From positions 19,906-83,905 of the forward strand of contig CALVXG010000010.1 of NCBI GenBank assembly GCA_944368925.1: 64,000 nucleotides of DNA, written 5' to 3'. Positions within the stretch are counted from its first letter, which is position 1; every line of letters starts with the position of its first letter. The notes under the pieces were generated by a model that made no database searches, was not told the DNA's origin, and saw nothing but the letters and a program-made list of their open reading frames with translations. The DNA comes from an uncultured Clostridia bacterium (GTDB lineage Bacteria > Bacillota > Clostridia > Christensenellales > Borkfalkiaceae). Positions 1-64,000 of this stretch are shown here, piece by piece. A program made the translations under genes and the position numbers.

Positions 1-611
1 CCCCTGCGGCCTTGCATCGTCTTTCCCACAACGCGCACCACCGTGTAAATAGCCGGCGATGCCACCGCGTTGATGATAAATTCAAAAATAAAGTTCACAC
101 CCGCACAAACGACTATCAAAAAGTACAGCACCGTCTGCCCGTCCGCCAAAAAATTGGCCGTCAGCGTGTCGCTCATCAGCAATGCGCCCAAAATAAACAG
201 TCCCGTGTTCACAACAGGCGCCACCAACGACGCCGTCACGACCGCCGCGCTCTCGCTTCTGCCCCGCAACCCCTTGAACACGAATCCCGCCGCAACGCCC
301 GCCGCAATCCCCTTTACAAGGCACAGCAGTATCGTCAGAAACGGATGATCCGTAAATAATATCAGCGTGAACTTGTCCATCCCGAATACGCCCGCCAGTA
401 TCACCACCAGCGCAAACACGAACCCCAACAGCCCGCCCGCAAGCGGCCCCAAAAGGATCGCTCCCAATACGATCGGAATCAGTACAAGACTCGGCGCCGT
501 TACCCCGAGATTCCCGATCAGCGTGCCCACAAGCTGCAACACGATGACCAGCGCCACCAGAACCGCCAAAATGGCTATGTTCCGCGATGTGAAAAAAGCC
601 GTCTTTTTCAT
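1..611 (-). CDS. ECF transporter S component, 3' end cut by the window edge
   Basis: This is the substrate-binding membrane subunit (S component) of an energy-coupling-factor vitamin or cofactor importer. About 203 residues are visible and there is no stop before base 1. The start is the ATG at 609-611, preceded by GGAGG seven bases upstream. The protein has a short basic N-terminus (MKKTAFFTSRN) and then about five hydrophobic helices separated by Gly-rich turns. The segment around GAILLGPLAGGLLGF resembles the PF12822-type ECF S fold. No EcfA or EcfT gene is visible, as expected for group II systems that share a module encoded elsewhere. The substrate cannot be read from sequence; folate, pantothenate and pyridoxine relatives are all possible. 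A consensus promoter and a leader of about 155 bases lie upstream. Confidence 0.75.
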   Translation of the reverse strand, partial: MKKTAFFTSRNIAILAVLVALVIVLQLVGTLIGNLGVTAPSLVLIPIVLGAILLGPLAGGLLGFVFALVVILAGVFGMDKFTLILFTDHPFLTILLCLVKGIAAGVAAGFVFKGLRGRSESAAVVTASLVAPVVNTGLFILGALLMSDTLTANFLADGQTVLYFLIVVCAGVNFIFEFIINAVASPAIYTVVRVVGKTMQGRR

Positions 612-767
612 AACTGCCTCCATCGGATTTCTCTGCAGAATATCCGTGAAAAAAATGTATTTATGCGTCTTCGGACTCCGGCCCGCCGTACGGTGCCGTT
701 CCCGCGCATATCTATGTTTATGCCGCGCACTGCGCGGTTATGAGAGGAACATGCGTCCCTTTCATGG
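612..767 (-). promoter_or_regulatory. Long structured 5' leader of the ECF S-component gene
   Basis: About 155 bases separate the predicted transcription start (near 767) from the start codon. The leader contains a perfect GC hairpin (CCGCGC-AGT-GCGCGG in transcript sense) and a GC-rich block with partial self-complementarity at 660-700. S-component genes are often riboswitch-controlled, but I could not match this leader to the THF, TPP, FMN, cobalamin or preQ1 consensus. Function is unassigned. Confidence 0.35.
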
Positions 768-773
768 GATATT

Positions 774-802
774 ATTATAGCAAAATCCGCCCGCATTGGC
801 AA
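774..802 (-). promoter_or_regulatory. Sigma-A-type promoter for the ECF S component
   Basis: In minus-strand sense a TTGCCA -35 box (797-802) and a perfect TATAAT -10 box (774-779) are separated by exactly 17 bases. The predicted start is near 767. From 803 to 1059 I see no convincing gene; the stretch is AT-rich with no coding signal. Confidence 0.8.
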
Positions 803-1059
803 GTAAATGAATGTGAAAACTTTTTCCGCCCCCTCCCTTCTTTCTCATTTTGCCGCCATTTTTCAAAAAAATAACAAATTTTTTAAAACTTTTTTACCCT
901 CGCCCAAATAATCGTAACATTTTTTTCCGCCGACGAATACATATGAGTATAAGACATTCGACGCAAAGACCTCTTCGCACAAGAATGTCAAAATAACGGC
1001 CGCAGCTCGCATTTATACATAAATCACCCCTGCTGCGGCAAACCAGGAGGAAATTATCA

Positions 1060-1263
1060 ATGAACGGTTGTTTCGGAAACTTCGGCGGCAACGGCTGCCT
1101 GTGGATCCTTATCCTTTTGCTCATCCTGTGCTGCTCGCAGAGCGGAATCCTGAATAACATTCTCGACAGCTGCTACCTGCCCGTCATCCTCGCCATCGCT
1201 TACTGCGTGTGCAAGAAAGGCGGCTTGTGCAACATGTTCGGCAACGGCTGCGGCTGCAAATAA
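1060..1263 (+). CDS. Small Cys/Gly-rich membrane protein
   Basis: A 67-residue protein with a strong ribosome site (AGGAGG eight bases upstream of ATG). It has ten Cys residues, a hydrophobic helix near residues 14-26 (LWILILLLILCC), a second hydrophobic stretch near 41-50 (LPVILAIAY), and a Gly/Asn/Cys-rich tail ending GNGCGCK. The pattern matches small Clostridia proteins annotated under the misleading name 'chorion class high-cysteine HCB protein'. Their function is unknown; sporulation or envelope roles have been suggested. It stands alone, followed by its own terminator. The real coding status is supported by the ribosome site, codon pattern and terminator. Confidence 0.7.
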   Translation: MNGCFGNFGGNGCLWILILLLILCCSQSGILNNILDSCYLPVILAIAYCVCKKGGLCNMFGNGCGCK

Positions 1264-1300
1264 GCACCCGATCCGTCCGAATCCCTTTGTCCCTGCTTAA

Positions 1301-1333
1301 AAAAGCGTCCGCGGCCTGCCGCGGACGCTTTTT
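1301..1333 (+). terminator. Intrinsic terminator after the Cys-rich gene
   Basis: An 11-bp perfect GC stem (1305-1315 with 1318-1328) with a two-base loop, flanked by AAAA and followed by TTTTT. It lies 40 bases after the stop at 1263. Confidence 0.85.
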
Positions 1334-1514
1334 CCGTCGCCGCGTGCTTTTCTGCTCTCTTGCCCGTCTCCCGCACGGCAAAAAGCCTTTTACTTTTATA
1401 ATCGCACGGCCCCATGCCCGGCTTTGCCGCGCGATCGGCGCCGTGACTTCGGCGGGCGGACAAACCCGCCGAAAAATCTGCCGCTACGGCGGCATAGGCG
1501 GACTACCGAAAAAC

Positions 1515-1556
1515 ATAAAAAAGGCGGCCGAAAGAATTCGTTCTTTCGGCCGCCTT
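1515..1556 (-). terminator. Intrinsic terminator of the NUDIX operon (UUCG-type loop)
   Basis: A perfect 16-bp stem at 1521-1556 has a four-base TTCG (plus sense) loop. In minus-strand sense it ends in six T residues (1515-1520 region), which fits termination of the operon whose last stop is at 1638. Bases 1334-1514 contain no supported gene. Confidence 0.8.
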
Positions 1557-1637
1557 TGGCCAATTTTGTCAAAATTTTCGTATACGTATATGTATTTTTG
1601 TCACGATTTCAAAATCAAACGCAGACGGAATATGAAA

Positions 1638-2201
1638 CTATTTCGTTTCGCATTCTTCGGAAGGTGCGTCCTCTTTTTTATCGAGCAGATACCTTTGCAC
1701 GGCGATGATCGTCTTCGCGTCGCGTATGCTTCCGCCGCGGATCATGGAGACAACCTTGTCCACGGGATAAAACGCCGCGCTTAAAAATTCGTCTTCATCG
1801 GGATGGACGACGCCCTCGCGGACGCCCTCCGCCCTGTAAATATAAATTTTTTCGTTTGTATAGCCGGGCGTGGGGTACATCGTATACAGGTGCTCCACCT
1901 TTTCGGGGATCCAGCCCGTCTCTTCTTCCAGCTCGCGCGCGGCCGTCGCGGCAGGATCTTCCCCGGGGTTGAGTTTCCCCGCAGGAATTTCCAGCAATTC
2001 CTCTCCGTACACATACCGAAACTGGCGCACAAGCAGGATCTTTCCCTCCCGCACGTACAAAACGCACGCGCCGCCCGGATGTTCGACCATTTCGCGCTTG
2101 CAGGGCTTTCCGTCGGGAAGCTGCGCATCGTCACAGCGCACGTTGATGATCTTCCCGCGGTACACATAATTTTTTTTGACAGTCTTTTCCGTCAGATTCA
2201 T
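1638..2201 (-). CDS. nudF: NUDIX hydrolase, ADP-ribose pyrophosphatase type
   Basis: A 187-residue hydrolase of nucleoside diphosphate derivatives, most likely ADP-ribose to AMP and ribose 5-phosphate in the cytoplasm. The Nudix box is complete at residues 75-97: G-x5-E-x7-REL-EE-TGW, giving the Mg2+-binding Glu residues. The N-terminal YRGKIINVRCDD strand and VVEHPGGA-like segment are typical of the NudF/YffH branch. The start is ATG 2199-2201 with AAAGGAG upstream; a longer frame back to 2291 lies inside the neighbouring gene and has no ribosome site. The start overlaps the stop of the upstream gene (ATGA), so the two are translationally coupled. Confidence 0.9.
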   Translation of the reverse strand: MNLTEKTVKKNYVYRGKIINVRCDDAQLPDGKPCKREMVEHPGGACVLYVREGKILLVRQFRYVYGEELLEIPAGKLNPGEDPAATAARELEEETGWIPEKVEHLYTMYPTPGYTNEKIYIYRAEGVREGVVHPDEDEFLSAAFYPVDKVVSMIRGGSIRDAKTIIAVQRYLLDKKEDAPSEECETK

Positions 2202-2926
2202 AACCGCTCCTTTGCCGATTCCAGCTCTTTCGCGGCGAGCCGCGCCGCTTCCGCGCGCCCGACCGACTGCGCAAAATATACGTACCCGCACAAAAGCGCC
2301 GCACGCAGAGCCTCCCCTTTCGCGCTCTCCAACGCGTTCAAGAGAAGCATTCCGTCCACCTTTTTCGCGTCCGAAAGCGCAGACGCATACAGCGCCTTGC
2401 GCTCCGTTTCAACACAAAAACACGCAGACGTACCGCCGTTTTTGCGCATCTCCGCCTCCTCCCGCTCTGCCGAATGCTCCCCTTCGCGAAGCGAGTGCGG
2501 TTCACGGAACATCACCTTCACGGCATTTTTGAAAGGCTTGACGACCTGATTGCAGAAGGCGTAAAAACTTTCGTAAAAACTTCCGTCTTCGTAAAAGTAT
2601 TCCTGCAAAAAACGGCTCAGGTCCATCGTTTTGTTGTCAAATTCCATCAGCAGACAGAAAATAAACGCCAGCTTCTCCGCAGGATCCTCGGGAAACAATA
2701 ACTTCTTCTGTGTCTTTCCGTACGGAGCATAGTTCATGTACTTGTCTTTCGCCGCGGGATAATCAAAATCTTTGGTTATATCCCTGAAAAACGCATATAG
2801 AAGATCCGATGCCGCGATCGCCTGCAATAACTCCCCGATCTTCGTATCCGCTATGATAAACTTCGATTGCATCAGTTCGTCACAGCGCCGCAAAAATAAA
2901 TCGATTTGTTCCCGCCCCGTATCCAT
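2198..2926 (-). CDS. Hypothetical protein, first gene of the NUDIX operon
   Basis: A 242-residue soluble, mainly alpha-helical protein with no family I recognise. Features are a charged N-terminus (MDTGREQIDLFLRRCDEL), an aromatic-rich middle (LQEYFYEDGSFYESFYAFCN) and a C-terminal Ala/Glu/Lys-rich helix ending KELESAKERL. There is no signal peptide. A ribosome site (AAGGAG) precedes the ATG. It overlaps the NUDIX gene by four bases, and a TG-extended -10 box sits 55 bases upstream. Confidence 0.65.
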   Translation of the reverse strand: MDTGREQIDLFLRRCDELMQSKFIIADTKIGELLQAIAASDLLYAFFRDITKDFDYPAAKDKYMNYAPYGKTQKKLLFPEDPAEKLAFIFCLLMEFDNKTMDLSRFLQEYFYEDGSFYESFYAFCNQVVKPFKNAVKVMFREPHSLREGEHSAEREEAEMRKNGGTSACFCVETERKALYASALSDAKKVDGMLLLNALESAKGEALRAALLCGYVYFAQSVGRAEAARLAAKELESAKERL

Positions 2927-2979
2927 CTTCCGTCTCCTTTTTTCTGTGCAGTTTTTACAACTTTTCTTTGCCCGCTATC

Positions 2980-2988
2980 ATTATAGCA
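2980..2988 (-). promoter_or_regulatory. Extended -10 promoter for the NUDIX operon
   Basis: TGCTATAAT is read on the minus strand (TATAAT at 2980-2985). No good -35 box lies 17 bases upstream, so this would be an extended -10 promoter. Confidence 0.55.
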
Positions 2989-3027
2989 CAAAAATAAGAA
3001 ATTATTAAGTTAATTTTCGCAAATATC

Positions 3028-3056
3028 TTGCTTTTCCGAAAATTTTTATGTATAAT
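3028..3056 (+). promoter_or_regulatory. Promoter for the HPr-like gene
   Basis: TTGCTT (3028-3033), a 17-base spacer, and TATAAT (3051-3056). It lies 28 bases before the HPr-like start codon. Confidence 0.8.
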
Positions 3057-3083
3057 ATAGAAAATCTGTTTTGGAGGGCTTTT

Positions 3084-3311
3084 ATGAAATCCGTAAAAAT
3101 TTCTCTGCAAATGGCGCAGAACGTCAAAGAGTTCGTCAAAATCGTGCAGGACTACCCTTATGAGATCGACCTGAAAAGCGATAAATACGTCGTCGATGCA
3201 AAATCCATCCTCGGTATTTTCAGTCTCGATTTGTCCAAACCGCTCGTCGTGGAAATTCACTCCGACGACTGCGACGATCTCGTTGCCGCCCTTAAAAAAT
3301 TCGCTTTATAA
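3084..3311 (+). CDS. HPr-family protein lacking the phosphorylatable His
   Basis: A 75-residue protein with the HPr fold signature VDAKSILGIFSLDL (residues 36-49), which keeps the Ser-containing KSxxG segment equivalent to the HPr Ser46 region. The active-site motif GxHARPA is missing: the region reads ISLQMAQNVKEFV with no His. It therefore cannot carry a PTS phosphate and is more likely a regulatory or structural paralogue. Start is ATG 3084 with GGAGGG six bases upstream. It has its own promoter and a terminator before the next gene. Confidence 0.8.
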   Translation: MKSVKISLQMAQNVKEFVKIVQDYPYEIDLKSDKYVVDAKSILGIFSLDLSKPLVVEIHSDDCDDLVAALKKFAL

Positions 3312-3347
3312 GGCGGATCAAATCTACGATTGTACAGGGGACAGAAT

Positions 3348-3379
3348 TATCCGCTTTTGCTTAAAAAGCGGATTTTTTG
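3348..3379 (+). terminator. Intrinsic terminator after the HPr-like gene
   Basis: The stem AATCCGCTTTT / AAAAAGCGGATT is followed by a T run at 3373-3378. The next gene starts 34 bases later and is probably served by read-through. Confidence 0.75.
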
Positions 3380-3412
3380 TCCGTAAAGAAAATTCTTCCC
3401 AAGGTGAGTTCC

Positions 3413-3937
3413 ATGCAGATCCAAGGCGAAACGTTCATCAACAAATTAATATTGCTTTTCGTCTTCGATAAAATGGAAAGCGCTCTCTCCGAACGCACGA
3501 TCATCGATATGTGCTCCACCAGCAACGACTGGATCAATTACATGGACTGCGTCATGATCATCTCTCAGCTTCTGGAAGACGGCTTCATCTGCACCGTCGA
3601 AACCAACGACGATACCCTCTATACCATCACCCCCGACGGCAGAAGCTGCCTCGCCAATTTCTACATCAATATCCCCAAAAGCACCAGGGAAGAAATTTCC
3701 GTATTCGTCAAAAATAACAGCGCGCGCTACCGCAACCGCCAGGAATGCAAATCCGATTACTACCAGAACAAAGACGGCACTTACACCGTATTCCTGCGCA
3801 TCCTCGCGCCCGCCCAGCCTATGCTGGAATTAAAATTCGTCGTGCCCGACCGTAAAACGGCACAAAATATCTACAAAAAATGGGAACTGAAAGCCGCCGA
3901 CGTCTACGCCGTCATCTACGAAAACCTCGTAGACTGA
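3413..3937 (+). CDS. DUF4364 family protein
   Basis: A 174-residue protein typical of Clostridia. It opens with a winged-helix-like region (TFINKLILLFVFDKMESALSE, then LLEDGFICTVE and the 'wing' DTLYTITPDGRSCL), followed by an alpha/beta C-terminal half. The DUF4364 family is uncharacterised and is thought to be regulatory because of the winged-helix resemblance. Start ATG 3413 is preferred over 3377 because AAGGTGAG lies eight bases upstream and the earlier codon falls inside the terminator. A TSCPD-domain gene follows 44 bases later. Confidence 0.8.
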   Translation: MQIQGETFINKLILLFVFDKMESALSERTIIDMCSTSNDWINYMDCVMIISQLLEDGFICTVETNDDTLYTITPDGRSCLANFYINIPKSTREEISVFVKNNSARYRNRQECKSDYYQNKDGTYTVFLRILAPAQPMLELKFVVPDRKTAQNIYKKWELKAADVYAVIYENLVD

Positions 3938-3981
3938 CCCGATACGCCCGACACTTTCCTCCCTTCAGAGGTAATATATCT

Positions 3982-4248
3982 ATGTTCACTTATAATACAA
4001 AAGGTACTTGCTCCCGTCAGATCATCTTCGACGTCGACGAGCAAAACAAAATCCACAACGTGAAATTCATCGGCGGATGCAGCGGAAACCTGCAAGGCAT
4101 TTCCCGCCTCGTCGAAGGCAAAACCCTTGAAGAAGTCGAAACTACCCTCAAAGGCATCAAATGCAGGAACAATACCTCCTGCCCCGATCAGCTCGCACAC
4201 GCTGTCGTCGCGTACAAAAACCGCGAACCCAAAGAAGTTAAAATTTGA
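3982..4248 (+). CDS. TSCPD domain protein (TIGR03905 type)
   Basis: An 88-residue protein carrying the diagnostic TSCPDQLAHAV near its C-terminus and GTCSRQIIFDVD near its N-terminus. Conserved Cys residues (GTCS, GGCSGN, IKCRNNTSCPD) suggest metal binding. The same domain occurs fused to class II ribonucleotide reductases; the stand-alone form is widespread in anaerobic Bacillota with unknown role. ATG 3982 has AGAGGT upstream. A terminator follows at once. Confidence 0.88.
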   Translation: MFTYNTKGTCSRQIIFDVDEQNKIHNVKFIGGCSGNLQGISRLVEGKTLEEVETTLKGIKCRNNTSCPDQLAHAVVAYKNREPKEVKI

Positions 4249-4253
4249 TCGGA

Positions 4254-4288
4254 GACCGCAAAGCAACGCTTTGCGGCTTTTTTCTTTT
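4254..4288 (+). terminator. Intrinsic terminator after the TSCPD gene
   Basis: A nine-base stem (CCGCAAAGC / GCTTTGCGG) with an AAC loop is followed by a T-rich tail. Confidence 0.85.
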
Positions 4289-4597
4289 AAGCAATTTTTC
4301 GCTTTCTTTTAACGGCCCTTCCCATCGGACTCCCCTGCCTTTTTTGCGGCACCAGGCTGCGCGTGCATTGTATAATGCTCTTGGCCCCGCTCATTATTCC
4401 TTCCTTTTTTCAGCACCCGTAACTTTTTGGTATTTTGCCGCGATCGGTTTTTCCGTCTTCGCCAAACACCCGCAATTTTAATAGTTGTTTTGCAAAGCGG
4501 CCTTTTATTGCGCGCCTCTTTTGTCGAGAGCTCTCGCAAAAGGTGCGTTTTTCCTGTGTCCCGCGGGCGGCAGTCCGATTTGATTAAAATTTGCTTT
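4289..4597. other. Intergenic stretch with no supported gene
   Basis: About 300 bases lie between convergent transcription units. Short open frames exist on both strands but have no ribosome site and improbable Arg/Lys-rich or low-complexity translations. I see no RNA gene. Confidence 0.6.
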
Positions 4598-4648
4598 GAA
4601 AAAGGGAGCGGCGCGCAAAGGAAAACCTTTGCGCGCCGCTCCCCTTTT
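4598..4648 (-). terminator. Strong terminator of the HAD-asnA-GDPD operon
   Basis: A perfect 18-bp stem (4604-4621 with 4626-4643) with an AAAA loop, and T-rich flanks on both sides. On the minus strand it ends in TTTTTC, 20-60 bases after the stop at 4668. It could act in both directions. Confidence 0.85.
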
Positions 4649-4667
4649 AAATTTCAGATTTACACGT

Positions 4668-5393
4668 TTATTGCAGGATATTGGTCGTGATCATATCCAC
4701 ACCCCAGGCGATCAGATTTTTTGCTGCTTCGGGGTCGTCGCACGTCCAGCAGTTGACTTCGATGCCGTTTTCGTGCAATTTTTTCACCCATTCGCCGTTC
4801 AAAGAGGTATACAGAATGTCCAGGCCGAACTTGTCTTTTTTCAGCTTTGCGATCAGCTCGTCCGAGATCTCGCCCGTCAAAAACTGCGCGTGCTGCTTCG
4901 GCAGGATTTCACGCAGGAGCTGAAGGTTTTCATAAGTGAAAGAAATAAAGACGATGCGCTCCAAATCGTATTCCTCGGCGCAGATCTTCACGATCTCGTC
5001 AATACTCTCTTTTTTCATCGGATTTTTCAGTTCCACGACCGCCACTTTCTCATAGCGGCGTATTACGCGAAGGTATTCGGCCAGCGACAGCGGTTTCTGC
5101 ATATCCGTATACCCGCCTTCCGTTCCGCGCTCCTGCAAACGCAGAGAACGGATCCTGGAAAACTCGACTTCTTCCAAGGGAATGTCTTCCTCCGCTACGC
5201 GCCCGCTCCTGTCATCGTGAAAAATCACATACTTTCCGTCTTTCGTCACATGCACGTCCGTCTCGACGCCGTAATAGTCGCGGTTTCCCGCCGCCACAAA
5301 CGCCGCGAGAGAATTTTCCAGTTCGATCCCGCTCAATCCGCGGTGTGCAATCATCTTCGTGCTGCCTTTCTTTTCCAAACGAATCGTATCCAT
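4668..5393 (-). CDS. Glycerophosphodiester phosphodiesterase
   Basis: A 241-residue GDPD-family enzyme that splits glycerophosphodiesters to glycerol 3-phosphate and an alcohol. Visible motifs are AHRGLS..ELENSLAAF (catalytic His and Glu, residues 16-31), ETDVHVTKDG (metal ligands) and IFHDD (second His), a mid-protein ELK, then CWTCDD and the closing GVDMITTN typical of the TIM barrel. There is no signal peptide, so it is cytoplasmic. The start has AAAGGAG seven bases upstream. It is the last gene of the HAD-asnA-GDPD operon. Confidence 0.9.
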   Translation of the reverse strand: MDTIRLEKKGSTKMIAHRGLSGIELENSLAAFVAAGNRDYYGVETDVHVTKDGKYVIFHDDRSGRVAEEDIPLEEVEFSRIRSLRLQERGTEGGYTDMQKPLSLAEYLRVIRRYEKVAVVELKNPMKKESIDEIVKICAEEYDLERIVFISFTYENLQLLREILPKQHAQFLTGEISDELIAKLKKDKFGLDILYTSLNGEWVKKLHENGIEVNCWTCDDPEAAKNLIAWGVDMITTNILQ

Positions 5394-5415
5394 TTTATGC
5401 TCCTTTCTTCCGCCT

Positions 5416-6399
5416 TTACATCAGCGGTATGTTATTCTCTTTGCAATATTCTTCCGTCTTTTTATCCCAGAGAGATACCTGCACCTCGCCGATGTGCATC
5501 TTGTTCAGCAAAAACATGCACAGCCGCGACTGCCCGATCCCGCCGCCCATCGTCAGAGGAAGTTCCCCCGCCGCCAGCGCCTTGTGGAACGGATATTGCA
5601 GACGGTCTGCACAGTTTTCCGCATTCAGCTGCATGACAAGACTCTTCTCGTCCACACGTATCCCCATCGACGAAATCTCAAACGCGCAGTCCAGCACCGG
5701 ATAATACAACACAATGTCTCCGTTGAGATTCCAGTCGTCATAGTCAGGCGCACGCCCGTCGTGCTTCTGCCCCGATTTCAGCTTTCCCCCGATCTGCATG
5801 ATAAACGAGGACCCGTGCCCGCGCACATACTCCGTTTCCCGCTGCTTGGGAGTCAGCGAAGGATACATGTCTTCCAGTTCCTGCGTCGTCACAAAGGAAA
5901 TGTCTTCGCTCAGATAATTGTCCAGCTCCGTATATTCCCGACAGATCGCTTCCGCCGTCCGCTGCAACGCCCCGTAAATCTTTCTGACCGTCTCTTTCAG
6001 AAAACCGATCGTCCTGTCTTCCCGACAGATCACGCTCTCCCAATCCCATTGATCGACGTAGATCGAATGCAGATTGTCCAGATCTTCATCGCGGCGAATG
6101 GCGTTCATGTCCGTATACAGCCCGAACCGCACCCCGAAACGGTACTTCGCCAACGCATAGCGCTTCCACTTCGCCAGTGAGTGCACGACTTCCGCCGTTT
6201 CTCCCGTCGCCTTGACGTCAAACGACACGGGACGCTCCACTCCGTTCAAATTATCGTTTAAGCCGCTCGCTCTGCTTACGAACAGCGGCGCGCTGATGCG
6301 CGTCAGATTCAACGCTTCCGAAAGCTCCCTTTCAAATATTGTTTTGATCTCTTTGATCGCCTTCTCCGTACGGATCAGACTCAGTTTCGCATGGTACAT
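5416..6399 (-). CDS. asnA: Aspartate--ammonia ligase (asparagine synthetase A)
   Basis: A 327-residue ATP-dependent enzyme making asparagine from aspartate and ammonia; the length is normal for AsnA. Recognisable blocks are SRASGLNDNLNGVERPVSFD, EVVHSLAKWKRYAL, TDMNAIRRDEDLDNLHSIYVDQWDWE, the central GHGSSFIMQIGGKLKSGQKHDGRAPDYDDW and the C-terminal GGGIGQSRLCMFLL class-II-synthetase-like ATP motif. It starts three bases after the HAD stop and is followed closely by the GDPD gene. Confidence 0.95.
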   Translation of the reverse strand: MYHAKLSLIRTEKAIKEIKTIFERELSEALNLTRISAPLFVSRASGLNDNLNGVERPVSFDVKATGETAEVVHSLAKWKRYALAKYRFGVRFGLYTDMNAIRRDEDLDNLHSIYVDQWDWESVICREDRTIGFLKETVRKIYGALQRTAEAICREYTELDNYLSEDISFVTTQELEDMYPSLTPKQRETEYVRGHGSSFIMQIGGKLKSGQKHDGRAPDYDDWNLNGDIVLYYPVLDCAFEISSMGIRVDEKSLVMQLNAENCADRLQYPFHKALAAGELPLTMGGGIGQSRLCMFLLNKMHIGEVQVSLWDKKTEEYCKENNIPLM

Positions 6400-6402
6400 C
6401 TC

Positions 6403-7083
6403 TTATCCCTCTCGTTTCATTTCCTCGATCATCTGCCCGAACGACAAAACAAATTCGTCCGCTTCCTTCTTAAGTTCTGCATGCAGATCCGCCGTCTGCG
6501 CATCGTATACGGCCGCCGTCTGCATTCCCGCTCTCTTCGCCGCAAGAATCGCCGCCAGATTGTCTTCGAACACGATACACGCCGCAGGTTCCGTCCCCAA
6601 CTTTTCCGCACTCTTATAAAATATATCCGGAAAACTCTTATTCTTCCCCGCTTCTTCTACGGTGACGAACGCATCGAACAGCCCGTCGATCCCACCCGCC
6701 TCTAAAACAGGCAGATAAAATTTGGGCGAAGACGCCGTCGCCACACAGAGCTTTCTCCCCGTTTCGCGCAAAAGCCGCACAAACTCCGCCGCCCGCGGTT
6801 TAAAGTACTTCGCCCCGTCTTTTGCCCTGTATTTGGACATCGACAGCTCCCGCCATTCCTCCACCAACGTATCTTCCGATTCGTTTGGCATGTAGTTTCG
6901 CACCGTGTACGCCGCACATTCACGAAAACCCAGGTGCGCGATCGCCGCCTGATACCCCTCGGGCACGCGCATTCCGCGCCGCGCAAAAAAATCTTCGTCC
7001 ACTTCGCGCCAGATCTCCATGCTGTCGATCAGCGTGCCGTCCAGATCGAAAATGACCGCCCGTATTTTTTTCCAGTCTATCAT
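6403..7083 (-). CDS. HAD-superfamily phosphatase (beta-phosphoglucomutase-like)
   Basis: A 226-residue HAD hydrolase: motif I FDLDGTLIDS (residues 10-19), an alpha-helical cap, motif II VATASS, the Lys in GKNKSFPDIFYKSA, and motif IV VFEDNLAA. It probably dephosphorylates a small sugar or nucleotide phosphate; the substrate is not predictable. The start is ATG 7081-7083, because the next upstream Met lies upstream of the promoter. There is no ribosome site: the -10 box ends only seven bases before the ATG, so the transcript is predicted to be leaderless. It is the first gene of the operon with asnA and GDPD. Confidence 0.88.
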   Translation of the reverse strand: MIDWKKIRAVIFDLDGTLIDSMEIWREVDEDFFARRGMRVPEGYQAAIAHLGFRECAAYTVRNYMPNESEDTLVEEWRELSMSKYRAKDGAKYFKPRAAEFVRLLRETGRKLCVATASSPKFYLPVLEAGGIDGLFDAFVTVEEAGKNKSFPDIFYKSAEKLGTEPAACIVFEDNLAAILAAKRAGMQTAAVYDAQTADLHAELKKEADEFVLSFGQMIEEMKREG

Positions 7084-7090
7084 AGAATAA

Positions 7091-7119
7091 ATTATAACAT
7101 GATTTTCCGCAAACGGCAA
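7091..7119 (-). promoter_or_regulatory. Promoter of the HAD-asnA-GDPD operon (leaderless)
   Basis: On the minus strand: TTGCCG (7114-7119), a 17-base spacer, and TATAAT (7091-7096). The expected transcription start coincides with the A of the HAD start codon at 7083. Confidence 0.8.
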
Positions 7120-7244
7120 TCGATTTGAACCAACTTGCCGACCCGATTTTCTCTTCCTCCGACTTCGCCCGCAGAATTTTCGCCGCGCATTTTTACAAAA
7201 AAAGAAAACGCTTTTTTCCTTTCGGGCAAGAGCGCAAAATAAAC

Positions 7245-7273
7245 TTGAACAAGCCGCGCAAATATGTTACAAT
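7245..7273 (+). promoter_or_regulatory. Promoter of the 288-residue hypothetical gene
   Basis: TTGAAC (7245-7250), a 17-base spacer, and TACAAT (7268-7273). It is divergent from the HAD promoter. Confidence 0.75.
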
Positions 7274-7291
7274 AACAAAAAGGAGATTTTC

Positions 7292-8158
7292 ATGGGATTT
7301 TTTTCACGCAGAAAAAAGAAAGATATGCCGCCAGCCACCCCCGAAGCGGACTGCCCCGTCACCCTGCTCGCCGAAGGCGGACGCTATGTGCGCGAGCTTC
7401 TCATCGCCCTGCCGCCCGCCGCGCAGGCGATTTTGCCCGAGCCCGAAGAGGCGGCGGCCGCCTTTCCCCATCTTAAAACGGAAGCAACCGACGCACGGCC
7501 TTGCGGAAACTATGTTTTGTTTGCGGACGCATTCTGCCGCCCTTGTGAACAGGCGGTCGAATTTTTCCGTTCGCTCGCCGAACGGAACGAAGACGTCATC
7601 GTCTTCCCTCTGCACCGACAAAAATACCCGCACCCCGACCCTTCGCAAATTCCGTCTTTCTTTGAAGACGCGTCCGTTTACCGCTTATTCGGGTGCGCGG
7701 TCAGTCTCGGACTTTACGACAGGCTTGCCAAATCGTCCCGTCTTCCGCAGCCCTTTCTCTTTGCCCCCTCTCTTACAGCCGAGACTTTCTTCTTTTCCGA
7801 TCTGTCCCCCTTTTACCGCACCGCGCTCCCCGCGCCGACGGCCGAAAACCTGCGCGCTCTGCTTTCTTTTTTCACCGAAATCAAGGGTACGTTAAACGCT
7901 CCGCAATACAAATACGGGTTTGATTTCCTCTGCGCAAAAATTGTGCAGGCATACGCCCTGCTCGCCCGCCGGAAAGACTGCAACGGTCTGAAAGAACTGG
8001 ACGAGTATTTAAAATCCGATTGCATGGCGCTGCGCGTCGCCGCCGTGCGGCGGGCCCCTTTCGGGTTTATCGAAAGGCTCTCGCGCCGCGGCTTTGAAAC
8101 GACGCCCGCCGCTGCCGCGGGCATCGCCTGGACGCTGTTCAAAGAAAAAACAAAATAG
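7292..8158 (+). CDS. Hypothetical protein with a CxxC motif
   Basis: A 288-residue protein of unknown family. It begins MGFFSRRKKKD, has an Ala/Pro/Leu-rich region, then a CRPC motif (residues about 88-91) within VLFADAFCRPCEQAVEFF, which could be a thioredoxin-like redox site or a metal site. The C-terminal half is helical and ends AAAGIAWTLFKEKTK. There is no signal peptide or clear membrane segment. AAAGGAG lies upstream of the ATG. It is a single-gene unit convergent with the Mg2+ ATPase gene. Confidence 0.65.
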   Translation: MGFFSRRKKKDMPPATPEADCPVTLLAEGGRYVRELLIALPPAAQAILPEPEEAAAAFPHLKTEATDARPCGNYVLFADAFCRPCEQAVEFFRSLAERNEDVIVFPLHRQKYPHPDPSQIPSFFEDASVYRLFGCAVSLGLYDRLAKSSRLPQPFLFAPSLTAETFFFSDLSPFYRTALPAPTAENLRALLSFFTEIKGTLNAPQYKYGFDFLCAKIVQAYALLARRKDCNGLKELDEYLKSDCMALRVAAVRRAPFGFIERLSRRGFETTPAAAAGIAWTLFKEKTK

Positions 8159-8210
8159 CACGTTCCGCCGAACGCTTTTCTCTTTGCGGTTTTATCGGCG
8201 GAAAGAACGG

Positions 8211-8277
8211 CGGCCCGTCGGCGCAATCTGCGCTGACGGGCCGCTTGCATGCGGACGGGCTTTCCCGTCCGCACTTT
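8211..8277. terminator. Tandem hairpins between convergent genes
   Basis: Two strong hairpins: a 15-bp stem (8211-8243, one G-U pair) and a nine-base stem (8251-8272) followed by TTTT at 8274-8277. They sit between the stops at 8158 (+) and 8277 (-) and can serve either strand. Confidence 0.7.
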
Positions 8278-10982
8278 TAAATCAGTTTTCCGTACTTTCT
8301 GACATAGAGTTTTTTGACGAGCGTCGTCAAAAGCATATACGCCGCCACGATGCCCGCAAGCATTGCAAAATAAATCGCGGGCAGAGGGCAGAGCCCGATC
8401 GCCGAGCCGAACGTGAAGGGAACGGCCGTCAAAAACGCGATGCCGCAGAGCGTAAACACCAGCACGGGCAGCGACGCGCGGTTTTTCCCGACGGGAAGAT
8501 GCGGACTGCGGAGCATATAAATGACCAGCGTCTGCGTGAACATCGACTCGATAAACCAACCCGTCTGAAAGAGCGCGATAAACTGCATTTTCAGCGCGCC
8601 GCCGGTAATCGCCGCAAACTGCCCGCCGCATATCGCGGGGCAAATGACAAAAAACAGCAATACGTATGTCAGAATATCAAACAAAGAACTCAAAGGCCCG
8701 AACCGCACCATGAACCGCGTGACCGAACCGCTGTCCCAGACGGACGGCTTTTCCAGCTCGGCCTTTTCCACGTTGTCCCAGGGCATAGCCGTGCAGGAAA
8801 GATCGTACACGAGATTCAAAAGAATGAGCTGAACGGAACGCATGGGCAAAAACGGCAAAAACGCGCTCGCCGCCAGCACCGAAAATACGTTTCCGAAATT
8901 CGAAGACGCCGTGATCTTGATGTACTTCATCATGTTCGCGTACGTCTTTCTGCCTTCCGTCACGCCGTCCGCGACCACCGTCAGATCTTTTTCCAAAAGG
9001 ATCAAGTCCGCCGATTCCTTCGCAATATCCGCCGCCGTGTCCACCGAAATGCCGACATCCGCCGCGCGCATCGCGGGAGCATCGTTGATCCCGTCGCCCA
9101 TATAGCCCACCGTATGCCCGTTTTCGCGCAAAACACGCACGACGCGCTCTTTCTGCGACGGCGAAAGTTTCGCAAAGACCGACGCCTTTTCCGCCGCCTT
9201 CGCAAGTTCTTCGTCGTTGAGCTCTTCCAATTCGCCGCCCAACAGCACCGCCCCGCCGTCCAGTCCGACTTTGCGGCATATGCACGCCGTCACCTTTTCG
9301 TTGTCGCCCGTTAAAATCTTTACCCGCACGCCGAGCGATTTTAACCGCTCCAGCGCGGGCGCCGTGGTCGATTTGGGCGGATCCAAAAACGCAAGGCACC
9401 CGATCAGCACCATTTCGCTCTCGTCCGCCGTGCGCAGCGGCTCGCCTTCCTCCAAGCGCTTTTGCGCTACGGCCAAAACGCGCATGCCCCGCTCGTTCAG
9501 TCCCTCCGAAAGCCGCCGCACGCGCGCCTTGACTTCCTCCATCAGCGAGATCACGGCGCCGTCCACCTCCGCGTAGGCGCACGCGGCAAGCATTTCTTCC
9601 ACGGCGCCTTTGGTGATCAGCTGCACTTTTCCCGCCTTGTCCCGCACCGCCACGCTCATTCTGCGCCGCTCGAAATCAAACGGGATCTCATCGGTTTTGA
9701 CGTAATTTTCCAGCACGTCATCCGAAATTTCGCCCGAATTGCACAGCTCGCGCGTGCGCTCGATCACCGCCGCGTCCATCAGATTTTTGAGGCCCGTCTG
9801 GTAATTGCTGTTGAGAAAAGCATGGCGCAGAACGCGCGCGTCTTCTTTCCCTTCCACGTTCAGATGCAATTCCAGCACCACTTTGTCCTGCGTGAGCGTC
9901 CCCGTTTTGTCCGTGCAGAGTATGTCCATCGAACCGAAATTCTGCACCGCGTTCACGTTCTTTACGACCACTTTTTTGCGCGAAAGCGTCACCGCCCCTT
10001 TGGCAAGGCAGGTCGTCACGATCATGGGCAGCATCTCGGGCGTCAGCCCCACCGCGATGCTCACGGCAAACAGCGCCGCGTCCGGCCAGTCTCCCTTCGT
10101 GATCCCGTTGATCAGAAAAACCACGGGCACCATGAACAGCATAAAACGGATAAGGATATGCGAGACCGACGCGACCCCTTTCTCGAATGCCGTCTTTTCC
10201 GGCTTCTTCGCGAGCGTTTTCGCCGTGCCGCCGAGCACGGTATCCGCCCCCACCGCCAGCACGATCCCCGTTCCGCTCCCGCTCACGACGTTCGTTCCGC
10301 AAAACGCCAGGTTCCGGCAGGACGTGACGGAGGAAAAAGAGGTCAGCGCCGCCGCGGTCTTTTCCTCCGGTACGCTCTCGCCCGTCAACGAAGACTGCGA
10401 CACGAACAGATCTTTTGCCGTCAGTATGCGCAGGTCTGCGGGGATCATATCTCCCGCGGAAAGGCAGACAATGTCCCCCACCGCCAGCTCCGCCGACCCG
10501 ATCTCCTGCCGCTCGCCGCGCAACACGTCGCATTTTGCGGACACCATCGCCGCAAGTTTTGCCGCCGCGTTCGAACTGCGCGTCTCCTGCACGAAACGCA
10601 ACAGGCCCGAAACGCCCACCATGCACGAAATCACGAGCACGGTCATATAATTTTTTTCTCCCGGTGCGGCGAATACGATGTCCGTCAGCACCGAAACCAG
10701 CGCCAGCACAAACAAAATCGCCGTAAAAGGGTTGACAAACGCTGCCGCCAGGCGGCTCAAAATTCCCCGCTTCCCCGCGGCGGGCAATACGTTCTGCCCG
10801 TATCTGAGCCGCATCTGCTCCGCCTGCGCCTGCGTCAGCCCGCTCTGCGGCGTGCCAAGCGTACGGCACACTTCATACGGTTCGGAAAGCGCCGCTTTCT
10901 TCATCCTCGCCTTTGCTTCTTCGGCGCGGATCACGCCCTCCGCAAGCCCCGAAAGAAATCTTCTCTTGAATTTTTTTGCCAT
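8277..10982 (-). CDS. mgtA: Mg2+-translocating P-type ATPase
   Basis: A 901-residue P3B-type ATPase that imports Mg2+ across the cytoplasmic membrane. Visible are SSLTGESVPEEK (actuator), SIAVGLTPEMLPMIVTT (ion-site helix of MgtA/MgtB), the phosphorylation motif DKTGTLT near residue 356, GCLAFLDPPK, LTGDNEKVTACICRKVGL and GDGINDAPAMRAADVGISVD, with about ten membrane helices. The start is ATG 10980-10982 with AAGGAGGT ahead; an in-frame extension to a GTG at 11222 would run through the riboswitch terminator and is rejected. An M-box riboswitch, its terminator and a short leader ORF lie upstream, so expression should rise at low Mg2+. Confidence 0.95.
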   Translation of the reverse strand: MAKKFKRRFLSGLAEGVIRAEEAKARMKKAALSEPYEVCRTLGTPQSGLTQAQAEQMRLRYGQNVLPAAGKRGILSRLAAAFVNPFTAILFVLALVSVLTDIVFAAPGEKNYMTVLVISCMVGVSGLLRFVQETRSSNAAAKLAAMVSAKCDVLRGERQEIGSAELAVGDIVCLSAGDMIPADLRILTAKDLFVSQSSLTGESVPEEKTAAALTSFSSVTSCRNLAFCGTNVVSGSGTGIVLAVGADTVLGGTAKTLAKKPEKTAFEKGVASVSHILIRFMLFMVPVVFLINGITKGDWPDAALFAVSIAVGLTPEMLPMIVTTCLAKGAVTLSRKKVVVKNVNAVQNFGSMDILCTDKTGTLTQDKVVLELHLNVEGKEDARVLRHAFLNSNYQTGLKNLMDAAVIERTRELCNSGEISDDVLENYVKTDEIPFDFERRRMSVAVRDKAGKVQLITKGAVEEMLAACAYAEVDGAVISLMEEVKARVRRLSEGLNERGMRVLAVAQKRLEEGEPLRTADESEMVLIGCLAFLDPPKSTTAPALERLKSLGVRVKILTGDNEKVTACICRKVGLDGGAVLLGGELEELNDEELAKAAEKASVFAKLSPSQKERVVRVLRENGHTVGYMGDGINDAPAMRAADVGISVDTAADIAKESADLILLEKDLTVVADGVTEGRKTYANMMKYIKITASSNFGNVFSVLAASAFLPFLPMRSVQLILLNLVYDLSCTAMPWDNVEKAELEKPSVWDSGSVTRFMVRFGPLSSLFDILTYVLLFFVICPAICGGQFAAITGGALKMQFIALFQTGWFIESMFTQTLVIYMLRSPHLPVGKNRASLPVLVFTLCGIAFLTAVPFTFGSAIGLCPLPAIYFAMLAGIVAAYMLLTTLVKKLYVRKYGKLI

Positions 10983-11025
10983 AATTGCCACCTCCTTCGA
11001 TTCGTCATCGGAGAGGTAGCCGAAG

Positions 11026-11121
11026 TCATCCGAACGGGCGGAGGAATCTGCCGCTTCCGCCGCGCACGCCCGCCGCGCGCCCTGTTCGGTTTTTACTTCG
11101 GCTGCCGCATCCTTCGTCCAT
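11026..11121 (-). CDS. Candidate 31-residue leader peptide upstream of mgtA
   Basis: A short frame starts at ATG 11119-11121 with a textbook ribosome site (AAAAAGGAGG, eight bases before ATG) and ends 43 bases before the mgtA start. It encodes a basic, Gly/Arg-rich peptide ending RFLRPFG. It lies between the M-box terminator and mgtA, the position where enterobacterial mgtA carries the leader peptide MgtL; there is no sequence similarity that I can see. It may be a second regulatory layer or simply a chance frame. Confidence 0.45.
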   Translation of the reverse strand: MDEGCGSRSKNRTGRAAGVRGGSGRFLRPFG

Positions 11122-11174
11122 TTTCCGATCCTCCTTTTTATTACCGAATGTCCGCCCTCGCAGATTTTGCCGTG

Positions 11175-11208
11175 CAAAAAACCGCGCGCCAAACGGCGCG
11201 CGGTTTTT
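11175..11208 (-). terminator. M-box expression-platform terminator
   Basis: A long GC stem (left arm 11181-11190, right arm 11195-11205 in plus coordinates) flanked by A and T runs. On the minus strand it ends in six T residues. It sits directly downstream of the aptamer, so Mg2+ binding should favour termination before mgtA. Confidence 0.85.
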
Positions 11209-11221
11209 CCCGTCTCGTTCA

Positions 11222-11378
11222 CACCGTTTGAGCTTTAACTTTAAGGGGCGGTGAAGCTGTATTATGTCGCGCCTTGTGTTCGACGCAACCTGTTCAGACC
11301 TGCGCACGATGTCTCCATCGCTCTGCGGCAACAGCCCGTATCCCCGTAAGAGCCTTACTTACCGGATATTCGGTTTTC
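11222..11378 (-). promoter_or_regulatory. M-box (ykoK) Mg2+ riboswitch
   Basis: In minus-strand sense the leader shows the conserved M-box blocks in order: GUAAGUAAGGCUCUUAC, GGGAUACGGGCUGUUGCC, then GGUCUGAACAGG, ACAUAAUACAGC and finally GUUAAAGCUC. These match the mgtE/ykoK leader pattern (GGUGAGGCUCC, ACGCUGCUGCC, GGGUCAACAG, AAUGCAGC, GCUAAAGCUC). A consensus promoter precedes it, and a terminator plus an Mg2+ ATPase gene follow, which agrees with the known genetic role of this class. Confidence 0.93.
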
Positions 11379-11384
11379 GCCGTC

Positions 11385-11413
11385 ATTATACTCCCCGAAA
11401 ACGCCTTTGTCAA
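11385..11413 (-). promoter_or_regulatory. Consensus promoter of the mgtA riboswitch
   Basis: A perfect TTGACA (11408-11413 in minus sense) and a perfect TATAAT (11385-11390) with a 17-base spacer; transcription should start near 11378. Confidence 0.92.
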
Positions 11414-11559
11414 GCCCGAAAAGGAAATTTCTTTTCTTTTCGGTATTTTATCACAAAAGCGCCCCGATCCAGCCTTTTCCTTTCTCCTCTTTATCACAAA
11501 CGCGCGGCTTTTCCCTCCACAATTTTACAAAAACGACGATACGTTGGCTTGTTTTTATG

Positions 11560-11601
11560 ACAAAACGCGCCGTGCGGTGATTTTTACACCGCACGGCGCG
11601 T
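11560..11601 (-). terminator. Terminator of the MarR-ABC exporter operon
   Basis: A perfect 15-bp stem (11565-11579 with 11587-11601) with a seven-base loop and TTTTG on the minus-strand exit side. A smaller GC hairpin at 11612-11627 lies nearer the stop at 11651. Confidence 0.8.
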
Positions 11602-11650
11602 CCGTTCGCTTGCCCGCCTGAAGCGGGCCGTTTTGTTCTTTTTAAGATTC

Positions 11651-14359
11651 TTATTCCGTACGCAACGCGATGACGGGGTCGCGCTTTGCCGCCGCCGACG
11701 CAGGCAAAAGTCCGGAAATCAGCGTCAGCACGACGCTGATCACGACCATGATCAGAGCCGCATACCACGTCAGCGCCGCAAGCCCTGCGATGCCCGTCAA
11801 AGGCGTCAAAATCGCGTTGATCAGCAGCTGCAACAAGTACGCCACGATGGTGCCGATCAGACCCGCACAGAAGCCGATAATGAACGTCTCCGCGTTGAAC
11901 ATGTGCTTGATATCTTTTTTGCGCGCGCCGATCGACCGCAAAATACCGATCTCTTTCGTGCGCTCCACCACCGACACATACGTGATCACGCCGATCATGA
12001 CCGTCGAAACCACCAGCGATATGCCCGTAAACGCAATCAGCACATACGTGATCGCATCGAGTATGGTCTGCATCAGGCTCATCAGAACGCCCACCGTATC
12101 GGTGTATTTGACCTCCGAAGGGCCGTCATAGCCGTCATAGTTCCCGTTTGCATTGAAATACGCATCCCGCGCCGCGTTTACCGCATCGTTCCAGCCGTCC
12201 AGATAGGTTAGGATGCTGTCCTTCGTGTCAAAATCCCGCGCGTATATGCTCACCGTGTTGGGCGCAGAGTTCCCGCCGAGCAGTCGTATCAGCCCCGACG
12301 TGCCCTCGACGCTTTCTTTGGAAAAGACCCGCTCCGCCTGCACAGGCACGCCCATCGCTTCGCCGATCAGCTTGTTGTACAGCGGCGTGTACCCGGCCAG
12401 CGTATCGATCTCCGCCGTCGGATTCTCTTTCAGATATTGCACAATGCCCGACTCCGCATTGCGCTCCATATACTCCTGCAAAAGCTGTTCGGTGAGATTC
12501 AACCCCTCGCTGAGACAGCCGTACGTCAGCCCGTCTTTCAGACGAAGAATTCCGACCACCTTGATCTCCGTTCCCTTGTCCGTCGGCTTTTGCGAAAGTT
12601 CGTTGTAGGCCGTGTAATCATAACGGAATGTCCCGCCCGTTGACTGCGAAAATACTTCGTCGTTGTCGTAAAGCGTGAACGTCTTGTTCAGAATTTCTTC
12701 GAAAGGAATCGACATAATGTCGTTCCCTTCCAAACCGCTCTGGAACAATCCGAGGAAGTTCTCTTCGTCCAGATACCCCAGCTGCGCCATCGTCAGGTCG
12801 ATCACGTCGTTGCTCGTACCCACAACCAGCACCGCCTCGTCGGACGCTTTCGGGAATTCCCCGAATACGTCGTACTGCGAAAGAATGTAGTCCCCGTAGC
12901 CTTCACCCGTCACGTCGCCCGTTCCCGGCATAAAATTCACAACGTCCGTAAAATAATCCACAAACCGCGTCAGCGAACCGTACTGCGTCTGCGTACTCGT
13001 CAGAATCGTCGTGTAATACGCGCGCAGCTCCGCCAACGAGATGTGATAATCAAGATACGTCGGCTCTCCCATCCCCATTCCGGAACTTACCGTCGTCGAT
13101 CCGATCCGAAGATCCGTAAACAGGTTCCTCGTCAGCGATAACCCGTATCCGTATGTGATCGCATTGTAATACTCTTGCGGCATCGATTCGATATAATTCA
13201 GATAACTGACTTTCTTTCCCCCGATGTCCGCTACGTTGTCCGCACTCAGATCGTTCGACGTTGTCATGCCCTGCGCAAGCTGCGTCAGAAAAGAGTTGAT
13301 ATAGACCTTGTCTCCCAGATTCTCACCGATGTCCAGCTTCGTCCCGCCGCCCATAAAACTCGTCATCGCCTGCGTCAGATCCAGCGACGTCTCGTTGATC
13401 TCGATCGGATAATAGGACAACATATCCTCTTCCGTCTTTCTTATATAATTGTTGAATCCGTTCGAAAGCGCCAGCACAAGACATACGCTGATAATCCCGA
13501 TGCTCCCCGCTATCGACGTGATCAGCGTCCTGCCCTTCTTCGTCAGAAGATTCCGCCCGCTGAGTCTGAGCGCCGTAAACAAGCTCATGCTCGTCTTCGC
13601 TTTCTTCTTCCCTTTTACAGGCTTTTTCTCCGCTTCGCCGCCCGTCTCGCCGCCTTCCTCTTTCTCCGCATCGTAAGGATTCGAATCGGAAACCACCGTC
13701 CCGTCTTTCAGCTCCACGATCCTCGACGAATACTGCCGCGCCAGCTCCGGGTTGTGCGTCACCATGATCACCAGCCGCTCGCCCGCAATCTCTTTGATCA
13801 GATCCATGATCTGCACGCTCGTCTTCGTATCCAACGCGCCCGTCGGCTCGTCCGCCAAAAGTATCTCGGGATTGTTCACCAGCGCACGCGCAATCGCAAC
13901 CCTCTGCATCTGCCCGCCCGATAATTGATTGGGTTTTTTGTTCAGCTCCGCGCCCAGCCCCACGCGCCGCAAGGCTTCCTCCGCACGCTGCCGCCGCTCC
14001 TGCAACGATACACCCGACAGCGTCAGCGCCAATTCTACGTTCCCCAATACCGTCTGGTGCGGGATCAGATTGTAAGACTGAAATACAAATCCGATGCTGT
14101 GATTGCGGTATGCGTCCCAGTCCCCGTCTTTATAATGCTTCGTCGATACTCCCTTGATCACCAGATCGCCCGACGTGTATTTGTCCAAACCGCCGATAAT
14201 GTTCAAAAGCGTCGTCTTGCCGCACCCCGACGCCCCCAGTATCGATACAAATTCCTTCTTCCGAAAACTCAGACTGATCCCCTTGAGTGCATGCACCACC
14301 GAATCCGCTACTTTGTAGTCTTTCGTAATTTTATCAAGTTTCAATATCGCCTGCGCCAT
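11651..14359 (-). CDS. MacB-like ABC exporter, fused ATPase and permease
   Basis: A 902-residue fusion. The N-terminal ATPase has Walker A GASGCGKTT (about 42-50), Q-loop FVFQSYNLIP, signature LSGGQMQRVAIARAL and Walker B LLADEPTGALD. After a Lys/Glu-rich linker (about 235-260) comes a MacB-type permease: one membrane helix (SIAGSIGIISVCLVLALS), a large extracellular domain of roughly 400 residues, and three C-terminal helices ending in FtsX-like EIGILRSIGARKKDI and SGLLPASAAAKRDPVIALRTE. Such proteins export or resist antimicrobial peptides or move lipoproteins by mechanotransmission. ATG 14357-14359 is preferred to the codon three triplets earlier because of spacing from GGGAG. It follows a MarR gene by 55 bases. 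Confidence 0.9.
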   Translation of the reverse strand: MAQAILKLDKITKDYKVADSVVHALKGISLSFRKKEFVSILGASGCGKTTLLNIIGGLDKYTSGDLVIKGVSTKHYKDGDWDAYRNHSIGFVFQSYNLIPHQTVLGNVELALTLSGVSLQERRQRAEEALRRVGLGAELNKKPNQLSGGQMQRVAIARALVNNPEILLADEPTGALDTKTSVQIMDLIKEIAGERLVIMVTHNPELARQYSSRIVELKDGTVVSDSNPYDAEKEEGGETGGEAEKKPVKGKKKAKTSMSLFTALRLSGRNLLTKKGRTLITSIAGSIGIISVCLVLALSNGFNNYIRKTEEDMLSYYPIEINETSLDLTQAMTSFMGGGTKLDIGENLGDKVYINSFLTQLAQGMTTSNDLSADNVADIGGKKVSYLNYIESMPQEYYNAITYGYGLSLTRNLFTDLRIGSTTVSSGMGMGEPTYLDYHISLAELRAYYTTILTSTQTQYGSLTRFVDYFTDVVNFMPGTGDVTGEGYGDYILSQYDVFGEFPKASDEAVLVVGTSNDVIDLTMAQLGYLDEENFLGLFQSGLEGNDIMSIPFEEILNKTFTLYDNDEVFSQSTGGTFRYDYTAYNELSQKPTDKGTEIKVVGILRLKDGLTYGCLSEGLNLTEQLLQEYMERNAESGIVQYLKENPTAEIDTLAGYTPLYNKLIGEAMGVPVQAERVFSKESVEGTSGLIRLLGGNSAPNTVSIYARDFDTKDSILTYLDGWNDAVNAARDAYFNANGNYDGYDGPSEVKYTDTVGVLMSLMQTILDAITYVLIAFTGISLVVSTVMIGVITYVSVVERTKEIGILRSIGARKKDIKHMFNAETFIIGFCAGLIGTIVAYLLQLLINAILTPLTGIAGLAALTWYAALIMVVISVVLTLISGLLPASAAAKRDPVIALRTE

Positions 14360-14414
14360 ACATTCCATTCTCCCAAATTATTTCACTGTGTTGTCTAAGC
14401 TCTTTTTTCCTGTC

Positions 14415-14876
14415 TTATACGCGCTCCGCTTGCGGCATCTCCCGCAACACCTCTCCGCATACGTCCAGGAATTCATTCGCACTCGTCAGAAAATTTCCGA
14501 TCTTTTCCTCGCCCAACTTCTCCAGAATCTTTCGCAAAAACAGATTCACCCGCTCCTTCATCCGATCATAAATACCCTGCGCCTTCTCGCTCAGCTCTAT
14601 ATACGCAATCTTTCTGTCCGTCTTGTCCGGCACCCTGCATACGATCTCCCGCTCTTCCAGCTTGTTCACCATCTGCGATACCGCCGACCGCGTGATCCCC
14701 AACGTGTTCGCCAACCTGCTCGATATCAGCCGCTTGCCCGATTCCTTCGCCAATACGATCTCCCGCATCATCTGCATCTCCGTATTGTTGAGCGGCAGCT
14801 CTTCGTCAAATATCTTTACATCTTCCAAACGCTTGTTAATATGGTAAATCTCCCGTAAAAAAGCACTCGCTTCCAT
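14415..14876 (-). CDS. MarR family transcriptional regulator
   Basis: A 153-residue winged-helix repressor: helix-turn-helix SSRLANTLGITRSAVSQMVNKLEEREIVCRV with wing DKTDRKIAYIELSEKA. It has AAGGAGGG before the ATG. It is the first gene of the operon with the MacB-like exporter, a common arrangement in which the repressor senses the toxic substrate. Palindromic AT-rich sites that overlap its own transcription start suggest autoregulation. Confidence 0.9.
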   Translation of the reverse strand: MEASAFLREIYHINKRLEDVKIFDEELPLNNTEMQMMREIVLAKESGKRLISSRLANTLGITRSAVSQMVNKLEEREIVCRVPDKTDRKIAYIELSEKAQGIYDRMKERVNLFLRKILEKLGEEKIGNFLTSANEFLDVCGEVLREMPQAERV

Positions 14877-14887
14877 AGCTCCCTCCT

Positions 14888-14912
14888 TTTTAACGTTAAG
14901 TTCTTAATTGTT
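14888..14912 (-). promoter_or_regulatory. Putative MarR operator
   Basis: The stretch holds two imperfect mirror half-sites: TTAACGTTAAG and CTTAATTGTTAA. It lies between the -10 box and the ribosome site and covers the predicted transcription start near 14908, the usual position of a MarR autorepression site. Confidence 0.6.
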
Positions 14913-14914
14913 AA

Positions 14915-14943
14915 ATATTTTAGCCAACCTCTTAACAAAAGTC
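14915..14943 (-). promoter_or_regulatory. Promoter of the MarR-exporter operon
   Basis: On the minus strand: TTGACT (14938-14943), a 17-base spacer, and TAAAAT (14915-14920). Confidence 0.75.
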
Positions 14944-15046
14944 AATCGTTCGGATATGCCTTTTGAAAGAATTTCACCACAATATCATCTTTTCACAAAC
15001 CCATGATATTTTCTTCTGTTTCCCGCCCCTATCGTATAAAATGAAC

Positions 15047-15070
15047 GGCGGAAAGCTCCCGCTTTCCGCC
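15047..15070 (-). terminator. Hairpin after the NYN operon
   Basis: The stem GGCGGAAAGC / GCTTTCCGCC has a four-base loop. It lies 36 bases after the stop at 15106; the T tract is interrupted, so termination is probable rather than certain. Confidence 0.55.
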
Positions 15071-15105
15071 GCCTCTTTGCGTAAGATTCTTCGTTCTTGA
15101 CTTCA

Positions 15106-15291
15106 TTACCAATCCTGCTTTTTCAAAGACTTGCTCTTTACATCGTCGTAATACGCAAAATACTTTTCTTTGAAAGACTTCTTCCCTTCCTGCTTCTTCA
15201 TCAGATCCTGCAGCTCCTCGGGAGTAAAATCCGAAAAGTCCGCCTCTCCGTCATACGATGAAAAAAATTTGTAGAGATCCGCTTCCGACAT
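15106..15291 (-). CDS. Small acidic/basic hypothetical protein
   Basis: A 61-residue soluble protein, unrecognised. It is acidic in its first half (SEADLYKFFSSYDGEADFSDFTPEELQDLM) and Lys-rich in its second (KKQEGKKSFKEKYFAYYDDVKSKSLKKQDW). A purine-rich ribosome site precedes the ATG, 14 bases after the NYN gene stop, so it is co-transcribed. The bipolar charge suggests a small binding partner, which is inference only. Confidence 0.6.
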   Translation of the reverse strand: MSEADLYKFFSSYDGEADFSDFTPEELQDLMKKQEGKKSFKEKYFAYYDDVKSKSLKKQDW

Positions 15292-15305
15292 CCTTCCGCC
15301 TCCCG

Positions 15306-16079
15306 TTATTTCTTTTCCCTGCGGTATAAATACATCGTCGTCCCCGCTGCATCCGTCCCGATGCTGTACTTTTTAAGATACGGCGTCAGCTTCTCCATCA
15401 GCTTCTTGAATGAGTTGCACCCGAAATTCTTCGGTATAAAATCTGAATATTTCTGCTTCATCTCCGAAGAAATCTGCGCATAAAACGCCTTGCCGTTGTT
15501 GTCGATCATGCGATCAATGATATTGTGCAGATCACTCTTGCGCTTGTTGTCCAGTATTTCCGCCTCCGCAGGCACCGTCTGCTGCAGCGCAGGCTGCACC
15601 GCCTTCACCTTCGGATTCTGCACCTTCCTCGCTTCCTGCTTCTGCTCTGCCCCCGCATCGAGATAAATAAATTCGTTGAACGCGTTCACAAAACTCTGGT
15701 TTACGTTCCGTCCGCCCATCCCGATCACCGTCTTGTCCCGCTCGCGAAGCTCACGCACCAGCCGCGTATAGTCCGAATCTCCCGCCGCAATGCAAAATAC
15801 ATCCACGTCTTTCTCAAACAAGATGATCAGCGCCTGAATGATCAGCGCTATGTCGATCGTGTTCTTCCGCGGCTGCACCTCGAACTGCTGCACCGCCGTC
15901 ATCGAATAACGGTTTACTTCCTCTTTCCATCCCTTAACCGACGCCTTCGACCAGTCCGCAAAAATCCGCTTGACAATTATGTTCCCGTAATTGGACGCTT
16001 CATCAAAAATCTGCTTGGCATTCCCCGCCGATACGTTCTCCGCATCGATCAGCACTGCCACATTGTTCACCTTTTCCAT
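15306..16079 (-). CDS. NYN-domain protein with C-terminal LOTUS/OST-HTH domain
   Basis: A 257-residue LabA/MARF1-like protein. The N-terminal NYN (PIN-like) nuclease fold shows VAVLIDAENVS (first Asp, residues 7-17), NTIDIALIIQAL (second acidic patch) and IAAGDSDYTRLVRELRERDKTVIGMG (third, catalytic-type Asp residues). After a Gln/Ala/Pro linker, residues about 178-255 form an OST-HTH-like module (NIIDRMIDNNGKAFYAQISSEM...GCNSFKKLMEKL). The combination is typical of RNA-binding or RNA-cleaving proteins; the target is unknown. It has a perfect promoter 32 bases upstream. Confidence 0.85.
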   Translation of the reverse strand: MEKVNNVAVLIDAENVSAGNAKQIFDEASNYGNIIVKRIFADWSKASVKGWKEEVNRYSMTAVQQFEVQPRKNTIDIALIIQALIILFEKDVDVFCIAAGDSDYTRLVRELRERDKTVIGMGGRNVNQSFVNAFNEFIYLDAGAEQKQEARKVQNPKVKAVQPALQQTVPAEAEILDNKRKSDLHNIIDRMIDNNGKAFYAQISSEMKQKYSDFIPKNFGCNSFKKLMEKLTPYLKKYSIGTDAAGTTMYLYRREKK

Positions 16080-16110
16080 ATATCCGTCCCCTTTTCTCCC
16101 CTTTTTCTAT

Positions 16111-16139
16111 ATTATACCGAATTTCAGATTTTGTGTCAA
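16111..16139 (-). promoter_or_regulatory. Promoter of the NYN gene
   Basis: A perfect TTGACA (16134-16139, minus sense) and a perfect TATAAT (16111-16116) with 17 bases between. Confidence 0.9.
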
Positions 16140-16281
16140 GTCCGCCCCCGTCCGAATAAAATTCTTTCCACCGGCTTTCCGCTTTTTCCGCATTTCAATC
16201 ACTCCCCCTCTTAAAAATAAAAAAGGGTTTTCCGTAAATTAAAAAAAATTTATTTTTTTTCAAAAACAGGGTCAAAAATGA

Positions 16282-16310
16282 TTGAAAAATTTTTTTGAAT
16301 CCGCTATAAT
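16282..16310 (+). promoter_or_regulatory. Promoter of tRNA-Ala
   Basis: TTGAAA (16282-16287), a 17-base T-rich spacer, and TATAAT (16305-16310). It lies 13 bases before the tRNA. Confidence 0.85.
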
Positions 16311-16322
16311 AATAGAGCTTTT

Positions 16323-16398
16323 GGGGATGTAGCTCACCCGGTAGAGCGATACGTTCGCAACGTATAGGTAGTCAGTTCGAGTCTGATCATCTCCACCA
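16323..16398 (+). tRNA. tRNA-Ala (anticodon CGC)
   Basis: A 76-base tRNA. The acceptor stem GGGGATG/CATCTCC carries the G3-U70 pair that defines alanine identity. The D arm is GCTC/GAGC; the anticodon stem ATACG/CGTAT has loop TTCGCAA, giving anticodon CGC (codon GCG). The T arm is GTCAG/CTGAT with loop TTCGAGT. CCA is encoded. Confidence 0.95.
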
Positions 16399-16404
16399 CC
16401 AAAA

Positions 16405-16450
16405 ACCTAAATCAAACATCGTAGAAAGAATGTTTGATTTAGGTTTTTTT
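16405..16450 (+). terminator. Terminator after tRNA-Ala
   Basis: A perfect 15-bp stem (16405-16419 with 16430-16444) followed by seven T residues. Confidence 0.9.
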
Positions 16451-16679
16451 CTTTTGGAATAAAACAGCCCCCCCCCGACTAAGTTTCTGTCATCATCTAC
16501 CCGAAAGCAGTACCAAAAGCCATCAGACAAAACGCCGACAGCGAATACTTCATACAGACAAAGGACTGAAATTCAAAAGCAAAAAACAGAACATCAGACG
16601 CGACAACAAAAGCAACAGGCAAAATACGCAAGAAAGAAACGTATAGAGCGGCGGTGTGCGCGGGGTGATCGCCAAACGG

Positions 16680-16713
16680 TTCAGCGGCGACACCCCGCGC
16701 CGCTGAATTTTTT
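16680..16713 (+). terminator. Orphan intrinsic terminator
   Basis: The stem TTCAGCGGCG / CGCCGCTGAA has an eight-base loop and is followed by six T residues. No coding gene precedes it on the plus strand, so it may end a small RNA or be a relic of a lost gene. Confidence 0.65.
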
Positions 16714-16740
16714 GTTTCGGTTTCCGTTATTTCTTTGTCG

Positions 16741-16807
16741 TGGGGCGTGTGCTTGTCTGCGGCGGGCGTAGCCCGTCGCACTTGTATCAAGACAAGCACA
16801 CGCCCCA
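16741..16807. repeat. 67-base compound stem-loop, 18-bp perfect outer stem
   Basis: The outer arms 16741-16758 and 16790-16807 are perfectly complementary over 18 bp. Inside is a second nine-base stem (16759-16767 with 16771-16779, one G-U) with a GTA loop, leaving about ten unpaired bases. There is no T tract, so it is not a simple terminator. A mobile-element origin, recombination site or structured RNA are possible. Confidence 0.6.
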
Positions 16808-16976
16808 TCGTCACACCTAAGACAAACCCGTACTTTTCCGTACCAAACTTAAACTATTTTAATGTTTTAAAATTTAGTTTGAGAATTATTAAATCCGCAA
16901 CATTACTATTTCATTACGCTTTAAAATAAAAAATATAAAAAATACAAAAAATATTTAAATCATACAAAATAAAATA

Positions 16977-17005
16977 TTGACAACAATAAACTTTTAGTAT
17001 ATAAT
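16977..17005 (+). promoter_or_regulatory. Promoter of the AT-rich island gene
   Basis: A perfect TTGACA (16977-16982), a 17-base spacer, and a perfect TATAAT (17000-17005). Confidence 0.9.
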
Positions 17006-17032
17006 AAAATCAAACAAATCAAAGGAGTAATT

Positions 17033-17425
17033 ATGATGAATTGGGAAACAGTAAAAATCGATAGTAGCAGACAAGGTAAAAACACTGCTTATGCAAGCAT
17101 AGGTTTTGGCAGAATAGTATTAAATTCAGCCGCTTGTGAATTGGTAGACAATTTTTCTGAATATAAATATGTGCAAATTTTAAAAGCACGAAAAGACGGA
17201 AAATTATGCGTAGGAATAAAATTATTAAAAGATTGCAAGGAAAATTCAATAAAAATTGGAAAAAGGAAGATTAAAGGGGCTATTGTTGAGAAGAGTTTAA
17301 GTATAGACAACAAACCTCTTATGGAAGATTTATTTGGTATACAAGGTACTCAAAATAAAGCAACAAGATACCCTGTAGTTCTTGATGATGATGATAAAAG
17401 TATATTAGTAATTTATGGAGAATAA
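17033..17425 (+). CDS. AT-rich hypothetical protein, probably acquired
   Basis: A 130-residue soluble protein. It opens MMNWETVKIDSSRQGKNTAYASIGFGRI, is rich in Lys, Ile and Asn, and has an acidic patch DDDDK near the C-terminus. I do not recognise the family with confidence. Codon use is AT-rich, clearly unlike the neighbouring genes, which suggests horizontal acquisition. AAAGGAG lies upstream; either of the two adjacent ATG codons (17033 or 17036) could start it, and the second has the better spacing. It has its own perfect promoter and terminator. Confidence 0.75.
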   Translation: MMNWETVKIDSSRQGKNTAYASIGFGRIVLNSAACELVDNFSEYKYVQILKARKDGKLCVGIKLLKDCKENSIKIGKRKIKGAIVEKSLSIDNKPLMEDLFGIQGTQNKATRYPVVLDDDDKSILVIYGE

Positions 17426-17459
17426 ATTCAATTTACATTATAGGCACTCCACCAACCAA

Positions 17460-17486
17460 AAAGGCACCTTTTTAGGTGCCTTTTTT
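17460..17486 (+). terminator. Intrinsic terminator after the island gene
   Basis: The stem AAAGGCACC / GGTGCCTTT has a six-base loop and a T run. Just before it (17447-17454) lies CTCCACCA, identical to the last eight bases of tRNA-Ala. Confidence 0.85.
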
Positions 17487-17584
17487 CGTTGTAAAGAAAC
17501 GGGATCTGCTCCGTATCGGAAAAAAGGACATACAATCGTCCGTGCCGCCCGTGCAAAATTCAAAAAGCAAAACGATGTATAAAT

Positions 17585-17616
17585 CGGCGGGGAGCCCCGA
17601 TAGAGGCTCCCCGCCG
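17585..17616 (-). terminator. Hairpin after the MFS gene
   Basis: A perfect 12-bp GC stem (17585-17596 with 17605-17616), 16 bases after the MFS stop. The T tract is poor, so it is a likely but weak terminator. Confidence 0.5.
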
Positions 17617-17631
17617 AAACATTGCTTGTTA

Positions 17632-18846
17632 TTAAGAAACTTCGGAATTTTCTTTGTCCGACGATCCTTTGTACTTTCTGCAAAGAACGATCAGTCCGAT
17701 TATCAAAAGCAGCGGGAATGCCGTGGCGACAAGCAGCCCCATTTTCAGATTTCCGCCGAACGCATTGGAAATGCCCCCTACCATGGAGGGACTTACGGTA
17801 GCGCCCAAATCTCCTGCCAAAGCCAAAATCGCGAACATGGCCGTGCCGCCCCGCGGACACTTCTGCGACGAAACGCTGATAGTCCCCGGCCACATGATTC
17901 CGACCGAAACGCCGCAAAGCGCGCAGCCCGCCAATCCGACGATCGGGACGGCGGACAAGGACGCCGCCAGATAGCAGAGCACGCACAGTCCGCCGCACGC
18001 CAGCATCGTCTTGGTCAAGTCCAACTTTCCGCTCATCTTTCCGTACAGAATGCGGGAAATTCCCATAAATGCGGCAAACAGACAGGGTCCTGCAAGATCG
18101 CCGACGGTCTTGGAAACCCCCATCGCCGACTCCGTAAAAGCGGACGCCCATTGCGCCATCGACGCTTCGGACGCGCCCGCACAGATCATCAGCAAGATCA
18201 AAAGCCAAAACAGCGGCAGCCGAAACAACTGCCCTATACGCATTCCCTTCCCTTCTTCGACCAACCGATCGATGGGACATGAAATAAAATTGAACGCGTT
18301 GACCAACGGTATGATCGCCCAGATCAGCGTAAGGATCTTCCAGTTCTGCACGCCGAACAACGTGAAAAAGAGCGTAGACCCCAAAATCACGCCGACCGCT
18401 CCCCAACAATAAAAGGAGTGAAGAAGGCTCATCATGCCGTCCTTGTTTTTAAACGGACAAGCTTCCACGATCGGACTGACCAACACTTCTACCAGTCCGC
18501 TCCCCATGGCATAAAACACCACCGACACCAAAATTCCTATAAACGGAACGGGGAGCACTTCCGGCAGCACCGCCATCAGAACCAGTCCCGCCGCCGACAG
18601 CACCTGCGACGCAATTACGCAGGTACGGTACCCGATTTTATCTGCAAATTTTGTCGCCGCAAGATCAATCAATAATTGCGTCAGATAGAACACCAGCGGG
18701 ATCAGCGCGATCGTTTCGAACCCGATCCCGTATGTATCCTTGAACGTCACAAATAACAGCGGGGCAAAATTCGCCGCTATGGCTTGCGTAACAAATCCGA
18801 GATAACAGGCTATAAGAGTTTTCTTATAGTTTTTTTGCTTTGTCAT
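17632..18846 (-). CDS. MFS transporter
   Basis: A 404-residue permease with about 12 membrane helices and a short basic N-terminus (MTKQKNYKKT). The helix 2-3 loop reads ATKFADKIGYRT, equivalent to the MFS GxxxDRxGRR motif. The central loop (IDRLVEEGKGMRIGQLFRLPLFW) divides two six-helix halves. Its general look is close to FucP/YfkF-like sugar permeases, but the substrate is open. AAAGGAG lies before ATG. It lies downstream of an AraC regulator on the same strand, which may control it. Confidence 0.85.
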   Translation of the reverse strand: MTKQKNYKKTLIACYLGFVTQAIAANFAPLLFVTFKDTYGIGFETIALIPLVFYLTQLLIDLAATKFADKIGYRTCVIASQVLSAAGLVLMAVLPEVLPVPFIGILVSVVFYAMGSGLVEVLVSPIVEACPFKNKDGMMSLLHSFYCWGAVGVILGSTLFFTLFGVQNWKILTLIWAIIPLVNAFNFISCPIDRLVEEGKGMRIGQLFRLPLFWLLILLMICAGASEASMAQWASAFTESAMGVSKTVGDLAGPCLFAAFMGISRILYGKMSGKLDLTKTMLACGGLCVLCYLAASLSAVPIVGLAGCALCGVSVGIMWPGTISVSSQKCPRGGTAMFAILALAGDLGATVSPSMVGGISNAFGGNLKMGLLVATAFPLLLIIGLIVLCRKYKGSSDKENSEVS

Positions 18847-18887
18847 ACCCTCTCCTTTCAGGCCGCCGCAATCGTCAGCCGAATTGC

Positions 18888-18893
18888 ATTATA
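18888..18893 (-). promoter_or_regulatory. Possible MFS promoter (-10 box)
   Basis: TATAAT in minus sense, 42 bases before the MFS start; the -35 region (TTGTGT at 17 bases) is weak, as expected for an activator-dependent promoter. Confidence 0.45.
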
Positions 18894-18951
18894 ACACCAT
18901 AACAAAGCAAACACAACCAAAATAAAAACACAATAAACCCGAATCGTTGCA

Positions 18952-19842
18952 CTATTTACCCATATTTCGGTATTGTCCCGGCGTGTACCCGTACCTCTTC
19001 CGAAAACAGCGGATAAAATATTGCACCGAATGAAAACCGCAGGAATCGCTGATCTCCTGCAGGGTCAGCGTCGTGTCCCCGATCAGTCCGTGCGCGATCT
19101 GAAGTCTGTGACGGATCAATGCGTCCACAGGAGAACAGCCCATATACGTCTGAAAACACCGCCCCGCTTCGCTTCGGCCTATATTGGCTGCTTTCGCAAT
19201 ATCATTGAGCGTGACGGGCTCTGCATAATGTTCCCGTATATACGAAAGCATCTTCCGCATCCGTATCTGCGCATTGATCTGAATGCGCGTGCTTTCCGAT
19301 CGGGGCAGCGAATTGAAATGCAAAAACAGATATTCAAATATTTTGCTGAGATTGCGCTGGACAGCCATTTCGTAACAAGTCCCCTCTTCGCGCATCAGAG
19401 AATATATATCCTTGATCAGCCCGTCCGCCTCATTCTGCCAGCCGACGGTGCGGTCAAACACAATAAAAGGCAAGGCATCGCAGCGGGCAATCGGCTGAAT
19501 ATACTTTCGGTTAATTTCGCTGTTTTCGGGCGCAATCGCGTCCCCCGAAAACACGATATTCGGCATGGGATCGGGAAGCGCTCCGGATACCTGCTTTATG
19601 CCGTGCAATATGTTCCCGTTGATGAATATACTTTCGCCCGGATTGAGCAAAACGTGCTGTCTGCCGATCTGAAAGTCCAAAACGCCGCACATTGCCGTAG
19701 CGATTTCAAAATCGGTATGCCAATGCAACGGCCCCTCCCGCTGCGCAAGCAAAGCAAGTTCGCCGCTAAAAAACGTGACGGGAAGCATCGCGTCGCGACG
19801 GCTTATCTGCTCCCTGAACTGATGATCTAAACATATTGACAT
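18952..19842 (-). CDS. AraC family regulator with cupin sensor domain
   Basis: A 296-residue regulator. Residues about 35-100 form a cupin-like sugar-sensing domain (GPLHWHTDFEIATAMCGVLDFQIGRQHVLLNPGESIFINGNILHG). Residues about 190-290 carry the two helix-turn-helix motifs (VTLNDIAKAANIGRSEAGRCFQ and LTLQEISDSCGFHSVQYFIRCFRKRYGYTPGQYR). The gene precedes the MFS permease by 105 bases, so sugar-responsive activation of that transporter is likely. The divergent oligopeptide operon begins 480 bases away. Confidence 0.9.
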   Translation of the reverse strand: MSICLDHQFREQISRRDAMLPVTFFSGELALLAQREGPLHWHTDFEIATAMCGVLDFQIGRQHVLLNPGESIFINGNILHGIKQVSGALPDPMPNIVFSGDAIAPENSEINRKYIQPIARCDALPFIVFDRTVGWQNEADGLIKDIYSLMREEGTCYEMAVQRNLSKIFEYLFLHFNSLPRSESTRIQINAQIRMRKMLSYIREHYAEPVTLNDIAKAANIGRSEAGRCFQTYMGCSPVDALIRHRLQIAHGLIGDTTLTLQEISDSCGFHSVQYFIRCFRKRYGYTPGQYRNMGK

Positions 19843-19878
19843 TCTTTCACCCGCTCCGATTTTCTTTCGTCCTTGTCT

Positions 19879-19887
19879 ATTATAGCA
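19879..19887 (-). promoter_or_regulatory. Extended -10 promoter of the AraC gene
   Basis: TGCTATAAT in minus sense, 37 bases before the start codon. From here to 20144 the sequence is very AT-rich and holds no gene. Confidence 0.55.
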
Positions 19888-20144
19888 AAAAATAACCGCT
19901 ATTCCTATTCTTTTGCCGAAAAATCACCACAAGATTTTTTACATAACATAAAAGTAAAACTTTGCCTTTTAGCGGGAAAAAAGTATAAAAAAACTTATTC
20001 TGAAAAAAAATTTACGCATAATAATCGTATTTCTGCGTGAAAATATGATATTTTCAACTTTAAAAATTCCCTTTATTTACATCTGCTTATATATGGATAT
20101 AAAAAAAACTAATGAATAAGTATAAAATATATCTTCGAAATACC

Positions 20145-20173
20145 TTGCGCAAATGCCCGATTCATGTTAAAAT
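20145..20173 (+). promoter_or_regulatory. Promoter of the oligopeptide ABC operon
   Basis: TTGCGC (20145-20150), a 17-base spacer, and TAAAAT (20168-20173). The leader is about 140 bases long. Confidence 0.65.
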
Positions 20174-20201
20174 AAAAATGTGTTGAAACGAGGCCCCTCG
20201 T

Positions 20202-20230
20202 TTTCCTTGTTTGCTGAGCAAACAAGGAAA
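20202..20230 (+). promoter_or_regulatory. Perfect leader hairpin before the oligopeptide-binding gene
   Basis: A 13-bp perfect stem (20202-20214 with 20218-20230) and a TGA loop, located about 22 bases after the predicted transcript start. It has no T tract, so it may protect the 5' end of the transcript rather than terminate it. Confidence 0.5.
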
Positions 20231-20321
20231 CTCATTTTAACAGCATAGAAAAAGCAGTTGAGCTGTCTCTTTCAACATTCGCAAAATTTGTTTAAAAAAT
20301 TTTTTACGGAGGCTGAACACA

Positions 20322-23171
20322 ATGAGAATGAGATTGTTCAACAAAAAGTCCTTTGCCTTACTCCTGGCATTGGTGATGCTGAGCTGTTTGCTGCTGCCTG
20401 TATTGATCGCATGCAACAAGAAAGCATCGGAAGAAGATTCTCTTAACACCTATCGGGAATACATTTCCAAATTCCCTGCGACCTGGAACACGCACAACGG
20501 TACGACGGATGCGGACGAATATATCCAGGGTTACACGGAAATGGGCCTGTATGACCTTACGCTGAGCGAAGACCGCTCCACCTACGCTTTTGTAGATGAG
20601 ATGGCGACGGGAGATCCCAAAGACGTGACTTCTTCTTACGCATCCAAATTCGGCATTGCGGCGGGAGAAAGCGGAAAGGCATGGGAAATCACCCTCAACC
20701 CCGACGCAACGTTTGAAAACGGCACCAAAATCACGGCGGAAGATTACGTCTGGTCTATGGAACGCGTGCTCTCCCCCGACATGAAAAACAGCGCCGCTTC
20801 CAAATACATAACGGGCGATTACGAAATCTACAACGCAAACAATTATTACAGCTACGGTTCGACGGAAGAATATTTCAAAATCAAGGCCGATAAAACCTAC
20901 ACCGACGACGAACTGAACAAGCTGGTCGAAGACGGACTCCTGTTCTTCTCCTTTACGAAGACGGCCATCTTTGATACGGAAGGTTCCTTTACCATCGAAG
21001 GGCATCACAACATCGCGAGCCAGCAGAAGTTCTACCTGAATTCGGACGGCGAAGACGTGTACAATATTTTGTACAACAAATATGCGGCTTCGGCAAACGA
21101 ATTCGGCTACATCCAGATCACGAAAGAAAATTTTGAAGATTTCAAAACCAACCTTTCCGTTCTGAGCGCATCGGCACTCGGCGCTCTGATCCCCAACTGG
21201 TACGATTTACTCTCCGTATTGCAGGCGGCAAATCCCGTTTATACGAAAATCCCTGCAAAAGTTGCAGGAAGCGACGGCGAACAAGTTACCAACGTCTACA
21301 CCGACGATCAGCTGAACAAACTGGTCGAAGACGGACTGTTGTTCTTCTCCTTTACGAAAACGCCCATCTTTGATACGGAAGGCTCCTTTACCATCGAAGG
21401 GCATCACAACATCGCGAACCAGCAGAAATTCTACTTAAATTCGGACGGCGAAGACGTGTACAATATCCTGTACGACAAATATGCGGCTTCGGCAAACGAA
21501 TACGGATACATTCAGATCACGAAAGAAAATTTTGAAGATTTCAAAACCAACCTTTCCGTTCTGAGCGCATCGGCACTCGGTGCTCTGATCCCCAACTGGT
21601 ACGATCTTTTGTCTGTGCTCTCCTATGAAGAAGTGGCGGAAACTCCGTTCAGCAACGTCGGTATCTTCAAGACGGACGACACGCATTTCGTGATGGTGTT
21701 TGTCAATCCCCTTTCCGCATGGCAGGTAAAATATCTGCTCACGGACAATTGGCTCGTTTACAAGCCTTACTATGAAGCGGGTTATTCGCAGCAGGGTTCT
21801 CTGACCGTGACCAGCTACGGCACGACCAGCGGACAGTACATGGGTTACGGCCCCTATAAACTTTCCAGCTACGAAAAAGACAAAGAGATCACCTTTGTCC
21901 GCAACGAAAACTGGTACGGTTACAAAGAAGGCGCGACCAACTACCACGAAGGACAGTTCCAGACGGATAAAATCGTCTGCCAGATCATTTCCGACCAGGC
22001 GACCGCGCTGCTCGAATTTGAAAGCGGCAATCTGGATTCCGTCAAGCTGACGGCGAACGATCTGAACAAGTACAAATTCAGCGATTATCTGCTGAAACGT
22101 ACGGCAAGCAATACCTGGTCCATCACGTTCAACTCGGACAAAGACGCGCTCAAAGCGATCGAAAGCGACAACCAGGGCAACCGTCAGATCCTTTCCGTGA
22201 CCGAGTTCCGCAAAGCGCTCTCGCTCTGCCTTGACAGAAGTTATATCGGACAGAACATTCTCGCAGGATCGGCGGCGGCGTTCTCGTTCATCAACAACAA
22301 CTACTATTACGACATCGAAAACGATGCGAACAGCATTTACCGCAACAGCGAACCCGCAAAAGAATCGATCGTGAAGCTGTACGGCGTGGAATACGGCGAA
22401 GACAAGACGTACAAGACGCTGGACGAAGCATACCGCGCCATCACGGGTTACGACATCGACAGCGCAAAGGCAAACTTTGAAAGCGCTTACACGACGGCCG
22501 TGGCGCAGAGTCTGTACACGGACGGCCAGACGATCAAGATCAACATTTACAACAACGCGCTTACCTCGCAGCTCTCCTCTTTGGAACAGTACATGCAGAC
22601 GCAGGTCGATGCAGCGACCAAGGGCACGAAGCTGGAAGGCAAGATCAAGATTGAATTCAAAGCGCAGCAGAGCGGACGTCTCGAATCCATCGCGCAGGGA
22701 TCTTTGGAAGCGGTTTACTACTCCTATTCCGGCGATTACAACGATCCGAACGGCATGCTCGGCAACTTCACCGACAGCGCGCAGACGACTCTGATCGAAT
22801 ACGGGTTCGACCCGAAAACGGAAGTATTCTCCGTGACGAGCAAGTTTGACGGTGAAACGGAAGAAACCAAAGAAATGACCTACTACGCATGGCAGAAATC
22901 TATTGCGGCGGGCGGCACGTATGCCAATAAGAGCAACGACGTAAAACTTGCGATCATGTCTGCTCTCGAATACAACCTGCTCAGCAATTTCCGCACGCTG
23001 CCTCTGTGTGTGGGAACCGACCTTACGCTTCGTTCCAAGAAAGTAACTTATGCTACGGATAATGCGAATATCTTTGCCATGTACGGCGGCGTACGTCTGA
23101 TGACCTACAACTACAACGACGGCGCGTGGGCGAATTTCTGCAAAGATAAGGATAATCTGAACTACGCTTAA
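20322..23171 (+). CDS. oppA: Oligopeptide ABC transporter binding lipoprotein with internal duplication
   Basis: A 949-residue family-5 solute-binding lipoprotein: signal peptide of 30 residues, lipobox LIAC with Cys31. Family hallmarks are GKAWEITLNPDATFENGTKITAEDYVWSMERVLSP near the N-terminus, GYGPYKLSSYEKDKEITFVRNENWYG in the middle and FRKALSLCLDRSYIGQNILAGSA. Usual length is 520-600 residues. The excess comes mainly from a tandem duplication: residues about 193-300 recur at 326-433 almost unchanged. GGAGG lies nine bases before ATG. It is followed by a hairpin and the permease genes, giving more binding protein than permease. Confidence 0.9.
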   Translation: MRMRLFNKKSFALLLALVMLSCLLLPVLIACNKKASEEDSLNTYREYISKFPATWNTHNGTTDADEYIQGYTEMGLYDLTLSEDRSTYAFVDEMATGDPKDVTSSYASKFGIAAGESGKAWEITLNPDATFENGTKITAEDYVWSMERVLSPDMKNSAASKYITGDYEIYNANNYYSYGSTEEYFKIKADKTYTDDELNKLVEDGLLFFSFTKTAIFDTEGSFTIEGHHNIASQQKFYLNSDGEDVYNILYNKYAASANEFGYIQITKENFEDFKTNLSVLSASALGALIPNWYDLLSVLQAANPVYTKIPAKVAGSDGEQVTNVYTDDQLNKLVEDGLLFFSFTKTPIFDTEGSFTIEGHHNIANQQKFYLNSDGEDVYNILYDKYAASANEYGYIQITKENFEDFKTNLSVLSASALGALIPNWYDLLSVLSYEEVAETPFSNVGIFKTDDTHFVMVFVNPLSAWQVKYLLTDNWLVYKPYYEAGYSQQGSLTVTSYGTTSGQYMGYGPYKLSSYEKDKEITFVRNENWYGYKEGATNYHEGQFQTDKIVCQIISDQATALLEFESGNLDSVKLTANDLNKYKFSDYLLKRTASNTWSITFNSDKDALKAIESDNQGNRQILSVTEFRKALSLCLDRSYIGQNILAGSAAAFSFINNNYYYDIENDANSIYRNSEPAKESIVKLYGVEYGEDKTYKTLDEAYRAITGYDIDSAKANFESAYTTAVAQSLYTDGQTIKINIYNNALTSQLSSLEQYMQTQVDAATKGTKLEGKIKIEFKAQQSGRLESIAQGSLEAVYYSYSGDYNDPNGMLGNFTDSAQTTLIEYGFDPKTEVFSVTSKFDGETEETKEMTYYAWQKSIAAGGTYANKSNDVKLAIMSALEYNLLSNFRTLPLCVGTDLTLRSKKVTYATDNANIFAMYGGVRLMTYNYNDGAWANFCKDKDNLNYA
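20898..21221 (+). repeat. Intragenic direct repeat, copy 1
   Basis: A 324-base in-frame unit in the binding-protein gene, coding TYTDDELNKLVEDGLLFFSF through NWYDLLSVL. It matches copy 2 with few substitutions at both DNA and protein level (for example NILYNKY against NILYDKY). Confidence 0.92.
21297..21620 (+). repeat. Intragenic direct repeat, copy 2
   Basis: The second 324-base copy is offset from copy 1 by exactly 399 bases (133 codons), so the frame is kept. The 75-base spacer codes QAANPVYTKIPAKVAGSDGE and a few further residues, found once only. Confidence 0.92.
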
Positions 23172-23199
23172 GCCGCGTTTTAACATTCTTGCATGCGGG

Positions 23200-23240
23200 A
23201 AGGGGGAAAGCCTGCGCGGGCGTTCCCCCCTTTCTGTTCT
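23200..23240 (+). terminator. Partial terminator between binding protein and permease genes
   Basis: The stem AAGGGGGAA / TTCCCCCCTT surrounds an inner GC hairpin and is followed by a T-rich stretch. It probably attenuates transcription so that the binding protein exceeds the membrane subunits. Confidence 0.6.
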
Positions 23241-23255
23241 TTTTAAGGAGACCCT

Positions 23256-24215
23256 ATGGCAAAATATGTGATCAAACGCATACTCCTCATGTTTTTCACG
23301 CTGTTCGTGATCATGACCGTATGCTTTGTACTCGTCAAACTTCTTGAACCCAACGAGATCCTCGACGTGACGCAGGCGGAACGCGAAGAAGCGATCCGCG
23401 AAGCGCTCGGTTACAACAAACCCATTCTCGTGCAATACCTCATCTATTGGAAAAATATCCTCACGAGCTTCGACTTCGGCGTTTCGTTCAAGATCGAGTA
23501 TCTCGGCTCGGTCAACAACGTGATCCGCGACAGGCTCCTGCCTACCATCCTCATCAACCTCTATGCGCTCGTCTTTTCCGTGCCCGTCGGCATCCTCCTC
23601 GGCATCGCCGCCGCACTCAAAAAGAACCGCTGGCAGGATCACGTCATCTCGACGGTCGTCATGCTGTTCGTGTCCGTCCCGAGTTTCGTCTATGCGTTCA
23701 TCCTGCAATATTTCCTCGGCGCCAAGCTCGGATGGTTCCCGATCCAGATGTCCTCTGTCGCCAGCACGGGCGGCTACTTTACGTGGAGCATGTTTGTCAG
23801 CATGGTTCTGCCTATCCTCGCGCTCAGTTTCGGCTCCATCGCGTCTCTCGCACGCTTTACACGCGCGGAGCTCGCCGAAAGCCTCACCAGCGACTATATG
23901 CTTCTCGCGCGCGCCAAAGGTCTGACCGTGGGACAAGCCACCGTACGGCATGCGCTGAAAAATGCCATGGTACCCATTCTGCCCACCATCATTGCCATGT
24001 TCGCCAATATCCTCACGGGCTCTCTGATCATCGAAAAGATCTTCTCCGTGCCCGGCGTCGGCGGACTGTATATCCAATCTATTCAGGAACTCGATTACAA
24101 CGTGTTCATGGCGATCACCGTCTTTTACACGTTCATCGGCCTTGCGGCCAATATCATCGTCGATCTGAGCTACGGTTTCCTGGACCCCAGAATTCGTATG
24201 GGAGCGAAGAAATAA
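23256..24215 (+). CDS. oppB: Oligopeptide ABC transporter permease, OppB type
   Basis: A 319-residue inner-membrane permease of normal length. It has a short cytoplasmic N-terminus (MAKYVIKRILLMFFTLFVIMTV), the N-terminal domain typical of DppB/OppB and about six helices. The EAA loop (ARAKGLTVGQATVRHALKNAMVPILPT) contacts the ATPases, and the end DLSYGFLDPRIRMG is characteristic. An AAGGAG site precedes ATG. OppC starts one base after its stop. Confidence 0.95.
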   Translation: MAKYVIKRILLMFFTLFVIMTVCFVLVKLLEPNEILDVTQAEREEAIREALGYNKPILVQYLIYWKNILTSFDFGVSFKIEYLGSVNNVIRDRLLPTILINLYALVFSVPVGILLGIAAALKKNRWQDHVISTVVMLFVSVPSFVYAFILQYFLGAKLGWFPIQMSSVASTGGYFTWSMFVSMVLPILALSFGSIASLARFTRAELAESLTSDYMLLARAKGLTVGQATVRHALKNAMVPILPTIIAMFANILTGSLIIEKIFSVPGVGGLYIQSIQELDYNVFMAITVFYTFIGLAANIIVDLSYGFLDPRIRMGAKK

Positions 24216-24216
24216 T

Positions 24217-25716
24217 ATGAACGATACGCAATTTTCAACCCTGAATGCGGAAGATTTCCGCTTTGCGCAGCGCACGGACAAAATCCGCGACAAAAAGCCC
24301 GAAACCAAACCCGTCGGCTACTTCCGCGACGCGTGGCGGCGCTTCAAAAAGAACAAGGCTTCCATCGTCGCGCTGTGCATCATCGTGTTTCTGATCTTGT
24401 TTTCGCTGATCGTTCCCCTCTTTTCGCAGTACGATATGTCGTTCAGCGACCCCGTCTACCGCAATAAGATCCCGAAAAATTCCGCGCTCGCGCACATCGG
24501 CATCGCCACAGGCGTCTACGAAAAAGAACTCAACACCCGCGCGCTCGAATATTATTCCGCCATCGGCATCGGCGCTTCGTACGACAAAGCCGCGGACAAA
24601 GAAGACAACGCGCAGGGCATCGGCTCGGAATATGCCGCCATACGCAAGATCGCGGGAAAAACCGTCGACCGTACCGTCGTCAAAATGGACGCGTATCTCG
24701 AAATCGGCTTCCGCTATATGTCCGTGACCCAAGCGGAATACGACGACATCCTCCGCTTCGAAGAGGAAACGGGCCTGCAAGTCCTCTACCCCATGGTCGA
24801 TATTTACAGCAGCGAAGTCTACGACAAAGAGGACGCCAACTATTGGTTTAAAGTGGACGAGCGCGGCAGAGCGGTCACCGACGCGAACGGAAACCTCGAA
24901 GATCTGTACATGCGCGACGAAAACGGCAGCGTCGTGTACTCCGTTTCGCGCGACGTGAGCGGAAAAACCGTACGCGTGCTCTACTATAACTATTTCGTTT
25001 ATCAGAACGGGTTCGAGCCCGAATTTCTGTTCGGCACCAACTCCGTAGGCCAGGATATCGTGGTCCGTCTTGCTTCGGGCATACGGCTTTCCCTGCTGCT
25101 CGCCTTCGGCGTTTCGATCATCAACCTGTTCATCGGCGCTATCTACGGCACCATCGAAGGCTATTACGGCGGCACGACAGACCTCATCATGGAACGCATC
25201 GTCGATATTCTGGCGGGGCTTCCCTTCATCGTCGTGGCGACGCTGTTCCAGATGCACCTTGCAAACTCGGCGGGCATCATACCCTCCCTGCTGTTTGCGT
25301 TCGTGCTCATCGGGTGGATCGGCACTTCCAGGCGCGTGCGGACGCAGTTCTACCGCTTTAAAGGCCAGGAATACGTGCTCGCCGCGCGCACGCTCGGCGC
25401 GGGAAATTTGCGGCTCATGTTCAAGCATATCTTCCCGAATACCCTCGGAACCATCATCACGTCTTCCGTGCTGGTCATTCCCAACGTCATTTTCTCGGAA
25501 TCTATGCTGTCCTATCTGGGCATCGTCAACCTGAGCGGCACCACGATGACTTCCATCGGCGCCATGCTGTCGGACGGGCAGGCAGTCCTTTCTTCCTTCC
25601 CCCACGTCATTTTCTTCCCCGCTCTCGTCATTTCCCTGCTGATGATCTCTTTCAATCTGTTCGGAAACGGGTTGCGGGACGCTTTCAATCCTTCTTTGCG
25701 CGGGGTGGATGAGTAA
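24217..25716 (+). CDS. oppC: Oligopeptide ABC permease, OppC type, with large extracytoplasmic insertion
   Basis: A 499-residue permease, against about 300 for normal OppC. The N-terminal cytoplasmic part and first helix (SIVALCIIVFLILFSLIVPLF) are followed by an extra segment of about 190 residues (roughly 80-265) before the conserved FLFGTNSVGQDIVVRLASG. The EAA loop (ARTLGAGNLRLMFKHIFPNTLG) and final helices are intact. The insertion is soluble and acidic, with Tyr/Asp-rich motifs such as YDDILRFEEETGLQVLYP and DENGSVVYSVSRDVSG, and should lie outside the cell next to the binding protein. The stop overlaps the next start by one base. Confidence 0.92.
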   Translation: MNDTQFSTLNAEDFRFAQRTDKIRDKKPETKPVGYFRDAWRRFKKNKASIVALCIIVFLILFSLIVPLFSQYDMSFSDPVYRNKIPKNSALAHIGIATGVYEKELNTRALEYYSAIGIGASYDKAADKEDNAQGIGSEYAAIRKIAGKTVDRTVVKMDAYLEIGFRYMSVTQAEYDDILRFEEETGLQVLYPMVDIYSSEVYDKEDANYWFKVDERGRAVTDANGNLEDLYMRDENGSVVYSVSRDVSGKTVRVLYYNYFVYQNGFEPEFLFGTNSVGQDIVVRLASGIRLSLLLAFGVSIINLFIGAIYGTIEGYYGGTTDLIMERIVDILAGLPFIVVATLFQMHLANSAGIIPSLLFAFVLIGWIGTSRRVRTQFYRFKGQEYVLAARTLGAGNLRLMFKHIFPNTLGTIITSSVLVIPNVIFSESMLSYLGIVNLSGTTMTSIGAMLSDGQAVLSSFPHVIFFPALVISLLMISFNLFGNGLRDAFNPSLRGVDE

Positions 25717-27764
25717 TGAACAAAATTCTTGAAGTGAAAGACCTGCGGATCTCCTTCCGCACCGCGAACGGAAAAGTACAGGCCGTGCGCGACATCAGTT
25801 TCGATCTCTTCGAACGCGAGACGCTCGCCATCGTGGGCGAATCAGGTTCGGGGAAATCGGTCACCACGCGCGCGATCCTCGGTATTTCCGCCCTCAACGC
25901 CGTCATCGAAGACGGCGAGATCCTCTACGACGGCAAGGACATTCTCAAATTCACGGAAGATGAGTTTCAGTCCCTGCGCGGCGACAAGATCGCCATGATC
26001 TTCCAGGACCCCATGTCCAGCCTCAACCCGATCGTCAAAGTGGGAAAACAGCTCACCGAAGCCATGATCTTAAAAAGCAGGACGGGCAGGCGGGAAGGCA
26101 GGCGCGATTTTGACCGCTACGTCAGACTCCTCCGCGCCGCAGGCGCCTTGAATTCCGCGGACGACGAACTGCTGAAAGTGTTCGTTCGTACGGAAAAAGA
26201 GGCAACGAGGCTGCAAAATTCTTACAAACAGGCGCGCGAAAACGCCGAAGAGGCTAAAGCGCGCATCGACGACCTTCTGGTCGCTTTCGACAAAAAAGAA
26301 GCCGCGCGCGTTCAGCGCGAATGCGGCGGCATTCTGCGCTATGCGTCCGCCTGCAAAAATGCGTTTCTGCCCGCGCTCGACGACGAAAATTACTACAAAC
26401 TCTTACAATCGCTCAAAGAGGGCTCCGACCGTTTCTCTGCTTTGACGCAGCTCGGCGAAACCCTTGCAAAGGCGCTTTCCGAACCCGAGCCCGACTTTTT
26501 TGTCACCGCGTACAACGCGGACAAAACAGCCGCTTCGCGCACGGCCGAAGCGTTCGAGCGGGACTTTTCCGCCGTTCTTGCCGCCGCGCTCGCGCGCTCG
26601 CACGAGGCGCACGCCGAAAAACAGGCCGCCTTTTTGCCCCTCTTGCGGGACGCTTTGCCGAAACTCGAAAAAGAGTGGGACAAAAAGGAGATCCGCGCCC
26701 TCGTCAAACAACTGACTGCGGGCGTAAACGGGTGCATCGACCATGCGCAGACCGTCAAAAACAGCACGGAGCACACCTTTGCGGGAAGCATCGCTTCCTG
26801 CTGCGAACGGTATTTTGCCGCATTGCGCAAAAACCGCAAAGAACAGGCCAGGTTCGACCGACAGACGGCGCGAAGAGAAAAACTCGTCCGCCGCGGCAAA
26901 AACCCCGACTGGAAAGTCACGCCTGCCGCCATTACGGATACAGACCTCATCAAAAAACGCATGCGCGAGGCGATCCTCGCGCTGATCGGATTGTACGAGG
27001 AACGCGAAAGCGCGCCCTATCGTGCCGATGAAAATGCGCAAAAGGCACTCGGATATCTCAAACAGAAGGCGTCGCAGACGATCGCGCGCGTCACGAAAAA
27101 CGCCGCAAAGCGCCGCGCCATCCGCCTTTTGAACGAGGTCGGCATTCCCGACCCCGAAAAGCGCTACAACCAATACCCGTTCCAGCTCTCGGGCGGACAG
27201 CGCCAGCGCATCGTCATCGCGATCGCGCTCTCTGCCGACCCCAAGATCCTCATCTGCGATGAGCCGACCACCGCGTTGGACGTGACCATTCAGTCGCAGA
27301 TTTTGGAACTCATCAACAAGATCAAACGCGAACGCAATCTTTCCGTCATTTTCATTACGCACGATCTGGGCGTGGTCGCCAATATCGCCGACCGTATCGC
27401 CGTCATGTATGCGGGAAAGATCGTGGAATACGGCACGAGCGAGGAGATCTTCTACTCCCCCGCTCACCCCTACACCTGGGCGCTGCTTTCTTCCGTACCC
27501 GATCTGGAAAGTACGGGAAAACTCGAAGCGATCCCCGGAACGCCGCCCAACATGATCTACCCGCCCAAGGGCGACGCTTTTGCGGACCGCAACCGCTACG
27601 CGCTGGAAATCGACTTCAAACAGCAGCCGCCCATGTTCCGTATCAGCGATACGCATTACGCGGCTACCTGGCTTTTGCACCCGCTCGCGCCGAAAGTGGA
27701 AATGCCGCAAACCATCAAAGACAGGATCCGCCGCATGAAGGAGGAAGCCGAACGTGAACAATAA
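25716..27764 (+). CDS. oppD: Oligopeptide ABC ATPase, OppD type, with about 335-residue insertion
   Basis: A 682-residue ATPase, twice the usual length. Walker A GESGSGKS (about 39-46), Q-loop IFQDPMSSLNP (about 95), signature LSGGQRQR (about 491), Walker B ILICDEPTTALD and the OppD C-terminal zone (YSPAHPYTWALLSSVPDLE...IPGTPPNM) are intact. Between Q-loop and signature, where about 58 residues are expected, there are nearly 400. The inserted part is helical and Ala/Lys/Arg/Glu-rich, consistent with a long coiled coil emerging from the helical subdomain. The usual Fe-S-like Cys cluster at the C-terminus is absent. Confidence 0.92.
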   Translation: MNKILEVKDLRISFRTANGKVQAVRDISFDLFERETLAIVGESGSGKSVTTRAILGISALNAVIEDGEILYDGKDILKFTEDEFQSLRGDKIAMIFQDPMSSLNPIVKVGKQLTEAMILKSRTGRREGRRDFDRYVRLLRAAGALNSADDELLKVFVRTEKEATRLQNSYKQARENAEEAKARIDDLLVAFDKKEAARVQRECGGILRYASACKNAFLPALDDENYYKLLQSLKEGSDRFSALTQLGETLAKALSEPEPDFFVTAYNADKTAASRTAEAFERDFSAVLAAALARSHEAHAEKQAAFLPLLRDALPKLEKEWDKKEIRALVKQLTAGVNGCIDHAQTVKNSTEHTFAGSIASCCERYFAALRKNRKEQARFDRQTARREKLVRRGKNPDWKVTPAAITDTDLIKKRMREAILALIGLYEERESAPYRADENAQKALGYLKQKASQTIARVTKNAAKRRAIRLLNEVGIPDPEKRYNQYPFQLSGGQRQRIVIAIALSADPKILICDEPTTALDVTIQSQILELINKIKRERNLSVIFITHDLGVVANIADRIAVMYAGKIVEYGTSEEIFYSPAHPYTWALLSSVPDLESTGKLEAIPGTPPNMIYPPKGDAFADRNRYALEIDFKQQPPMFRISDTHYAATWLLHPLAPKVEMPQTIKDRIRRMKEEAEREQ

Positions 27765-28983
27765 TATCCTGCTTCAAGTGCAGAATCTCTGCCAATATTT
27801 CAAATCGGGGCAGTCCGAACTCAAAGCGGTCGACGACGTCAGTTTTTCCGTCCGAAAGGGCGAAGTCTTCGGGCTCGTCGGCGAATCCGGCTGCGGCAAA
27901 ACCACGACGGGGCGCTCCATTATCCGCCTCTACAACATTACGTCGGGCAACGTGTACTTCAAAGGCACGCGCATCGCGGCGGGCACGCGCGCTTTGGAAG
28001 AAAAATTACAGAAAGTAAAGTCGGACGGACATAGAAAGATCGCGGAACTCAAACGCGAAGGCAAAACGCAAGAGGCGGAAAAAGCGGAAAAAGAGCTGAA
28101 AGCGGAGGAAAAAAACATCCTCGACGCGATCGCTTCAGCGCGTTCGGACGACAAGCATTGCAACAAAAAATACGCGGAACAGGAAATGCAGAAGGTAAGA
28201 GAGCACTTTGAACCGCTCCTTGCCGCCTGCGACAAATCCGCGCGCGAAAACCTGGAAAAAGAATACAAAGAGGCGCTGCGGCTCGCCAAAAAAGACCGCA
28301 TCACCAACAAAATACAGATGATCTTCCAAGACCCCATCGCGTCGCTGAACCCGCGCATGACCGTGCGGGACATCATCGCCGAAGGGCTGATCATCAAGGG
28401 CGTACGCGACAAAAAATACATCGACGAGCAAGTCTACAAAATGCTCGATCTCGTCGGGCTTTCCCCCGAACACAGCGGAAGATACCCGCACGAGTTTTCG
28501 GGCGGTCAGCGCCAGAGGATCGGCATCGCGCGCGCCATCATCATGCAGCCGGAACTCATCATCGCCGACGAACCCATCAGCGCCCTGGACGTTTCCATTC
28601 AGGCACAGATCATCAATCTGCTCAACGACCTGAGAAGGGAGCTCGGACTCACCGTCCTGTTCATCGCGCACGATCTGTCCGTCGTGAAATATTTTTCCGA
28701 CCGCATTGCCGTCATGTACTTCGGCAAGATCGTTGAGCTCGCCGATTCGGACGAATTGTTCCGCCACCCTCTCCACCCTTACACGCGCTCGCTGCTGTCG
28801 GCGATTCCGCTGCCCGATCCGGTTTATGAGAAAAAGCGCAAGCGGATTCCCTACAATCCCCTTCTGGCACACGATTATTCCACCGACCTGCCTTCCTTCC
28901 GCGAAGTATCGAAGGGGCATTTCGTGCTCTGCAACGACGCCGAATTCGCCGATTACCTCGGCAAGATCAAGGATAAATCATGA
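27754..28983 (+). CDS. oppF: Oligopeptide ABC ATPase, OppF type, with coiled-coil insertion
   Basis: A 409-residue ATPase (normal about 310-330). Walker A GESGCGKTTTGRS (about 43-54), Q-loop MIFQDPIASLNPRM (about 189), signature FSGGQRQRIGIARA, Walker B LIIADEPISALDVS, and the C-terminal HPLHPYTRSLLSAIPLPDP are present. An extra segment of about 90 residues (roughly 80-175), nearly all Lys, Glu and Ala with heptad-like spacing, separates Walker A from the Q-loop. It starts with GTG (AAGGAGG upstream) inside the end of OppD, overlapping 11 bases. Confidence 0.92.
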   Translation: MNNNILLQVQNLCQYFKSGQSELKAVDDVSFSVRKGEVFGLVGESGCGKTTTGRSIIRLYNITSGNVYFKGTRIAAGTRALEEKLQKVKSDGHRKIAELKREGKTQEAEKAEKELKAEEKNILDAIASARSDDKHCNKKYAEQEMQKVREHFEPLLAACDKSARENLEKEYKEALRLAKKDRITNKIQMIFQDPIASLNPRMTVRDIIAEGLIIKGVRDKKYIDEQVYKMLDLVGLSPEHSGRYPHEFSGGQRQRIGIARAIIMQPELIIADEPISALDVSIQAQIINLLNDLRRELGLTVLFIAHDLSVVKYFSDRIAVMYFGKIVELADSDELFRHPLHPYTRSLLSAIPLPDPVYEKKRKRIPYNPLLAHDYSTDLPSFREVSKGHFVLCNDAEFADYLGKIKDKS

Positions 28984-29375
28984 GATCCGCGCTCAGACCA
29001 CTCATCGCCGCCCTTTCAGGTGCGGCCGTCTGCGCCGCGGTGCTCTTCGGCAAAGGGATCCTCTCCGCCGAAAACGCGCGCGAAACCGTGCGCATTCTCA
29101 GCGACGCCTTCACCGTACCGGGGCTTCTGCTCCTTTTATGCGGGCTGTTCGTCTGGATCCTGCGCCAGGGCACCTTTTCGGGCATGGGCTATGCTTTCCG
29201 AAAGATCTACCTCGCCCTGCGTTCGGAAAAATACCGCGAAGAACACAAGGAAAGTTATTCCGAATACCGCGAGCGCAGGCTCAGCCGAAAAAGGCCTTTC
29301 CTCTTTCTGATCATAACGGGCGCGGCCTTTCTCGTGCCCGGCATCGCGTTTGCGATCGCGTACTTTTTCGTATAA
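28980..29375 (+). CDS. DUF3899 family membrane protein
   Basis: A 131-residue protein with three predicted membrane helices (about 4-26, 45-62 and 107-130). The second helix leads into the DUF3899 core LRQGTFSGMGYAFRKIYLALRS, followed by a charged cytoplasmic stretch (EKYREEHKESYSEYRERRLSRKR). The function of the family is unknown. It overlaps the OppF stop (ATGA), so it is the last gene of the oligopeptide operon and could be an accessory subunit. Confidence 0.82.
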   Translation: MRSALRPLIAALSGAAVCAAVLFGKGILSAENARETVRILSDAFTVPGLLLLLCGLFVWILRQGTFSGMGYAFRKIYLALRSEKYREEHKESYSEYRERRLSRKRPFLFLIITGAAFLVPGIAFAIAYFFV

Positions 29376-29528
29376 CGCCCCTCTTTTTGCGGCGCGGTTT
29401 ACGCCAAAATTTTTACTTTGTTTCGTTAAATCGTTTCGCCCGATCCCCTTTACTGCGGCATCGCATATTCCCGACAAAGCTCTCGGACGTTATTCCGGTA
29501 AAATCTATTTTATAAAGGACTGATTGCA

Positions 29529-30800
29529 ATGGATAAGGAACTTACTGAGAAATTTTTTGACATTCTTCACGAAGAACTTGTACCCGCTTTAGGGTGTACG
29601 GAGCCGATCGCCATCGCGCTCGCGAGCGCCAAAGCGCGCGACGTTTTGGGCAAAATCCCCTCGCACATCGTCGCCAAATGCAGCGGGAATCTGATCAAAA
29701 ACGTCAAGAGCGTCATCGTGCCTAACACCGAAAACCTGATCGGGATCGAGGCGAGCGCGATCGTCGGCGCCGTCGGCGGCGATTTTTCCAAGGGCATGGA
29801 AGTACTCAGCACCGTCACGCATGAACAGCTCGAATACGCGAAAAAACTGTACGCCGACAAGATCTGCGAGGTCGAACTTCTCGACACTCCGTTAAACCTC
29901 CACCTCATCATCTGCGCGGACGCGGACGGCGATCACGTCGAAGTGGAAGTGCGCAACCTGCACGACAACATCACACGCATCGAGAAAAACGGCAAGATCA
30001 TCTACGACGCAAAGGAAAACGACGGCCTCTATTACGGCGTGCTCACCGACAGAAGCATTCTTACGTTCGACCGCATTTACGATTTCGCCGTACATACTCC
30101 CCTCGAACGGCTGAAGAAAGTGTTCCGCGAACAGATCGAAGACAATATGCGCATCGCCGAGGAAGGTCTGACCGGTAAGTACGGCGTAGGCATCGGGACG
30201 AGCATCATCGCCAACGATGATTCGATCGCCGCAAAATGCAAAGGTTACGCCGCCGCCGCCAGCGAAGCGCGCATGAGCGGCTGCATCATGCCCGTCATCA
30301 CCAATTCGGGCAGCGGCAACCAGGGCATCGCCGCGTCCATTCCCGTCATTGTGTACGCGCGCGAAAAAGGCATCGGCGAAGAACAGCTCTACCGCGCTCT
30401 CGCCCTGTCAAACCTTCTCACCATCTACCAAAAAACCTTCATCGGAAGGCTTTCCGCTTTCTGCGGCGCCGTCAGCGCGACCGCCGCAAGCGGCGCGGCC
30501 ATTACCTTCCTCGCGGGCGGTTCCCTCGACCAGATCAAAATGACCATCGCAAACGCCCTCGCCGACGTGAGCGGGATCGTCTGCGACGGCGCAAAGGCTT
30601 CCTGCGGCGCAAAAATTTCCGCAGGCCTCGACGCCGCCATCACAGGTCACTACCTCGCTATGGACGGGAAATATTACCAGCCCCATACGGGTATCCTGCA
30701 ATCGGACATCGATCAGACCATTTCCGCGGTCGGCCGCATGGCTATGGAGGGCATGCGCGATACCGACAAGGTCATTCTGAAAATTATGCTCGGAGAATAA
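29529..30800 (+). CDS. L-cysteine desulfidase / UPF0597 (CyuA) family enzyme
   Basis: A 423-residue enzyme of the CdsB/CyuA (YhaM) family, related to the catalytic domain of Fe-S L-serine dehydratases. Known members degrade L-cysteine to pyruvate, ammonia and sulfide. Cluster-ligand type Cys residues are ALGCTEPIAIALA (near 22-32), SGCIMPVITNSGSGNQG and the C-terminal VCDGAKASCGAKI. It is cytoplasmic. AAAGGA lies upstream of ATG. In gut bacteria this enzyme gives a route for H2S release. The nearest neighbours are a YitT protein downstream and the peptide importer upstream, which would supply amino acids. Confidence 0.9.
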   Translation: MDKELTEKFFDILHEELVPALGCTEPIAIALASAKARDVLGKIPSHIVAKCSGNLIKNVKSVIVPNTENLIGIEASAIVGAVGGDFSKGMEVLSTVTHEQLEYAKKLYADKICEVELLDTPLNLHLIICADADGDHVEVEVRNLHDNITRIEKNGKIIYDAKENDGLYYGVLTDRSILTFDRIYDFAVHTPLERLKKVFREQIEDNMRIAEEGLTGKYGVGIGTSIIANDDSIAAKCKGYAAAASEARMSGCIMPVITNSGSGNQGIAASIPVIVYAREKGIGEEQLYRALALSNLLTIYQKTFIGRLSAFCGAVSATAASGAAITFLAGGSLDQIKMTIANALADVSGIVCDGAKASCGAKISAGLDAAITGHYLAMDGKYYQPHTGILQSDIDQTISAVGRMAMEGMRDTDKVILKIMLGE

Positions 30801-30821
30801 TTCCTCCCCTTCGGTGTCATC

Positions 30822-31700
30822 ATGAAAAGTAAAACCGGTAAATTTTTGATGCGGGAAGGCATTCGCTTTGCCGCCATGATCATCGGGTGCTGCCTGTATG
30901 CGCTCGGCGTCGATTGCTTTCTGCTCCACAACGAAATCGTCGGAGGCGGCGCTTCCGGACTCGCTTCCCTCCTCTACCTGCTCACCGACGGGCGTCTGAG
31001 CATCGGTCTCATGACCATGGCCATCAACGTCCCCATCCTCCTGCTCGGCTTCAAACAGATGGGCTGGCAATTCATTCTGCGCTGCCTTATCACCATCGCC
31101 GTCCTCTCTTTCTTCAACGAGCTGTTCATTTCCCTGCCCAGTCTCACCGACAACCGTATCTTAGCCGCCGTCTACGGCGGTATCCTGCAAGGGATCGGCC
31201 TCGGCATCTTCATTAAATTCAAGGTCTCCAGCGGCGGCACCGAATTGCTCGGCAGAGAGATCCAGCACTGGCTGCGCTTCTTCAGCATCCCCGTCTGGAT
31301 CGCCATTCTCGACGCCATCATCATCATCTCGGGTGCCTTCGCTCTGCACGATCTCGAAAATATCTTTTACGCGCTGATCCTCATTTTCGTCAGCGCAAAA
31401 ACGAGCGATATCTTCATCATGGGTATCAACCGCTCCAAGCTGTGCTATATCATCACCGATTTCGGCAACGACATTTCCGCTTATCTGCTCAAACACAGCC
31501 CGCGCGGCATTACCCTGCTCCAGGGCAAAGGCATGTATACGGGAAACGATAAACAAATTCTCCTTACGTGCGTCAAACCCCAGCAGATCGATCAGCTCAA
31601 AGCCATCGTCCGCCAAATGGACGAACACGCTTTCGTCATCGTCAGCGATGCCAACGAAGTCATCGGCAAAGGGTTCCATGACCCTTCCAATACCTATTAA
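30822..31700 (+). CDS. YitT family membrane protein
   Basis: A 292-residue protein with five or six membrane helices (DUF161 repeats: GGGASGLASLLYLLTDG and SSGGTELLGREIQHWL) and a C-terminal cytoplasmic DUF2179 domain (GRGITLLQGKGMYTGNDKQILLTCV...FVIVSDANEVIGKGF). The family is widespread in Bacillota; a transport role is suspected but unproved. There is no strong ribosome site, only 21 bases after the desulfidase stop, so coupling is likely. Confidence 0.9.
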   Translation: MKSKTGKFLMREGIRFAAMIIGCCLYALGVDCFLLHNEIVGGGASGLASLLYLLTDGRLSIGLMTMAINVPILLLGFKQMGWQFILRCLITIAVLSFFNELFISLPSLTDNRILAAVYGGILQGIGLGIFIKFKVSSGGTELLGREIQHWLRFFSIPVWIAILDAIIIISGAFALHDLENIFYALILIFVSAKTSDIFIMGINRSKLCYIITDFGNDISAYLLKHSPRGITLLQGKGMYTGNDKQILLTCVKPQQIDQLKAIVRQMDEHAFVIVSDANEVIGKGFHDPSNTY

Positions 31701-31729
31701 GTGAACGCCTGAAATGAAAATTTTGCCGA

Positions 31730-31765
31730 GGCGGCGCAAGCTTTGCTTGCGCCGCCCCGTTTTTG
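31730..31765 (+). terminator. Terminator after the desulfidase-YitT operon
   Basis: An 11-bp stem (GCGGCGCAAGC / GCTTGCGCCGC) with a TTT loop, then a T run. Confidence 0.85.
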
Positions 31766-31813
31766 CCCGAGTAAAAAATATTTTTCGGATATACCCGCAA
31801 ATCGGCAGATCTG

Positions 31814-31842
31814 ATGACTTTTTCGTGCAGATATGTTATAAT
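31814..31842 (+). promoter_or_regulatory. Promoter of the PurF-like gene
   Basis: ATGACT (31814-31819), a 17-base spacer, and TATAAT (31837-31842) with an upstream TG extension. Confidence 0.7.
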
Positions 31843-31906
31843 GGATACGTCTTTTGCATTTTATCATACGACGGAATGCATTGAATTTATTTACGGAGGC
31901 AAAATT

Positions 31907-33310
31907 TTGAGCGGTTTTTTCGGCGTAGTATCCAAAAAAGATTGTGTGTTCGACTTATTTTTCGGCACCGACTATCATTCCCACCTCGGCACGCGGCGCG
32001 GCGGTATGGCCGTTTACGGGGAAAACGGTTTCAACCGCGCCATTCACAACATTGAAAATTCCCCTTTCCGCACCAAATTCGAACGCGACTTTGACGAAAT
32101 GAAGGGAAACATCGGCATCGGCTGCATTTCCGACAGCGAGCCGCAGCCCCTGCTCGTGCGTTCTCATCTCGGAAACTTTGCGATCGCGACCGTCGGCAGG
32201 ATCAATAACATCGACGCGCTCGTAAAAAAAGCCTTCGACGAGGGCGCCACCCATTTTCTCGAAATGAGCGGCGGCAACATCAATGCCACAGAACTGTGCG
32301 CTTCGCTTATAAACCGCGGCGCCACCATACCCGAAGGCATCCGCCTCGCCCAAAACGCCATCGAAGGCTCGATGTCCATTCTCATTTTAACTTCTGACGG
32401 CATCTACGCTGCCCGCGACAAAATGGGACGCACGCCCGTCGTGATCGGCAAAAAATCTGAAGCATTCTGCGTTTCTTTCGAATCGTTTGCCTATCTGAAT
32501 CTCGGGTACAGCCCCTTTAAAGAACTCGGCCCCGGCGAAATCGATTTTATCTCCGCCGACGGCGTCGACGTCCTTTGTCCGCCCTCCGAAGAGATGAAGA
32601 TCTGTACCTTCCTTTGGGTATATTACGGGAATCCGGCATCCGTTTACGAGGGGCTCAACGTGGAAAATATGCGCTATCATTGCGGCGCCATGCTGGCGCA
32701 GCGGGATAACGTCACCGCCGACGCCGTCGCGGGCCTTCCCGATTCGGGCACGGCACACGCAATCGGCTACGCCAATAAATCCAAACTGCCGCTCAGCCGC
32801 CCGTTTGTCAAATATACGCATACCTGGCCGCGCTCTTTCATGCCGCAAAACCAGACCCGCCGCGATCTGATCGCGCACATGAAACTCATCCCGATCGACG
32901 AAATGATCCGCGGCAAACGCCTCGTGCTCATCGACGATTCGCTCGTGCGGGGTACACAGCTGCGCGGTACCGCAGATTTCCTGTACGGAAGCGGCGCAAA
33001 AGAACTGCACATCCGCCTCGCCTGCCCGCCCCTGCTCTTCGGCTGTCCCTATCTGAATTTTTCGAGGTCTTCTTCCGATCTCGAACTCATCGCCCGCCGC
33101 AAAGTCGCGGCCATTGAGGGCGAACACTACGAATCTCGTCTCGACCGCTATGCCGATCCCGACAGCGACGAATACGCCGCCATGCTCGAAGCCATCCGCA
33201 GCGAACTGCAATTCACCTCCCTTGGCTACAACCGTCTGGACGACATGCTCTCCTCTACGGGGATCCCCGCCTGCAAATGCTGCACGTACTGCTGGAACGG
33301 AAAAAAATAA
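31907..33310 (+). CDS. PurF-like amidophosphoribosyltransferase lacking the nucleophile Cys
   Basis: A 467-residue PurF homologue: N-terminal class II glutamine amidotransferase fold (SGFFGVVSKKDC..., HLGTRRGGMAVY, GIGCISD) and C-terminal phosphoribosyltransferase with the PRPP loop LVLIDDSLVRGTQLR near residue 340. A Cys cluster ends the protein (CKCCTYCWNGKK), like the Fe-S ligands of Bacillus-type PurF. The start is TTG 31907 with GGAGG seven bases ahead; no ATG is in the right place. Residue 2, which is the catalytic Cys1 in true PurF, is Ser, so glutamine hydrolysis should be lost. It may use free ammonia or be regulatory. Confidence 0.85.
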   Translation: MSGFFGVVSKKDCVFDLFFGTDYHSHLGTRRGGMAVYGENGFNRAIHNIENSPFRTKFERDFDEMKGNIGIGCISDSEPQPLLVRSHLGNFAIATVGRINNIDALVKKAFDEGATHFLEMSGGNINATELCASLINRGATIPEGIRLAQNAIEGSMSILILTSDGIYAARDKMGRTPVVIGKKSEAFCVSFESFAYLNLGYSPFKELGPGEIDFISADGVDVLCPPSEEMKICTFLWVYYGNPASVYEGLNVENMRYHCGAMLAQRDNVTADAVAGLPDSGTAHAIGYANKSKLPLSRPFVKYTHTWPRSFMPQNQTRRDLIAHMKLIPIDEMIRGKRLVLIDDSLVRGTQLRGTADFLYGSGAKELHIRLACPPLLFGCPYLNFSRSSSDLELIARRKVAAIEGEHYESRLDRYADPDSDEYAAMLEAIRSELQFTSLGYNRLDDMLSSTGIPACKCCTYCWNGKK

Positions 33311-33320
33311 AAACACCGAG

Positions 33321-33355
33321 GGGATCGGCAAAAAGAACGCCGATCCCTTCTTTTT
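33321..33355 (+). terminator. Terminator after the PurF-like gene
   Basis: The stem GGGATCGGC / GCCGATCCC is followed by TTCTTTTT, 11 bases after the stop. Confidence 0.85.
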
Positions 33356-33426
33356 CACTTTTACAAAACAACACATTTTCTTTTTATAAAAACATGCGCG
33401 CTTTTTGGGAAAGAAGTCAAAATCTG

Positions 33427-33455
33427 TTGACAAATTCCCAAAAAAAAGATAAAAT
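33427..33455 (+). promoter_or_regulatory. Promoter of tRNA-Ser
   Basis: A perfect TTGACA (33427-33432), a 17-base A-rich spacer, and TAAAAT (33450-33455). Confidence 0.85.
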
Positions 33456-33491
33456 AAATAAGCTGGTTTGAAAACCGAATACATGAAAAAT

Positions 33492-33582
33492 GCAGAGATG
33501 TCTGAGCGGCCTAAGGAGCACGACTGGAAATCGTGTGTACGTCATAAGCGTACCATGGGTTCAAATCCCATTCTCTGCGCCA
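33492..33582 (+). tRNA. tRNA-Ser (anticodon GGA)
   Basis: A class II tRNA with a long variable arm. The acceptor is GCAGAGA/TCTCTGC with discriminator G; the anticodon stem CACGA/TCGTG has loop CTGGAAA (anticodon GGA); the variable arm is GTACGTCATAAGCGTAC; the T arm is ATGGG/CCCAT with loop TTCAAAT. CCA is encoded. Its last 59 bases form the left attachment repeat of an integrated element. Confidence 0.95.
33524..33582 (+). repeat. Left attachment repeat (59 bp)
   Basis: From CTGGAAATC in the anticodon loop to the encoded CCA, identical in all 59 bases to 36118-36176. This is the usual target for tyrosine integrases. Confidence 0.95.
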
Positions 33583-33583
33583 A

Positions 33584-33609
33584 AAAAGCACCTTTTTCAG
33601 GTGCTTTTT
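33584..33609 (+). terminator. Element-borne terminator next to tRNA-Ser
   Basis: The stem AAAAGCACCT / AGGTGCTTTT immediately follows the CCA. Because it lies inside the element, it replaces the displaced native tRNA terminator, now at 36183-36222. Confidence 0.8.
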
Positions 33610-33617
33610 CTTGTTTT

Positions 33618-34448
33618 TTACGGTTCTATGCGGAATTTTTCGTATTCGCTCTTCCGAAACTGTGTACTTGTATGCGTGTATATCCCCAGCGTTACTTTTA
33701 TGTCGCTATGCCCTGCAAGGCTTTGACAAACATTGACATTGATTCCGCACTCTGCGCAACGTGTTACAAAGGTATGCCGCAAATCGTGCAGCTTATGGGT
33801 CGGGCAAAACCGCTTGAACGTTCGGCTTACGATACATTGTTTATACGGGAACACAAGCAGGCTTTCAGGGCATTGCGCTCTCTGTCTTTGGAGAAGTTCC
33901 CGAACGTGCGGGAGCATATCCAGACGGCGAAACGATGAAAGCGTTTTTGTGCCGCGTATCAGGATCGTGCCGCTTTCAAAGTCCACATCAGACCAACGCA
34001 GGGCAAGAGCTTCGCAACGCCGTACACCCGTATAAAGGTAGAACTCAAAGAGATTGCGCATATAATGATTGCCGACAGCGCGGAGAAATTCTCTCTGCTC
34101 CGTAACGGTGAGAGCTTCGCCAAGTTTCGAGCGGTGCTTTATCGGTTCAGCCTTTTTCATGATGTCGCTTTCTATGTAGTCCAGTCGGAACGCCTTGTTC
34201 AGGCTGTTATTCAGGACATGAAAGGCATACTTCCGCATACGGGTAGATTGTATTGCCGCCAATGCTTTGTCGATTGTAAAAGCGTTGAGTTCGTCAAGGC
34301 GCATATCTTTGAGCCATTGCGGCAAGTGTATCCGTATCACTCTTTCTATGTTCTCCGCCGTGCTTTTCGATACGGTCGGGAGCTTGTAAATGTTGTACCA
34401 ATCGGAGAGCCATTCTCCCAAGGTAAAACGTGCTTTCTGTTTTCTCAT
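33618..34448 (-). CDS. int: Tyrosine recombinase (integrase)
   Basis: A 276-residue site-specific recombinase. The N-terminal SAM-like DNA-binding domain (FTLGEWLSDWYNIYKLPTVSKSTAENIERVIR) is followed by a catalytic domain with the full tetrad: Arg in YTGVRRCEALALRW, HDLRH (His-x-x-Arg), GHSDIKVT, and the nucleophile Tyr in LGIYTHTS. It lacks the AP2-like arm domain, which explains its short length. It ends 35 bases from the attachment site, as in most tRNA-integrating elements. It should catalyse integration and excision at the 59-bp repeat. Confidence 0.93.
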   Translation of the reverse strand: MRKQKARFTLGEWLSDWYNIYKLPTVSKSTAENIERVIRIHLPQWLKDMRLDELNAFTIDKALAAIQSTRMRKYAFHVLNNSLNKAFRLDYIESDIMKKAEPIKHRSKLGEALTVTEQREFLRAVGNHYMRNLFEFYLYTGVRRCEALALRWSDVDFESGTILIRGTKTLSSFRRLDMLPHVRELLQRQRAQCPESLLVFPYKQCIVSRTFKRFCPTHKLHDLRHTFVTRCAECGINVNVCQSLAGHSDIKVTLGIYTHTSTQFRKSEYEKFRIEP

Positions 34449-34593
34449 AAGCCTACCTACAAATTAATACCGAGCCAACCATAAGCCAACCGTCCGCGGG
34501 GCGTGCTAATCACTCAAACGCCGTTGGGCTTTGTTGCGCGGTTCGAAATTACAAACAACTCTCTCCGACTATCGCCGAACACGCTTTGGCTTT

Positions 34594-35394
34594 TTAATGC
34601 GGCAATGGGACGGGCGTGAACTCATCGCACCAGAGCGGCGGGAAACACCTGCTTTCAAGCGGTTTTCGGAAGTCTGACAGGGACAGCGGAGCGTCCAAAA
34701 TGAATTGCATATAGTTCACTGTTCCGTAGTATTCACTTTCAAAAGAGGACGAGCAAGCAACGCGTTTGACAGTCATTTCCGCAAGTACTTTTTCAATCGT
34801 TTCGGAATCTGTGGTCGTCTGCGGGGCTGTCAGATTGCGGGACATGAAGAAACACTTCTCACCTGCAAGCCTTTCGTCCAGATTGTCTTTTGTCATGTAC
34901 TTTGTTATGTAAGCGCCGATATTGTCAACGTTGTCAATGCGGTTGATTTTGACAAAGCCATTTCCCCAGATTTCAGCCAGCCGTTCTTTCGGAACATACG
35001 AGCAATTCATCAGAAGATGATAATGGACTGCGCCGCGTTCCTGAAACTCCGGAACGGCAATATACTGCAACTTTGTATGAAGCTGATAGGACAGCCGCCG
35101 CATGAAGTCCGTAAACTGCTTGTTTGCTTTTTTCAGGTTCGTTACATTATCGGCAAAAGTGAGCGTTACAAACTTTGAGCGATTGGAAAAATTAGCGTTC
35201 GCATATCGTCGTACTTTTTGGCGAGCGCGGGAAGCGGTCTTTTCTCTGTTCTGTCGTTTCTGTTCGTCCGTGGTAGTGGTTTGTCCAGCTCTACCGATGC
35301 GATTACAGCGCAAAGGCACAACGGGACTTTCGTACTCGTAGAGTTCGACATTATTCCCAGATACTATTAACTTTTGCGTGTAACATTTTCGCAT
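34594..35394 (-). CDS. rep: Rolling-circle replication initiator (HUH Rep)
   Basis: A 266-residue Rep. Motif I is KFVTLTFADN, motif II is GAVHYHLLMN (the HUH metal site, here His-Tyr-His), and motif III is NIGAYITKYMTKDN with one or two catalytic Tyr and a Lys. The basic N-terminus (KRQNREKTASRARQKVRRYANANF) probably binds DNA. It would nick the element's double-strand origin after excision. It resembles the G2P/ORF2-type replication proteins of small plasmids and ssDNA phages. The start codon is ATG 35392-35394, and a possible longer start was not found. The promoter is 200 bases upstream and overlaps a repressor site. Confidence 0.88.
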   Translation of the reverse strand: MRKCYTQKLIVSGNNVELYEYESPVVPLRCNRIGRAGQTTTTDEQKRQNREKTASRARQKVRRYANANFSNRSKFVTLTFADNVTNLKKANKQFTDFMRRLSYQLHTKLQYIAVPEFQERGAVHYHLLMNCSYVPKERLAEIWGNGFVKINRIDNVDNIGAYITKYMTKDNLDERLAGEKCFFMSRNLTAPQTTTDSETIEKVLAEMTVKRVACSSSFESEYYGTVNYMQFILDAPLSLSDFRKPLESRCFPPLWCDEFTPVPLPH

Positions 35395-35409
35395 TAAGAA
35401 TACCTTTAA

Positions 35410-35581
35410 TCAAGTCAAGTCGTGCGGCGGAACGCCGCCCCCCGCTCCCCCATGTTCGGACCGGGGGCGGCAGTTCCCTGCCGTCCGCGTAAAGTAAAAG
35501 CCCCTACACGGGACAGGTGCAAGGGCTTAAACAGATTTAGCGGTAGACTAAACATATTGAATTGTAGACATAGCCTGTCCC
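35410..35581. other. Hairpin-rich candidate double-strand origin of the element
   Basis: The leader of rep holds several inverted repeats: GGCG-GAA-CGCC near 35426, CGGCAG-TTCC-CTGCCG at 35468-35483, AAGCCC...GGGCTT (35498-35528), and a wide pair GGGACAGG (about 35510) with CCTGTCCC (about 35574). Rolling-circle origins are typically hairpins next to rep, so this is the best candidate; the nick site is not identified. Confidence 0.45.
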
Positions 35582-35601
35582 GCTATCTCATTACGTGATA
35601 T

Positions 35602-35630
35602 ATTATATCATCACATTTTGAGATAGTCAA
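35602..35630 (-). promoter_or_regulatory. rep promoter with embedded operator
   Basis: On the minus strand: TTGACT (35625-35630), a 17-base spacer, and TATAAT (35602-35607). The spacer contains TATCTCAAAATG, a copy of the element's repeated TATCTCAA motif. Confidence 0.82.
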
Positions 35631-35648
35631 GACTATTTTTAAAACTTT

Positions 35649-35677
35649 CTTGATTTTTTTCTCATTTTGAGATAAAA
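35649..35677 (+). promoter_or_regulatory. Repressor promoter with embedded operator
   Basis: TTGATT (35649-35654), a 17-base spacer, and TAAAAT (35672-35677). CATTTTGAGATA overlaps the spacer and -10 box, the same motif as at 35612-35624. Confidence 0.75.
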
Positions 35678-35706
35678 TTTTATAAAACGACATAGGGGAG
35701 TCAGTT

Positions 35707-36099
35707 ATGTACAATAAATTTGCCGAATGCCTTACCGCCCTAATGAAAGAGCGGAACATTACACAATCACATCTTGCAGAGTGCCTAAAAGTGAAGCAGA
35801 ACACTATCAGCCAATGGGCAAAAGGCAAACGCGAACCCGATTTTGATATGCTGATAAAAATCTGTATTTTGTTTGATACTAATCCTACCGACATTCTGAA
35901 TTATCCCGCCGTAAAGAAACAAATAAAATATGGTTTTTTGCGTGATGTGGTCGGCAATGACAAACAATTTCAGAAAGAACAGAGAGCTCTATCAGATGAA
36001 ATGTTTGAACAAGGTATGCACCCTGTCGATATGCAATTAGAGTGCGAGAAACTTTACGAACAATATTATAAAGCGTACAAAGAGAAGTTTGGTTTTTAA
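35707..36099 (+). CDS. HTH (Cro/CI-type) repressor of the element
   Basis: A 130-residue protein. Residues about 4-62 form an XRE-family helix-turn-helix (LTALMKERNITQSHLAECLKVKQNTISQWAKGKREPDFDMLIKICILFDTNPTDIL). A helical tail rich in Glu, Gln and Tyr (QLECEKLYEQYYKAYKEKF) probably mediates dimerisation. AGGGGAG precedes ATG. It is divergent from rep, and copies of one palindromic motif lie in both promoters and downstream of its own stop, which indicates it controls both promoters and so the choice between dormancy and replication. Confidence 0.9.
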   Translation: MYNKFAECLTALMKERNITQSHLAECLKVKQNTISQWAKGKREPDFDMLIKICILFDTNPTDILNYPAVKKQIKYGFLRDVVGNDKQFQKEQRALSDEMFEQGMHPVDMQLECEKLYEQYYKAYKEKFGF

Positions 36100-36117
36100 T
36101 ATCTCAATTTGAGATGT
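36100..36117. promoter_or_regulatory. Perfect operator-like palindrome at the right end
   Basis: ATCTCAATTTGAGAT is a perfect palindrome directly between the repressor stop and the right att repeat. It is the complete form of half-sites present in both promoters. Confidence 0.65.
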
Positions 36118-36176
36118 CTGGAAATCGTGTGTACGTCATAAGCGTACCATGGGTTCAAATCCCATTCTCTGCGCCA
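36118..36176 (+). repeat. Right attachment repeat (59 bp)
   Basis: An exact copy of the 3' 59 bases of tRNA-Ser; the 5' part of the tRNA is absent here, so this is an att site, not a gene. Confidence 0.95.
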
Positions 36177-36182
36177 TACGTG

Positions 36183-36222
36183 AATAATACGAACTCTCAA
36201 TGGGAGTCCGTATTATTTTTTT
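36183..36222 (+). terminator. Displaced native tRNA-Ser terminator
   Basis: The stem AATAATACG..ACTC / GAGT..CGTATTATT is followed by eight T residues, six bases beyond the right att repeat. It would have followed the tRNA before integration. Confidence 0.8.
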
Positions 36223-36642
36223 ATCGGCGGCTTTGCCGCATGGCTGAAAAGAACGAAGATTTTATATTGCTATACAGCGGATCCCGACAAAGTCTGACCA
36301 AAAAAACGCAAGCTCTGTCGCAACCCAATACCTCGTACCAACGTGCGGTTGCGGATATACGATTTCTGATCCCAAAAAACGCAGTTCTGTTGCAATTATA
36401 AATTTTACAGAGGAAAGAAAGTATAAATACTTTTTGTTCCTGCTAAAATTTAAGACAGCCTGGCGGCCGCACGCATCTGCGCGCGGCCGCCCTATCAGAG
36501 CCAAAGCAGGCGGGCAAGGAATTTTCCTTGCCCGCCTGCTTTGCATATCTCTGAATTTTTTAGCAACCGTTTTTTAATTGTAAAACCCCGCGTTACCTTA
36601 CAAACCTTTCGGAAACCCGACGGCAAAGGCATGCGCGCACAT
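36223..36642. other. Intergenic stretch with two GC hairpins
   Basis: No gene is supported. A 53-codon frame from ATG 36241 lacks a ribosome site. A GGCGGCCGC / GCGGCCGCC hairpin (36462-36491) is followed by a perfect 19-bp stem with a two-base loop (36503-36542). Neither has a good T tract; they may end the minus-strand locus. Confidence 0.45.
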
Positions 36643-36932
36643 TTATTCGTGCTTCGGCAGGACGATATCCGCGCGAAGCGACTGTTTTTCCGCCGCCTCA
36701 ACTTTTTCCGATTTATTTTTGTCGGATAAGCTGAGATCCCGCAAAACCACTTTTACCGGATTTTTCGAGCGGAATAAAAATTCTGCCTGCACAAAAGATT
36801 CCCTGTCCTTGCGGGAAAATGCGACGGGCGAACAGTCTCCCCGCATGCCTGTCTCCCAGCAAACACCGAAAACGCGCGCTTCCCGCGCTGCAAAACCGCC
36901 CCGTCCCGAAAATATCCGTGCAATTTCAGCAT
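36643..36932 (-). pseudogene. Frameshifted remnant, possibly a sialate O-acetylesterase
   Basis: ATG 36932 overlaps the stop of the GH78-like gene and has GAGAGG upstream. The first frame reads MLKLHGYFRDGAVLQRGKRAF, like the N-terminus of SASA-type acetylesterases (xSDGxVLQRxKPxxVWG). After about 22 codons similarity would continue only in the -1 frame (FGVCWETG...VVLRDLSLSD...), which stops at 36643. The protein would be about 95 residues against an expected 450-650, so it looks both frameshifted and truncated. The family assignment is tentative. Confidence 0.4.
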
Positions 36933-38974
36933 TGCGTTTTTCCTCTCTTTAAAACGTCCAGCAGCCAGCACGCCACGGACGACCATCCGTGACAAAGACT
37001 TCCCGCATCTTCAAAATCTGCTTCGCCGTTCTGCGTTTCCCAAAACGAAGTCGCCCCTGCAAACAACATCTTCCCGAAAATCGAGCACAGGTCTTCCAGA
37101 CAATAATTTTCGTCGTCGTCCGTTTTCAGAATCGCATCGTACTTCAGCTGCAGCGCCGCCAGCGTGAGCGGTACGCACTTTTTCGGCTTTTTCAATTCCG
37201 ATACCATCTCTTTCTTTCTCCTGTCGGGAATTTCTCCCGTCAGAAGAAACAGCGCCTGCGTATAGGCGTGCCAGCCCCTGCGCGCCCCGTTCACACGATA
37301 CGAAGAGTACAACCCCATCTCCGCATCGTAAAATTTATCGAAACTTGCGGAAAGTTCTCCCGCATACTTCTCCAGTTCTTCCGCTTCTTTTTCCCGCTTT
37401 TGCCGCCGCTCCAGCGCAGCGATCGCCTTCGCCGCCCGATAAACGAGCGCCGTCAGCAGACCGTCCGCATACGACGGGATCTCCTCGCTTCGGAAAATCT
37501 CCCCGCCGTCCAGACCGGCCGACCATTCGTGAAAATTCCAGTAGCCAGGCTCCGTAAAGACATGCACGCCGTCTTCCTCCGTGTTCGAACGGAACGTCCG
37601 CAATGCGCGCTCCGCAAAGGGCAGCATTTCCTCCGCAAAGTCTTCCCTGTAATCCGCCGCCGCATTTTCGGCAATCGCCAGCAACACATACGCCGTAAAC
37701 GATGGGATCACGATCGGCGCACGCGCGGGCGCGCACAGTTCCACCAGACCGTTCTCCCTCGCCGATCTGCAGAACAAACGAAGGCCCGCGCGCGGCAATT
37801 CGTACTCCTTAAACGCACTGTACCCGAACAGCATCTGGTTGCGCGAATCCATCCCGTACAACGCCTGCTCCCGCCAACAGCAATCTTCATAATGCTCGTG
37901 CGCACATAATTTCAGCGTACGCACCGCCGTATCGTAAATTTTTTGCACAAGTCTGTCGCCGAAAACCGCCTTCTCTTCCCTGAAAGGATACATCACTTCG
38001 CAAACCGTCAGCCGTTCCAGAAGCAGACTGTGCGTCTGCACATACAAGCACAAATACCTGCCGCCGATCCGATGCAGATAATCCGTCCATTCGTTTTTAC
38101 CCGCGCGCAGCTTCAGTTCCGCCGCAAAATTGCGGGTATCTATGTGGGCGCGTACGCGAAGATCGCTTAAATGCTCCCCCCAGACGAGCACCGCATCGCA
38201 GGGCTCTTCCACTTCTACTTTAAGACTGCAATGTCCCGCACTCTCTTCTCCCAGATCGCAAACAACAAAAATGCCGTCCCCGTCGGGAGCGGAAAAATCA
38301 AGAGGCTGCCGCAGATCCGCAAAGGAAAGCCTCTCCTTTCCCGTCATATCGGAAAACCGAAGTGCCGACATCCACGCTAACTGCGCCCTTTCCGCCGCCG
38401 TCTTGCCGCCGCGGTACGCAAAAACGCCCTGCGCCGCCACAAGGCTCCCTTTCGGCGATCCGACCTTACACAGAGGAATCGGCCGCGCCGTCTCGCAAAA
38501 CGACGCGGACACGCGCACCGCGTTTTTCCAAGCCTGTGCTTCCTTCGTGAAATCGTACCCCCAGCCATAGCCGAGCTGCGGCGTCACGAGACAATCGGCG
38601 ACAAAATACCCTTCCGCCGCGCGGCACTGCGTCTTTTCGTCCGAAATCGCCGCAAGTTTGCCGTCCGCTTCCACTTCGAACGCGATCCCCGCCTGCATCG
38701 CGCGGCCCGTCGCAAAATCTGCGTCCATATGATACGCGAGAATCCGAAGTTCGTTGACCCCGCTGCGGACAAATTCCGTTATATCCGCCGTATCTACGCT
38801 CTTATAACGGGGGAGATCCGCATACTGCCCGTTGCAGACAAGTTTCCCGTTGACAAACGCCGCATATTGCCTGCTCGCCGAAACGCGGAGCAGGGCGGTA
38901 TGTTCACAAACGAACTCCGCCCTGAATTCCGCATACTGCGTCGCCTTTGATCCTTCCTGCCAAATCCAATTCAT
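36926..38974 (-). CDS. Alpha-L-rhamnosidase-like glycoside hydrolase (GH78 type)
   Basis: About 682 residues, no signal peptide, so cytoplasmic. The N-terminal part is beta-rich and lectin-like (ALLRVSASRQYAAFVNGKLVCNGQYADLPRYKSVDTADI, a typical GH78 accessory domain). The centre is an (alpha/alpha)6 barrel with YEDCCWREQALYGMDSRNQMLFGYSAF, matching the GH78 DCPxRxErxGWxGD region in modified form, and EPGYWNFHEWSAGLDGG. It ends in GAGSLCHGWSS. The start ATG 38974 (MNWIWQEG, AGGGAA upstream) is preferred over a TTG at 39079 without ribosome site. Rhamnose or a related deoxyhexose is the likely leaving group. Confidence 0.75.
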   Translation of the reverse strand: MNWIWQEGSKATQYAEFRAEFVCEHTALLRVSASRQYAAFVNGKLVCNGQYADLPRYKSVDTADITEFVRSGVNELRILAYHMDADFATGRAMQAGIAFEVEADGKLAAISDEKTQCRAAEGYFVADCLVTPQLGYGWGYDFTKEAQAWKNAVRVSASFCETARPIPLCKVGSPKGSLVAAQGVFAYRGGKTAAERAQLAWMSALRFSDMTGKERLSFADLRQPLDFSAPDGDGIFVVCDLGEESAGHCSLKVEVEEPCDAVLVWGEHLSDLRVRAHIDTRNFAAELKLRAGKNEWTDYLHRIGGRYLCLYVQTHSLLLERLTVCEVMYPFREEKAVFGDRLVQKIYDTAVRTLKLCAHEHYEDCCWREQALYGMDSRNQMLFGYSAFKEYELPRAGLRLFCRSARENGLVELCAPARAPIVIPSFTAYVLLAIAENAAADYREDFAEEMLPFAERALRTFRSNTEEDGVHVFTEPGYWNFHEWSAGLDGGEIFRSEEIPSYADGLLTALVYRAAKAIAALERRQKREKEAEELEKYAGELSASFDKFYDAEMGLYSSYRVNGARRGWHAYTQALFLLTGEIPDRRKKEMVSELKKPKKCVPLTLAALQLKYDAILKTDDDENYCLEDLCSIFGKMLFAGATSFWETQNGEADFEDAGSLCHGWSSVACWLLDVLKRGKTQC

Positions 38975-39186
38975 ATTTTCCCTATATTTCAGGCATATAA
39001 GCCCGTTTTTTTCCGATTCGATCAGCCCGTCGACAATCCTATTTACATAAAATCCGTCCGCATAAGGCTGAAACCGCAATTCGTTTTCGTTGAAAAATTC
39101 CTGTTAATTACCGCTTTTGTCGATGATCATTCAAGCCATCGTTTCCGTCATCGAAATGCCTTCAAGTTATACAGTCAGCACTTTTA

Positions 39187-39582
39187 TCAGAAACGGATCG
39201 TTACGGGAGCGTGCGAAAAGGAAGAAATCGTCGCCGTTGCGTCCTTCAGATAGCAGACGAGCGTGTTTCCCGAAGGGCCCGTCTTGTACATGGCCCGCAA
39301 AGAAGGATATTCCTCCAGCATGCTCTCCTGCGCTTCGACGCGGTCATCCGCAACGAGCGTACACGCGACGCGGATCCATTCGTCCCCTTTCATCGCGCAC
39401 AGTTCCGCTTTCGGATTCGCCGCAATCTGCTTTGCGACCTCTTTTCCTTTGCCCGTCTGAATATACAATTTCCCTTCAAAAATATGTACCGTGCCGAACG
39501 GACGCACTCTCGGTTGGTCGCCCTCTTCCGTCGCAAGATAATACGTCTGCGCCGCTTTGAGAAAATCATAAACGCGTTTCAT
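39187..39582 (-). CDS. Pyridoxamine 5'-phosphate oxidase-like flavoprotein
   Basis: A 131-residue split-barrel protein: FLKAAQTYYLATEEGDQPRVRPFGTVHIFEGKLYIQTGKGKEVAKQI is the hallmark FMN-binding N-terminal region of the small PNPOx-like family common in anaerobes, and EWIRVACTLVADDR follows. It probably binds FMN or F420 and reduces a small substrate; it is not a true pyridoxine oxidase. GGGAGGAAAG lies before ATG. It has its own consensus promoter, so it is separate from the glycan operon despite its position. Confidence 0.85.
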   Translation of the reverse strand: MKRVYDFLKAAQTYYLATEEGDQPRVRPFGTVHIFEGKLYIQTGKGKEVAKQIAANPKAELCAMKGDEWIRVACTLVADDRVEAQESMLEEYPSLRAMYKTGPSGNTLVCYLKDATATISSFSHAPVTIRF

Positions 39583-39608
39583 ATCTTTCCTCCCCGCATT
39601 TTTTCTAC

Positions 39609-39637
39609 ATTATAACACTTGTCTTTCTCCGTTTCAA
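39609..39637 (-). promoter_or_regulatory. Promoter of the PNPOx-like gene
   Basis: On the minus strand: TTGAAA (39632-39637), a 17-base spacer, and TATAAT (39609-39614). Confidence 0.85.
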
Positions 39638-39766
39638 GAAAAATCGGTATAATTCCGCATAAAATCACGCCTATATCGAAAATAAAATTTTTGTCCTCTC
39701 TCGGCCCTTTTCTGAAGGAAGGGCGGCGGCCCTTTACAGCGTGAAACTGTTCCGCAAAAAGGCAAG

Positions 39767-39801
39767 ACGCTGCGGGGCAACCAACCTTTGCCCCGCAGCG
39801 T
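39767..39801 (-). terminator. Hairpin closing the large glycan operon
   Basis: A 14-bp stem (39767-39780 with 39788-39801) lies just after the stop at 39810. The T tract on the minus strand is delayed (CTTGCCTTTTT), so efficiency is uncertain. Confidence 0.55.
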
Positions 39802-39809
39802 AGAACAGG

Positions 39810-41936
39810 CTATCTGTAAGAACACACCAAAACATATGTCTGCCCTTTCTTCGTTCCGAATTCTAATACTTCGCCTTTCAGCTCACATACTTTTCTTCTT
39901 TTCTCTTCTTTCCCTTCAAACAGAGATACTTCCAGATATTCTGCCCAAGGATTTCGGATGCGGCAGCACTTTCCCTGTAAACTCTCTATCGTCACTTGTT
40001 TCGGACAGGAAAACTCAAAATCATACGTTGATTCCACACAGAAACCGCCTTTGGCATACAGACGAAACGCAGCCGTAAAATTTTTATGCAGCGGCACCGA
40101 AGGAAATACAGAAATAACACCGTCATAACTTTGAAGCATGCATTCGTTGATTGCCGTGATCGCATTTCCGTTCAGCTCATACCCGCAATTTCCGTCAAAC
40201 CCGATGCAGTTGCCCGCAAGCCTGCTCTTGCTCTGCCGGCCGATCCAGTCATAGACAAAATCCCCCAGTCCCAGACGCGCTGCCCAGATCGGGGAATTAT
40301 CCCACGAAATGAACCCGATCAATTCGTTTCTGCCTATTCTGCGCAGAAAATTGTTCATCAACAGTCTGTAGTTGCCGTCCGTAAGCATTCCGAAAGGACT
40401 GATCGCCTCCAACGCAGGGTCGTCCCAATTGCTTCTCCTGCGGAAAAGACTCTCTTCCCCTGCAAGATAACGCCGCGGATACCCCCCTTCATACAGCGGC
40501 GCAAGATTTTCTTCGATATCCTTTACCTGCGCAAGAAAGTCATCCTGCTTTATGCCGTGATTTTCCAAAACTTCGATCAGCGCCCGGCATACGCAATGCA
40601 GCGCACATACATCGCTGACCGCATGTCTGACGGCATGATAACTCTCCCGCGCGTTTGTCTGTCTGACGTATATCTTGCCGTCTTTCTTCTCCAACAACGC
40701 CTGCATATAAAACCGCACGCCTTTTTCCGCCAAAGTATAAAAATCTTCCGTCAATATCCGTTCATCGCCCGTATATTCGTACTGCTCGTATATCCGCAAG
40801 GCAATTTCAAGCGTCGTCGCATATATTTTTTCCACGGCGCAGCCGTCATTGTATTCCCGCCCGCCAAAAAGCGTCATCGTTTCGGGCAGAGATACCGCAC
40901 CATGCGTCCCGTATTTTTGCGAACAAATTTCTTCGTTTTCCGCCACAGCCGCCAGATACATCCTCTTCATGCTGTCGAAAACACCCCATTCGCCGATCGC
41001 ATTCATACCGCCGTAGAGACATCTCTGGTTGTACCACCAGTACGCCACCGCCCATCCGCGCACCACATCCTCGTCATTCCGAAATACCCCGTTCATAAAA
41101 TGATACGGAAGTGCGGCATACATCCCGCTCAAAAGAAGATATCTACTTATATAATAAAAATGCTCGACTTCTTTCTCCCTGCCGCTACGCAGGACGATCC
41201 AGCTTCTTTCCCACCTTTCTTTCCAGAACGCCCCGCCTTCTTTCATATCGCGCGCCGTATCCCTGTGCAGGATCTCTCCCTCCGATCCCGCCCACCCGTG
41301 CGCAACCGACACAACGGCCGTAATGCTTTTCTGCGCGTGTGAGGGAATGCGGAAGGCGTCTTCTCCCGCACGGCCCGACGCATAAACAGCCAGTCTGTAT
41401 CCGAACTCCGTGCCGTGCTCGATGCCTCGGCGGGACAGCGCTCGGCAATTTTCCGATCCGGAAAATTGAAATCGGTTCCATTCTTCCCTGTCGTCCAGAT
41501 GCGAGACGAACGTTTCTCCGATCAGATCCGTTCCCTCACCCTTTTCAATCTTTTTTTCAAACGCGCTCAGCCGTATGCTCAAAGCGGTTTCACCGTCGTT
41601 GCGAACGCTTATCAAAAAACTTTCTTTGTCCGCCAACGGGTAAAGCCTGATATGCACTCCCCCGCAGCCGATACGCAAAACGTTTTCGTATAATTTCAGA
41701 ACCGCTTTCGCCCCAGAAAAATCCGTCCCTTCGATCCATATGTTTCCGCAGCTCACCTGACTTTGCGGAGATGCGTCCGGATGCGTCACCTGCAGGCGCA
41801 ACCCGCCTGCCTCCGCACTCACACACACGCCCAGAATTCCCGTCCCGAATATCGCATACCGGTCAGTAAGTCTGTGATAACGAAGATCGTGCGAGGATAC
41901 GATCCGCTTTACCGACCCGATTTCCTCCGCTTTCAT
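39810..41936 (-). CDS. GH95-like (alpha/alpha)6 glycoside hydrolase
   Basis: A 708-residue cytoplasmic protein. A beta-rich N-terminal domain (about 1-260) precedes an (alpha/alpha)6 barrel with MNGVFRNDEDVVRGWAVAYWWYNQRCLYGG, the counterpart of the GH95 WNxxxxPPWDSDYHxNINxQMNYW block. The C-terminal NECMLQSYDGVISVFPSVPLHKNFTAAFRLYAKGGFCVES matches the GH95 MLLQSHxGxIxLLPALPxxW end. GH95 enzymes remove alpha-linked fucose or galactose; here the substrate is unknown. It starts within the stop of the URO-D gene (ATGA overlap), so the two are coupled. Confidence 0.75.
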   Translation of the reverse strand: MKAEEIGSVKRIVSSHDLRYHRLTDRYAIFGTGILGVCVSAEAGGLRLQVTHPDASPQSQVSCGNIWIEGTDFSGAKAVLKLYENVLRIGCGGVHIRLYPLADKESFLISVRNDGETALSIRLSAFEKKIEKGEGTDLIGETFVSHLDDREEWNRFQFSGSENCRALSRRGIEHGTEFGYRLAVYASGRAGEDAFRIPSHAQKSITAVVSVAHGWAGSEGEILHRDTARDMKEGGAFWKERWERSWIVLRSGREKEVEHFYYISRYLLLSGMYAALPYHFMNGVFRNDEDVVRGWAVAYWWYNQRCLYGGMNAIGEWGVFDSMKRMYLAAVAENEEICSQKYGTHGAVSLPETMTLFGGREYNDGCAVEKIYATTLEIALRIYEQYEYTGDERILTEDFYTLAEKGVRFYMQALLEKKDGKIYVRQTNARESYHAVRHAVSDVCALHCVCRALIEVLENHGIKQDDFLAQVKDIEENLAPLYEGGYPRRYLAGEESLFRRRSNWDDPALEAISPFGMLTDGNYRLLMNNFLRRIGRNELIGFISWDNSPIWAARLGLGDFVYDWIGRQSKSRLAGNCIGFDGNCGYELNGNAITAINECMLQSYDGVISVFPSVPLHKNFTAAFRLYAKGGFCVESTYDFEFSCPKQVTIESLQGKCCRIRNPWAEYLEVSLFEGKEEKRRKVCELKGEVLEFGTKKGQTYVLVCSYR

Positions 41937-43015
41937 ACCGAAATACCCTTTTTAACAAGCTCGGAAACAAGCTTGAATTTGCCGCAATCCACGTCGGGCG
42001 GACAACTGTCACTGTTGGCAAGAATAAACCGCTTGCCTTTCGCCTCCGCAAGAAGACCGTTTACATAATCCGTAAGCTCTTTTTCGGAAGAATTCCTGAA
42101 AAACACTGGATCGATCCCCCCGATCAGCCCCTTTTCGGGCGGCAATTTCGCAAATGCATCCTTCATGTCGATGTTGCCCGTCGGATAAGGAGTGATCGAC
42201 TCGATAAAATCGACACAGCTGCCGCACATGTCTTCGTACAACGACTTGATCAGACCGCATGCGTGATGGATCAGGATCTTGCCGCCCTGGTGTATAAGTT
42301 TGCCCCAATGCTCAATTTCCGGCAATACGTATTGCCGGAATTGCTGCGGATTCAGCATCGTGGTCGATGTGTCTTCCCAGAAAATAAACGCCTCCGCACT
42401 GCTGCCTAGAGAATATTCCACGCTCTTTACAGAATTTCTGTCAAAATAATACAGCGCCTCTTCCACAAGCTCGGGAAAATCGTACAGAGCATAGTTGAGC
42501 ATCTCTACCCCCGACCAATGCTCCAAAAGCGACTCGAAACCCGTCTTCATCTCCGGCGATATCACGGGAATAAACAACCCCTCTTCCCCTACGTACTTTT
42601 TATCCGCATCGTATCTTTCAAAATTCGGCTTCAGCTTCGTGTTTTTCAGAATATAAATCAGTACTTTGAAATCCTCTTCTTTCGTTACGGGATGCTTCGT
42701 CAGAAACCACGTGTTACTCTCCGCCACAAATTTCTTCTCCTCCGTGATCTTCCCAACCGGCGTACTGTATTCCACATACATTTTATCTCCGTCCGCCCTT
42801 TCCCGCACTTCACAATTCTCGCGGATTACATCTACCAGCAAATGCGAACCCCTGTGCATATAGTCCGCACCCATTCTCTTACAAAAGGCAAGCATTCCCT
42901 GTCTCTGCACTTCCGCAGGCTGCGCTTCCCAAAAATACGCCAGAAAAGGCGCAAACGGCACCCGGTCTACCTCCCTTCCGTACAATGCGTTCAACAACCT
43001 TTCACGTCCTGTCAT
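41933..43015 (-). CDS. URO-D-fold protein 1 (MtaA-like, HxC site present)
   Basis: A 360-residue uroporphyrinogen-decarboxylase-family protein. MTGRERLLNALYGREVDRVPFAP is the conserved N-terminus. KILIHHACGLIKSL gives the His-x-Cys pair that binds Zn2+ in corrinoid methyltransferases MtaA/MtbA, and FILANSDSCPPDVD supplies a possible third Cys ligand. The Arg residues that bind porphyrin carboxylates in true HemE are not evident. It is thus better read as a methyltransferase-like enzyme than as haem biosynthesis. It overlaps the 224-residue gene by 14 bases and the GH95-like gene by four. Confidence 0.85.
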   Translation of the reverse strand: MTGRERLLNALYGREVDRVPFAPFLAYFWEAQPAEVQRQGMLAFCKRMGADYMHRGSHLLVDVIRENCEVRERADGDKMYVEYSTPVGKITEEKKFVAESNTWFLTKHPVTKEEDFKVLIYILKNTKLKPNFERYDADKKYVGEEGLFIPVISPEMKTGFESLLEHWSGVEMLNYALYDFPELVEEALYYFDRNSVKSVEYSLGSSAEAFIFWEDTSTTMLNPQQFRQYVLPEIEHWGKLIHQGGKILIHHACGLIKSLYEDMCGSCVDFIESITPYPTGNIDMKDAFAKLPPEKGLIGGIDPVFFRNSSEKELTDYVNGLLAEAKGKRFILANSDSCPPDVDCGKFKLVSELVKKGISV

Positions 43016-43676
43016 TTTCCGTTCTCTCCCTTTCCTTATAATATTCCGCCAGCAATTCCAGCTCCGTCCAAAGCCGCCCGTTCACCTTTTCAAAGAGCGG
43101 CGTCATCGTTTCCAGCCAGTTCCCTGGCGTCGCGTCCGTCTGCAGTTTCCCCTTGTACCGCGCCTGCGTATACCTGCGCGGCGTTTCGTCATACATGAAC
43201 AGGTACCTGTCCGTCAAACCGATCGAACTGTGCATGATCGGCTCCGCTTTTCCTTCTTCCCGCAGCTGATAATGGTAAAATAAATATTCGGATATACTTT
43301 CCTGCCGCAGTATCCCGAAAAAACACCGCGGCCTGCACCTCTCTTTCCGCATCCAATGCGCCTTGTCTTCCTTGGGTACGTAACTGAATACTTCGGGAAT
43401 GTTCCGCCAGTATGACGGACCGCCTATCCCGTACTGAAGATGCAGATATCCGCTCAAAAAGCCGAAAACCTTTTCCACGGAAAAAACTTCCCCGATCTTT
43501 TCGATATACAGCACGATCCCTTCCCCCGCACGGAATATTGACGCCGTGATCAGATCTGTAAACGCTCCGCTTCGGATCAGCTTGTTCCAGCCGCTCTTCA
43601 ATATGTCCGCATTAAATTGCCCGTTCACCGCAGCATAATAATATTCGCTTTTTATTTCTTCTCGTATTTTCCCCAT
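43002..43676 (-). CDS. Unrecognised 224-residue protein between URO-D genes
   Basis: A soluble protein without signal peptide. Sequence features are many aromatic residues, SGWNKLIRSGAFTDLITASIFRAGEGIVLYIEKIGEVFSVEKVFGFL, GIGGPSYWRNIPEVFSYVPKEDKAHWMRKERCRPRCFFGI, and a C-terminal LWTELELLAEYYKERERTEN. I know no family. It overlaps the upstream URO-D stop by 25 bases and the downstream URO-D start by 14, so all three are strictly coupled. It may be a partner or substrate-handling enzyme for them. Confidence 0.7.
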   Translation of the reverse strand: MGKIREEIKSEYYYAAVNGQFNADILKSGWNKLIRSGAFTDLITASIFRAGEGIVLYIEKIGEVFSVEKVFGFLSGYLHLQYGIGGPSYWRNIPEVFSYVPKEDKAHWMRKERCRPRCFFGILRQESISEYLFYHYQLREEGKAEPIMHSSIGLTDRYLFMYDETPRRYTQARYKGKLQTDATPGNWLETMTPLFEKVNGRLWTELELLAEYYKERERTENDRT

Positions 43677-44653
43677 TTTTTAAACATATCGCACATGTAT
43701 TTTGTGGACTCCTCCGTTATGTTGATGGACGCCGGCATCGGATACGTCTTCGCCATGAAACCGCCGCCGTATCGGCCGAATGTGCCGATCAATTTTTTCA
43801 CACGCTCTTCTATTTCCGCAAAATCTCCCTTCGGCAATACCGTCTGAATATCGCACGGACAAAAAAAGCATATCCTTCCCCCGTACGCTTCGTCCAGACG
43901 ATCGATCCCCATATTGTCCTGCTGATCGATCTGCAATACATCTGTACCGATCTCAATAAAATCTTCAATCAGATCGAATATGTACCCGCAGGAATGTATA
44001 AAAAACTGCATACCCGCTTCGTGAACTTTGCGAATGATCTTTTCGTAAGACGGCTTGAAAAACTTTCTCCACATCTGCGGACTTATGAATAAACTTTTTT
44101 GCAGACCCAGATCTTCGATGGCGATCATCCCGTTCACGCCGATCTGCGCAAACTTTTCGACAACCTGCAGACATCCCTCCGTCAGCTTGCCGATCAGTTC
44201 CTCCAACAATTCTTCCTCTTCCACAAACGATACCATCAGGTTCTCGAATCCGACCAGATCGAGCAGGTGCATGAACAGAAAATTCGGAAACATGCCTAAT
44301 ATGTATTTATCCGGATTCCGACGGATCTGCTCCCGTGCTTTCTCATATCTTTCCGGCTCCGAAAAATCGGGGAACTTAAACGTCCGTACGGCCGAAAGAT
44401 CCGCCAAAGGATACCGACACGGCTCCCCCAGCTGCGTATTGATCGTACGGTACACGACCCCCCACTCCGTCTGACGCGTATTCGGTTCCGCTTCCGTCGG
44501 AATAAAATGTTTGCTCTCCGAGGCAAAGACCCATTCGAAATCTTCACCGTATTTTTCTTCGATCTCGGGCACCCTGTTCGAATCGAAATTGTACGGCACC
44601 CTGTCCGGCCCTTCAAACCGTATCGCCCGCAAAACCCTCTCTTTACTCGTCAT
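43652..44653 (-). CDS. URO-D-fold protein 2 (MtaA-like, HxC site present)
   Basis: A 333-residue URO-D-family protein: MTSKERVLRAIRFEGPDRVPYNFDSNRVP at the start and MQFFIHSCGYIFDLIEDFIEIGTDVLQIDQ in the C-terminal half, giving the HxC metal pair. FFCPCDIQTVLP replaces the usual GG(I/V)D loop and offers two more Cys. Start ATG 44651-44653 has GGAGGCGGGAG ahead; a longer in-frame start at 44719 lies inside the neighbour and is rejected. It overlaps the upstream GH95-like gene by 11 bases. Confidence 0.85.
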   Translation of the reverse strand: MTSKERVLRAIRFEGPDRVPYNFDSNRVPEIEEKYGEDFEWVFASESKHFIPTEAEPNTRQTEWGVVYRTINTQLGEPCRYPLADLSAVRTFKFPDFSEPERYEKAREQIRRNPDKYILGMFPNFLFMHLLDLVGFENLMVSFVEEEELLEELIGKLTEGCLQVVEKFAQIGVNGMIAIEDLGLQKSLFISPQMWRKFFKPSYEKIIRKVHEAGMQFFIHSCGYIFDLIEDFIEIGTDVLQIDQQDNMGIDRLDEAYGGRICFFCPCDIQTVLPKGDFAEIEERVKKLIGTFGRYGGGFMAKTYPMPASINITEESTKYMCDMFKKWGKYEKK

Positions 44654-47114
44654 GCTCCCGCCTCCGCAAAATTGCTCCTTCTTTCGTGATTTCGTATGCT
44701 TCTCCCGCCTTGACGTCAAAACACAAAACTTCCCCCGTCCAGGGCGATTTCAGCCTGCATACGGTATCTGCCGTCCCTTCCACGCACAGAAACGTCACCT
44801 TGCGCCTGCGCATCTTCGCCGATACCAACAGCCCGCCGCGCGCACGGAATTTTTCAAAACCAAACGTCCCGTTTGTTTCGAAAGAAGGGAAAACATGCAC
44901 CACCCCGCTGCGCGAATTCAAAAGACGCTCCGGCTCGTTTTCGATCAGCCGTACCAGCGCGGCATGATCCTTCCGCCCTACAATCGCCTCTATGCTTTCC
45001 TGCGGCTGCATACGGTGAAACCACGCGTTTTCGGCGTACACCGTATCCTTGTTGTACCCCAGCAGATACGGAATCTCCCCCCTGTGCCAGCCGCTCACGT
45101 TGGCAAACGTCCTCATAAACAGCTCTTTTTCCGCTTCGGACGAATCCAGATTCACGTCGTCCGTCAGCAACACGGGAATCCAGCCCGCAAAATGATTGTA
45201 CGGGATCCCGAGCGGGTTTACCCCCGCAACATCGGTCAGTACTTTGCCCTTTTCCGTCTCGTACACGGAGTACTTCGGAAGATTTTTTTCGACATCTTCC
45301 CATTCCCCGATCTTATCGAGATCTTCCCCCAGATAACGCGCCGCTTCTGCCGCTTTGCGCATCGTCCAGCGGATAAACGCGCATGCCGAAGAGGTGTCTT
45401 TGTTTTTCCCGAACCGATAGCGCAGCCCCCATTGCTCCGCCGATACCGTCGGGATCACATGATACCCGTCTTCACTCCTTGTCACATACTGCGCATAAAA
45501 TATCGCCAATTCCCGCAAATACGGATATACGTCATGCTTTAAAAACTCCTCTTCACGCGTATAATCCCAAATATCCCACAAAACTTTGCACACCTGTGCA
45601 CCGATTTCCATACAAAATTCGAACGCGCTGTGCACATGATGATAACAATCCGCTTCGATCGGAGGAAGATACCCGTGCGAGATCGTCGCTCCCGTCATTT
45701 TGAAAACTTCCCGCACGTTCTGCCGCGCCGCATTCAGCCAATGCTTGACCAGATTTACCCAATAGTACAGCCTGTCTTCATGATGCAGCACGATCTGCCA
45801 GGGCGAATCGTACAGATCGTTGTAACAATTCAGCGAATGCCATAATCCCACATCCGCCTGAAACGGCGTATAGACGGAATCCGCTTCCATGCGGACCGGG
45901 TCGGGCCGGCACGACCTTGTGTTGGAATCGGACCAGTTGTGAAACAAATATTTTACATATTCTCTGTCAAAATCCGCTCCGTCCGCATATATGCGGCCGT
46001 TTTCCCGCTTCTCGTAAAATTTTCTGTACCATTCCGCATTCTCGCACTCATACCACGCAAAACTCTTTTTTTCCGTCTCTTGCAGCACTCTCTCGGCGCA
46101 TTGCCGCGTATCCGCCCCGTCATTCGAAGTCTGTACGGTTATATAATGCAAAAAACGCCCGCCGCACGGCACCGTCACTCCGCTGCCCGCCGCCGCATTG
46201 ATCGCATCGTAATCGGGCATGAACATGGGTTCGAGATAATCTGCATTTCCCTTTCCCCTGATCGTCCTTGCCTTCGTCTCCAGATCATATTCGTTTTCGT
46301 GCATCGTCACCGCCGCATCGCCCGTATTCATCGCAAAAGTATAGCCAAACCCCTGCGGGAAAGTCTTCTCCGCAGGAAATTTCTGCTCGATACCGCAGCA
46401 TTTGCCTCTCACAAACGGCTCTGCGGGACGGATCTCTTCCAACATGTGCGGATATGCGGCATAATCAAAGCCGGGAAGCCCGATATTACCGTTTTTGCCT
46501 CGCGTATCGTTGTGTCTGCACAGACGCAGCGACACGCCCTCTTGCAGGCCGCTGCACAACCCTTCGATACAGATAAGATTCCGTGCCATACAGGGCAAAA
46601 TTTTGATTTCCAGCCGCGCACCTGCGTTTTGCTGACAAATCCTGATCAGACCGCTCGACGCAGATATGCTTACTTTCGGCGCAGGACACCCCGCAAAATC
46701 CGGTGCAAGAATCACGATCTGCCCCACCGGCTTCGGCGTCGGGCTGTCGTACGCGCTCCAGGACGGGTATCCGTCCCGCCGCACGCCGTCCGACCCCATG
46801 TGTCCGCCGTATGCCGCCCACGTCGTGTCGCCTTCCTCCGCAAACGCCGGATGAAACGCACCCTTTTTCACTTCTTCCAACGTCACGGGCGCTTCCCGTA
46901 TCACCCTGCGGTCCCATACGTCCGGCTTGGAAAGACTGACCGTTATACGGTCCGCCGGCCCCCACAGCGACGCTTTCAGAACGGGCGTGCTGATGTTGCA
47001 GCCTCTCCCGCAAAACCATAACTCGTCCGTCTGCGGATCATCACAGGACAGCTCACGCTCCATGTATGTCCTGCACGCCGTCTTCCATAAAGGTTTCATT
47101 TCTGCCTTTGCCAT
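44643..47114 (-). CDS. Second GH95-like (alpha/alpha)6 glycoside hydrolase
   Basis: About 823 residues, cytoplasmic. The N-terminal beta-sandwich begins MKPLWKTACRTYMEREL, with ELWFCGRGCNISTPVLKASLWGPADRITVSLSKPDVWDRR resembling GH95 starts. The barrel carries YTPFQADVGLWHSLNCYNDLYDSPWQIVLHHEDRLYYWVNLV, then GYLPPIEADCYHHVHSAFEFCMEIGAQVCKVLWDIWDYT. The C-terminal GVVHVFPSFETNGTFGFEKFRARGGLLVSAKMRRRKVTFL matches GH95 ends. The start could be 47114 or the Met five codons later. It is a paralogue, not a close copy, of 39810-41936, so a different linkage is likely. Confidence 0.75.
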   Translation of the reverse strand: MAKAEMKPLWKTACRTYMERELSCDDPQTDELWFCGRGCNISTPVLKASLWGPADRITVSLSKPDVWDRRVIREAPVTLEEVKKGAFHPAFAEEGDTTWAAYGGHMGSDGVRRDGYPSWSAYDSPTPKPVGQIVILAPDFAGCPAPKVSISASSGLIRICQQNAGARLEIKILPCMARNLICIEGLCSGLQEGVSLRLCRHNDTRGKNGNIGLPGFDYAAYPHMLEEIRPAEPFVRGKCCGIEQKFPAEKTFPQGFGYTFAMNTGDAAVTMHENEYDLETKARTIRGKGNADYLEPMFMPDYDAINAAAGSGVTVPCGGRFLHYITVQTSNDGADTRQCAERVLQETEKKSFAWYECENAEWYRKFYEKRENGRIYADGADFDREYVKYLFHNWSDSNTRSCRPDPVRMEADSVYTPFQADVGLWHSLNCYNDLYDSPWQIVLHHEDRLYYWVNLVKHWLNAARQNVREVFKMTGATISHGYLPPIEADCYHHVHSAFEFCMEIGAQVCKVLWDIWDYTREEEFLKHDVYPYLRELAIFYAQYVTRSEDGYHVIPTVSAEQWGLRYRFGKNKDTSSACAFIRWTMRKAAEAARYLGEDLDKIGEWEDVEKNLPKYSVYETEKGKVLTDVAGVNPLGIPYNHFAGWIPVLLTDDVNLDSSEAEKELFMRTFANVSGWHRGEIPYLLGYNKDTVYAENAWFHRMQPQESIEAIVGRKDHAALVRLIENEPERLLNSRSGVVHVFPSFETNGTFGFEKFRARGGLLVSAKMRRRKVTFLCVEGTADTVCRLKSPWTGEVLCFDVKAGEAYEITKEGAILRRREHDE

Positions 47115-49234
47115 ACCACCGTTTCCCCTGCTTTTATTTTTATCGGCGAAAGATCCTCCGCCCTGCACGGGCCGCTTCCTTCATCCAAAAATACTTTCAC
47201 GATCAAATCGTCACGCCGCGCGTTCACCACGCGCACCTCGCCCTTTTCCCAATCCGCTTCCGCTTCCAGATTCTCAAGACAATAATACCTGCGCCCTGCA
47301 AAATCAATATAGATCCCGGGTATCTGCAAATAGGTCAGCATACAGGAAATCTCCGCCCAGCACGAACCGTCGAATACCCCGCCTACACATTCCTTTCCTT
47401 CCCAGTCCGATATGTTCACACGTTCATTCATAAACCCGTACGGCAACGGTTTCCCACCGTAATCGTACACAGGATCTCTTTCCGTGCTAAGATATTGCGT
47501 AATGTTCCCCGCTATATCCGCCAGCAATTCCAGGTATTTTCCCTCCCGCGTGTAACGGTACAGTTTCAGTAAAGAGTCGCCCGAAAGCGTACAGATCCCC
47601 GGCGCCGAATGCTTGTTCTGCACGTTCGCAAACACGCTCCCCACCGTGTTCACCCTGCGTTTCCCGAAACACGAATCCTGCGGGAACCGGTACGCATACG
47701 TCACGCACCACGAAGAACACTGCCATGCCGTACGTTCCGCACACCGCAGCCAGCGATCTTCTCCCGTCTGCTCATACAGCGTAATATAACTTTCCAGAAG
47801 GCCGAAAATGCTCTCGCTGTCGGGCCCCTGGCAAATCTCACCCGGCCCGCCGTTCACAAAACCCGCGTCCAGATGGTTATTTTCATAGTACGCCGCAATC
47901 TCTTCGGCCGCTCGCAAATACTTTTCGTCTGAAAATGCGGAATACGCCAACGCCAAAGCCCCCGCCGCCACGGCACCGCTTGCCGTTCCGCCCGCGTATA
48001 TCTCCACCGCGTCTGCATCGATAAACTGCCCGAGCTGCCCTTCTTTTTTCCATAAACGAACAAGCGCTTCCGCACAGCGGCGTACCTGCCCTTTCATTTG
48101 TGCGTCAAAAACTTTCTGCCCGTGCGCTTCGTCCCATTGCATCTGCCGCAGCAAAAAATACAATGCGTCGCAATGCTTGCGTATCAGAAGCACCGAGCGG
48201 TCATTTACGTCGTTGAAATTGTCGCCGTAAAAACATCCGTTATATAAGATCGCATGCAAAAAACCGCTGTCTCTGACTGCATTTTCCAGAATAAACCGCA
48301 GCGTCTCCCCGGAACGGCGCACCGAGAGTGCGCTTCCGTGTACGAGCAGCGGATACGTATTGATCAGTCCGCCCGTCCAGCCGGCCTGCCAGTCCTGGTA
48401 CAGATTGTCGACCGTACCCACCCGATAATACCCGCTTTTATCCCAGTTGCTGCGGTTGTACTTTCCCTCGATAATTTCAAACGCATCATACAGCGGCAGA
48501 TCGATCTTTCGCGCAGGCAGACTGCCCGCACTCTCTTTGCGCAGATAAAAAAATTCTCTGTACAAATCGTGCACGCTCCGACATGCAAACGTGTGCATCT
48601 TTACATACAGTTCTTCTTCCTCTCCGCTTTTATAATCTTTTCCCCTGTCTTCCGACACCGCCTGCGTCGTTCCGAACCGATACATCGTACCCTCCCTGAC
48701 ATTGGGAACATTGAATATGACATACAGTTCTCCGCGGCCGAAATCTTCCCTGATTTCGATACCCGTATTTCCTCCGCCTTGCTGCACCTTCGTAAACAGC
48801 AGGATCCCTTTTTCCTGTTTTTTCAGATAAATTGCCACGCAAGGACAAGCCGTGTCGGCCGTCGTAAGAAAGATCGCACCCTTTCCGTCCTGCGAAAGCC
48901 CCGGCACGTCCGTCAGGATCGGCTCCATCTGCGCTGACGCACCCATTTTGCGGCTCAGAAAGGGCGGATATTTCATCGCAATCTTGCGAAATCTGTTGCC
49001 CGCGTATACGGCGGCGGGTATCATCAGGTAGTCTTCACCCGTCCACCCGCTTACCGTGTATTCACAGAAAAAAGACGCCCCCTTCAGTTCTTCTTTTGCA
49101 CGAAAAGTAAAATACGTCTCACCGTTTTCGGTACGAAAGTCTACCGCGGCTTTGCCGCTTTCCCCGCCGATAAGGTCGTATTCCTCTTTTTTTCTGCTTC
49201 CGTCGTACAGTCTGTATCCCGCCTTATTCAGCAT
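47096..49234 (-). CDS. (alpha/alpha)6-barrel protein, probable glycosidase of unknown family
   Basis: About 712 residues without signal peptide. The first 230 residues are beta-rich (YFTFRAKEELKGASFFCEYTVSGWTGEDYLMIPAAVYAGNRF). The rest is helical and six-hairpin-like: GYYRVGTVDNLYQDWQAGWTGGLINTYPLL, LHAILYNGCFYGDNF, GGTASGAVAAGALALAYSAFSDEKYLRAAEEIAAYYENNHLDAGFVNGGPGEICQGPDSESIFGLLESYI. The acidic Asp/Glu pair candidates are in NGGPGEICQGPDSES. The start is ATG 49232-49234, overlapping the URO-D 3 stop by seven bases; the longer frame lies inside URO-D 3. Confidence 0.65.
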   Translation of the reverse strand: MLNKAGYRLYDGSRKKEEYDLIGGESGKAAVDFRTENGETYFTFRAKEELKGASFFCEYTVSGWTGEDYLMIPAAVYAGNRFRKIAMKYPPFLSRKMGASAQMEPILTDVPGLSQDGKGAIFLTTADTACPCVAIYLKKQEKGILLFTKVQQGGGNTGIEIREDFGRGELYVIFNVPNVREGTMYRFGTTQAVSEDRGKDYKSGEEEELYVKMHTFACRSVHDLYREFFYLRKESAGSLPARKIDLPLYDAFEIIEGKYNRSNWDKSGYYRVGTVDNLYQDWQAGWTGGLINTYPLLVHGSALSVRRSGETLRFILENAVRDSGFLHAILYNGCFYGDNFNDVNDRSVLLIRKHCDALYFLLRQMQWDEAHGQKVFDAQMKGQVRRCAEALVRLWKKEGQLGQFIDADAVEIYAGGTASGAVAAGALALAYSAFSDEKYLRAAEEIAAYYENNHLDAGFVNGGPGEICQGPDSESIFGLLESYITLYEQTGEDRWLRCAERTAWQCSSWCVTYAYRFPQDSCFGKRRVNTVGSVFANVQNKHSAPGICTLSGDSLLKLYRYTREGKYLELLADIAGNITQYLSTERDPVYDYGGKPLPYGFMNERVNISDWEGKECVGGVFDGSCWAEISCMLTYLQIPGIYIDFAGRRYYCLENLEAEADWEKGEVRVVNARRDDLIVKVFLDEGSGPCRAEDLSPIKIKAGETVVWQRQK

Positions 49235-50271
49235 CCGTCCCGCTCCCTGACCATTCCGATCGCGCTCTTTGCTTCCGCTTCGCTGTTGCAATGCATCCAG
49301 ACAACTGCCCGCATGCCGTCGTTTTGGCCCAAATACTGCTTTAACTCCGCATACGTACATTCAAAATAGATCGGCGACGCTGCTCTCTCTCTGATCTTCG
49401 CGATCACTTCCGTCACGCGCGGACATTTCGGATCGTTGGCTATGTTCATGATCCCCAACCCGTCAATGGAGGATATCTGTGCAAACTGATGGAGTCCCAG
49501 CATATGGTTGTGTATGAACCCGCCCCCGAAGTCCCGCACAAGTTCCGCCGTGTACTCTCTCCCGAATTGCTTATAATTGTCCGGAGAGCAAAGGTTGCTC
49601 GTATCCTCCATAAACCCGATTGCCCTTTCACCCGGAACCCAGATGTTCCACATGCTCTGCCCGCCTTCCAGCGCGCCGCAGCGTTTCATGAGTTCCCGAT
49701 GAAAATTTCGCGTAACACGCGTACAATACCCGAGCAGCTCCTTCAGCTCCTCCGGATATTCGTAAAAATCACAGAATACTTCGTTTCCGCGGAGCGAATT
49801 GGCAGCGTCCAGCGGCGAATAGTGCATGAACGGCGCCACCACAAGTTCCTTCTTGTGCTCCATAATGTATTCGACACCGTCCAGAAAAATCTGCGCCCAC
49901 TTTGTCCGCTTCTCGCTGTCCAACCGCCCCATATCCGCGTAATCCGTCAACGTCGGATGCAGCCAGCTCGTCTCCGACGTAAAAAGAACTTCCCCTTCGT
50001 CAAAGACCGCGCCGCCCGCTCCCGTTCCTAAATGGAAAAACAACTCCGGAAGCGTATCGTCTTCCAGTCCTTCCCGCTTTCCGTAATATTCTTCCAAATA
50101 GGATATCTTCGCGTCCAGATACCCGCACAATCCTTTCCACGTGTTCAGATCGAACGACGTATAACCGGGATCGCGGCGTTCTGTCTCCACAGGCAGCTGC
50201 ACCTTGATCAGGGTACTCCTCTTCCCGCCGTAAAATTCCTTATAATTTTTTATGATTCTTTGGATGTCCAT
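49228..50271 (-). CDS. URO-D-fold protein 3 (altered metal site)
   Basis: A 347-residue divergent URO-D-family member. The N-terminus is unusual (MDIQRIIKNYKEFYGGKRSTLIKVQLP). The TIM-barrel strands WNIWVPGERAIGFMEDTSNLCSPDNYKQFGREYTAELVRDFGGGFIHNHMLGLHQFAQ are recognisable. The HxCG motif is replaced by HNHMLG, so Cys is lost and a second His could bind metal. A C-terminal AVVWMHCNSEAEA holds another His-Cys pair. It overlaps URO-D 4 by 22 bases. Confidence 0.8.
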   Translation of the reverse strand: MDIQRIIKNYKEFYGGKRSTLIKVQLPVETERRDPGYTSFDLNTWKGLCGYLDAKISYLEEYYGKREGLEDDTLPELFFHLGTGAGGAVFDEGEVLFTSETSWLHPTLTDYADMGRLDSEKRTKWAQIFLDGVEYIMEHKKELVVAPFMHYSPLDAANSLRGNEVFCDFYEYPEELKELLGYCTRVTRNFHRELMKRCGALEGGQSMWNIWVPGERAIGFMEDTSNLCSPDNYKQFGREYTAELVRDFGGGFIHNHMLGLHQFAQISSIDGLGIMNIANDPKCPRVTEVIAKIRERAASPIYFECTYAELKQYLGQNDGMRAVVWMHCNSEAEAKSAIGMVRERDGC

Positions 50272-51320
50272 AACGACCTTTTCTTCCCGAACAGCTTCGC
50301 GTACGTCTCAAAAACCGAATCCTGCGGCGCATTGTCCGGTCTCGCCGCAACAAAAATAATGCAGTCACTGTTTTCCTTCATGCTCGCCGCAACCTTTTCC
50401 AGAAAATATTCCACCGTGCCGATCTGCGGATTATCCGTGTAAACATAATGCGGTATGATCACCGCCTTCCCGCTGAAAAAGGAAAATATCTTCTCCATGT
50501 CCGACGAATACTGTGCCGCGAAGTTTACCGAGTACAATTTTTCGTTTTTTTCGATCGCGGAAAAATACCTCTCGTTCATCGTACAACTGTGCAGATAGAT
50601 CCCGTCAAACTCACGGCTGAGCATATTGTTGTAACGTACGCCGTATTCTTCATACATTTGCGGAGATACCATCGACATCGTATCGTCGGAAATGTGAACC
50701 CCTTTCCCCGGCGCCCACACCCACGGCCAACTGATCGGTACAAGATCGGAAACAACTTCCTTTACCCGCCGCACAAACCCCGCGATCTGTTCACAGATCA
50801 TGCCCAAAAGTTTGTGCACTCTCTCCGGCTCATCGTACAGCGACACGTAAAAATCGTCGCTGTCCCACATCATTTCCGCTACCCCCAAAGGGTTTTGTAT
50901 GTCCGGCATACGGATCGGGATCTTCCCCTTCGTCCTGCGCGCAAACTCTTCGATCAGCTCCAACTGCTTTTTCAGATAATTTTCCCCCTCCGTCGGCCGG
51001 ATCCGGTCTACATCCTCCGCCCTCCGTATCAACGGCTCCGCCACATATTTGTGCCCGTCCGCAAACGTCTTGATCTTCGCCCCGAACACCGACGGGAATA
51101 TATACGTACCGAGCGTCGCGTTCAGCGCAGGTATGTTGTCCCCCCTGCTTCTGTCCAGCGATTCGTAATACGCCAACGCGCTGTCATACTCAGACCCTGC
51201 GCTCTTATCGATATTTCCGCTGTTCTGATAATGCCCCGCACTCTCTTCCACGACCAGCGCAGGATACCCGATCGCCTTTTTATTCCAAATGTCCTGCAAT
51301 ATCCGCTTTGTGTCTTTCAT
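50250..51320 (-). CDS. URO-D-fold protein 4 (HxC site present)
   Basis: About 356 residues. The barrel contains GKIPIRMPDIQNPLGVAEMMWDSDDFYVSLYDEPERVHKLLGMICEQIAGF, ISWPWVWAPGKGVHISDDTMSMVSPQMYEEYGVRYNNMLSREFDGIYLHSCTMNERYFSAI (HxC present, following Gly missing) and VNFAAQYSSDMEKIFSFFSGKAVIIPHYV. The start at ATG 51320 (AGGAG close upstream) is preferred over the Met four codons earlier. It follows the GH31 gene by eight bases. Confidence 0.8.
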   Translation of the reverse strand: MKDTKRILQDIWNKKAIGYPALVVEESAGHYQNSGNIDKSAGSEYDSALAYYESLDRSRGDNIPALNATLGTYIFPSVFGAKIKTFADGHKYVAEPLIRRAEDVDRIRPTEGENYLKKQLELIEEFARRTKGKIPIRMPDIQNPLGVAEMMWDSDDFYVSLYDEPERVHKLLGMICEQIAGFVRRVKEVVSDLVPISWPWVWAPGKGVHISDDTMSMVSPQMYEEYGVRYNNMLSREFDGIYLHSCTMNERYFSAIEKNEKLYSVNFAAQYSSDMEKIFSFFSGKAVIIPHYVYTDNPQIGTVEYFLEKVAASMKENSDCIIFVAARPDNAPQDSVFETYAKLFGKKRSLWTSKES

Positions 51321-51328
51321 CTCTCTCC

Positions 51329-53713
51329 TCATAAGGAAACCCGCACCGCTTCGTTCCCGTATACAAGATTTTTTACCGCCGTCTTCTCTCCGTCATACAA
51401 GAAAATCCGTATCTGCCGTCCCGGCTCCGGGATGTACCCGCCTTCCGCTTTCCCGATCGTAAGCTCCCTTTCCGATTGCTTCCATTCGATCTTTATGAAG
51501 GTATATTCCCCCGCTTCATAGCCATACCCGTCGCCTGCGTCTTCATACCAGCGAAACGCCGCATCCCTTCCGCCGTACACGTGTATTTCATACCAGGCAG
51601 GCTTCTGCCCCGTATGCGTCACTTCCGCTTGCTTCAGCACGATCGAGCCGCCCGCCACAAAAACGGGAATCTCTTCCATCACAACGGGAACTTTTCTGCG
51701 CCCTCCGCCTTTGTACAGCTTCTTGCCCGTATAGGTATACCAATCCCGCCCCTCGGGAAGATAGACGCTCCTCGTTTTCCTCTCTTTTTTGCCCGTTTTT
51801 GCGTCAAACATGCTCTCGAAAATGGGACATACCAAAAATTCATGTCCCATCATAAATTCATCGGAAACGTCCCAGACGTTTTTATCCTCACCGTAATCGA
51901 ACGCCAGACTGCGCAGCGCCGTGAATCCCGCAAGCGTCTGCTCCGCCGCAAGCGAATAAATGTGCGGCAACAGCGCATACCTCTCTTTGACTGCAGATAC
52001 AAGCAAATCGTAAAACAATTCGCCTTTCTCCCCGAACTGCCATATCTCCCGCGGCGTGTCCGTCCCGTGCGCGCGCATCATGGGCAAAAATACGGCCGTC
52101 TGAAACATCCGCAGGAAAAATTCACGGTATGCTGGGTCCTGCACCCCTCTGTCATAATCGCCGCTCCAAAACCACTGCGCCCTGTCGCTCGAGAAAAACG
52201 CCCCAATATCGTACGTCCAGTTCGGCATGCCCGTGACCGTAACGTTCAAGGCCGCTGGAATCTGATTTTTAAAGACCTTCCACCTCGCGCTGATATCGCC
52301 CGACCAAACGATCGTTCCCATACGCTGCTGCCCGGGAAAATACGACCGCGTCAGATTTACGACCCTCTTTTCGCTGCATTTTCTCTGGTTGCGGTATATG
52401 TTGTCGCTGTGATACAACGAATATCCGTTGATCTTTTCCGGATCGATAAACTTTTTGAATTCGTCCACACACAGCCTCGCCCGTTCCGTCAGCTCCGGTT
52501 CCACCGCCCCGCTCCAGTCCGCATAATACGGTTCCGTCGAATCGCACCACCAGGCATCGATCCCGCAGTCAAACAACCCGCGCTTCGCCTGCGCCCAGTA
52601 CAGATCCCCCGCCTTTTCGTCGTAAGCGTTGTACACCATCCTGTCGGCAAGCATGCCGCCCGCCTGCAAAAGCTCCTGCTGGTTCTCTCCGCCCCGCATC
52701 ATGTTCGGCCAGATCGAAATCATAACCTTGCAGTTCATGTCATGAATTTTGGATACCGTTCCCTTAAAATCGGGATATCTCGTCTCGTCCAGTATCTTGT
52801 TTCCCCATTTGTCTCCCTGCCAGTACTGCCAATCCTGGACAATACAGTCCAGCGGGATCCCGCGCTTCCTGTATTCCTCCACCACGCTCAAAAGCTCTTG
52901 CTGATTGCTGTAATGCTCTTTCGACTGCACAAATCCGTACGCCCACTTCGGAAACAACGGGACGTCCCCCGTCAGATATCTGTATTGTCCGATCAATTCG
53001 TCAAAATTTTGCCCAGCCAGAAAATAATAATCCAGCTCGTCTTCACACTCGCACCAGAAATAACTCTCCAACGCGTTGTCATGAAACGCCGCATAACTCA
53101 TGCAATCCAACATCACTGCATAATGATTCGTCGATACGATCATCGGAACCGCCAGCTTCATGTTCTGCTGGTACAGATACTGCGAATGCCCTCTGTAATT
53201 GAAGATCCCCTCTTCGTGCTGTCCCAGCCCGTAAATCGCCTCATCGCCGAATTCGAACGCCAGTTTTGCTTCGTATGCCTTGCGGCTGAATTTATAATTT
53301 CCCGCTGAAATCGTACTCTTGATCCCGTCCGCGCTCTCAATTTCTTTGATCACGGCGCTCTCATCGTATTCGGGAAGATACACGTCCTTTTCCGTCAGAA
53401 ATTTCCCGCCCTTTTCCGGCTCTCTGACAAGCAGATTCCCTTCCGCATCATACCAACGGAACACACCCGTCACCTTGTCCGCGGCCAATAAAATTTTCTC
53501 TGTCCGAAACCGGATCACTCCTTCACTCTCGCTCACCGAGAGAACTGTCTTCGCATCCTTCCGTATCACCGTCTTACTCTTTCTTTGCGAAAAATGATCC
53601 TGTCCCGTGTACACGACGTGTACCGCCGACGGCGTACATGCCTCGATCAGTATGCTCCCCGCATCCGATCGCAGCACCGCCCGATTCCCTTCCGCCTCAG
53701 TCAATTCCCACAT
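51329..53713 (-). CDS. Glycoside hydrolase family 31 (alpha-glucosidase/xylosidase type)
   Basis: A 794-residue GH31 enzyme, cytoplasmic. The N-terminal beta-sandwich ends with YGLGQHEEGIFNYRGHSQYLYQQN. The catalytic barrel has DCIVQDWQYWQGDKWGNKILDETRYPDFKG, the nucleophile Asp in DAWWCDSTEPYYADW, TRSYFPGQQRMGTIVWSGDISARW (general acid region Asp), and MMRAHGTDTPREIWQFGEKG. C-terminal beta domains finish with TFIKIEWKQSERELTIG. The motif WxxDxxEP is typical of alpha-xylosidase-like subfamilies. AAAGGAAG lies before ATG. It sits between two URO-D genes. Confidence 0.93.
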   Translation of the reverse strand: MWELTEAEGNRAVLRSDAGSILIEACTPSAVHVVYTGQDHFSQRKSKTVIRKDAKTVLSVSESEGVIRFRTEKILLAADKVTGVFRWYDAEGNLLVREPEKGGKFLTEKDVYLPEYDESAVIKEIESADGIKSTISAGNYKFSRKAYEAKLAFEFGDEAIYGLGQHEEGIFNYRGHSQYLYQQNMKLAVPMIVSTNHYAVMLDCMSYAAFHDNALESYFWCECEDELDYYFLAGQNFDELIGQYRYLTGDVPLFPKWAYGFVQSKEHYSNQQELLSVVEEYRKRGIPLDCIVQDWQYWQGDKWGNKILDETRYPDFKGTVSKIHDMNCKVMISIWPNMMRGGENQQELLQAGGMLADRMVYNAYDEKAGDLYWAQAKRGLFDCGIDAWWCDSTEPYYADWSGAVEPELTERARLCVDEFKKFIDPEKINGYSLYHSDNIYRNQRKCSEKRVVNLTRSYFPGQQRMGTIVWSGDISARWKVFKNQIPAALNVTVTGMPNWTYDIGAFFSSDRAQWFWSGDYDRGVQDPAYREFFLRMFQTAVFLPMMRAHGTDTPREIWQFGEKGELFYDLLVSAVKERYALLPHIYSLAAEQTLAGFTALRSLAFDYGEDKNVWDVSDEFMMGHEFLVCPIFESMFDAKTGKKERKTRSVYLPEGRDWYTYTGKKLYKGGGRRKVPVVMEEIPVFVAGGSIVLKQAEVTHTGQKPAWYEIHVYGGRDAAFRWYEDAGDGYGYEAGEYTFIKIEWKQSERELTIGKAEGGYIPEPGRQIRIFLYDGEKTAVKNLVYGNEAVRVSL

Positions 53714-53734
53714 ATCTTCCTTTCTCTCCGCCCT

Positions 53735-54787
53735 TTATTTCAGCCTTTTTTTCAGTTCGCTTATGTAATAATTGTAATTCGCAAACGAAACGATCGGCGG
53801 CACGCTGTGATCGCAGCTGGGTATATACCTGCCCGTCCTATACACTCTCTCCGCTTTCTCCAGCTCTGCATCGATCGCCGCCTTGCCCTTTGCAAGCTCA
53901 AGTTTGTCTACCCCGCCGATCAGTCCCAGCTCCGGAAACCGTGCGCGCAACGTTTCGGGATCCATCCCCGCAGCACGCTCAACCGGCGATACCGCCGTAA
54001 ATCCCGACCGCACCGCCAGCGGTATAATGTCCGCCGTATGCCCGTCGCTGTCCAGAAAAACATGCTTCACACCCGCCTCTTTCACAAACGAAATGATCTT
54101 ATCCCATGCAGGACAGATAAATTCTTCCACCATCGCGGGAGATATCATGCTCGCCGTCTTATACGCCATGTCTTCCCCCAGGCAGACAATATCCGGCACA
54201 AACTGCCCGAATACCCTGCCGAACAGCCCGATCACAAACTCCGTATGGAAGGTGACCATCTCCTCTATAAAGTCGGGTTCATCGATAAAGAGCATCATCA
54301 GGTCTTCAAATTTGATGAAATCCCTCAAAAAAGCGAACGGCCCGCGGATCGTGATCTGCGTGAGTATGTCATCCCTCTGCACACAGCGGATAAATTCCGT
54401 CAGATCCGGCACCCGCTCCTCTGACTTCCAGTCCAGCCTCTTGCAATATTCGTGAAAACTCGCCCTATCCTTGATCGGGAATTCAATATAATGCGGCATG
54501 GCACTCGAATTTTTTTCCAATTTATAAATGATGCCTTCCCCGTTCCGCTTGGTGATGTGCGTTTCCGTCTCTTCGTACACCTCTTCTTCAAACGGAGGCA
54601 CCGCACAGAAATTGTAGGGAATATTGATCGGCGTCGCAACCCCGAAATACCCCGCAAGATCGCGCGTTCCCGTGTCCTTTTCATACTCTTCCTGTGTCTC
54701 CGGCCAGAACATCATGTATTCCGTGGCCGGAAATTTTTCCGGCCGCTCACCGCTCATTACCTTTAAAAAATCACTCCTGTAACTCAT
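53735..54787 (-). CDS. URO-D-fold protein 5 (metal ligands replaced)
   Basis: About 350 residues. Features are MSYRSDFLKVMSGERPEKFPATEYMMFWPETQEEY, LTQITIRGPFAFLRDFIKFEDLMMLFIDEPDFIEEMVTFHTEFVIGLFGRV, LGEDMAYKTASMISPAMVEEFICPAWDKIISFVKEAGVKHVFLDSDGHTADIIPLAVRSGF and GLIGGVDKLELAKG. The HxCG motif is replaced by DSDGH, which abolishes the known Zn ligands, while the GGVDK loop typical of URO-D is kept. YIPSCDHSVPPIVSFANYNYYI closes the barrel. The start ATG 54785-54787 has GGAGCAGGA ahead. Confidence 0.83.
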   Translation of the reverse strand: MSYRSDFLKVMSGERPEKFPATEYMMFWPETQEEYEKDTGTRDLAGYFGVATPINIPYNFCAVPPFEEEVYEETETHITKRNGEGIIYKLEKNSSAMPHYIEFPIKDRASFHEYCKRLDWKSEERVPDLTEFIRCVQRDDILTQITIRGPFAFLRDFIKFEDLMMLFIDEPDFIEEMVTFHTEFVIGLFGRVFGQFVPDIVCLGEDMAYKTASMISPAMVEEFICPAWDKIISFVKEAGVKHVFLDSDGHTADIIPLAVRSGFTAVSPVERAAGMDPETLRARFPELGLIGGVDKLELAKGKAAIDAELEKAERVYRTGRYIPSCDHSVPPIVSFANYNYYISELKKRLK

Positions 54788-54798
54788 ATCCTGCTCCG

Positions 54799-56673
54799 TC
54801 AATTACTGTAATTGTACCGATAGGCAAACCTGCCGATCGGGGCACTGTCTCCGCTGACATAGTACTCCATAATGTCGTCAGGGATCGTAACGTTGTCGCT
54901 CACCTTGAAATCGATGCACAGATCGTCCGCTTTTAACCCGAGCCTGCTCAAAGGCACGGCAAATATCATGCGGTTCCCGCTGACCCTGTATTCCACATCG
55001 CATACTTTCTTCCATGTGTATCCGTCTCCCGCATGCCTTTCCAGCGAGGTCTTGCCGCTGCCCGTCGGATAACGGTTTAGAACAAAGTTGAAACCTTCCC
55101 AGCTGCTTCCCTCTCCCGTCCCGATATGAATGTTCATCCAGTTGGTCCCCTGCGCATACGGAATGATCGCCGCGGCCGTTTCGACCATGAAATACAGATA
55201 TCCCCCGTCATGTACGGCGCGCGCCGCTATGATATCGTTCCGGTTCGAATAGTCCGTCAGATAATTGCGGCCCGTAATGTCCAACGCATTCCTCTCCATC
55301 GCATCGCGCCGCAAATCCAGATATTTGTGACCGTAATCCCCCCATTTCTCGTCCGAAAGATACAGTCCGAACTGCTCCGGCCGATCGATTTTCAGCCGCC
55401 TGTACTCCGCATCCGACGATTCAAGTTTCTTGAAGTCCCGCAAATTCCTGCCGAATTGCATCACGTAATTGTCCTGATGCCCCCCGCGCATCATTTCGAT
55501 GTCGCGTGAAAACTCCTGGTTTACGGTATCAATAAAACTGACATACGGCGGAAAATTCCATGCACCCTTTCCGACGATCCACTCGTTCCAGCTCGTCGTC
55601 ATCACAATGTCGATCTCGTCCCGCATGTCGATCGCCGTCTGCCACTGCTGCTCAAAATTGCTCCCCTCCGCCACGCGGGCATCGCTGTTGGTCATCGTCT
55701 CAAAATCAAATCCGCGGCCCCAGTTGGAATTGTATGCAGCTTCGTCCGTCCCTTTATAATACAGCGACGTACTGAACGGCGCCGCCGCATGCTCGGAAAC
55801 CGACACGCTGATCGCATTCAGCCCGTCCGTCCCCGGATGCACGACCTGCGGATACTTCCAGCACATCCACGGCAATCCGTCTTCCTGCTCCGTCTCCGTC
55901 GTCGTGGGCCAGATCGAATACTTTATATCAAAAAAATCACGTACTTCCTGCGGCAGATTGTCGACACTCGACCCGGCTCCCGTCTGATCCGTATCCACCC
56001 GTGCTCCGATGATCATAGGTTTCCCGTTGGGAGAAAACCACGTCGTCGGACAATAATTTTCCGCATACAGATTGTTGTACAGATGCGCAATCGTGTCCGC
56101 ACTCTTCGCATTCGTGTAAAACGTCACTTGCGGCGCGTTCCACCCCGCTTTGTTGTAATATTCCAGAATGGGAAGAAGTTTCTGCCAGACATTGTCGTAC
56201 GTAAACCCGTTCGTGCAGTCAAAAAACAAAAAATCTACCCCGAGCGAGATCCAGATCTCTACATGACGGCGCATGACCCATTCGTCGTCACTGTTGTAAA
56301 ACCCGTACAACGGCTCACCCCAGATATGATCTTTCCCGACCGGCGAATCCGCACTGTCCGTGCTCCAAAGCGCTTGAGGATCGATCGCGAGAATCTCCGA
56401 TACGTTGTAGATCGTATCCTGCTTTTTGGATACGTCCAGCCAGGGGAAATAAAATAACCCTACGTACTTCTCTTCACGAAAACCCGTCACGGCGTCCGTT
56501 TCCCGTCCCAATGCGTCCACCGATACCGTATTGTAGACGGTAAATTCCTGGTCCGTCATATCCTGCGGCCGGTCCGCTCCGCTGTCCGCCGTCTTTCCGC
56601 ACCCGGAAAACGCCAGCAACAGCACGAATACCGCCGCCACAAAACACGTCAACGCCCTCTTTTTCAATCTCAT
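54799..56673 (-). CDS. Lipoprotein with GH99-like barrel and C-terminal beta domain
   Basis: A 624-residue secreted lipoprotein: signal peptide of about 23 residues and lipobox LLAFSGC (Cys at about 25). Residues about 65-400 look like a GH71/GH99-type TIM barrel: KYVGLFYFPWLDVSKKQDTIYN, SLGVDFLFFDCTNGFTYDNVWQKLLPILEYYNK, TTWFSPNGKPMIIG, and VMTTSWNEWIVGKG, the last a hallmark of the GH99/WbsX group. The C-terminal part (DIIAARAVHDGGYLYFMVETAAAI...WMNIHIGTGEG) resembles a CBM9/DOMON-like sugar-binding sandwich. It probably cleaves or binds the polysaccharide at the surface. It overlaps the permease stop by one base. Confidence 0.75.
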   Translation of the reverse strand: MRLKKRALTCFVAAVFVLLLAFSGCGKTADSGADRPQDMTDQEFTVYNTVSVDALGRETDAVTGFREEKYVGLFYFPWLDVSKKQDTIYNVSEILAIDPQALWSTDSADSPVGKDHIWGEPLYGFYNSDDEWVMRRHVEIWISLGVDFLFFDCTNGFTYDNVWQKLLPILEYYNKAGWNAPQVTFYTNAKSADTIAHLYNNLYAENYCPTTWFSPNGKPMIIGARVDTDQTGAGSSVDNLPQEVRDFFDIKYSIWPTTTETEQEDGLPWMCWKYPQVVHPGTDGLNAISVSVSEHAAAPFSTSLYYKGTDEAAYNSNWGRGFDFETMTNSDARVAEGSNFEQQWQTAIDMRDEIDIVMTTSWNEWIVGKGAWNFPPYVSFIDTVNQEFSRDIEMMRGGHQDNYVMQFGRNLRDFKKLESSDAEYRRLKIDRPEQFGLYLSDEKWGDYGHKYLDLRRDAMERNALDITGRNYLTDYSNRNDIIAARAVHDGGYLYFMVETAAAIIPYAQGTNWMNIHIGTGEGSSWEGFNFVLNRYPTGSGKTSLERHAGDGYTWKKVCDVEYRVSGNRMIFAVPLSRLGLKADDLCIDFKVSDNVTIPDDIMEYYVSGDSAPIGRFAYRYNYSN

Positions 56674-57533
56674 TATCCCTTGACGCCTCCTATCATGATC
56701 CCGTCTATCAACTGACGCTGAAATATAAAGAACAACACTGCCGAAGGCAGCGCCAGCAAGACACCGATCGCCATCTTCACCCCGGGCGTACGGAAACTTC
56801 CTTCGCTTCCCGCAACAATGAATTTATAGTAGATCCCGAGCCCTACCGTATATTTGTCCTCGCTGCTGCTCGCATAAATCAGCGGCCCCATATAATCGTT
56901 CCAGCACCCCATGAATATGTTGATCACATTCATCAGAATCAGCGGCACACAGATCGGCAGCGTCATGTAAAAGTATCGCACCAGCGCATTCGCCCCGTCA
57001 ATTTTCGCCGCATTGTCCATTTCGCGCGGTATGTTCTTCATGAACTGCATAAACAAAAACACGTTCATCGCCCCGCCTCCGAACAGACAGGGAATGGTGA
57101 GCGGATTGTACGTACCGATCCAGCCGAGCGAATTGTAGATAACGTACATCGGGATCTGCATCACAACGCCGGGCAGCATGATCGTGCTGATCATCATCGT
57201 AAAGAAAAATCTCTTGCCCTTGAAATCACACTTGGAAAATCCGTATGCCACCAGCGAAGAGGACAACGGCGTCCCGATCATGTTGAAGACCGTTATGTAC
57301 ATCGTATTCCCCAGCCAGCGGAGCATTTCCACTTCGAAAATGCCTTTGTAATTGTCCAGATACAGATGGCGGGGGAAAAACCTCACCGGGTACATGCTTG
57401 TATCGATACGGTCCATAAAGCTCTTGTTGATCATGAACACAAACGGAAACGTGAAAAATACGATCAGCGCCAACAGCAAAACATAGGAAAATGCAAGCCC
57501 GATCACGCGGCTCGACTTTTTTGAAATTACCAT
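56673..57533 (-). CDS. Carbohydrate ABC transporter permease (MalG type)
   Basis: A 286-residue inner-membrane permease with six helices. The N-terminus is basic (MVISKKSSRVIG), the EAA loop is AAKIDGANALVRYFYMTLPICVPLI, and the C-terminus ends DGIMIGGVKG, the standard GltC/MalG tail. It pairs with the MalF-type gene three bases upstream. GGGGAGGA precedes the start. The cognate ATPase is not in this window; in Bacillota it is often a shared MsmK-type ATPase elsewhere. Confidence 0.95.
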   Translation of the reverse strand: MVISKKSSRVIGLAFSYVLLLALIVFFTFPFVFMINKSFMDRIDTSMYPVRFFPRHLYLDNYKGIFEVEMLRWLGNTMYITVFNMIGTPLSSSLVAYGFSKCDFKGKRFFFTMMISTIMLPGVVMQIPMYVIYNSLGWIGTYNPLTIPCLFGGGAMNVFLFMQFMKNIPREMDNAAKIDGANALVRYFYMTLPICVPLILMNVINIFMGCWNDYMGPLIYASSSEDKYTVGLGIYYKFIVAGSEGSFRTPGVKMAIGVLLALPSAVLFFIFQRQLIDGIMIGGVKG

Positions 57534-57536
57534 CGC

Positions 57537-58463
57537 TTACATATCCTCCCCGTAAAATACCCATTTGCTGTGTTTGAACAACAATGCCGACATGCACGCG
57601 ATCACGAAAAACAGGATCCACGCAAGCGCCGAGGCATATCCCATATTGAAACTGACAAATGCTTCCTGATAAATGCGCACCGAGATAAAATACAATGAAT
57701 TGTCCGGCCCGCGCCCGCCGTTGTCCGTAATCAGAAAACTGCCGAACATCTGCATCGACCCTATCACGCCGTTGATCAGATTATAAAAAATCATTGCCGA
57801 GCTCATCGGGATCGTTATGCTGAAGATCTGCCTGAGCTTGGACGCCCCGTCCAGGCTCGCGGCCTCGTACAGATCCACGGGAATATTCTTGAATGCCGCA
57901 AGCCATAAAATCATTCCGCCGCCCAAGCCCCAAAACGACATGAAGATGATCGTCATCAGCGCCGAAGAGGCCGACGAAAGCCAATCGGACGCGGGCAGGC
58001 CGAAGGCCTGCACGATCCTGTTCATGATCCCGATCTGCGGCGCAAATATATCTTTCCAAACAATCGCCGACGCAATCGGCGGTATGATGCAGGGAAGATA
58101 GATCAATACGCGGAAAAACATCATGCCGGGTATCTTGCGGTTAAGAAGCAGCGCCAGAAAATAGGACAAAAACATCGTAACCGGTATACTGATGAACGCA
58201 TATATGAACGTGATACGGAACGACCCCCAAACTTCACGGAAATCGACGGTAAAGATCGCCTTGAAATTTTCGATTCCGATCCACTGCGGCGGCCGCATCA
58301 TATCGTAATCCATAAACGCCAGTATGAAAGACTGAACAAACGGTATCGCGCAGAATAAGATCGTGCCGAGTATCATCGGCATGATGAACAGCCAGCCCGT
58401 ATAACTCGATTTTATGACTTTCAGGCTCTTTTTCACGATACCGTTGCTTTTCAAACTCACCAT
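57537..58463 (-). CDS. Carbohydrate ABC transporter permease (MalF type)
   Basis: About 308 residues with six helices. GWLFIMPMILGTILFCAIPFVQSFILAFMDYD is the family N-terminus and YEAASLDGASKLRQIFSITIPMSSAMIFYNLI is the EAA loop. LPCIIPPIASAIVWKDIFAPQIGIMNRI is typical. The start ATG 58461-58463 with GAGGGG upstream is preferred over an in-frame GTG six codons earlier that overlaps the binding-protein stop. Confidence 0.95.
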   Translation of the reverse strand: MVSLKSNGIVKKSLKVIKSSYTGWLFIMPMILGTILFCAIPFVQSFILAFMDYDMMRPPQWIGIENFKAIFTVDFREVWGSFRITFIYAFISIPVTMFLSYFLALLLNRKIPGMMFFRVLIYLPCIIPPIASAIVWKDIFAPQIGIMNRIVQAFGLPASDWLSSASSALMTIIFMSFWGLGGGMILWLAAFKNIPVDLYEAASLDGASKLRQIFSITIPMSSAMIFYNLINGVIGSMQMFGSFLITDNGGRGPDNSLYFISVRIYQEAFVSFNMGYASALAWILFFVIACMSALLFKHSKWVFYGEDM

Positions 58464-58480
58464 ATGTTTTCCCCTCTGCA

Positions 58481-59893
58481 CTATACGCGGCTAAGCTGAT
58501 AATTTACCTTCTTGACGGCATCGGCAATCGTTTCGTCGATCCCTTTCGTCCCCTTGATTCCGTCCAGATTCATCTGGATCATGATATTATAAATTTCCGA
58601 GCGGATCTTGGAAGGCATCCCCATGTGGAACGACGCGGGTGTGAACCGTTCCGGATAACTGATGAACGCTTCCTGATACATCCCTTCCCGCGGCAGTTTT
58701 CTCCAAAGCGCATTCTCGTCTTCCTGCATGCTCTTGAGAATGGGAATGTTCTTGCCCGACCCGTAGACCTCGTACGCCTTTTCGGAAATCAAAAATCTCA
58801 AAAACGCCCACGCTGCGTTCGGTTCGTCCGTACGGCTGTACATTGCATACCCGATCGTTCCGCCGCCGACATACGTCTGTCCCGACGAACCCTCCACGTC
58901 CATTACGGGCATCGGCCAGATATCGATATCATTGACCGTAAAATACCCCGTTTCCGGAAACTCCGCCTGCGGCGACTCCTCCTGCATATCCACGATCGCG
59001 GGACGCGACTGGAACTGTATGGCAACCTGACCGCTCGCGATCGGCAGCTCGAGATTCGGATTGCAATACCCTGCCGTAACCAGACTCTTCATGAATTCCA
59101 TCGCCTTGCGCGTGTTTGCATTGTCAAAGATCGGCTGATTGTTTTCATCGAAAAACTCTACCCCGAACGACTTGTACATTGCATACATCATCGCATCCGA
59201 CTGCAAGGACATCGTGGCGGGAATCCCCGTCTGCGACCAGGGAAGGCTGTTCGAAACCAGATCGTTGTACCCATCTTTCACCCGACGCAGGATCTCCACG
59301 CATTCCGTCCACGTCCAGTCTTTGTCCGGCAGAGGAATCCCCAGCTGCGTCAGTATGGTCGTATTGATGATCGCCACAAACTGATCGTAATTGGTCGGAA
59401 TAAAGTATTGGTTTCCGTCCTCTTTGTAACCGTCTTTTCCCAAACGCCAGATCTCCGGCACAATGTCTTCCTTGTCCAGCGTCCCGTTCTCAAAAGACGC
59501 GTTTACATAAGGAGTCAGGTCTTTCAGGATCTCCCCTTCCCGCAGAGACACCCACATCTGTCCTTCGTTCAGAAAAATATCGGGGCAGGAACCGGGCTTG
59601 CTCAGATCTGCATTGTGCCAGCGCAGGATCGATTCGCTCAGATCGGGCTGCGCCTGCGTGTTTACCTTGATATTCGGGTATTCTTTGTTGAATTCTTCGA
59701 TGACGGAACGCATATCCGCTATGTAACCGGCCCCCGTTGCCACCGTGATCTCCCCCGCATAATCTTTGGAAATGTTGGCATCCACCGCTATGTTCGCACC
59801 AGGATTTTCATAAGATTTGAAGCACCCGGCCGCCGCAAAAGCAAAACTGAAACTCAATGCTCCGCACAATGCCATTTTAACAATTTTATTCAT
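58481..59893 (-). CDS. Sugar-binding lipoprotein (family 1 solute-binding protein)
   Basis: A 470-residue lipoprotein: signal peptide and lipobox FAAAGC (Cys at about 24). GEITVATGAGYIADMRSVIEEFNKEYPNIKVNTQAQPD is the family start; GNQYFIPTNYDQFVAIINTTILTQLGIPLPDKDWTWTECVEILRRVKDG and YAMYSRTDEPNAAWAFLRFLISEKAYEVYGSGKNIPI are characteristic. It delivers an oligosaccharide to the two permeases that follow. The start overlaps the stop of the surface protein gene by eight bases. Confidence 0.95.
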   Translation of the reverse strand: MNKIVKMALCGALSFSFAFAAAGCFKSYENPGANIAVDANISKDYAGEITVATGAGYIADMRSVIEEFNKEYPNIKVNTQAQPDLSESILRWHNADLSKPGSCPDIFLNEGQMWVSLREGEILKDLTPYVNASFENGTLDKEDIVPEIWRLGKDGYKEDGNQYFIPTNYDQFVAIINTTILTQLGIPLPDKDWTWTECVEILRRVKDGYNDLVSNSLPWSQTGIPATMSLQSDAMMYAMYKSFGVEFFDENNQPIFDNANTRKAMEFMKSLVTAGYCNPNLELPIASGQVAIQFQSRPAIVDMQEESPQAEFPETGYFTVNDIDIWPMPVMDVEGSSGQTYVGGGTIGYAMYSRTDEPNAAWAFLRFLISEKAYEVYGSGKNIPILKSMQEDENALWRKLPREGMYQEAFISYPERFTPASFHMGMPSKIRSEIYNIMIQMNLDGIKGTKGIDETIADAVKKVNYQLSRV

Positions 59894-62408
59894 CTTTCTT
59901 CTTCCTCCTTCTCTTTATCTGTATCGCAGCAAATACCGCTCCGCCCGCAACGATCACCCCCGCACAGACGCTCAGTACCACGATCAGCACCGTACTCATC
60001 GGCCCGCGCATCGGCCCGATCTCTCCGTCTCCGTATGTCAGATCTCCCGTATACCCCACGTCCGCAGGCCGTAAATTCAGGCACAGCGTCGCAGCGCGCG
60101 CCGTGTCTCCGCCCGGTACGGCATAAAAATAACATTTTTCTTCTTCAATCGGCCCCACAAGTTCGTCTATATACTCACCGATAAAATCAATCTTGTTTTT
60201 CTCCGTGTCGACCTCGTAATACTTCGCATCGACTTCCTTTCCGTCCAGCATCAGACGCGTATCTTCCGTTACGTTCGTCATCGGGAAAGAAAAATTGATT
60301 TTGCTCTGCTTTTCGTAACTCTTCTCCTGGTTCAGCGCCACATTGATCGAATTGACGGGCCGTACCGTAAATTCCTCCGGCCCTACCCGGTTCCCTTTCA
60401 GACGGCTCAAAAAAGCGATGGTTATATACGCCCTTCCTCCCGCAAAATCCGATTGCTTTATGTTGATGCCTTCCATCACCGACGTTCCGTTTACCGTCAG
60501 TGTCGTGCTTTCCGTTCCGATATCAAACCTGTATACATTCAGATCGTCCAACGACGCATACGGCGCCATTTTACTGTTATCCGTGTACGTGAGACACTCC
60601 AGATAACTTGAGCTTCCTGCCTTTAAATTGATCACTCCCCAGCCCGGGCGGCAAATCAGGAAATCAAAATTATTTTCTCCCGCTCCCTGCCATACGGCCG
60701 GCATATCGATCCGCAAATCGTCGTACTGCGTATCCCGGAACGTGATCAGCCATGAATCCAGATCCAGTTCCGACCAGTCCATACTCCCCGTGATCACGAT
60801 CGGCTTTGTCACGTCATAACTCTCGGCCGAGATCAGACGTTCCCTCGAGTAGGCGTCTCCGGAGCCTTCAAACCTGCGCTCGTTCAGCGTAAATGTGCTC
60901 GATCCGTCTTCATTCACACGCTCCGCCGAACCGTTCAGCGTGATCCAGTCGCTTTCGGGCAATTTGTCGCTCTCCTGCATGCCCAAAAATTCAAAGTCCG
61001 CCGATTCTTCCGTTCCCGCTTGTATTTCGATCCGCGCGCTTTGCAAAGAAATATCTTCTTCCAGCTCGACCGGCAGGCTCCTGATCCCGTCAACGATGAT
61101 CTCAAAGCCTCTCTCCCTTACTTTCTCCACACTCACCGAATGCCGGCTATTGTGCAGATCTTTTACCATCATGTAATTGGAACCGACCGTTTGCACCGTG
61201 TCCGTCAGTATATATTTCACGTCCACATAATCGGTGCGCGCATCAAACGTAAGGCGGATCCCCGTGTCCGCTCCCTCCTGCAAAATACAAACGACCAGTA
61301 TATCGTCCTGCGACGGAGCTTCGCTTTTTATAATAAAATCAAAACGCTGCCCGTTGTCAAAATCCGACGTGAAGCTGCTCTTTGTTTCCAGACTCTTGAA
61401 CCCTTCTACTTTCAGATTCTGTTCCGCATCTGCCTTTCCGTCCGTACGCCCCGTCCAATATTCGTTTTCCAGCGAGGAACCCGTGATCACGTTCACGATC
61501 AGCTCGATGCCCGTATCCTGACCGTTTGCAAAAACACGGAACGTATGCTCCCCCGCTGCCAAAGTCCGGATATAATAACTTTTCAGGGAAATCCTGTCCC
61601 CTTTGAACGTGTAATTGTTCGGCGTCAGCCTGCTGTTTCCGTAATAAATCTCCGGCAACAGGTTTTTCCTGTTGAGTATGTACTGCGCATCGTTGTTCAG
61701 GATCGGCGACCAGTCCCTTACGTTATTTCCCAATGCCTTCACTTCGTCGCCCAGATCGACATCCGTTATGTAACAATATCCCGTCCGATCGCTGAAATTA
61801 TTTGTAAACGACGTCAGCTTCACCGTCACAGAACGCATGTCGAGCGCCATCAGATCGTCAAAAACAGCGGGCGGATTTTGGTAATCTCTGCTGAAATTGT
61901 ACGTCCCGATCTGCAGATACAAGCCGCCTTCTTCCTTTTTTATATTGAAAAAATGACCTTGCTCATCATCCTGCGCAAGCTCCGCTGCAGACGGGTTCGA
62001 CGGGGACGGATAGTATTTCCCGTCAAACAAATATTCCACCGACACCGAATGTAAAATCTCCGCGCTCTCCGTATAACCGCTCCTGATCCTCAGCCCGTTC
62101 CTGCCCGTCCCGTCCAGGATCTCCACTCTGAGCTGGTTTACGCTCGTCCCCGACATATACCCCGTATAATGCGTAATAAACCCAAAGGAAAAACCTTGAT
62201 TCAGATCGATCCCGTATGCCTCCGTCACCGTCCTGCCCACCAATTTATTCAGGCCTGTCTCGTCCTTCCCGATCTCCCCGATATCCGTCACTTCCCAGTT
62301 CGGCCCTACGCTTCTCTCCGTTTCTTCCGCCGCCGCGCCGAACACCGCTCCCGCTATCGACAAACAAAACAGAAAAAACATCAAAAGTATCAGTTTCGCC
62401 TTTGTCAC
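59886..62408 (-). CDS. Large surface protein, C-terminal membrane anchor, X2-like domain
   Basis: An 840-residue exported protein: signal peptide (about 1-24, ending FGAAAE), a very long beta-rich extracellular region, then one helix (TVLIVVLSVCAGVIVAGGAVFAAIQI) and a basic tail (KRRRKKKDE). Residues about 245-310 (ILNRKNLLPEIYYGNSRLTPNNYTFKGDRISLKSYYIRTLAAGEHTFRVFANGQD) match the X2/CBM_X2 immunoglobulin-like module of polysaccharide-binding proteins. Other parts resemble jelly-roll lectin domains. There is no LPxTG. The start is GTG with GGGGGAAGG upstream. It is likely a glycan-binding scaffold in front of the transporter; enzyme activity cannot be excluded. Confidence 0.75.
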   Translation of the reverse strand: MTKAKLILLMFFLFCLSIAGAVFGAAAEETERSVGPNWEVTDIGEIGKDETGLNKLVGRTVTEAYGIDLNQGFSFGFITHYTGYMSGTSVNQLRVEILDGTGRNGLRIRSGYTESAEILHSVSVEYLFDGKYYPSPSNPSAAELAQDDEQGHFFNIKKEEGGLYLQIGTYNFSRDYQNPPAVFDDLMALDMRSVTVKLTSFTNNFSDRTGYCYITDVDLGDEVKALGNNVRDWSPILNNDAQYILNRKNLLPEIYYGNSRLTPNNYTFKGDRISLKSYYIRTLAAGEHTFRVFANGQDTGIELIVNVITGSSLENEYWTGRTDGKADAEQNLKVEGFKSLETKSSFTSDFDNGQRFDFIIKSEAPSQDDILVVCILQEGADTGIRLTFDARTDYVDVKYILTDTVQTVGSNYMMVKDLHNSRHSVSVEKVRERGFEIIVDGIRSLPVELEEDISLQSARIEIQAGTEESADFEFLGMQESDKLPESDWITLNGSAERVNEDGSSTFTLNERRFEGSGDAYSRERLISAESYDVTKPIVITGSMDWSELDLDSWLITFRDTQYDDLRIDMPAVWQGAGENNFDFLICRPGWGVINLKAGSSSYLECLTYTDNSKMAPYASLDDLNVYRFDIGTESTTLTVNGTSVMEGINIKQSDFAGGRAYITIAFLSRLKGNRVGPEEFTVRPVNSINVALNQEKSYEKQSKINFSFPMTNVTEDTRLMLDGKEVDAKYYEVDTEKNKIDFIGEYIDELVGPIEEEKCYFYAVPGGDTARAATLCLNLRPADVGYTGDLTYGDGEIGPMRGPMSTVLIVVLSVCAGVIVAGGAVFAAIQIKRRRKKKDE

Positions 62409-62424
62409 TTGCCTTCCCCCGTCT

Positions 62425-63564
62425 TCATAAACTCAGCTCCGTAAAAGGAAAATCCTTCTTCAGAAAATCCTGCATGAAACATCCCAGTACGCTCCACCCC
62501 CAAAAAGGGTTCAACCCGCAGCCTTGCATGGTTTCGCTCGTATAATACTCACGCAACCCCTCCTTGCGGATCACTTTTTCCGTCTTGTCCGCAAGCTCGG
62601 CCGCCTTCTCCGTGTATCCGTATTTCTTTAAAATCTCAAGCACGATATAGTTGGTCGGGATCCACGTGTTCGCGCGCCAGTTGCAACCCAAATCGTCCCG
62701 GAATTGCTTCTCGCTGTACTTCTTTTCCGTCGCCGCCATCACCGATACGGGAAACGGTCTCCAGAATTCTTCTTCGTTCAGCAGATGCGTCTCGATCAAC
62801 CGCTTCGCCTGACTGTCCGTACAGATCCCCGCCCACAAAGGCATAAATCCTGCTATCGTCTTGCAACAGATCTTCTCGTCCGTCCTCTCATCCCGATCAT
62901 AAAAAAATCCGTCGGCTTCATCCCACATCTTCGACTGCACCGCTTCCTTGATCTTTTCGGCACACTCTCTGTAATACCGCTCTTTCTCCCCCTTTCCCAA
63001 ATACCCGGAGAGCAGCGCCATCGCCGTAAAATCCCTGTACAGATAACTCGCAAGATCTGCGCCCTCACAGAAACACTCGTTCCACCATCCGGCTCTCTCA
63101 TGCTGATTATCCATCCCCGTATGCGGAGCACTGTTCCAGCTCGGCAATCCGTTTTTGTTCCTGTCCTGCTGCGTCATCCAGTACGCCAGATATTTTTCCA
63201 GCCTCACGTAATACTCTTCGGTAAGCCAGGATATGTTCCCGTCCTTCTTCAGAATCATCAGAACGATCTGCGCCAAAAACGGCTTCGCATGCTCCACACT
63301 GTCACACCCCGGATCCGTCACCTGGTTCAAACGGACAATAAATCCGTCCTCCCTCTGCCTCTCCAGAAATACCAAGACCCCGTTGATCGCCATCTGCGTC
63401 CCGTACCCAAGATACAACTGCACAATCGTCTCGAAATATTGATCCCAATCATACAATGTCTTATATTGATACCCTGTAAAATATTGCCTCCCCGTCGCGG
63501 CGTCCGAAAATATGCCGCCGCCGACCAGTTCTTTTAAATTCGATATCGAGTAATTATGTTCCAT
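62425..63564 (-). CDS. GH63/GH37-like glycosidase (trehalase-type barrel)
   Basis: A 379-residue (alpha/alpha)6 enzyme, short for the family and without signal peptide. It has QYKTLYDWDQYFETIVQLYLG (the WDQYF block of glucosidase/mannosylglycerate hydrolase relatives), DRNKNGLPSWNSAPHTGMDNQ (general acid Asp region), LGCNWRANTWIPTNYIVLEILKKYGYTEKAAEL and YYTSETMQGCGLNPFWGWSVLG (general base Glu region). It probably hydrolyses an alpha-linked disaccharide in the cytoplasm. It is the first complete gene of the locus, 16 bases before the surface protein. Confidence 0.8.
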   Translation of the reverse strand: MEHNYSISNLKELVGGGIFSDAATGRQYFTGYQYKTLYDWDQYFETIVQLYLGYGTQMAINGVLVFLERQREDGFIVRLNQVTDPGCDSVEHAKPFLAQIVLMILKKDGNISWLTEEYYVRLEKYLAYWMTQQDRNKNGLPSWNSAPHTGMDNQHERAGWWNECFCEGADLASYLYRDFTAMALLSGYLGKGEKERYYRECAEKIKEAVQSKMWDEADGFFYDRDERTDEKICCKTIAGFMPLWAGICTDSQAKRLIETHLLNEEEFWRPFPVSVMAATEKKYSEKQFRDDLGCNWRANTWIPTNYIVLEILKKYGYTEKAAELADKTEKVIRKEGLREYYTSETMQGCGLNPFWGWSVLGCFMQDFLKKDFPFTELSL

Positions 63565-63594
63565 GTCTGACCTTTTTTCGTTTTTATCATTTTT

Positions 63595-63623
63595 GATGAG
63601 CTGTCTGTATACCGACAGCTCAT
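63595..63623. repeat. Hairpin between the two right-most genes
   Basis: The stem GATGAGCTGTC / GACAGCTCATC has an eight-base loop and no T tract on the minus strand, so read-through into the operon is possible. Confidence 0.5.
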
Positions 63624-63634
63624 CCGCCTTGCTT

Positions 63635-64000
63635 TTACGATTTTTTTCTCTTCACTGCAACCATGCCGGCCGCCGCAATAAGTGCCGCGCCCGCCATGAC
63701 AGAAAACCCGACCGATGCGATTTCCGCATTGCAGCCTTTCTCTTCGACCGCCTCTTCCGCTTTTTCCGCCACCGTCACTTTGACCGTAAACGTTGCGCTC
63801 GCATCTCCCCACGTCACGTTTGCGGGAAGAGTGATCGTGCCCGTCAGCGTATAGTCGCCCGCCGTCTCTTTGTCGTACGTTCCCGTATACGCCACCGCGG
63901 CGCTTACTTTCGTTCCGTCTTTCAGCGTCAGCTCGATCTGCGTCGGCAGCCCGTGTTCTTCTCCGTACGCCACTTCCTTGTCCTGCGGCTTTTCGTACGA
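63635..64000 (-). CDS. C-terminus of a surface protein with Ig-like domain (partial)
   Basis: The last 121 residues of a gene that begins beyond the right edge. YEKPQDKEVAYGEEHGLPTQIELTLKDGTKVSAAVAYTGTYDKETAGDYTLTGTITLPANVTW is a bacterial Ig-like (Big_4-type) domain. It is followed by a helix (SVGFSVMAGAALIAAAGMVAV) and a KRKKS tail. The anchor design is the same as in the 840-residue protein nearby. It is probably another extracellular glycan-binding or glycan-cleaving protein of the locus. Confidence 0.8.
   Translation of the reverse strand, partial: SYEKPQDKEVAYGEEHGLPTQIELTLKDGTKVSAAVAYTGTYDKETAGDYTLTGTITLPANVTWGDASATFTVKVTVAEKAEEAVEEKGCNAEIASVGFSVMAGAALIAAAGMVAVKRKKS

Follow-up and report, generated by a model that had tools for sequence, protein, structure and literature searches.

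The window, meaning the whole 64,000-nucleotide stretch that was analysed, contains 16 genes that look like one operon for glycan utilisation, with five proteins of the uroporphyrinogen decarboxylase (URO-D) fold among their products. We give roughly even chances to the explanation that these URO-Ds are corrinoid methyltransferases demethylating imported glycan pieces. The co-occurrence with a B12-activating protein suggests an undescribed, oxygen-free stripping of methyl groups from sugars.

Between positions 39810 and 63564, 16 ORFs were confirmed present, all on the minus strand and spaced by -133 to +21 bases at their junctions when the longest starts are used, in agreement with the one-strand, mostly overlapping run described in the first-pass annotation. 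From this spacing they look like a single transcript. Besides the URO-Ds, the operon encodes an ABC importer, a GH31 enzyme, a GH63/MGH1-like enzyme, two GH95-like enzymes and further, unassigned proteins, so that glycosidases and a sugar-type ABC importer lie in one tight gene run, as expected of a Gram-positive glycan utilisation locus. The Rfam scan gave no match within the operon. Window and contig C10 end at the same base (83905), and the locus may extend further, since its upstream neighbour is truncated there. The genes are as follows.

62425..63564, minus strand: GH63/trehalase/MGH1-like (alpha/alpha)6 glycosidase, first visible gene of the operon (PF22422, 1.4e-36; PF01204, Trehalase, 6.8e-22)
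59886..62408, minus strand: 840-aa surface protein, possibly carbohydrate-binding (CBM_X2, 7e-4, sub-threshold)
58481..59893, minus strand: solute-binding lipoprotein of a sugar-type ABC importer (PF01547, 3.9e-26)
57537..58481, minus strand: ABC permease 1 (PF00528, 4e-8)
56673..57533, minus strand: ABC permease 2 (PF00528, 2.6e-16)
54799..56673, minus strand: 624-aa lipoprotein (paralogues on contigs C11 and C3, 33-44%)
53735..54802, minus strand: U5, URO-D-fold protein of the DxDG...DH class (alignment A2; PF01208, 3e-13)
51329..53713, minus strand: GH31 (PF01055, 1.3e-73)
50250..51332, minus strand: U4, URO-D-fold protein with an HSC motif (PF01208, 3.9e-9)
49228..50271, minus strand: U3, divergent URO-D-fold protein (PF01208, 3.5e-4, below cut-off)
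47096..49360, minus strand: (alpha/alpha)6-like protein, perhaps a glycosidase (GH127, 8.5e-4, sub-threshold)
44643..47168, minus strand: GH95-like enzyme (PF22124, 6e-15, over cut-off)
43652..44719, minus strand: U2, URO-D-fold protein of the HxCG class (PF01208, 6e-17)
43002..43676, minus strand: 224-aa protein without Pfam family
41933..43015, minus strand: U1, URO-D-fold protein with an HACG motif (PF01208, 5.8e-18)
39810..41936, minus strand: GH95-like enzyme, last gene of the operon (PF22124, 1.7e-9, over cut-off)
36926..39079, minus strand: GH78-like enzyme, 730 bases downstream of the operon (PF17389, 3.9e-8)

The Pfam matches uphold the GH31, the two GH95-like enzymes, the GH63/GH37-like enzyme and the sugar importer proposed earlier, the permeases and binding protein of the latter being clear. 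The closest solved relatives of the GH31 protein are alpha-xylosidases (BoGH31A, 2.2e-123), and the GH95-like protein at 39810..41936 matches the DUF5703 protein 9hyq at 5e-5 in the PDB search. A signal peptide and a C-terminal membrane anchor were recognised by eye in the 840-aa protein. As for the additional (alpha/alpha)6 protein, the ORF is present, probably with its real start further in, and its GH127 match is sub-threshold. The GH99 label of the 624-aa lipoprotein was not upheld, because this protein has no Pfam family and its sole PDB match at E <= 1 (0.62) is unrelated. The GH78-like gene may or may not be part of the operon. Contig C11 of the same genome carries a duplicate locus with paralogues of U5 (65.5% identity), the GH63-like enzyme (43%), the GH95-like enzyme of 39810..41936 (38%), the importer and the lipoprotein.

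The count of five URO-D-fold proteins stands for U1, U2, U4 and U5, which are over the curated PF01208 cut-off, and is weaker for U3, which scores 20.2 bits where 23.9 are required and is backed only by an own-family URO-D profile (2.1e-27). In the PDB search, the profile of U2's class (A3) matches MtaA 4ay7 at 5.5e-15, and no close solved relative was found for the class of U5 (A2). The U5 model (pLDDT 61, six sequences) is good for the fold only and matches the UROD and MtaA folds, while that of U3 is unusable (pLDDT 37). The zinc ligands of MtaA are His-x-Cys...Cys. Among nine proteins of the MtaA clade the later Cys is kept in 9/9 and HxCG in 6/9, whereas different residues are found there in U2, U4 and U5 and in almost all of the remaining glycan-linked URO-Ds. 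The full MtaA ligand set was not seen in the alignment of U2 to U5, the third ligand position of U4 after its HSC not being Cys; in U1 a Cys sits two places off the aligned later-Cys position.

No corrinoid gene was found in the window by the B12-binding family search, as previously noted, nor in the C11 locus. The suggested look for an MtaC-like gene elsewhere in the genome, which is 94% complete, did recover a corrinoid protein. Only two proteins of this genome match either of the two B12-binding families, one MetH-like and 798 aa long, the other a free corrinoid protein. Both are encoded on contig C3, where the genes flanking the free corrinoid protein encode an MtaA-type and a U5-class URO-D, and the reductive activator RACo lies downstream on the same strand. 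Corrinoid methyl carriers are among the nearest solved relatives of this free protein in the PDB search, namely 1y80, a 'predicted cobalamin binding protein' (7.5e-62), and methylamine corrinoid proteins (3.7e-45 and 1.8e-41). The MtaA-type URO-D matches the methylcobalamin:CoM methyltransferase 4ay7 at 1.1e-17, has a fused thioredoxin domain (PF13192 at 5.7e-5, slightly below its cut-off; 1nho thioredoxin, 2.9e-5) and shows FxCG in place of HxCG. A corrinoid protein and a reductive activator are thus present in the same genome; an operon shared by a corrinoid protein and a putative substrate methyltransferase is seen in the C3 cassette, with its U5-class protein, and in locus L098 of a relative, and not for the URO-Ds of the window. 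A dedicated methyl-H4folate methyltransferase was not found in this genome, the one PF00809 match being inside the MetH-like protein. Five URO-Ds are many for one corrinoid protein, which, like the lack of a corrinoid gene in the window and in the C11 locus, speaks against the explanation favoured here.

We propose that the operon would import and dismantle a complex, probably plant, glycan bearing methyl ethers, its glycosidases and ABC importer supplying methylated oligo- or monosaccharides. Inside the cell, the URO-Ds would take the MTI role, each binding a different methylated piece, from which the methyl group would go to the C3 corrinoid protein in its Co(I) state. RACo would keep this corrinoid reduced, and the MtaA-type/thioredoxin fusion (or the MetH-like protein) may then hand the methyl on. 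U5 is most likely a substrate-side methyltransferase moving O-methyl groups to the shared corrinoid protein, and U1 to U4 probably have the same predicted role, the case being best for U5, followed by U1, U2, U4 and U3. We infer the use of the C3 corrinoid protein by U1 to U5, a methyl ether on a sugar as donor and a thiol or homocysteine as acceptor.

The distribution of RACo is consistent with this proposal. Of the 121 genomes of the family, 16 have PF01208, and the 13 that have RACo are all among these 16 (Fisher 5.7e-15); the three URO-D genomes without RACo are 56-72% complete. At phylum level, RACo is present in 98/98 genomes with a match to the U5 profile against 218/398 overall (5.4e-32), and in 67/67 against 147/267 when counted by genus (5.6e-22), with a threshold of 1e-15 that also catches other corrinoid methyltransferases; for strong matches (E < 1e-40) it is present in 15/15 (p 9.6e-5). 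This co-occurrence is partly built in, since the cassette itself holds URO-Ds. One family genome has the free corrinoid protein without a PF01208 match, and two have PF01208 without the free corrinoid protein. Scanning the genome collection with U5 alone, a single-sequence query weaker than an alignment, returned one locus.

Some relatives have cassette and glycan genes together. The L040 cluster contains MtaA, RACo, a DUF2284-like protein, a corrinoid protein, URO-Ds, an importer, a putative GH and GH38, and L098 has an importer, an esterase-like protein, a U5-class URO-D, a corrinoid protein and MtaA. In L092/L093, an importer accompanies an MtaA-like/U5-class pair, encoded by overlapping genes in one genome and by one frame in the other, with GH35 and GH43 adjoining the fused frame. 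Elsewhere the linkage of URO-Ds to glycosidases is frequent, not universal: a glycosidase over cut-off is nearby in only 8 of the 20 scanned family loci with a URO-D outside the cassette, and several of these loci adjoin housekeeping genes. Among the families listed, the 86 proteins flanking non-cassette URO-Ds include GH78 (3), GH130 (3), MGH1-like (3), GH20 (2), sulfatases (2), AraC-type (3) and LacI (2) members, and the 88 control proteins include one GH1 and no glycosidase family with at least two members; each list stops after 25 of some 160 families, single matches being mostly hidden. These controls are 88 of 123 control ORFs (those of L112-L125, L129 and L138); of the 28 control stretches, 18 begin at the first base of a contig. 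Importer permeases are not enriched beside URO-Ds (4/86 against 3/88 controls).

GH78 was rejected as the linked partner of URO-D, its excess nearby being weak: among 53 matches listed, 6 lie within 10 kb of a URO-D where 1.84 would be expected (p 0.011), and 3 within 5 kb where the expectation is 1.13 (p 0.11). The functional link was expected to fall if relatives carried the glycosidases without URO-Ds, which is partly the case: GH78-like enzymes occur in 80/121 family genomes and PF01208 in 16/121, therefore glycosidases as families manage without URO-D. This comparison is at the level of glycosidase families and covers GH78 only.

The many URO-D loci of the family without a nearby glycosidase would also fit URO-Ds that have left the corrinoid pathway for another metal- or carboxylate-dependent sugar chemistry, such as decarboxylation or a lyase reaction, the co-occurrence reflecting lifestyle or an ancestry shared with the cassette. 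The diverged ligand motifs (DxDG...DH; HSC without the third Cys), the operon without a corrinoid gene and the remoteness of U3 and U4 agree with it, but the activator, found in every one of the 98 genomes of the phylum that match the class profile, and the presence of class members within the cassette and, in one case, in the same reading frame as an MtaA make it unlikely, if still the best of the alternatives.

It is somewhat more doubtful that the URO-Ds, in a corrinoid methyltransferase role, take the methyl from a methoxylated aromatic, as acetogen O-demethylases do; the glycosidases would then only release this aglycone, of the lignin or flavonoid type, from its glycoside. Characterised UroD-superfamily O-demethylases do use methoxylated aromatics, according to the accessible part of PMC13222342, and rhamnosidase-like genes are common in these genomes. 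However, the content of the operon is polysaccharide-like, with four glycosidase-family proteins, an importer, a surface protein and a paralogous second locus, no aromatic-handling Pfam family was found among its proteins, and URO-Ds are paired with GH38, GH35, GH43 and GH2 in some relatives.

The cassette also resembles mlp clusters in having an MtaA-like protein, a corrinoid protein and an activator with no H4folate methylase (PMC10418091, from the portion available), and its thioredoxin fusion hints at a thiol. Type 1 mlp clusters have been proposed to handle methyl-sulfur or methyl-selenium compounds; such a role for the cassette, with an incidental glycan linkage, is nevertheless improbable, given that cassette genes are joined to importers in separate genomes, in L040 also to glycosidases, and that five paralogues lie within a single glycan operon. 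Haem synthesis (HemE), which the Pfam label alone would favour and which the first-pass annotation had already discounted, is rejected because the URO-Ds are without the HemE signature, the RQAGR stretch of E. coli HemE not occurring in any of this genome's 10 URO-Ds included in the tree, and 105/121 family genomes are without any PF01208 match.

Returning to the demethylation of glycan pieces, the C3 cassette, the co-occurrence with RACo and the joint clusters give good support to the methyltransferase role proposed earlier; the earlier idea that the methyl groups block the glycosidases is not supported, nor is any particular O-methyl sugar. An enzyme specific for an O-methylated sugar was not found, the families looked for being GH67 and GH115. 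GH115 is present in 4/121 family genomes and GH67 in 0/121 over cut-off, with one sub-threshold match, and both are absent from every URO-D genome of this sample, therefore 4-O-methylglucuronate is disfavoured as methyl donor. Methyl ethers do occur on some sugars of plants and algae; RG-II contains 2-O-methyl-xylose and 2-O-methyl-fucose (PMC12168206, accessible part).

We tentatively suggest, at slightly less than even chances, a dispersed B12-dependent system in anaerobic clostridia, with locus-specific URO-Ds for one methylated sugar each and one shared corrinoid protein. Among known systems, the acetogen proteins OdmB, VdmB, MtvB and CdmB are corrinoid-dependent MTI members of the same superfamily that act together with a second methyltransferase, a small corrinoid protein and an activator that depends on ATP, and their donors in the available text are aryl methyl ethers or haloalkanes (PMC13222342). 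In contrast, the operon URO-Ds sit with glycosidases and a sugar importer, their corrinoid partner being elsewhere in the genome, and CdmB is remote from their classes (A3, 8e-4; A2, no match at 0.1). The C3 protein is similar to MtaA/MtbA and differs by its thioredoxin domain and FxCG, and U2 to U5 are set apart by their incomplete ligand set in the alignment. Type 1 mlp clusters (Kountz and Balskus), as far as the accessible text goes, likewise have several UroD-superfamily genes, a corrinoid protein and an activator, and no H4folate methylase; unlike here, that text mentions no glycosidases or sugar importers, and their defining set is Mlp2 and Mlp3 with corrinoid protein and activator, whereas the C3 cassette has only one MtaA-type gene.

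Among the matches listed, titles and abstract openings of the open-access literature gave no link of B12/URO-D demethylation to glycans. If true, the anaerobic route would explain how anaerobes complete the breakdown of methylated plant and algal glycans, would feed methyl groups into one-carbon metabolism and would tell what some members of the large 'uroporphyrinogen decarboxylase family' do. Sugar demethylation by P450 is a monooxygenase reaction that forms formaldehyde, on a fold unrelated to URO-D. A P450, the one enzymatic route of this kind in the literature consulted, accomplishes the same task as proposed here, the removal of a methyl ether from a sugar, on 6-O-methyl-D-galactose during porphyran degradation (PMC10033563, part of the text), and the dispersed URO-D system would be its oxygen-free counterpart.

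Sixteen consecutive genes occupy 39810-63564 on the minus strand, with no junction gap longer than 21 bases and overlaps at most junctions of the ORF layout. U1 to U5 are the proteins of URO-D fold (UroD superfamily), and the order of transcription is:

Genes 1-6 (minus): GH63/MGH1-like enzyme; 840-aa surface protein; binding protein, permease and permease of a sugar-type ABC importer; 624-aa lipoprotein
Genes 7-11 (minus): U5; GH31; U4; U3; (alpha/alpha)6-like protein
Genes 12-16 (minus): GH95-like protein; U2; 224-aa protein; U1; second GH95-like protein

Four of the five URO-D proteins passed the Pfam cut-off (PF01208), and U3, scoring below it, was grouped with them in a profile search with the URO-D profile of the bacterial family. 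The nearest solved relatives of the GH31 are alpha-xylosidases (BoGH31A, 2.2e-123). A truncated gene lies immediately upstream of the operon, and the contig ends with the window. Elsewhere, 33492-35394 holds a tRNA-Ser and, after it, genes for a phage-type integrase (33621-34448, minus) and a Rep protein (REP_ORF2-G2P, 34597-35394, minus), an arrangement suggestive of a small element inserted at the tRNA-Ser; an M-box magnesium riboswitch (81 bits) is found at 11213-11373 (minus).

A haem role was rejected, as the first-pass annotation had argued: RQAGR, present in aligned E. coli HemE, is missing from all 10 own-genome URO-Ds placed in the tree, and PF01208 has no match in 105 of 121 sampled family genomes.

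The same annotation had seen no corrinoid protein in the window and proposed looking for an MtaC-like gene elsewhere. A free corrinoid protein was indeed located on contig C3 of the same genome (93.74% complete), flanked by a URO-D of the U5 class (D-x-D-G...D-H) and a URO-D of MtaA type, with RACo, the reductive activator of corrinoid protein, following on the same strand. Two further ORFs on that strand, judged by eye, putatively encode a protein of DUF2284 type and a regulator of PocR/AraC type. One more U5-class gene and a GH78 adjoin this cassette. The two B12-binding families match only this corrinoid protein and a 798-aa MetH-like protein in the genome, both on C3, and the single pterin-binding match lies within the latter. 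The nearest solved relatives of the corrinoid protein are cobalamin-binding methyl carriers, and that of the MtaA-type protein is methylcobalamin:CoM methyltransferase. The C-terminal thioredoxin-like stretch of the MtaA-type protein hints at a thiol as methyl acceptor. The MtaA-type URO-D with this stretch is encoded at 8686-10044 (minus) of stretch L011, and a close homologue of equal length at 7445-8803 (plus) of L024, the two genomes belonging to one genus.

In the family, PF01208 was found in 16 genomes and RACo in 13, all 13 being among the 16 (Fisher 5.7e-15); the three without RACo are 61, 56 and 72% complete. Free corrinoid proteins, defined as open frames of up to 384 aa (the next longer, of at least 427 aa, were taken as MetH-like), occur in 15 genomes, 14 of them with PF01208; G038 (76% complete) has one with no PF01208 match, and G033 and G078 have PF01208 without one. 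At phylum level (398 genomes), 98 matched the U5-class profile at E <=1e-15, nearly every genome having no more than five candidates scored, and RACo is present in 98/98 of them versus 218/398 overall. By genus, the only treatment of kinship here, the counts are 67/67 versus 147/267 (p 5.6e-22), and part of this association is expected because the wide profile also picks up other corrinoid methyltransferases. At E <1e-40, RACo is found in 15/15 genomes (p 9.6e-5).

In relatives, URO-D genes also share clusters with importer or glycosidase genes, in some cases together with corrinoid-system genes:

L040 (G030), one strand except a GntR/LacI-type regulator gene: partial URO-D, MtaA type, RACo, DUF2284-like, corrinoid protein, URO-D, binding protein, two permeases, GxGYxYP putative glycoside hydrolase, Big_2 protein, U2-like URO-D, U1-like URO-D, GH38
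L098 (G121): importer genes, AAT-family protein, esterase-like protein, U5-class URO-D, corrinoid protein, MtaA
L092 (G421), 8756-10937, plus: overlapping MtaA-like and U5-class genes near importer genes; scanned proteins include a phosphorylase-like protein and a LacI regulator
L093 (G443, single-contig genome), 8618-10795, plus: MtaA-like and U5-class in one 725-aa frame near importer genes, GH35 and GH43 downstream
L108: two URO-Ds alternating with GH5-, GH106- and GH2-type proteins
L099: two URO-Ds with importer and GHL6/GH42-like protein

The 725-aa frame could reflect a sequencing error at the junction. The esterase-like protein of L098 (6873-9122, plus), upstream of the U5-class and corrinoid genes, has a glucuronyl-esterase-like stretch. 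Outside the family, the scan covered proteins of 7 out of 20 stretches; the two scanned from L107 are both housekeeping, and of the two from L111 one is a binding protein and the other an MFS carrier.

Within the family, the link between URO-Ds and glycosidases is real and not universal. At 20 loci away from the cassette (1-3 nearby proteins scanned per locus, 30 in all), a glycosidase over the cut-off lies within about 7 kb in 8 (L023, L026, L028, L031, L032, L034, L039, L042). A sulfatase is present at L022, along with glycosidase matches below threshold, and a member of the 3-keto-disaccharide hydrolase family at L021; at several further loci the neighbours are housekeeping genes (rpoB, dxs, alanine racemase). 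Among the families listed for 86 flanking proteins and 88 control proteins, glycosidases are favoured near URO-Ds and importer permeases show no excess. GH78, one of the families for which the first-pass annotation had proposed a co-occurrence search, shows weak clustering near URO-Ds (of the 53 matches listed, 6 lie within 10 kb, 1.84 expected, p 0.011; 3 within 5 kb, 1.13 expected, p 0.11); it occurs in 80/121 family genomes and PF01208 in 16. Directly before the URO-D gene of L032, a single frame (3787-5718, plus) carries tRNA-methyltransferase-like (Methyltransf_4) and trehalase-like domains, which could reflect either a fusion or a wrongly called start.

Contig C11 of the same genome carries paralogues of the operon lipoprotein (44%), permeases (54 and 53%), binding protein (32%), GH95 (38%), GH63 (43%) and U5 (65.5%); from U1-U4 only U2 has matches, at 27-31%. 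U5 is therefore the URO-D retained with these genes. The lipoprotein (54799-56673) has at least 4 paralogues in the genome (33-44%; L013 5207-7027, 13780-15594 and 15596-17482; L016 3094-4983), a candidate new glycan-active family. A further URO-D-like type, missed by PF01208 in the own-genome search, also lies in glycan loci (L012 18972-20000, continuing into L013; L022 3747-5003, minus), and its C11 member has a YGCCEP stretch.

In the tree, cassette-borne and glycan-linked URO-Ds are intermixed, with no split into two clades. The alignment places a later Cys in 9/9 proteins of the MtaA clade and HxCG in 6/9; U1-, U2- and U4-like proteins mostly keep the early His, often as H-x-C-G, and have His, Asp, Asn or Tyr at the later Cys position. 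In the U5 class the motifs are D-x-D-G and D-H, and R160, D204, E210, D211, E275 and K300 are likewise invariant across 14 sequences. This pattern would fit substrate-side enzymes with no need for thiol binding. The predicted U5 model (pLDDT 61.4, low confidence) fits the HemE fold about as well as that of MtaA.

From the observed layout, family membership, partner genes, co-occurrence and joint clusters, we propose a route in which methylated oligosaccharides would be imported, the methyl group would move from the sugar ether to Co(I), and either the MtaA-thioredoxin or the MetH-like protein would pass it onward. 4-O-methylglucuronate is disfavoured as methyl donor. Xyloglucan or RG-II would be suitable for an alpha-xylosidase-type GH31 with GH95-like enzymes, and we offer either as operon substrate only as a suggestion. 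The sugars of RG-II include 2-O-methyl-xylose and 2-O-methyl-fucose (PMC12168206).

Among the literature matches listed, judged by titles and abstract openings, none connects the O-demethylation of glycans with corrinoid or UroD methyltransferases. A methyl sugar is demethylated by a P450 (PMC10033563), type 1 mlp clusters have a proposed methyl-sulfur or selenium role (PMC10418091), and aryl O-demethylases and CdmB are members of the UroD superfamily (PMC13222342).
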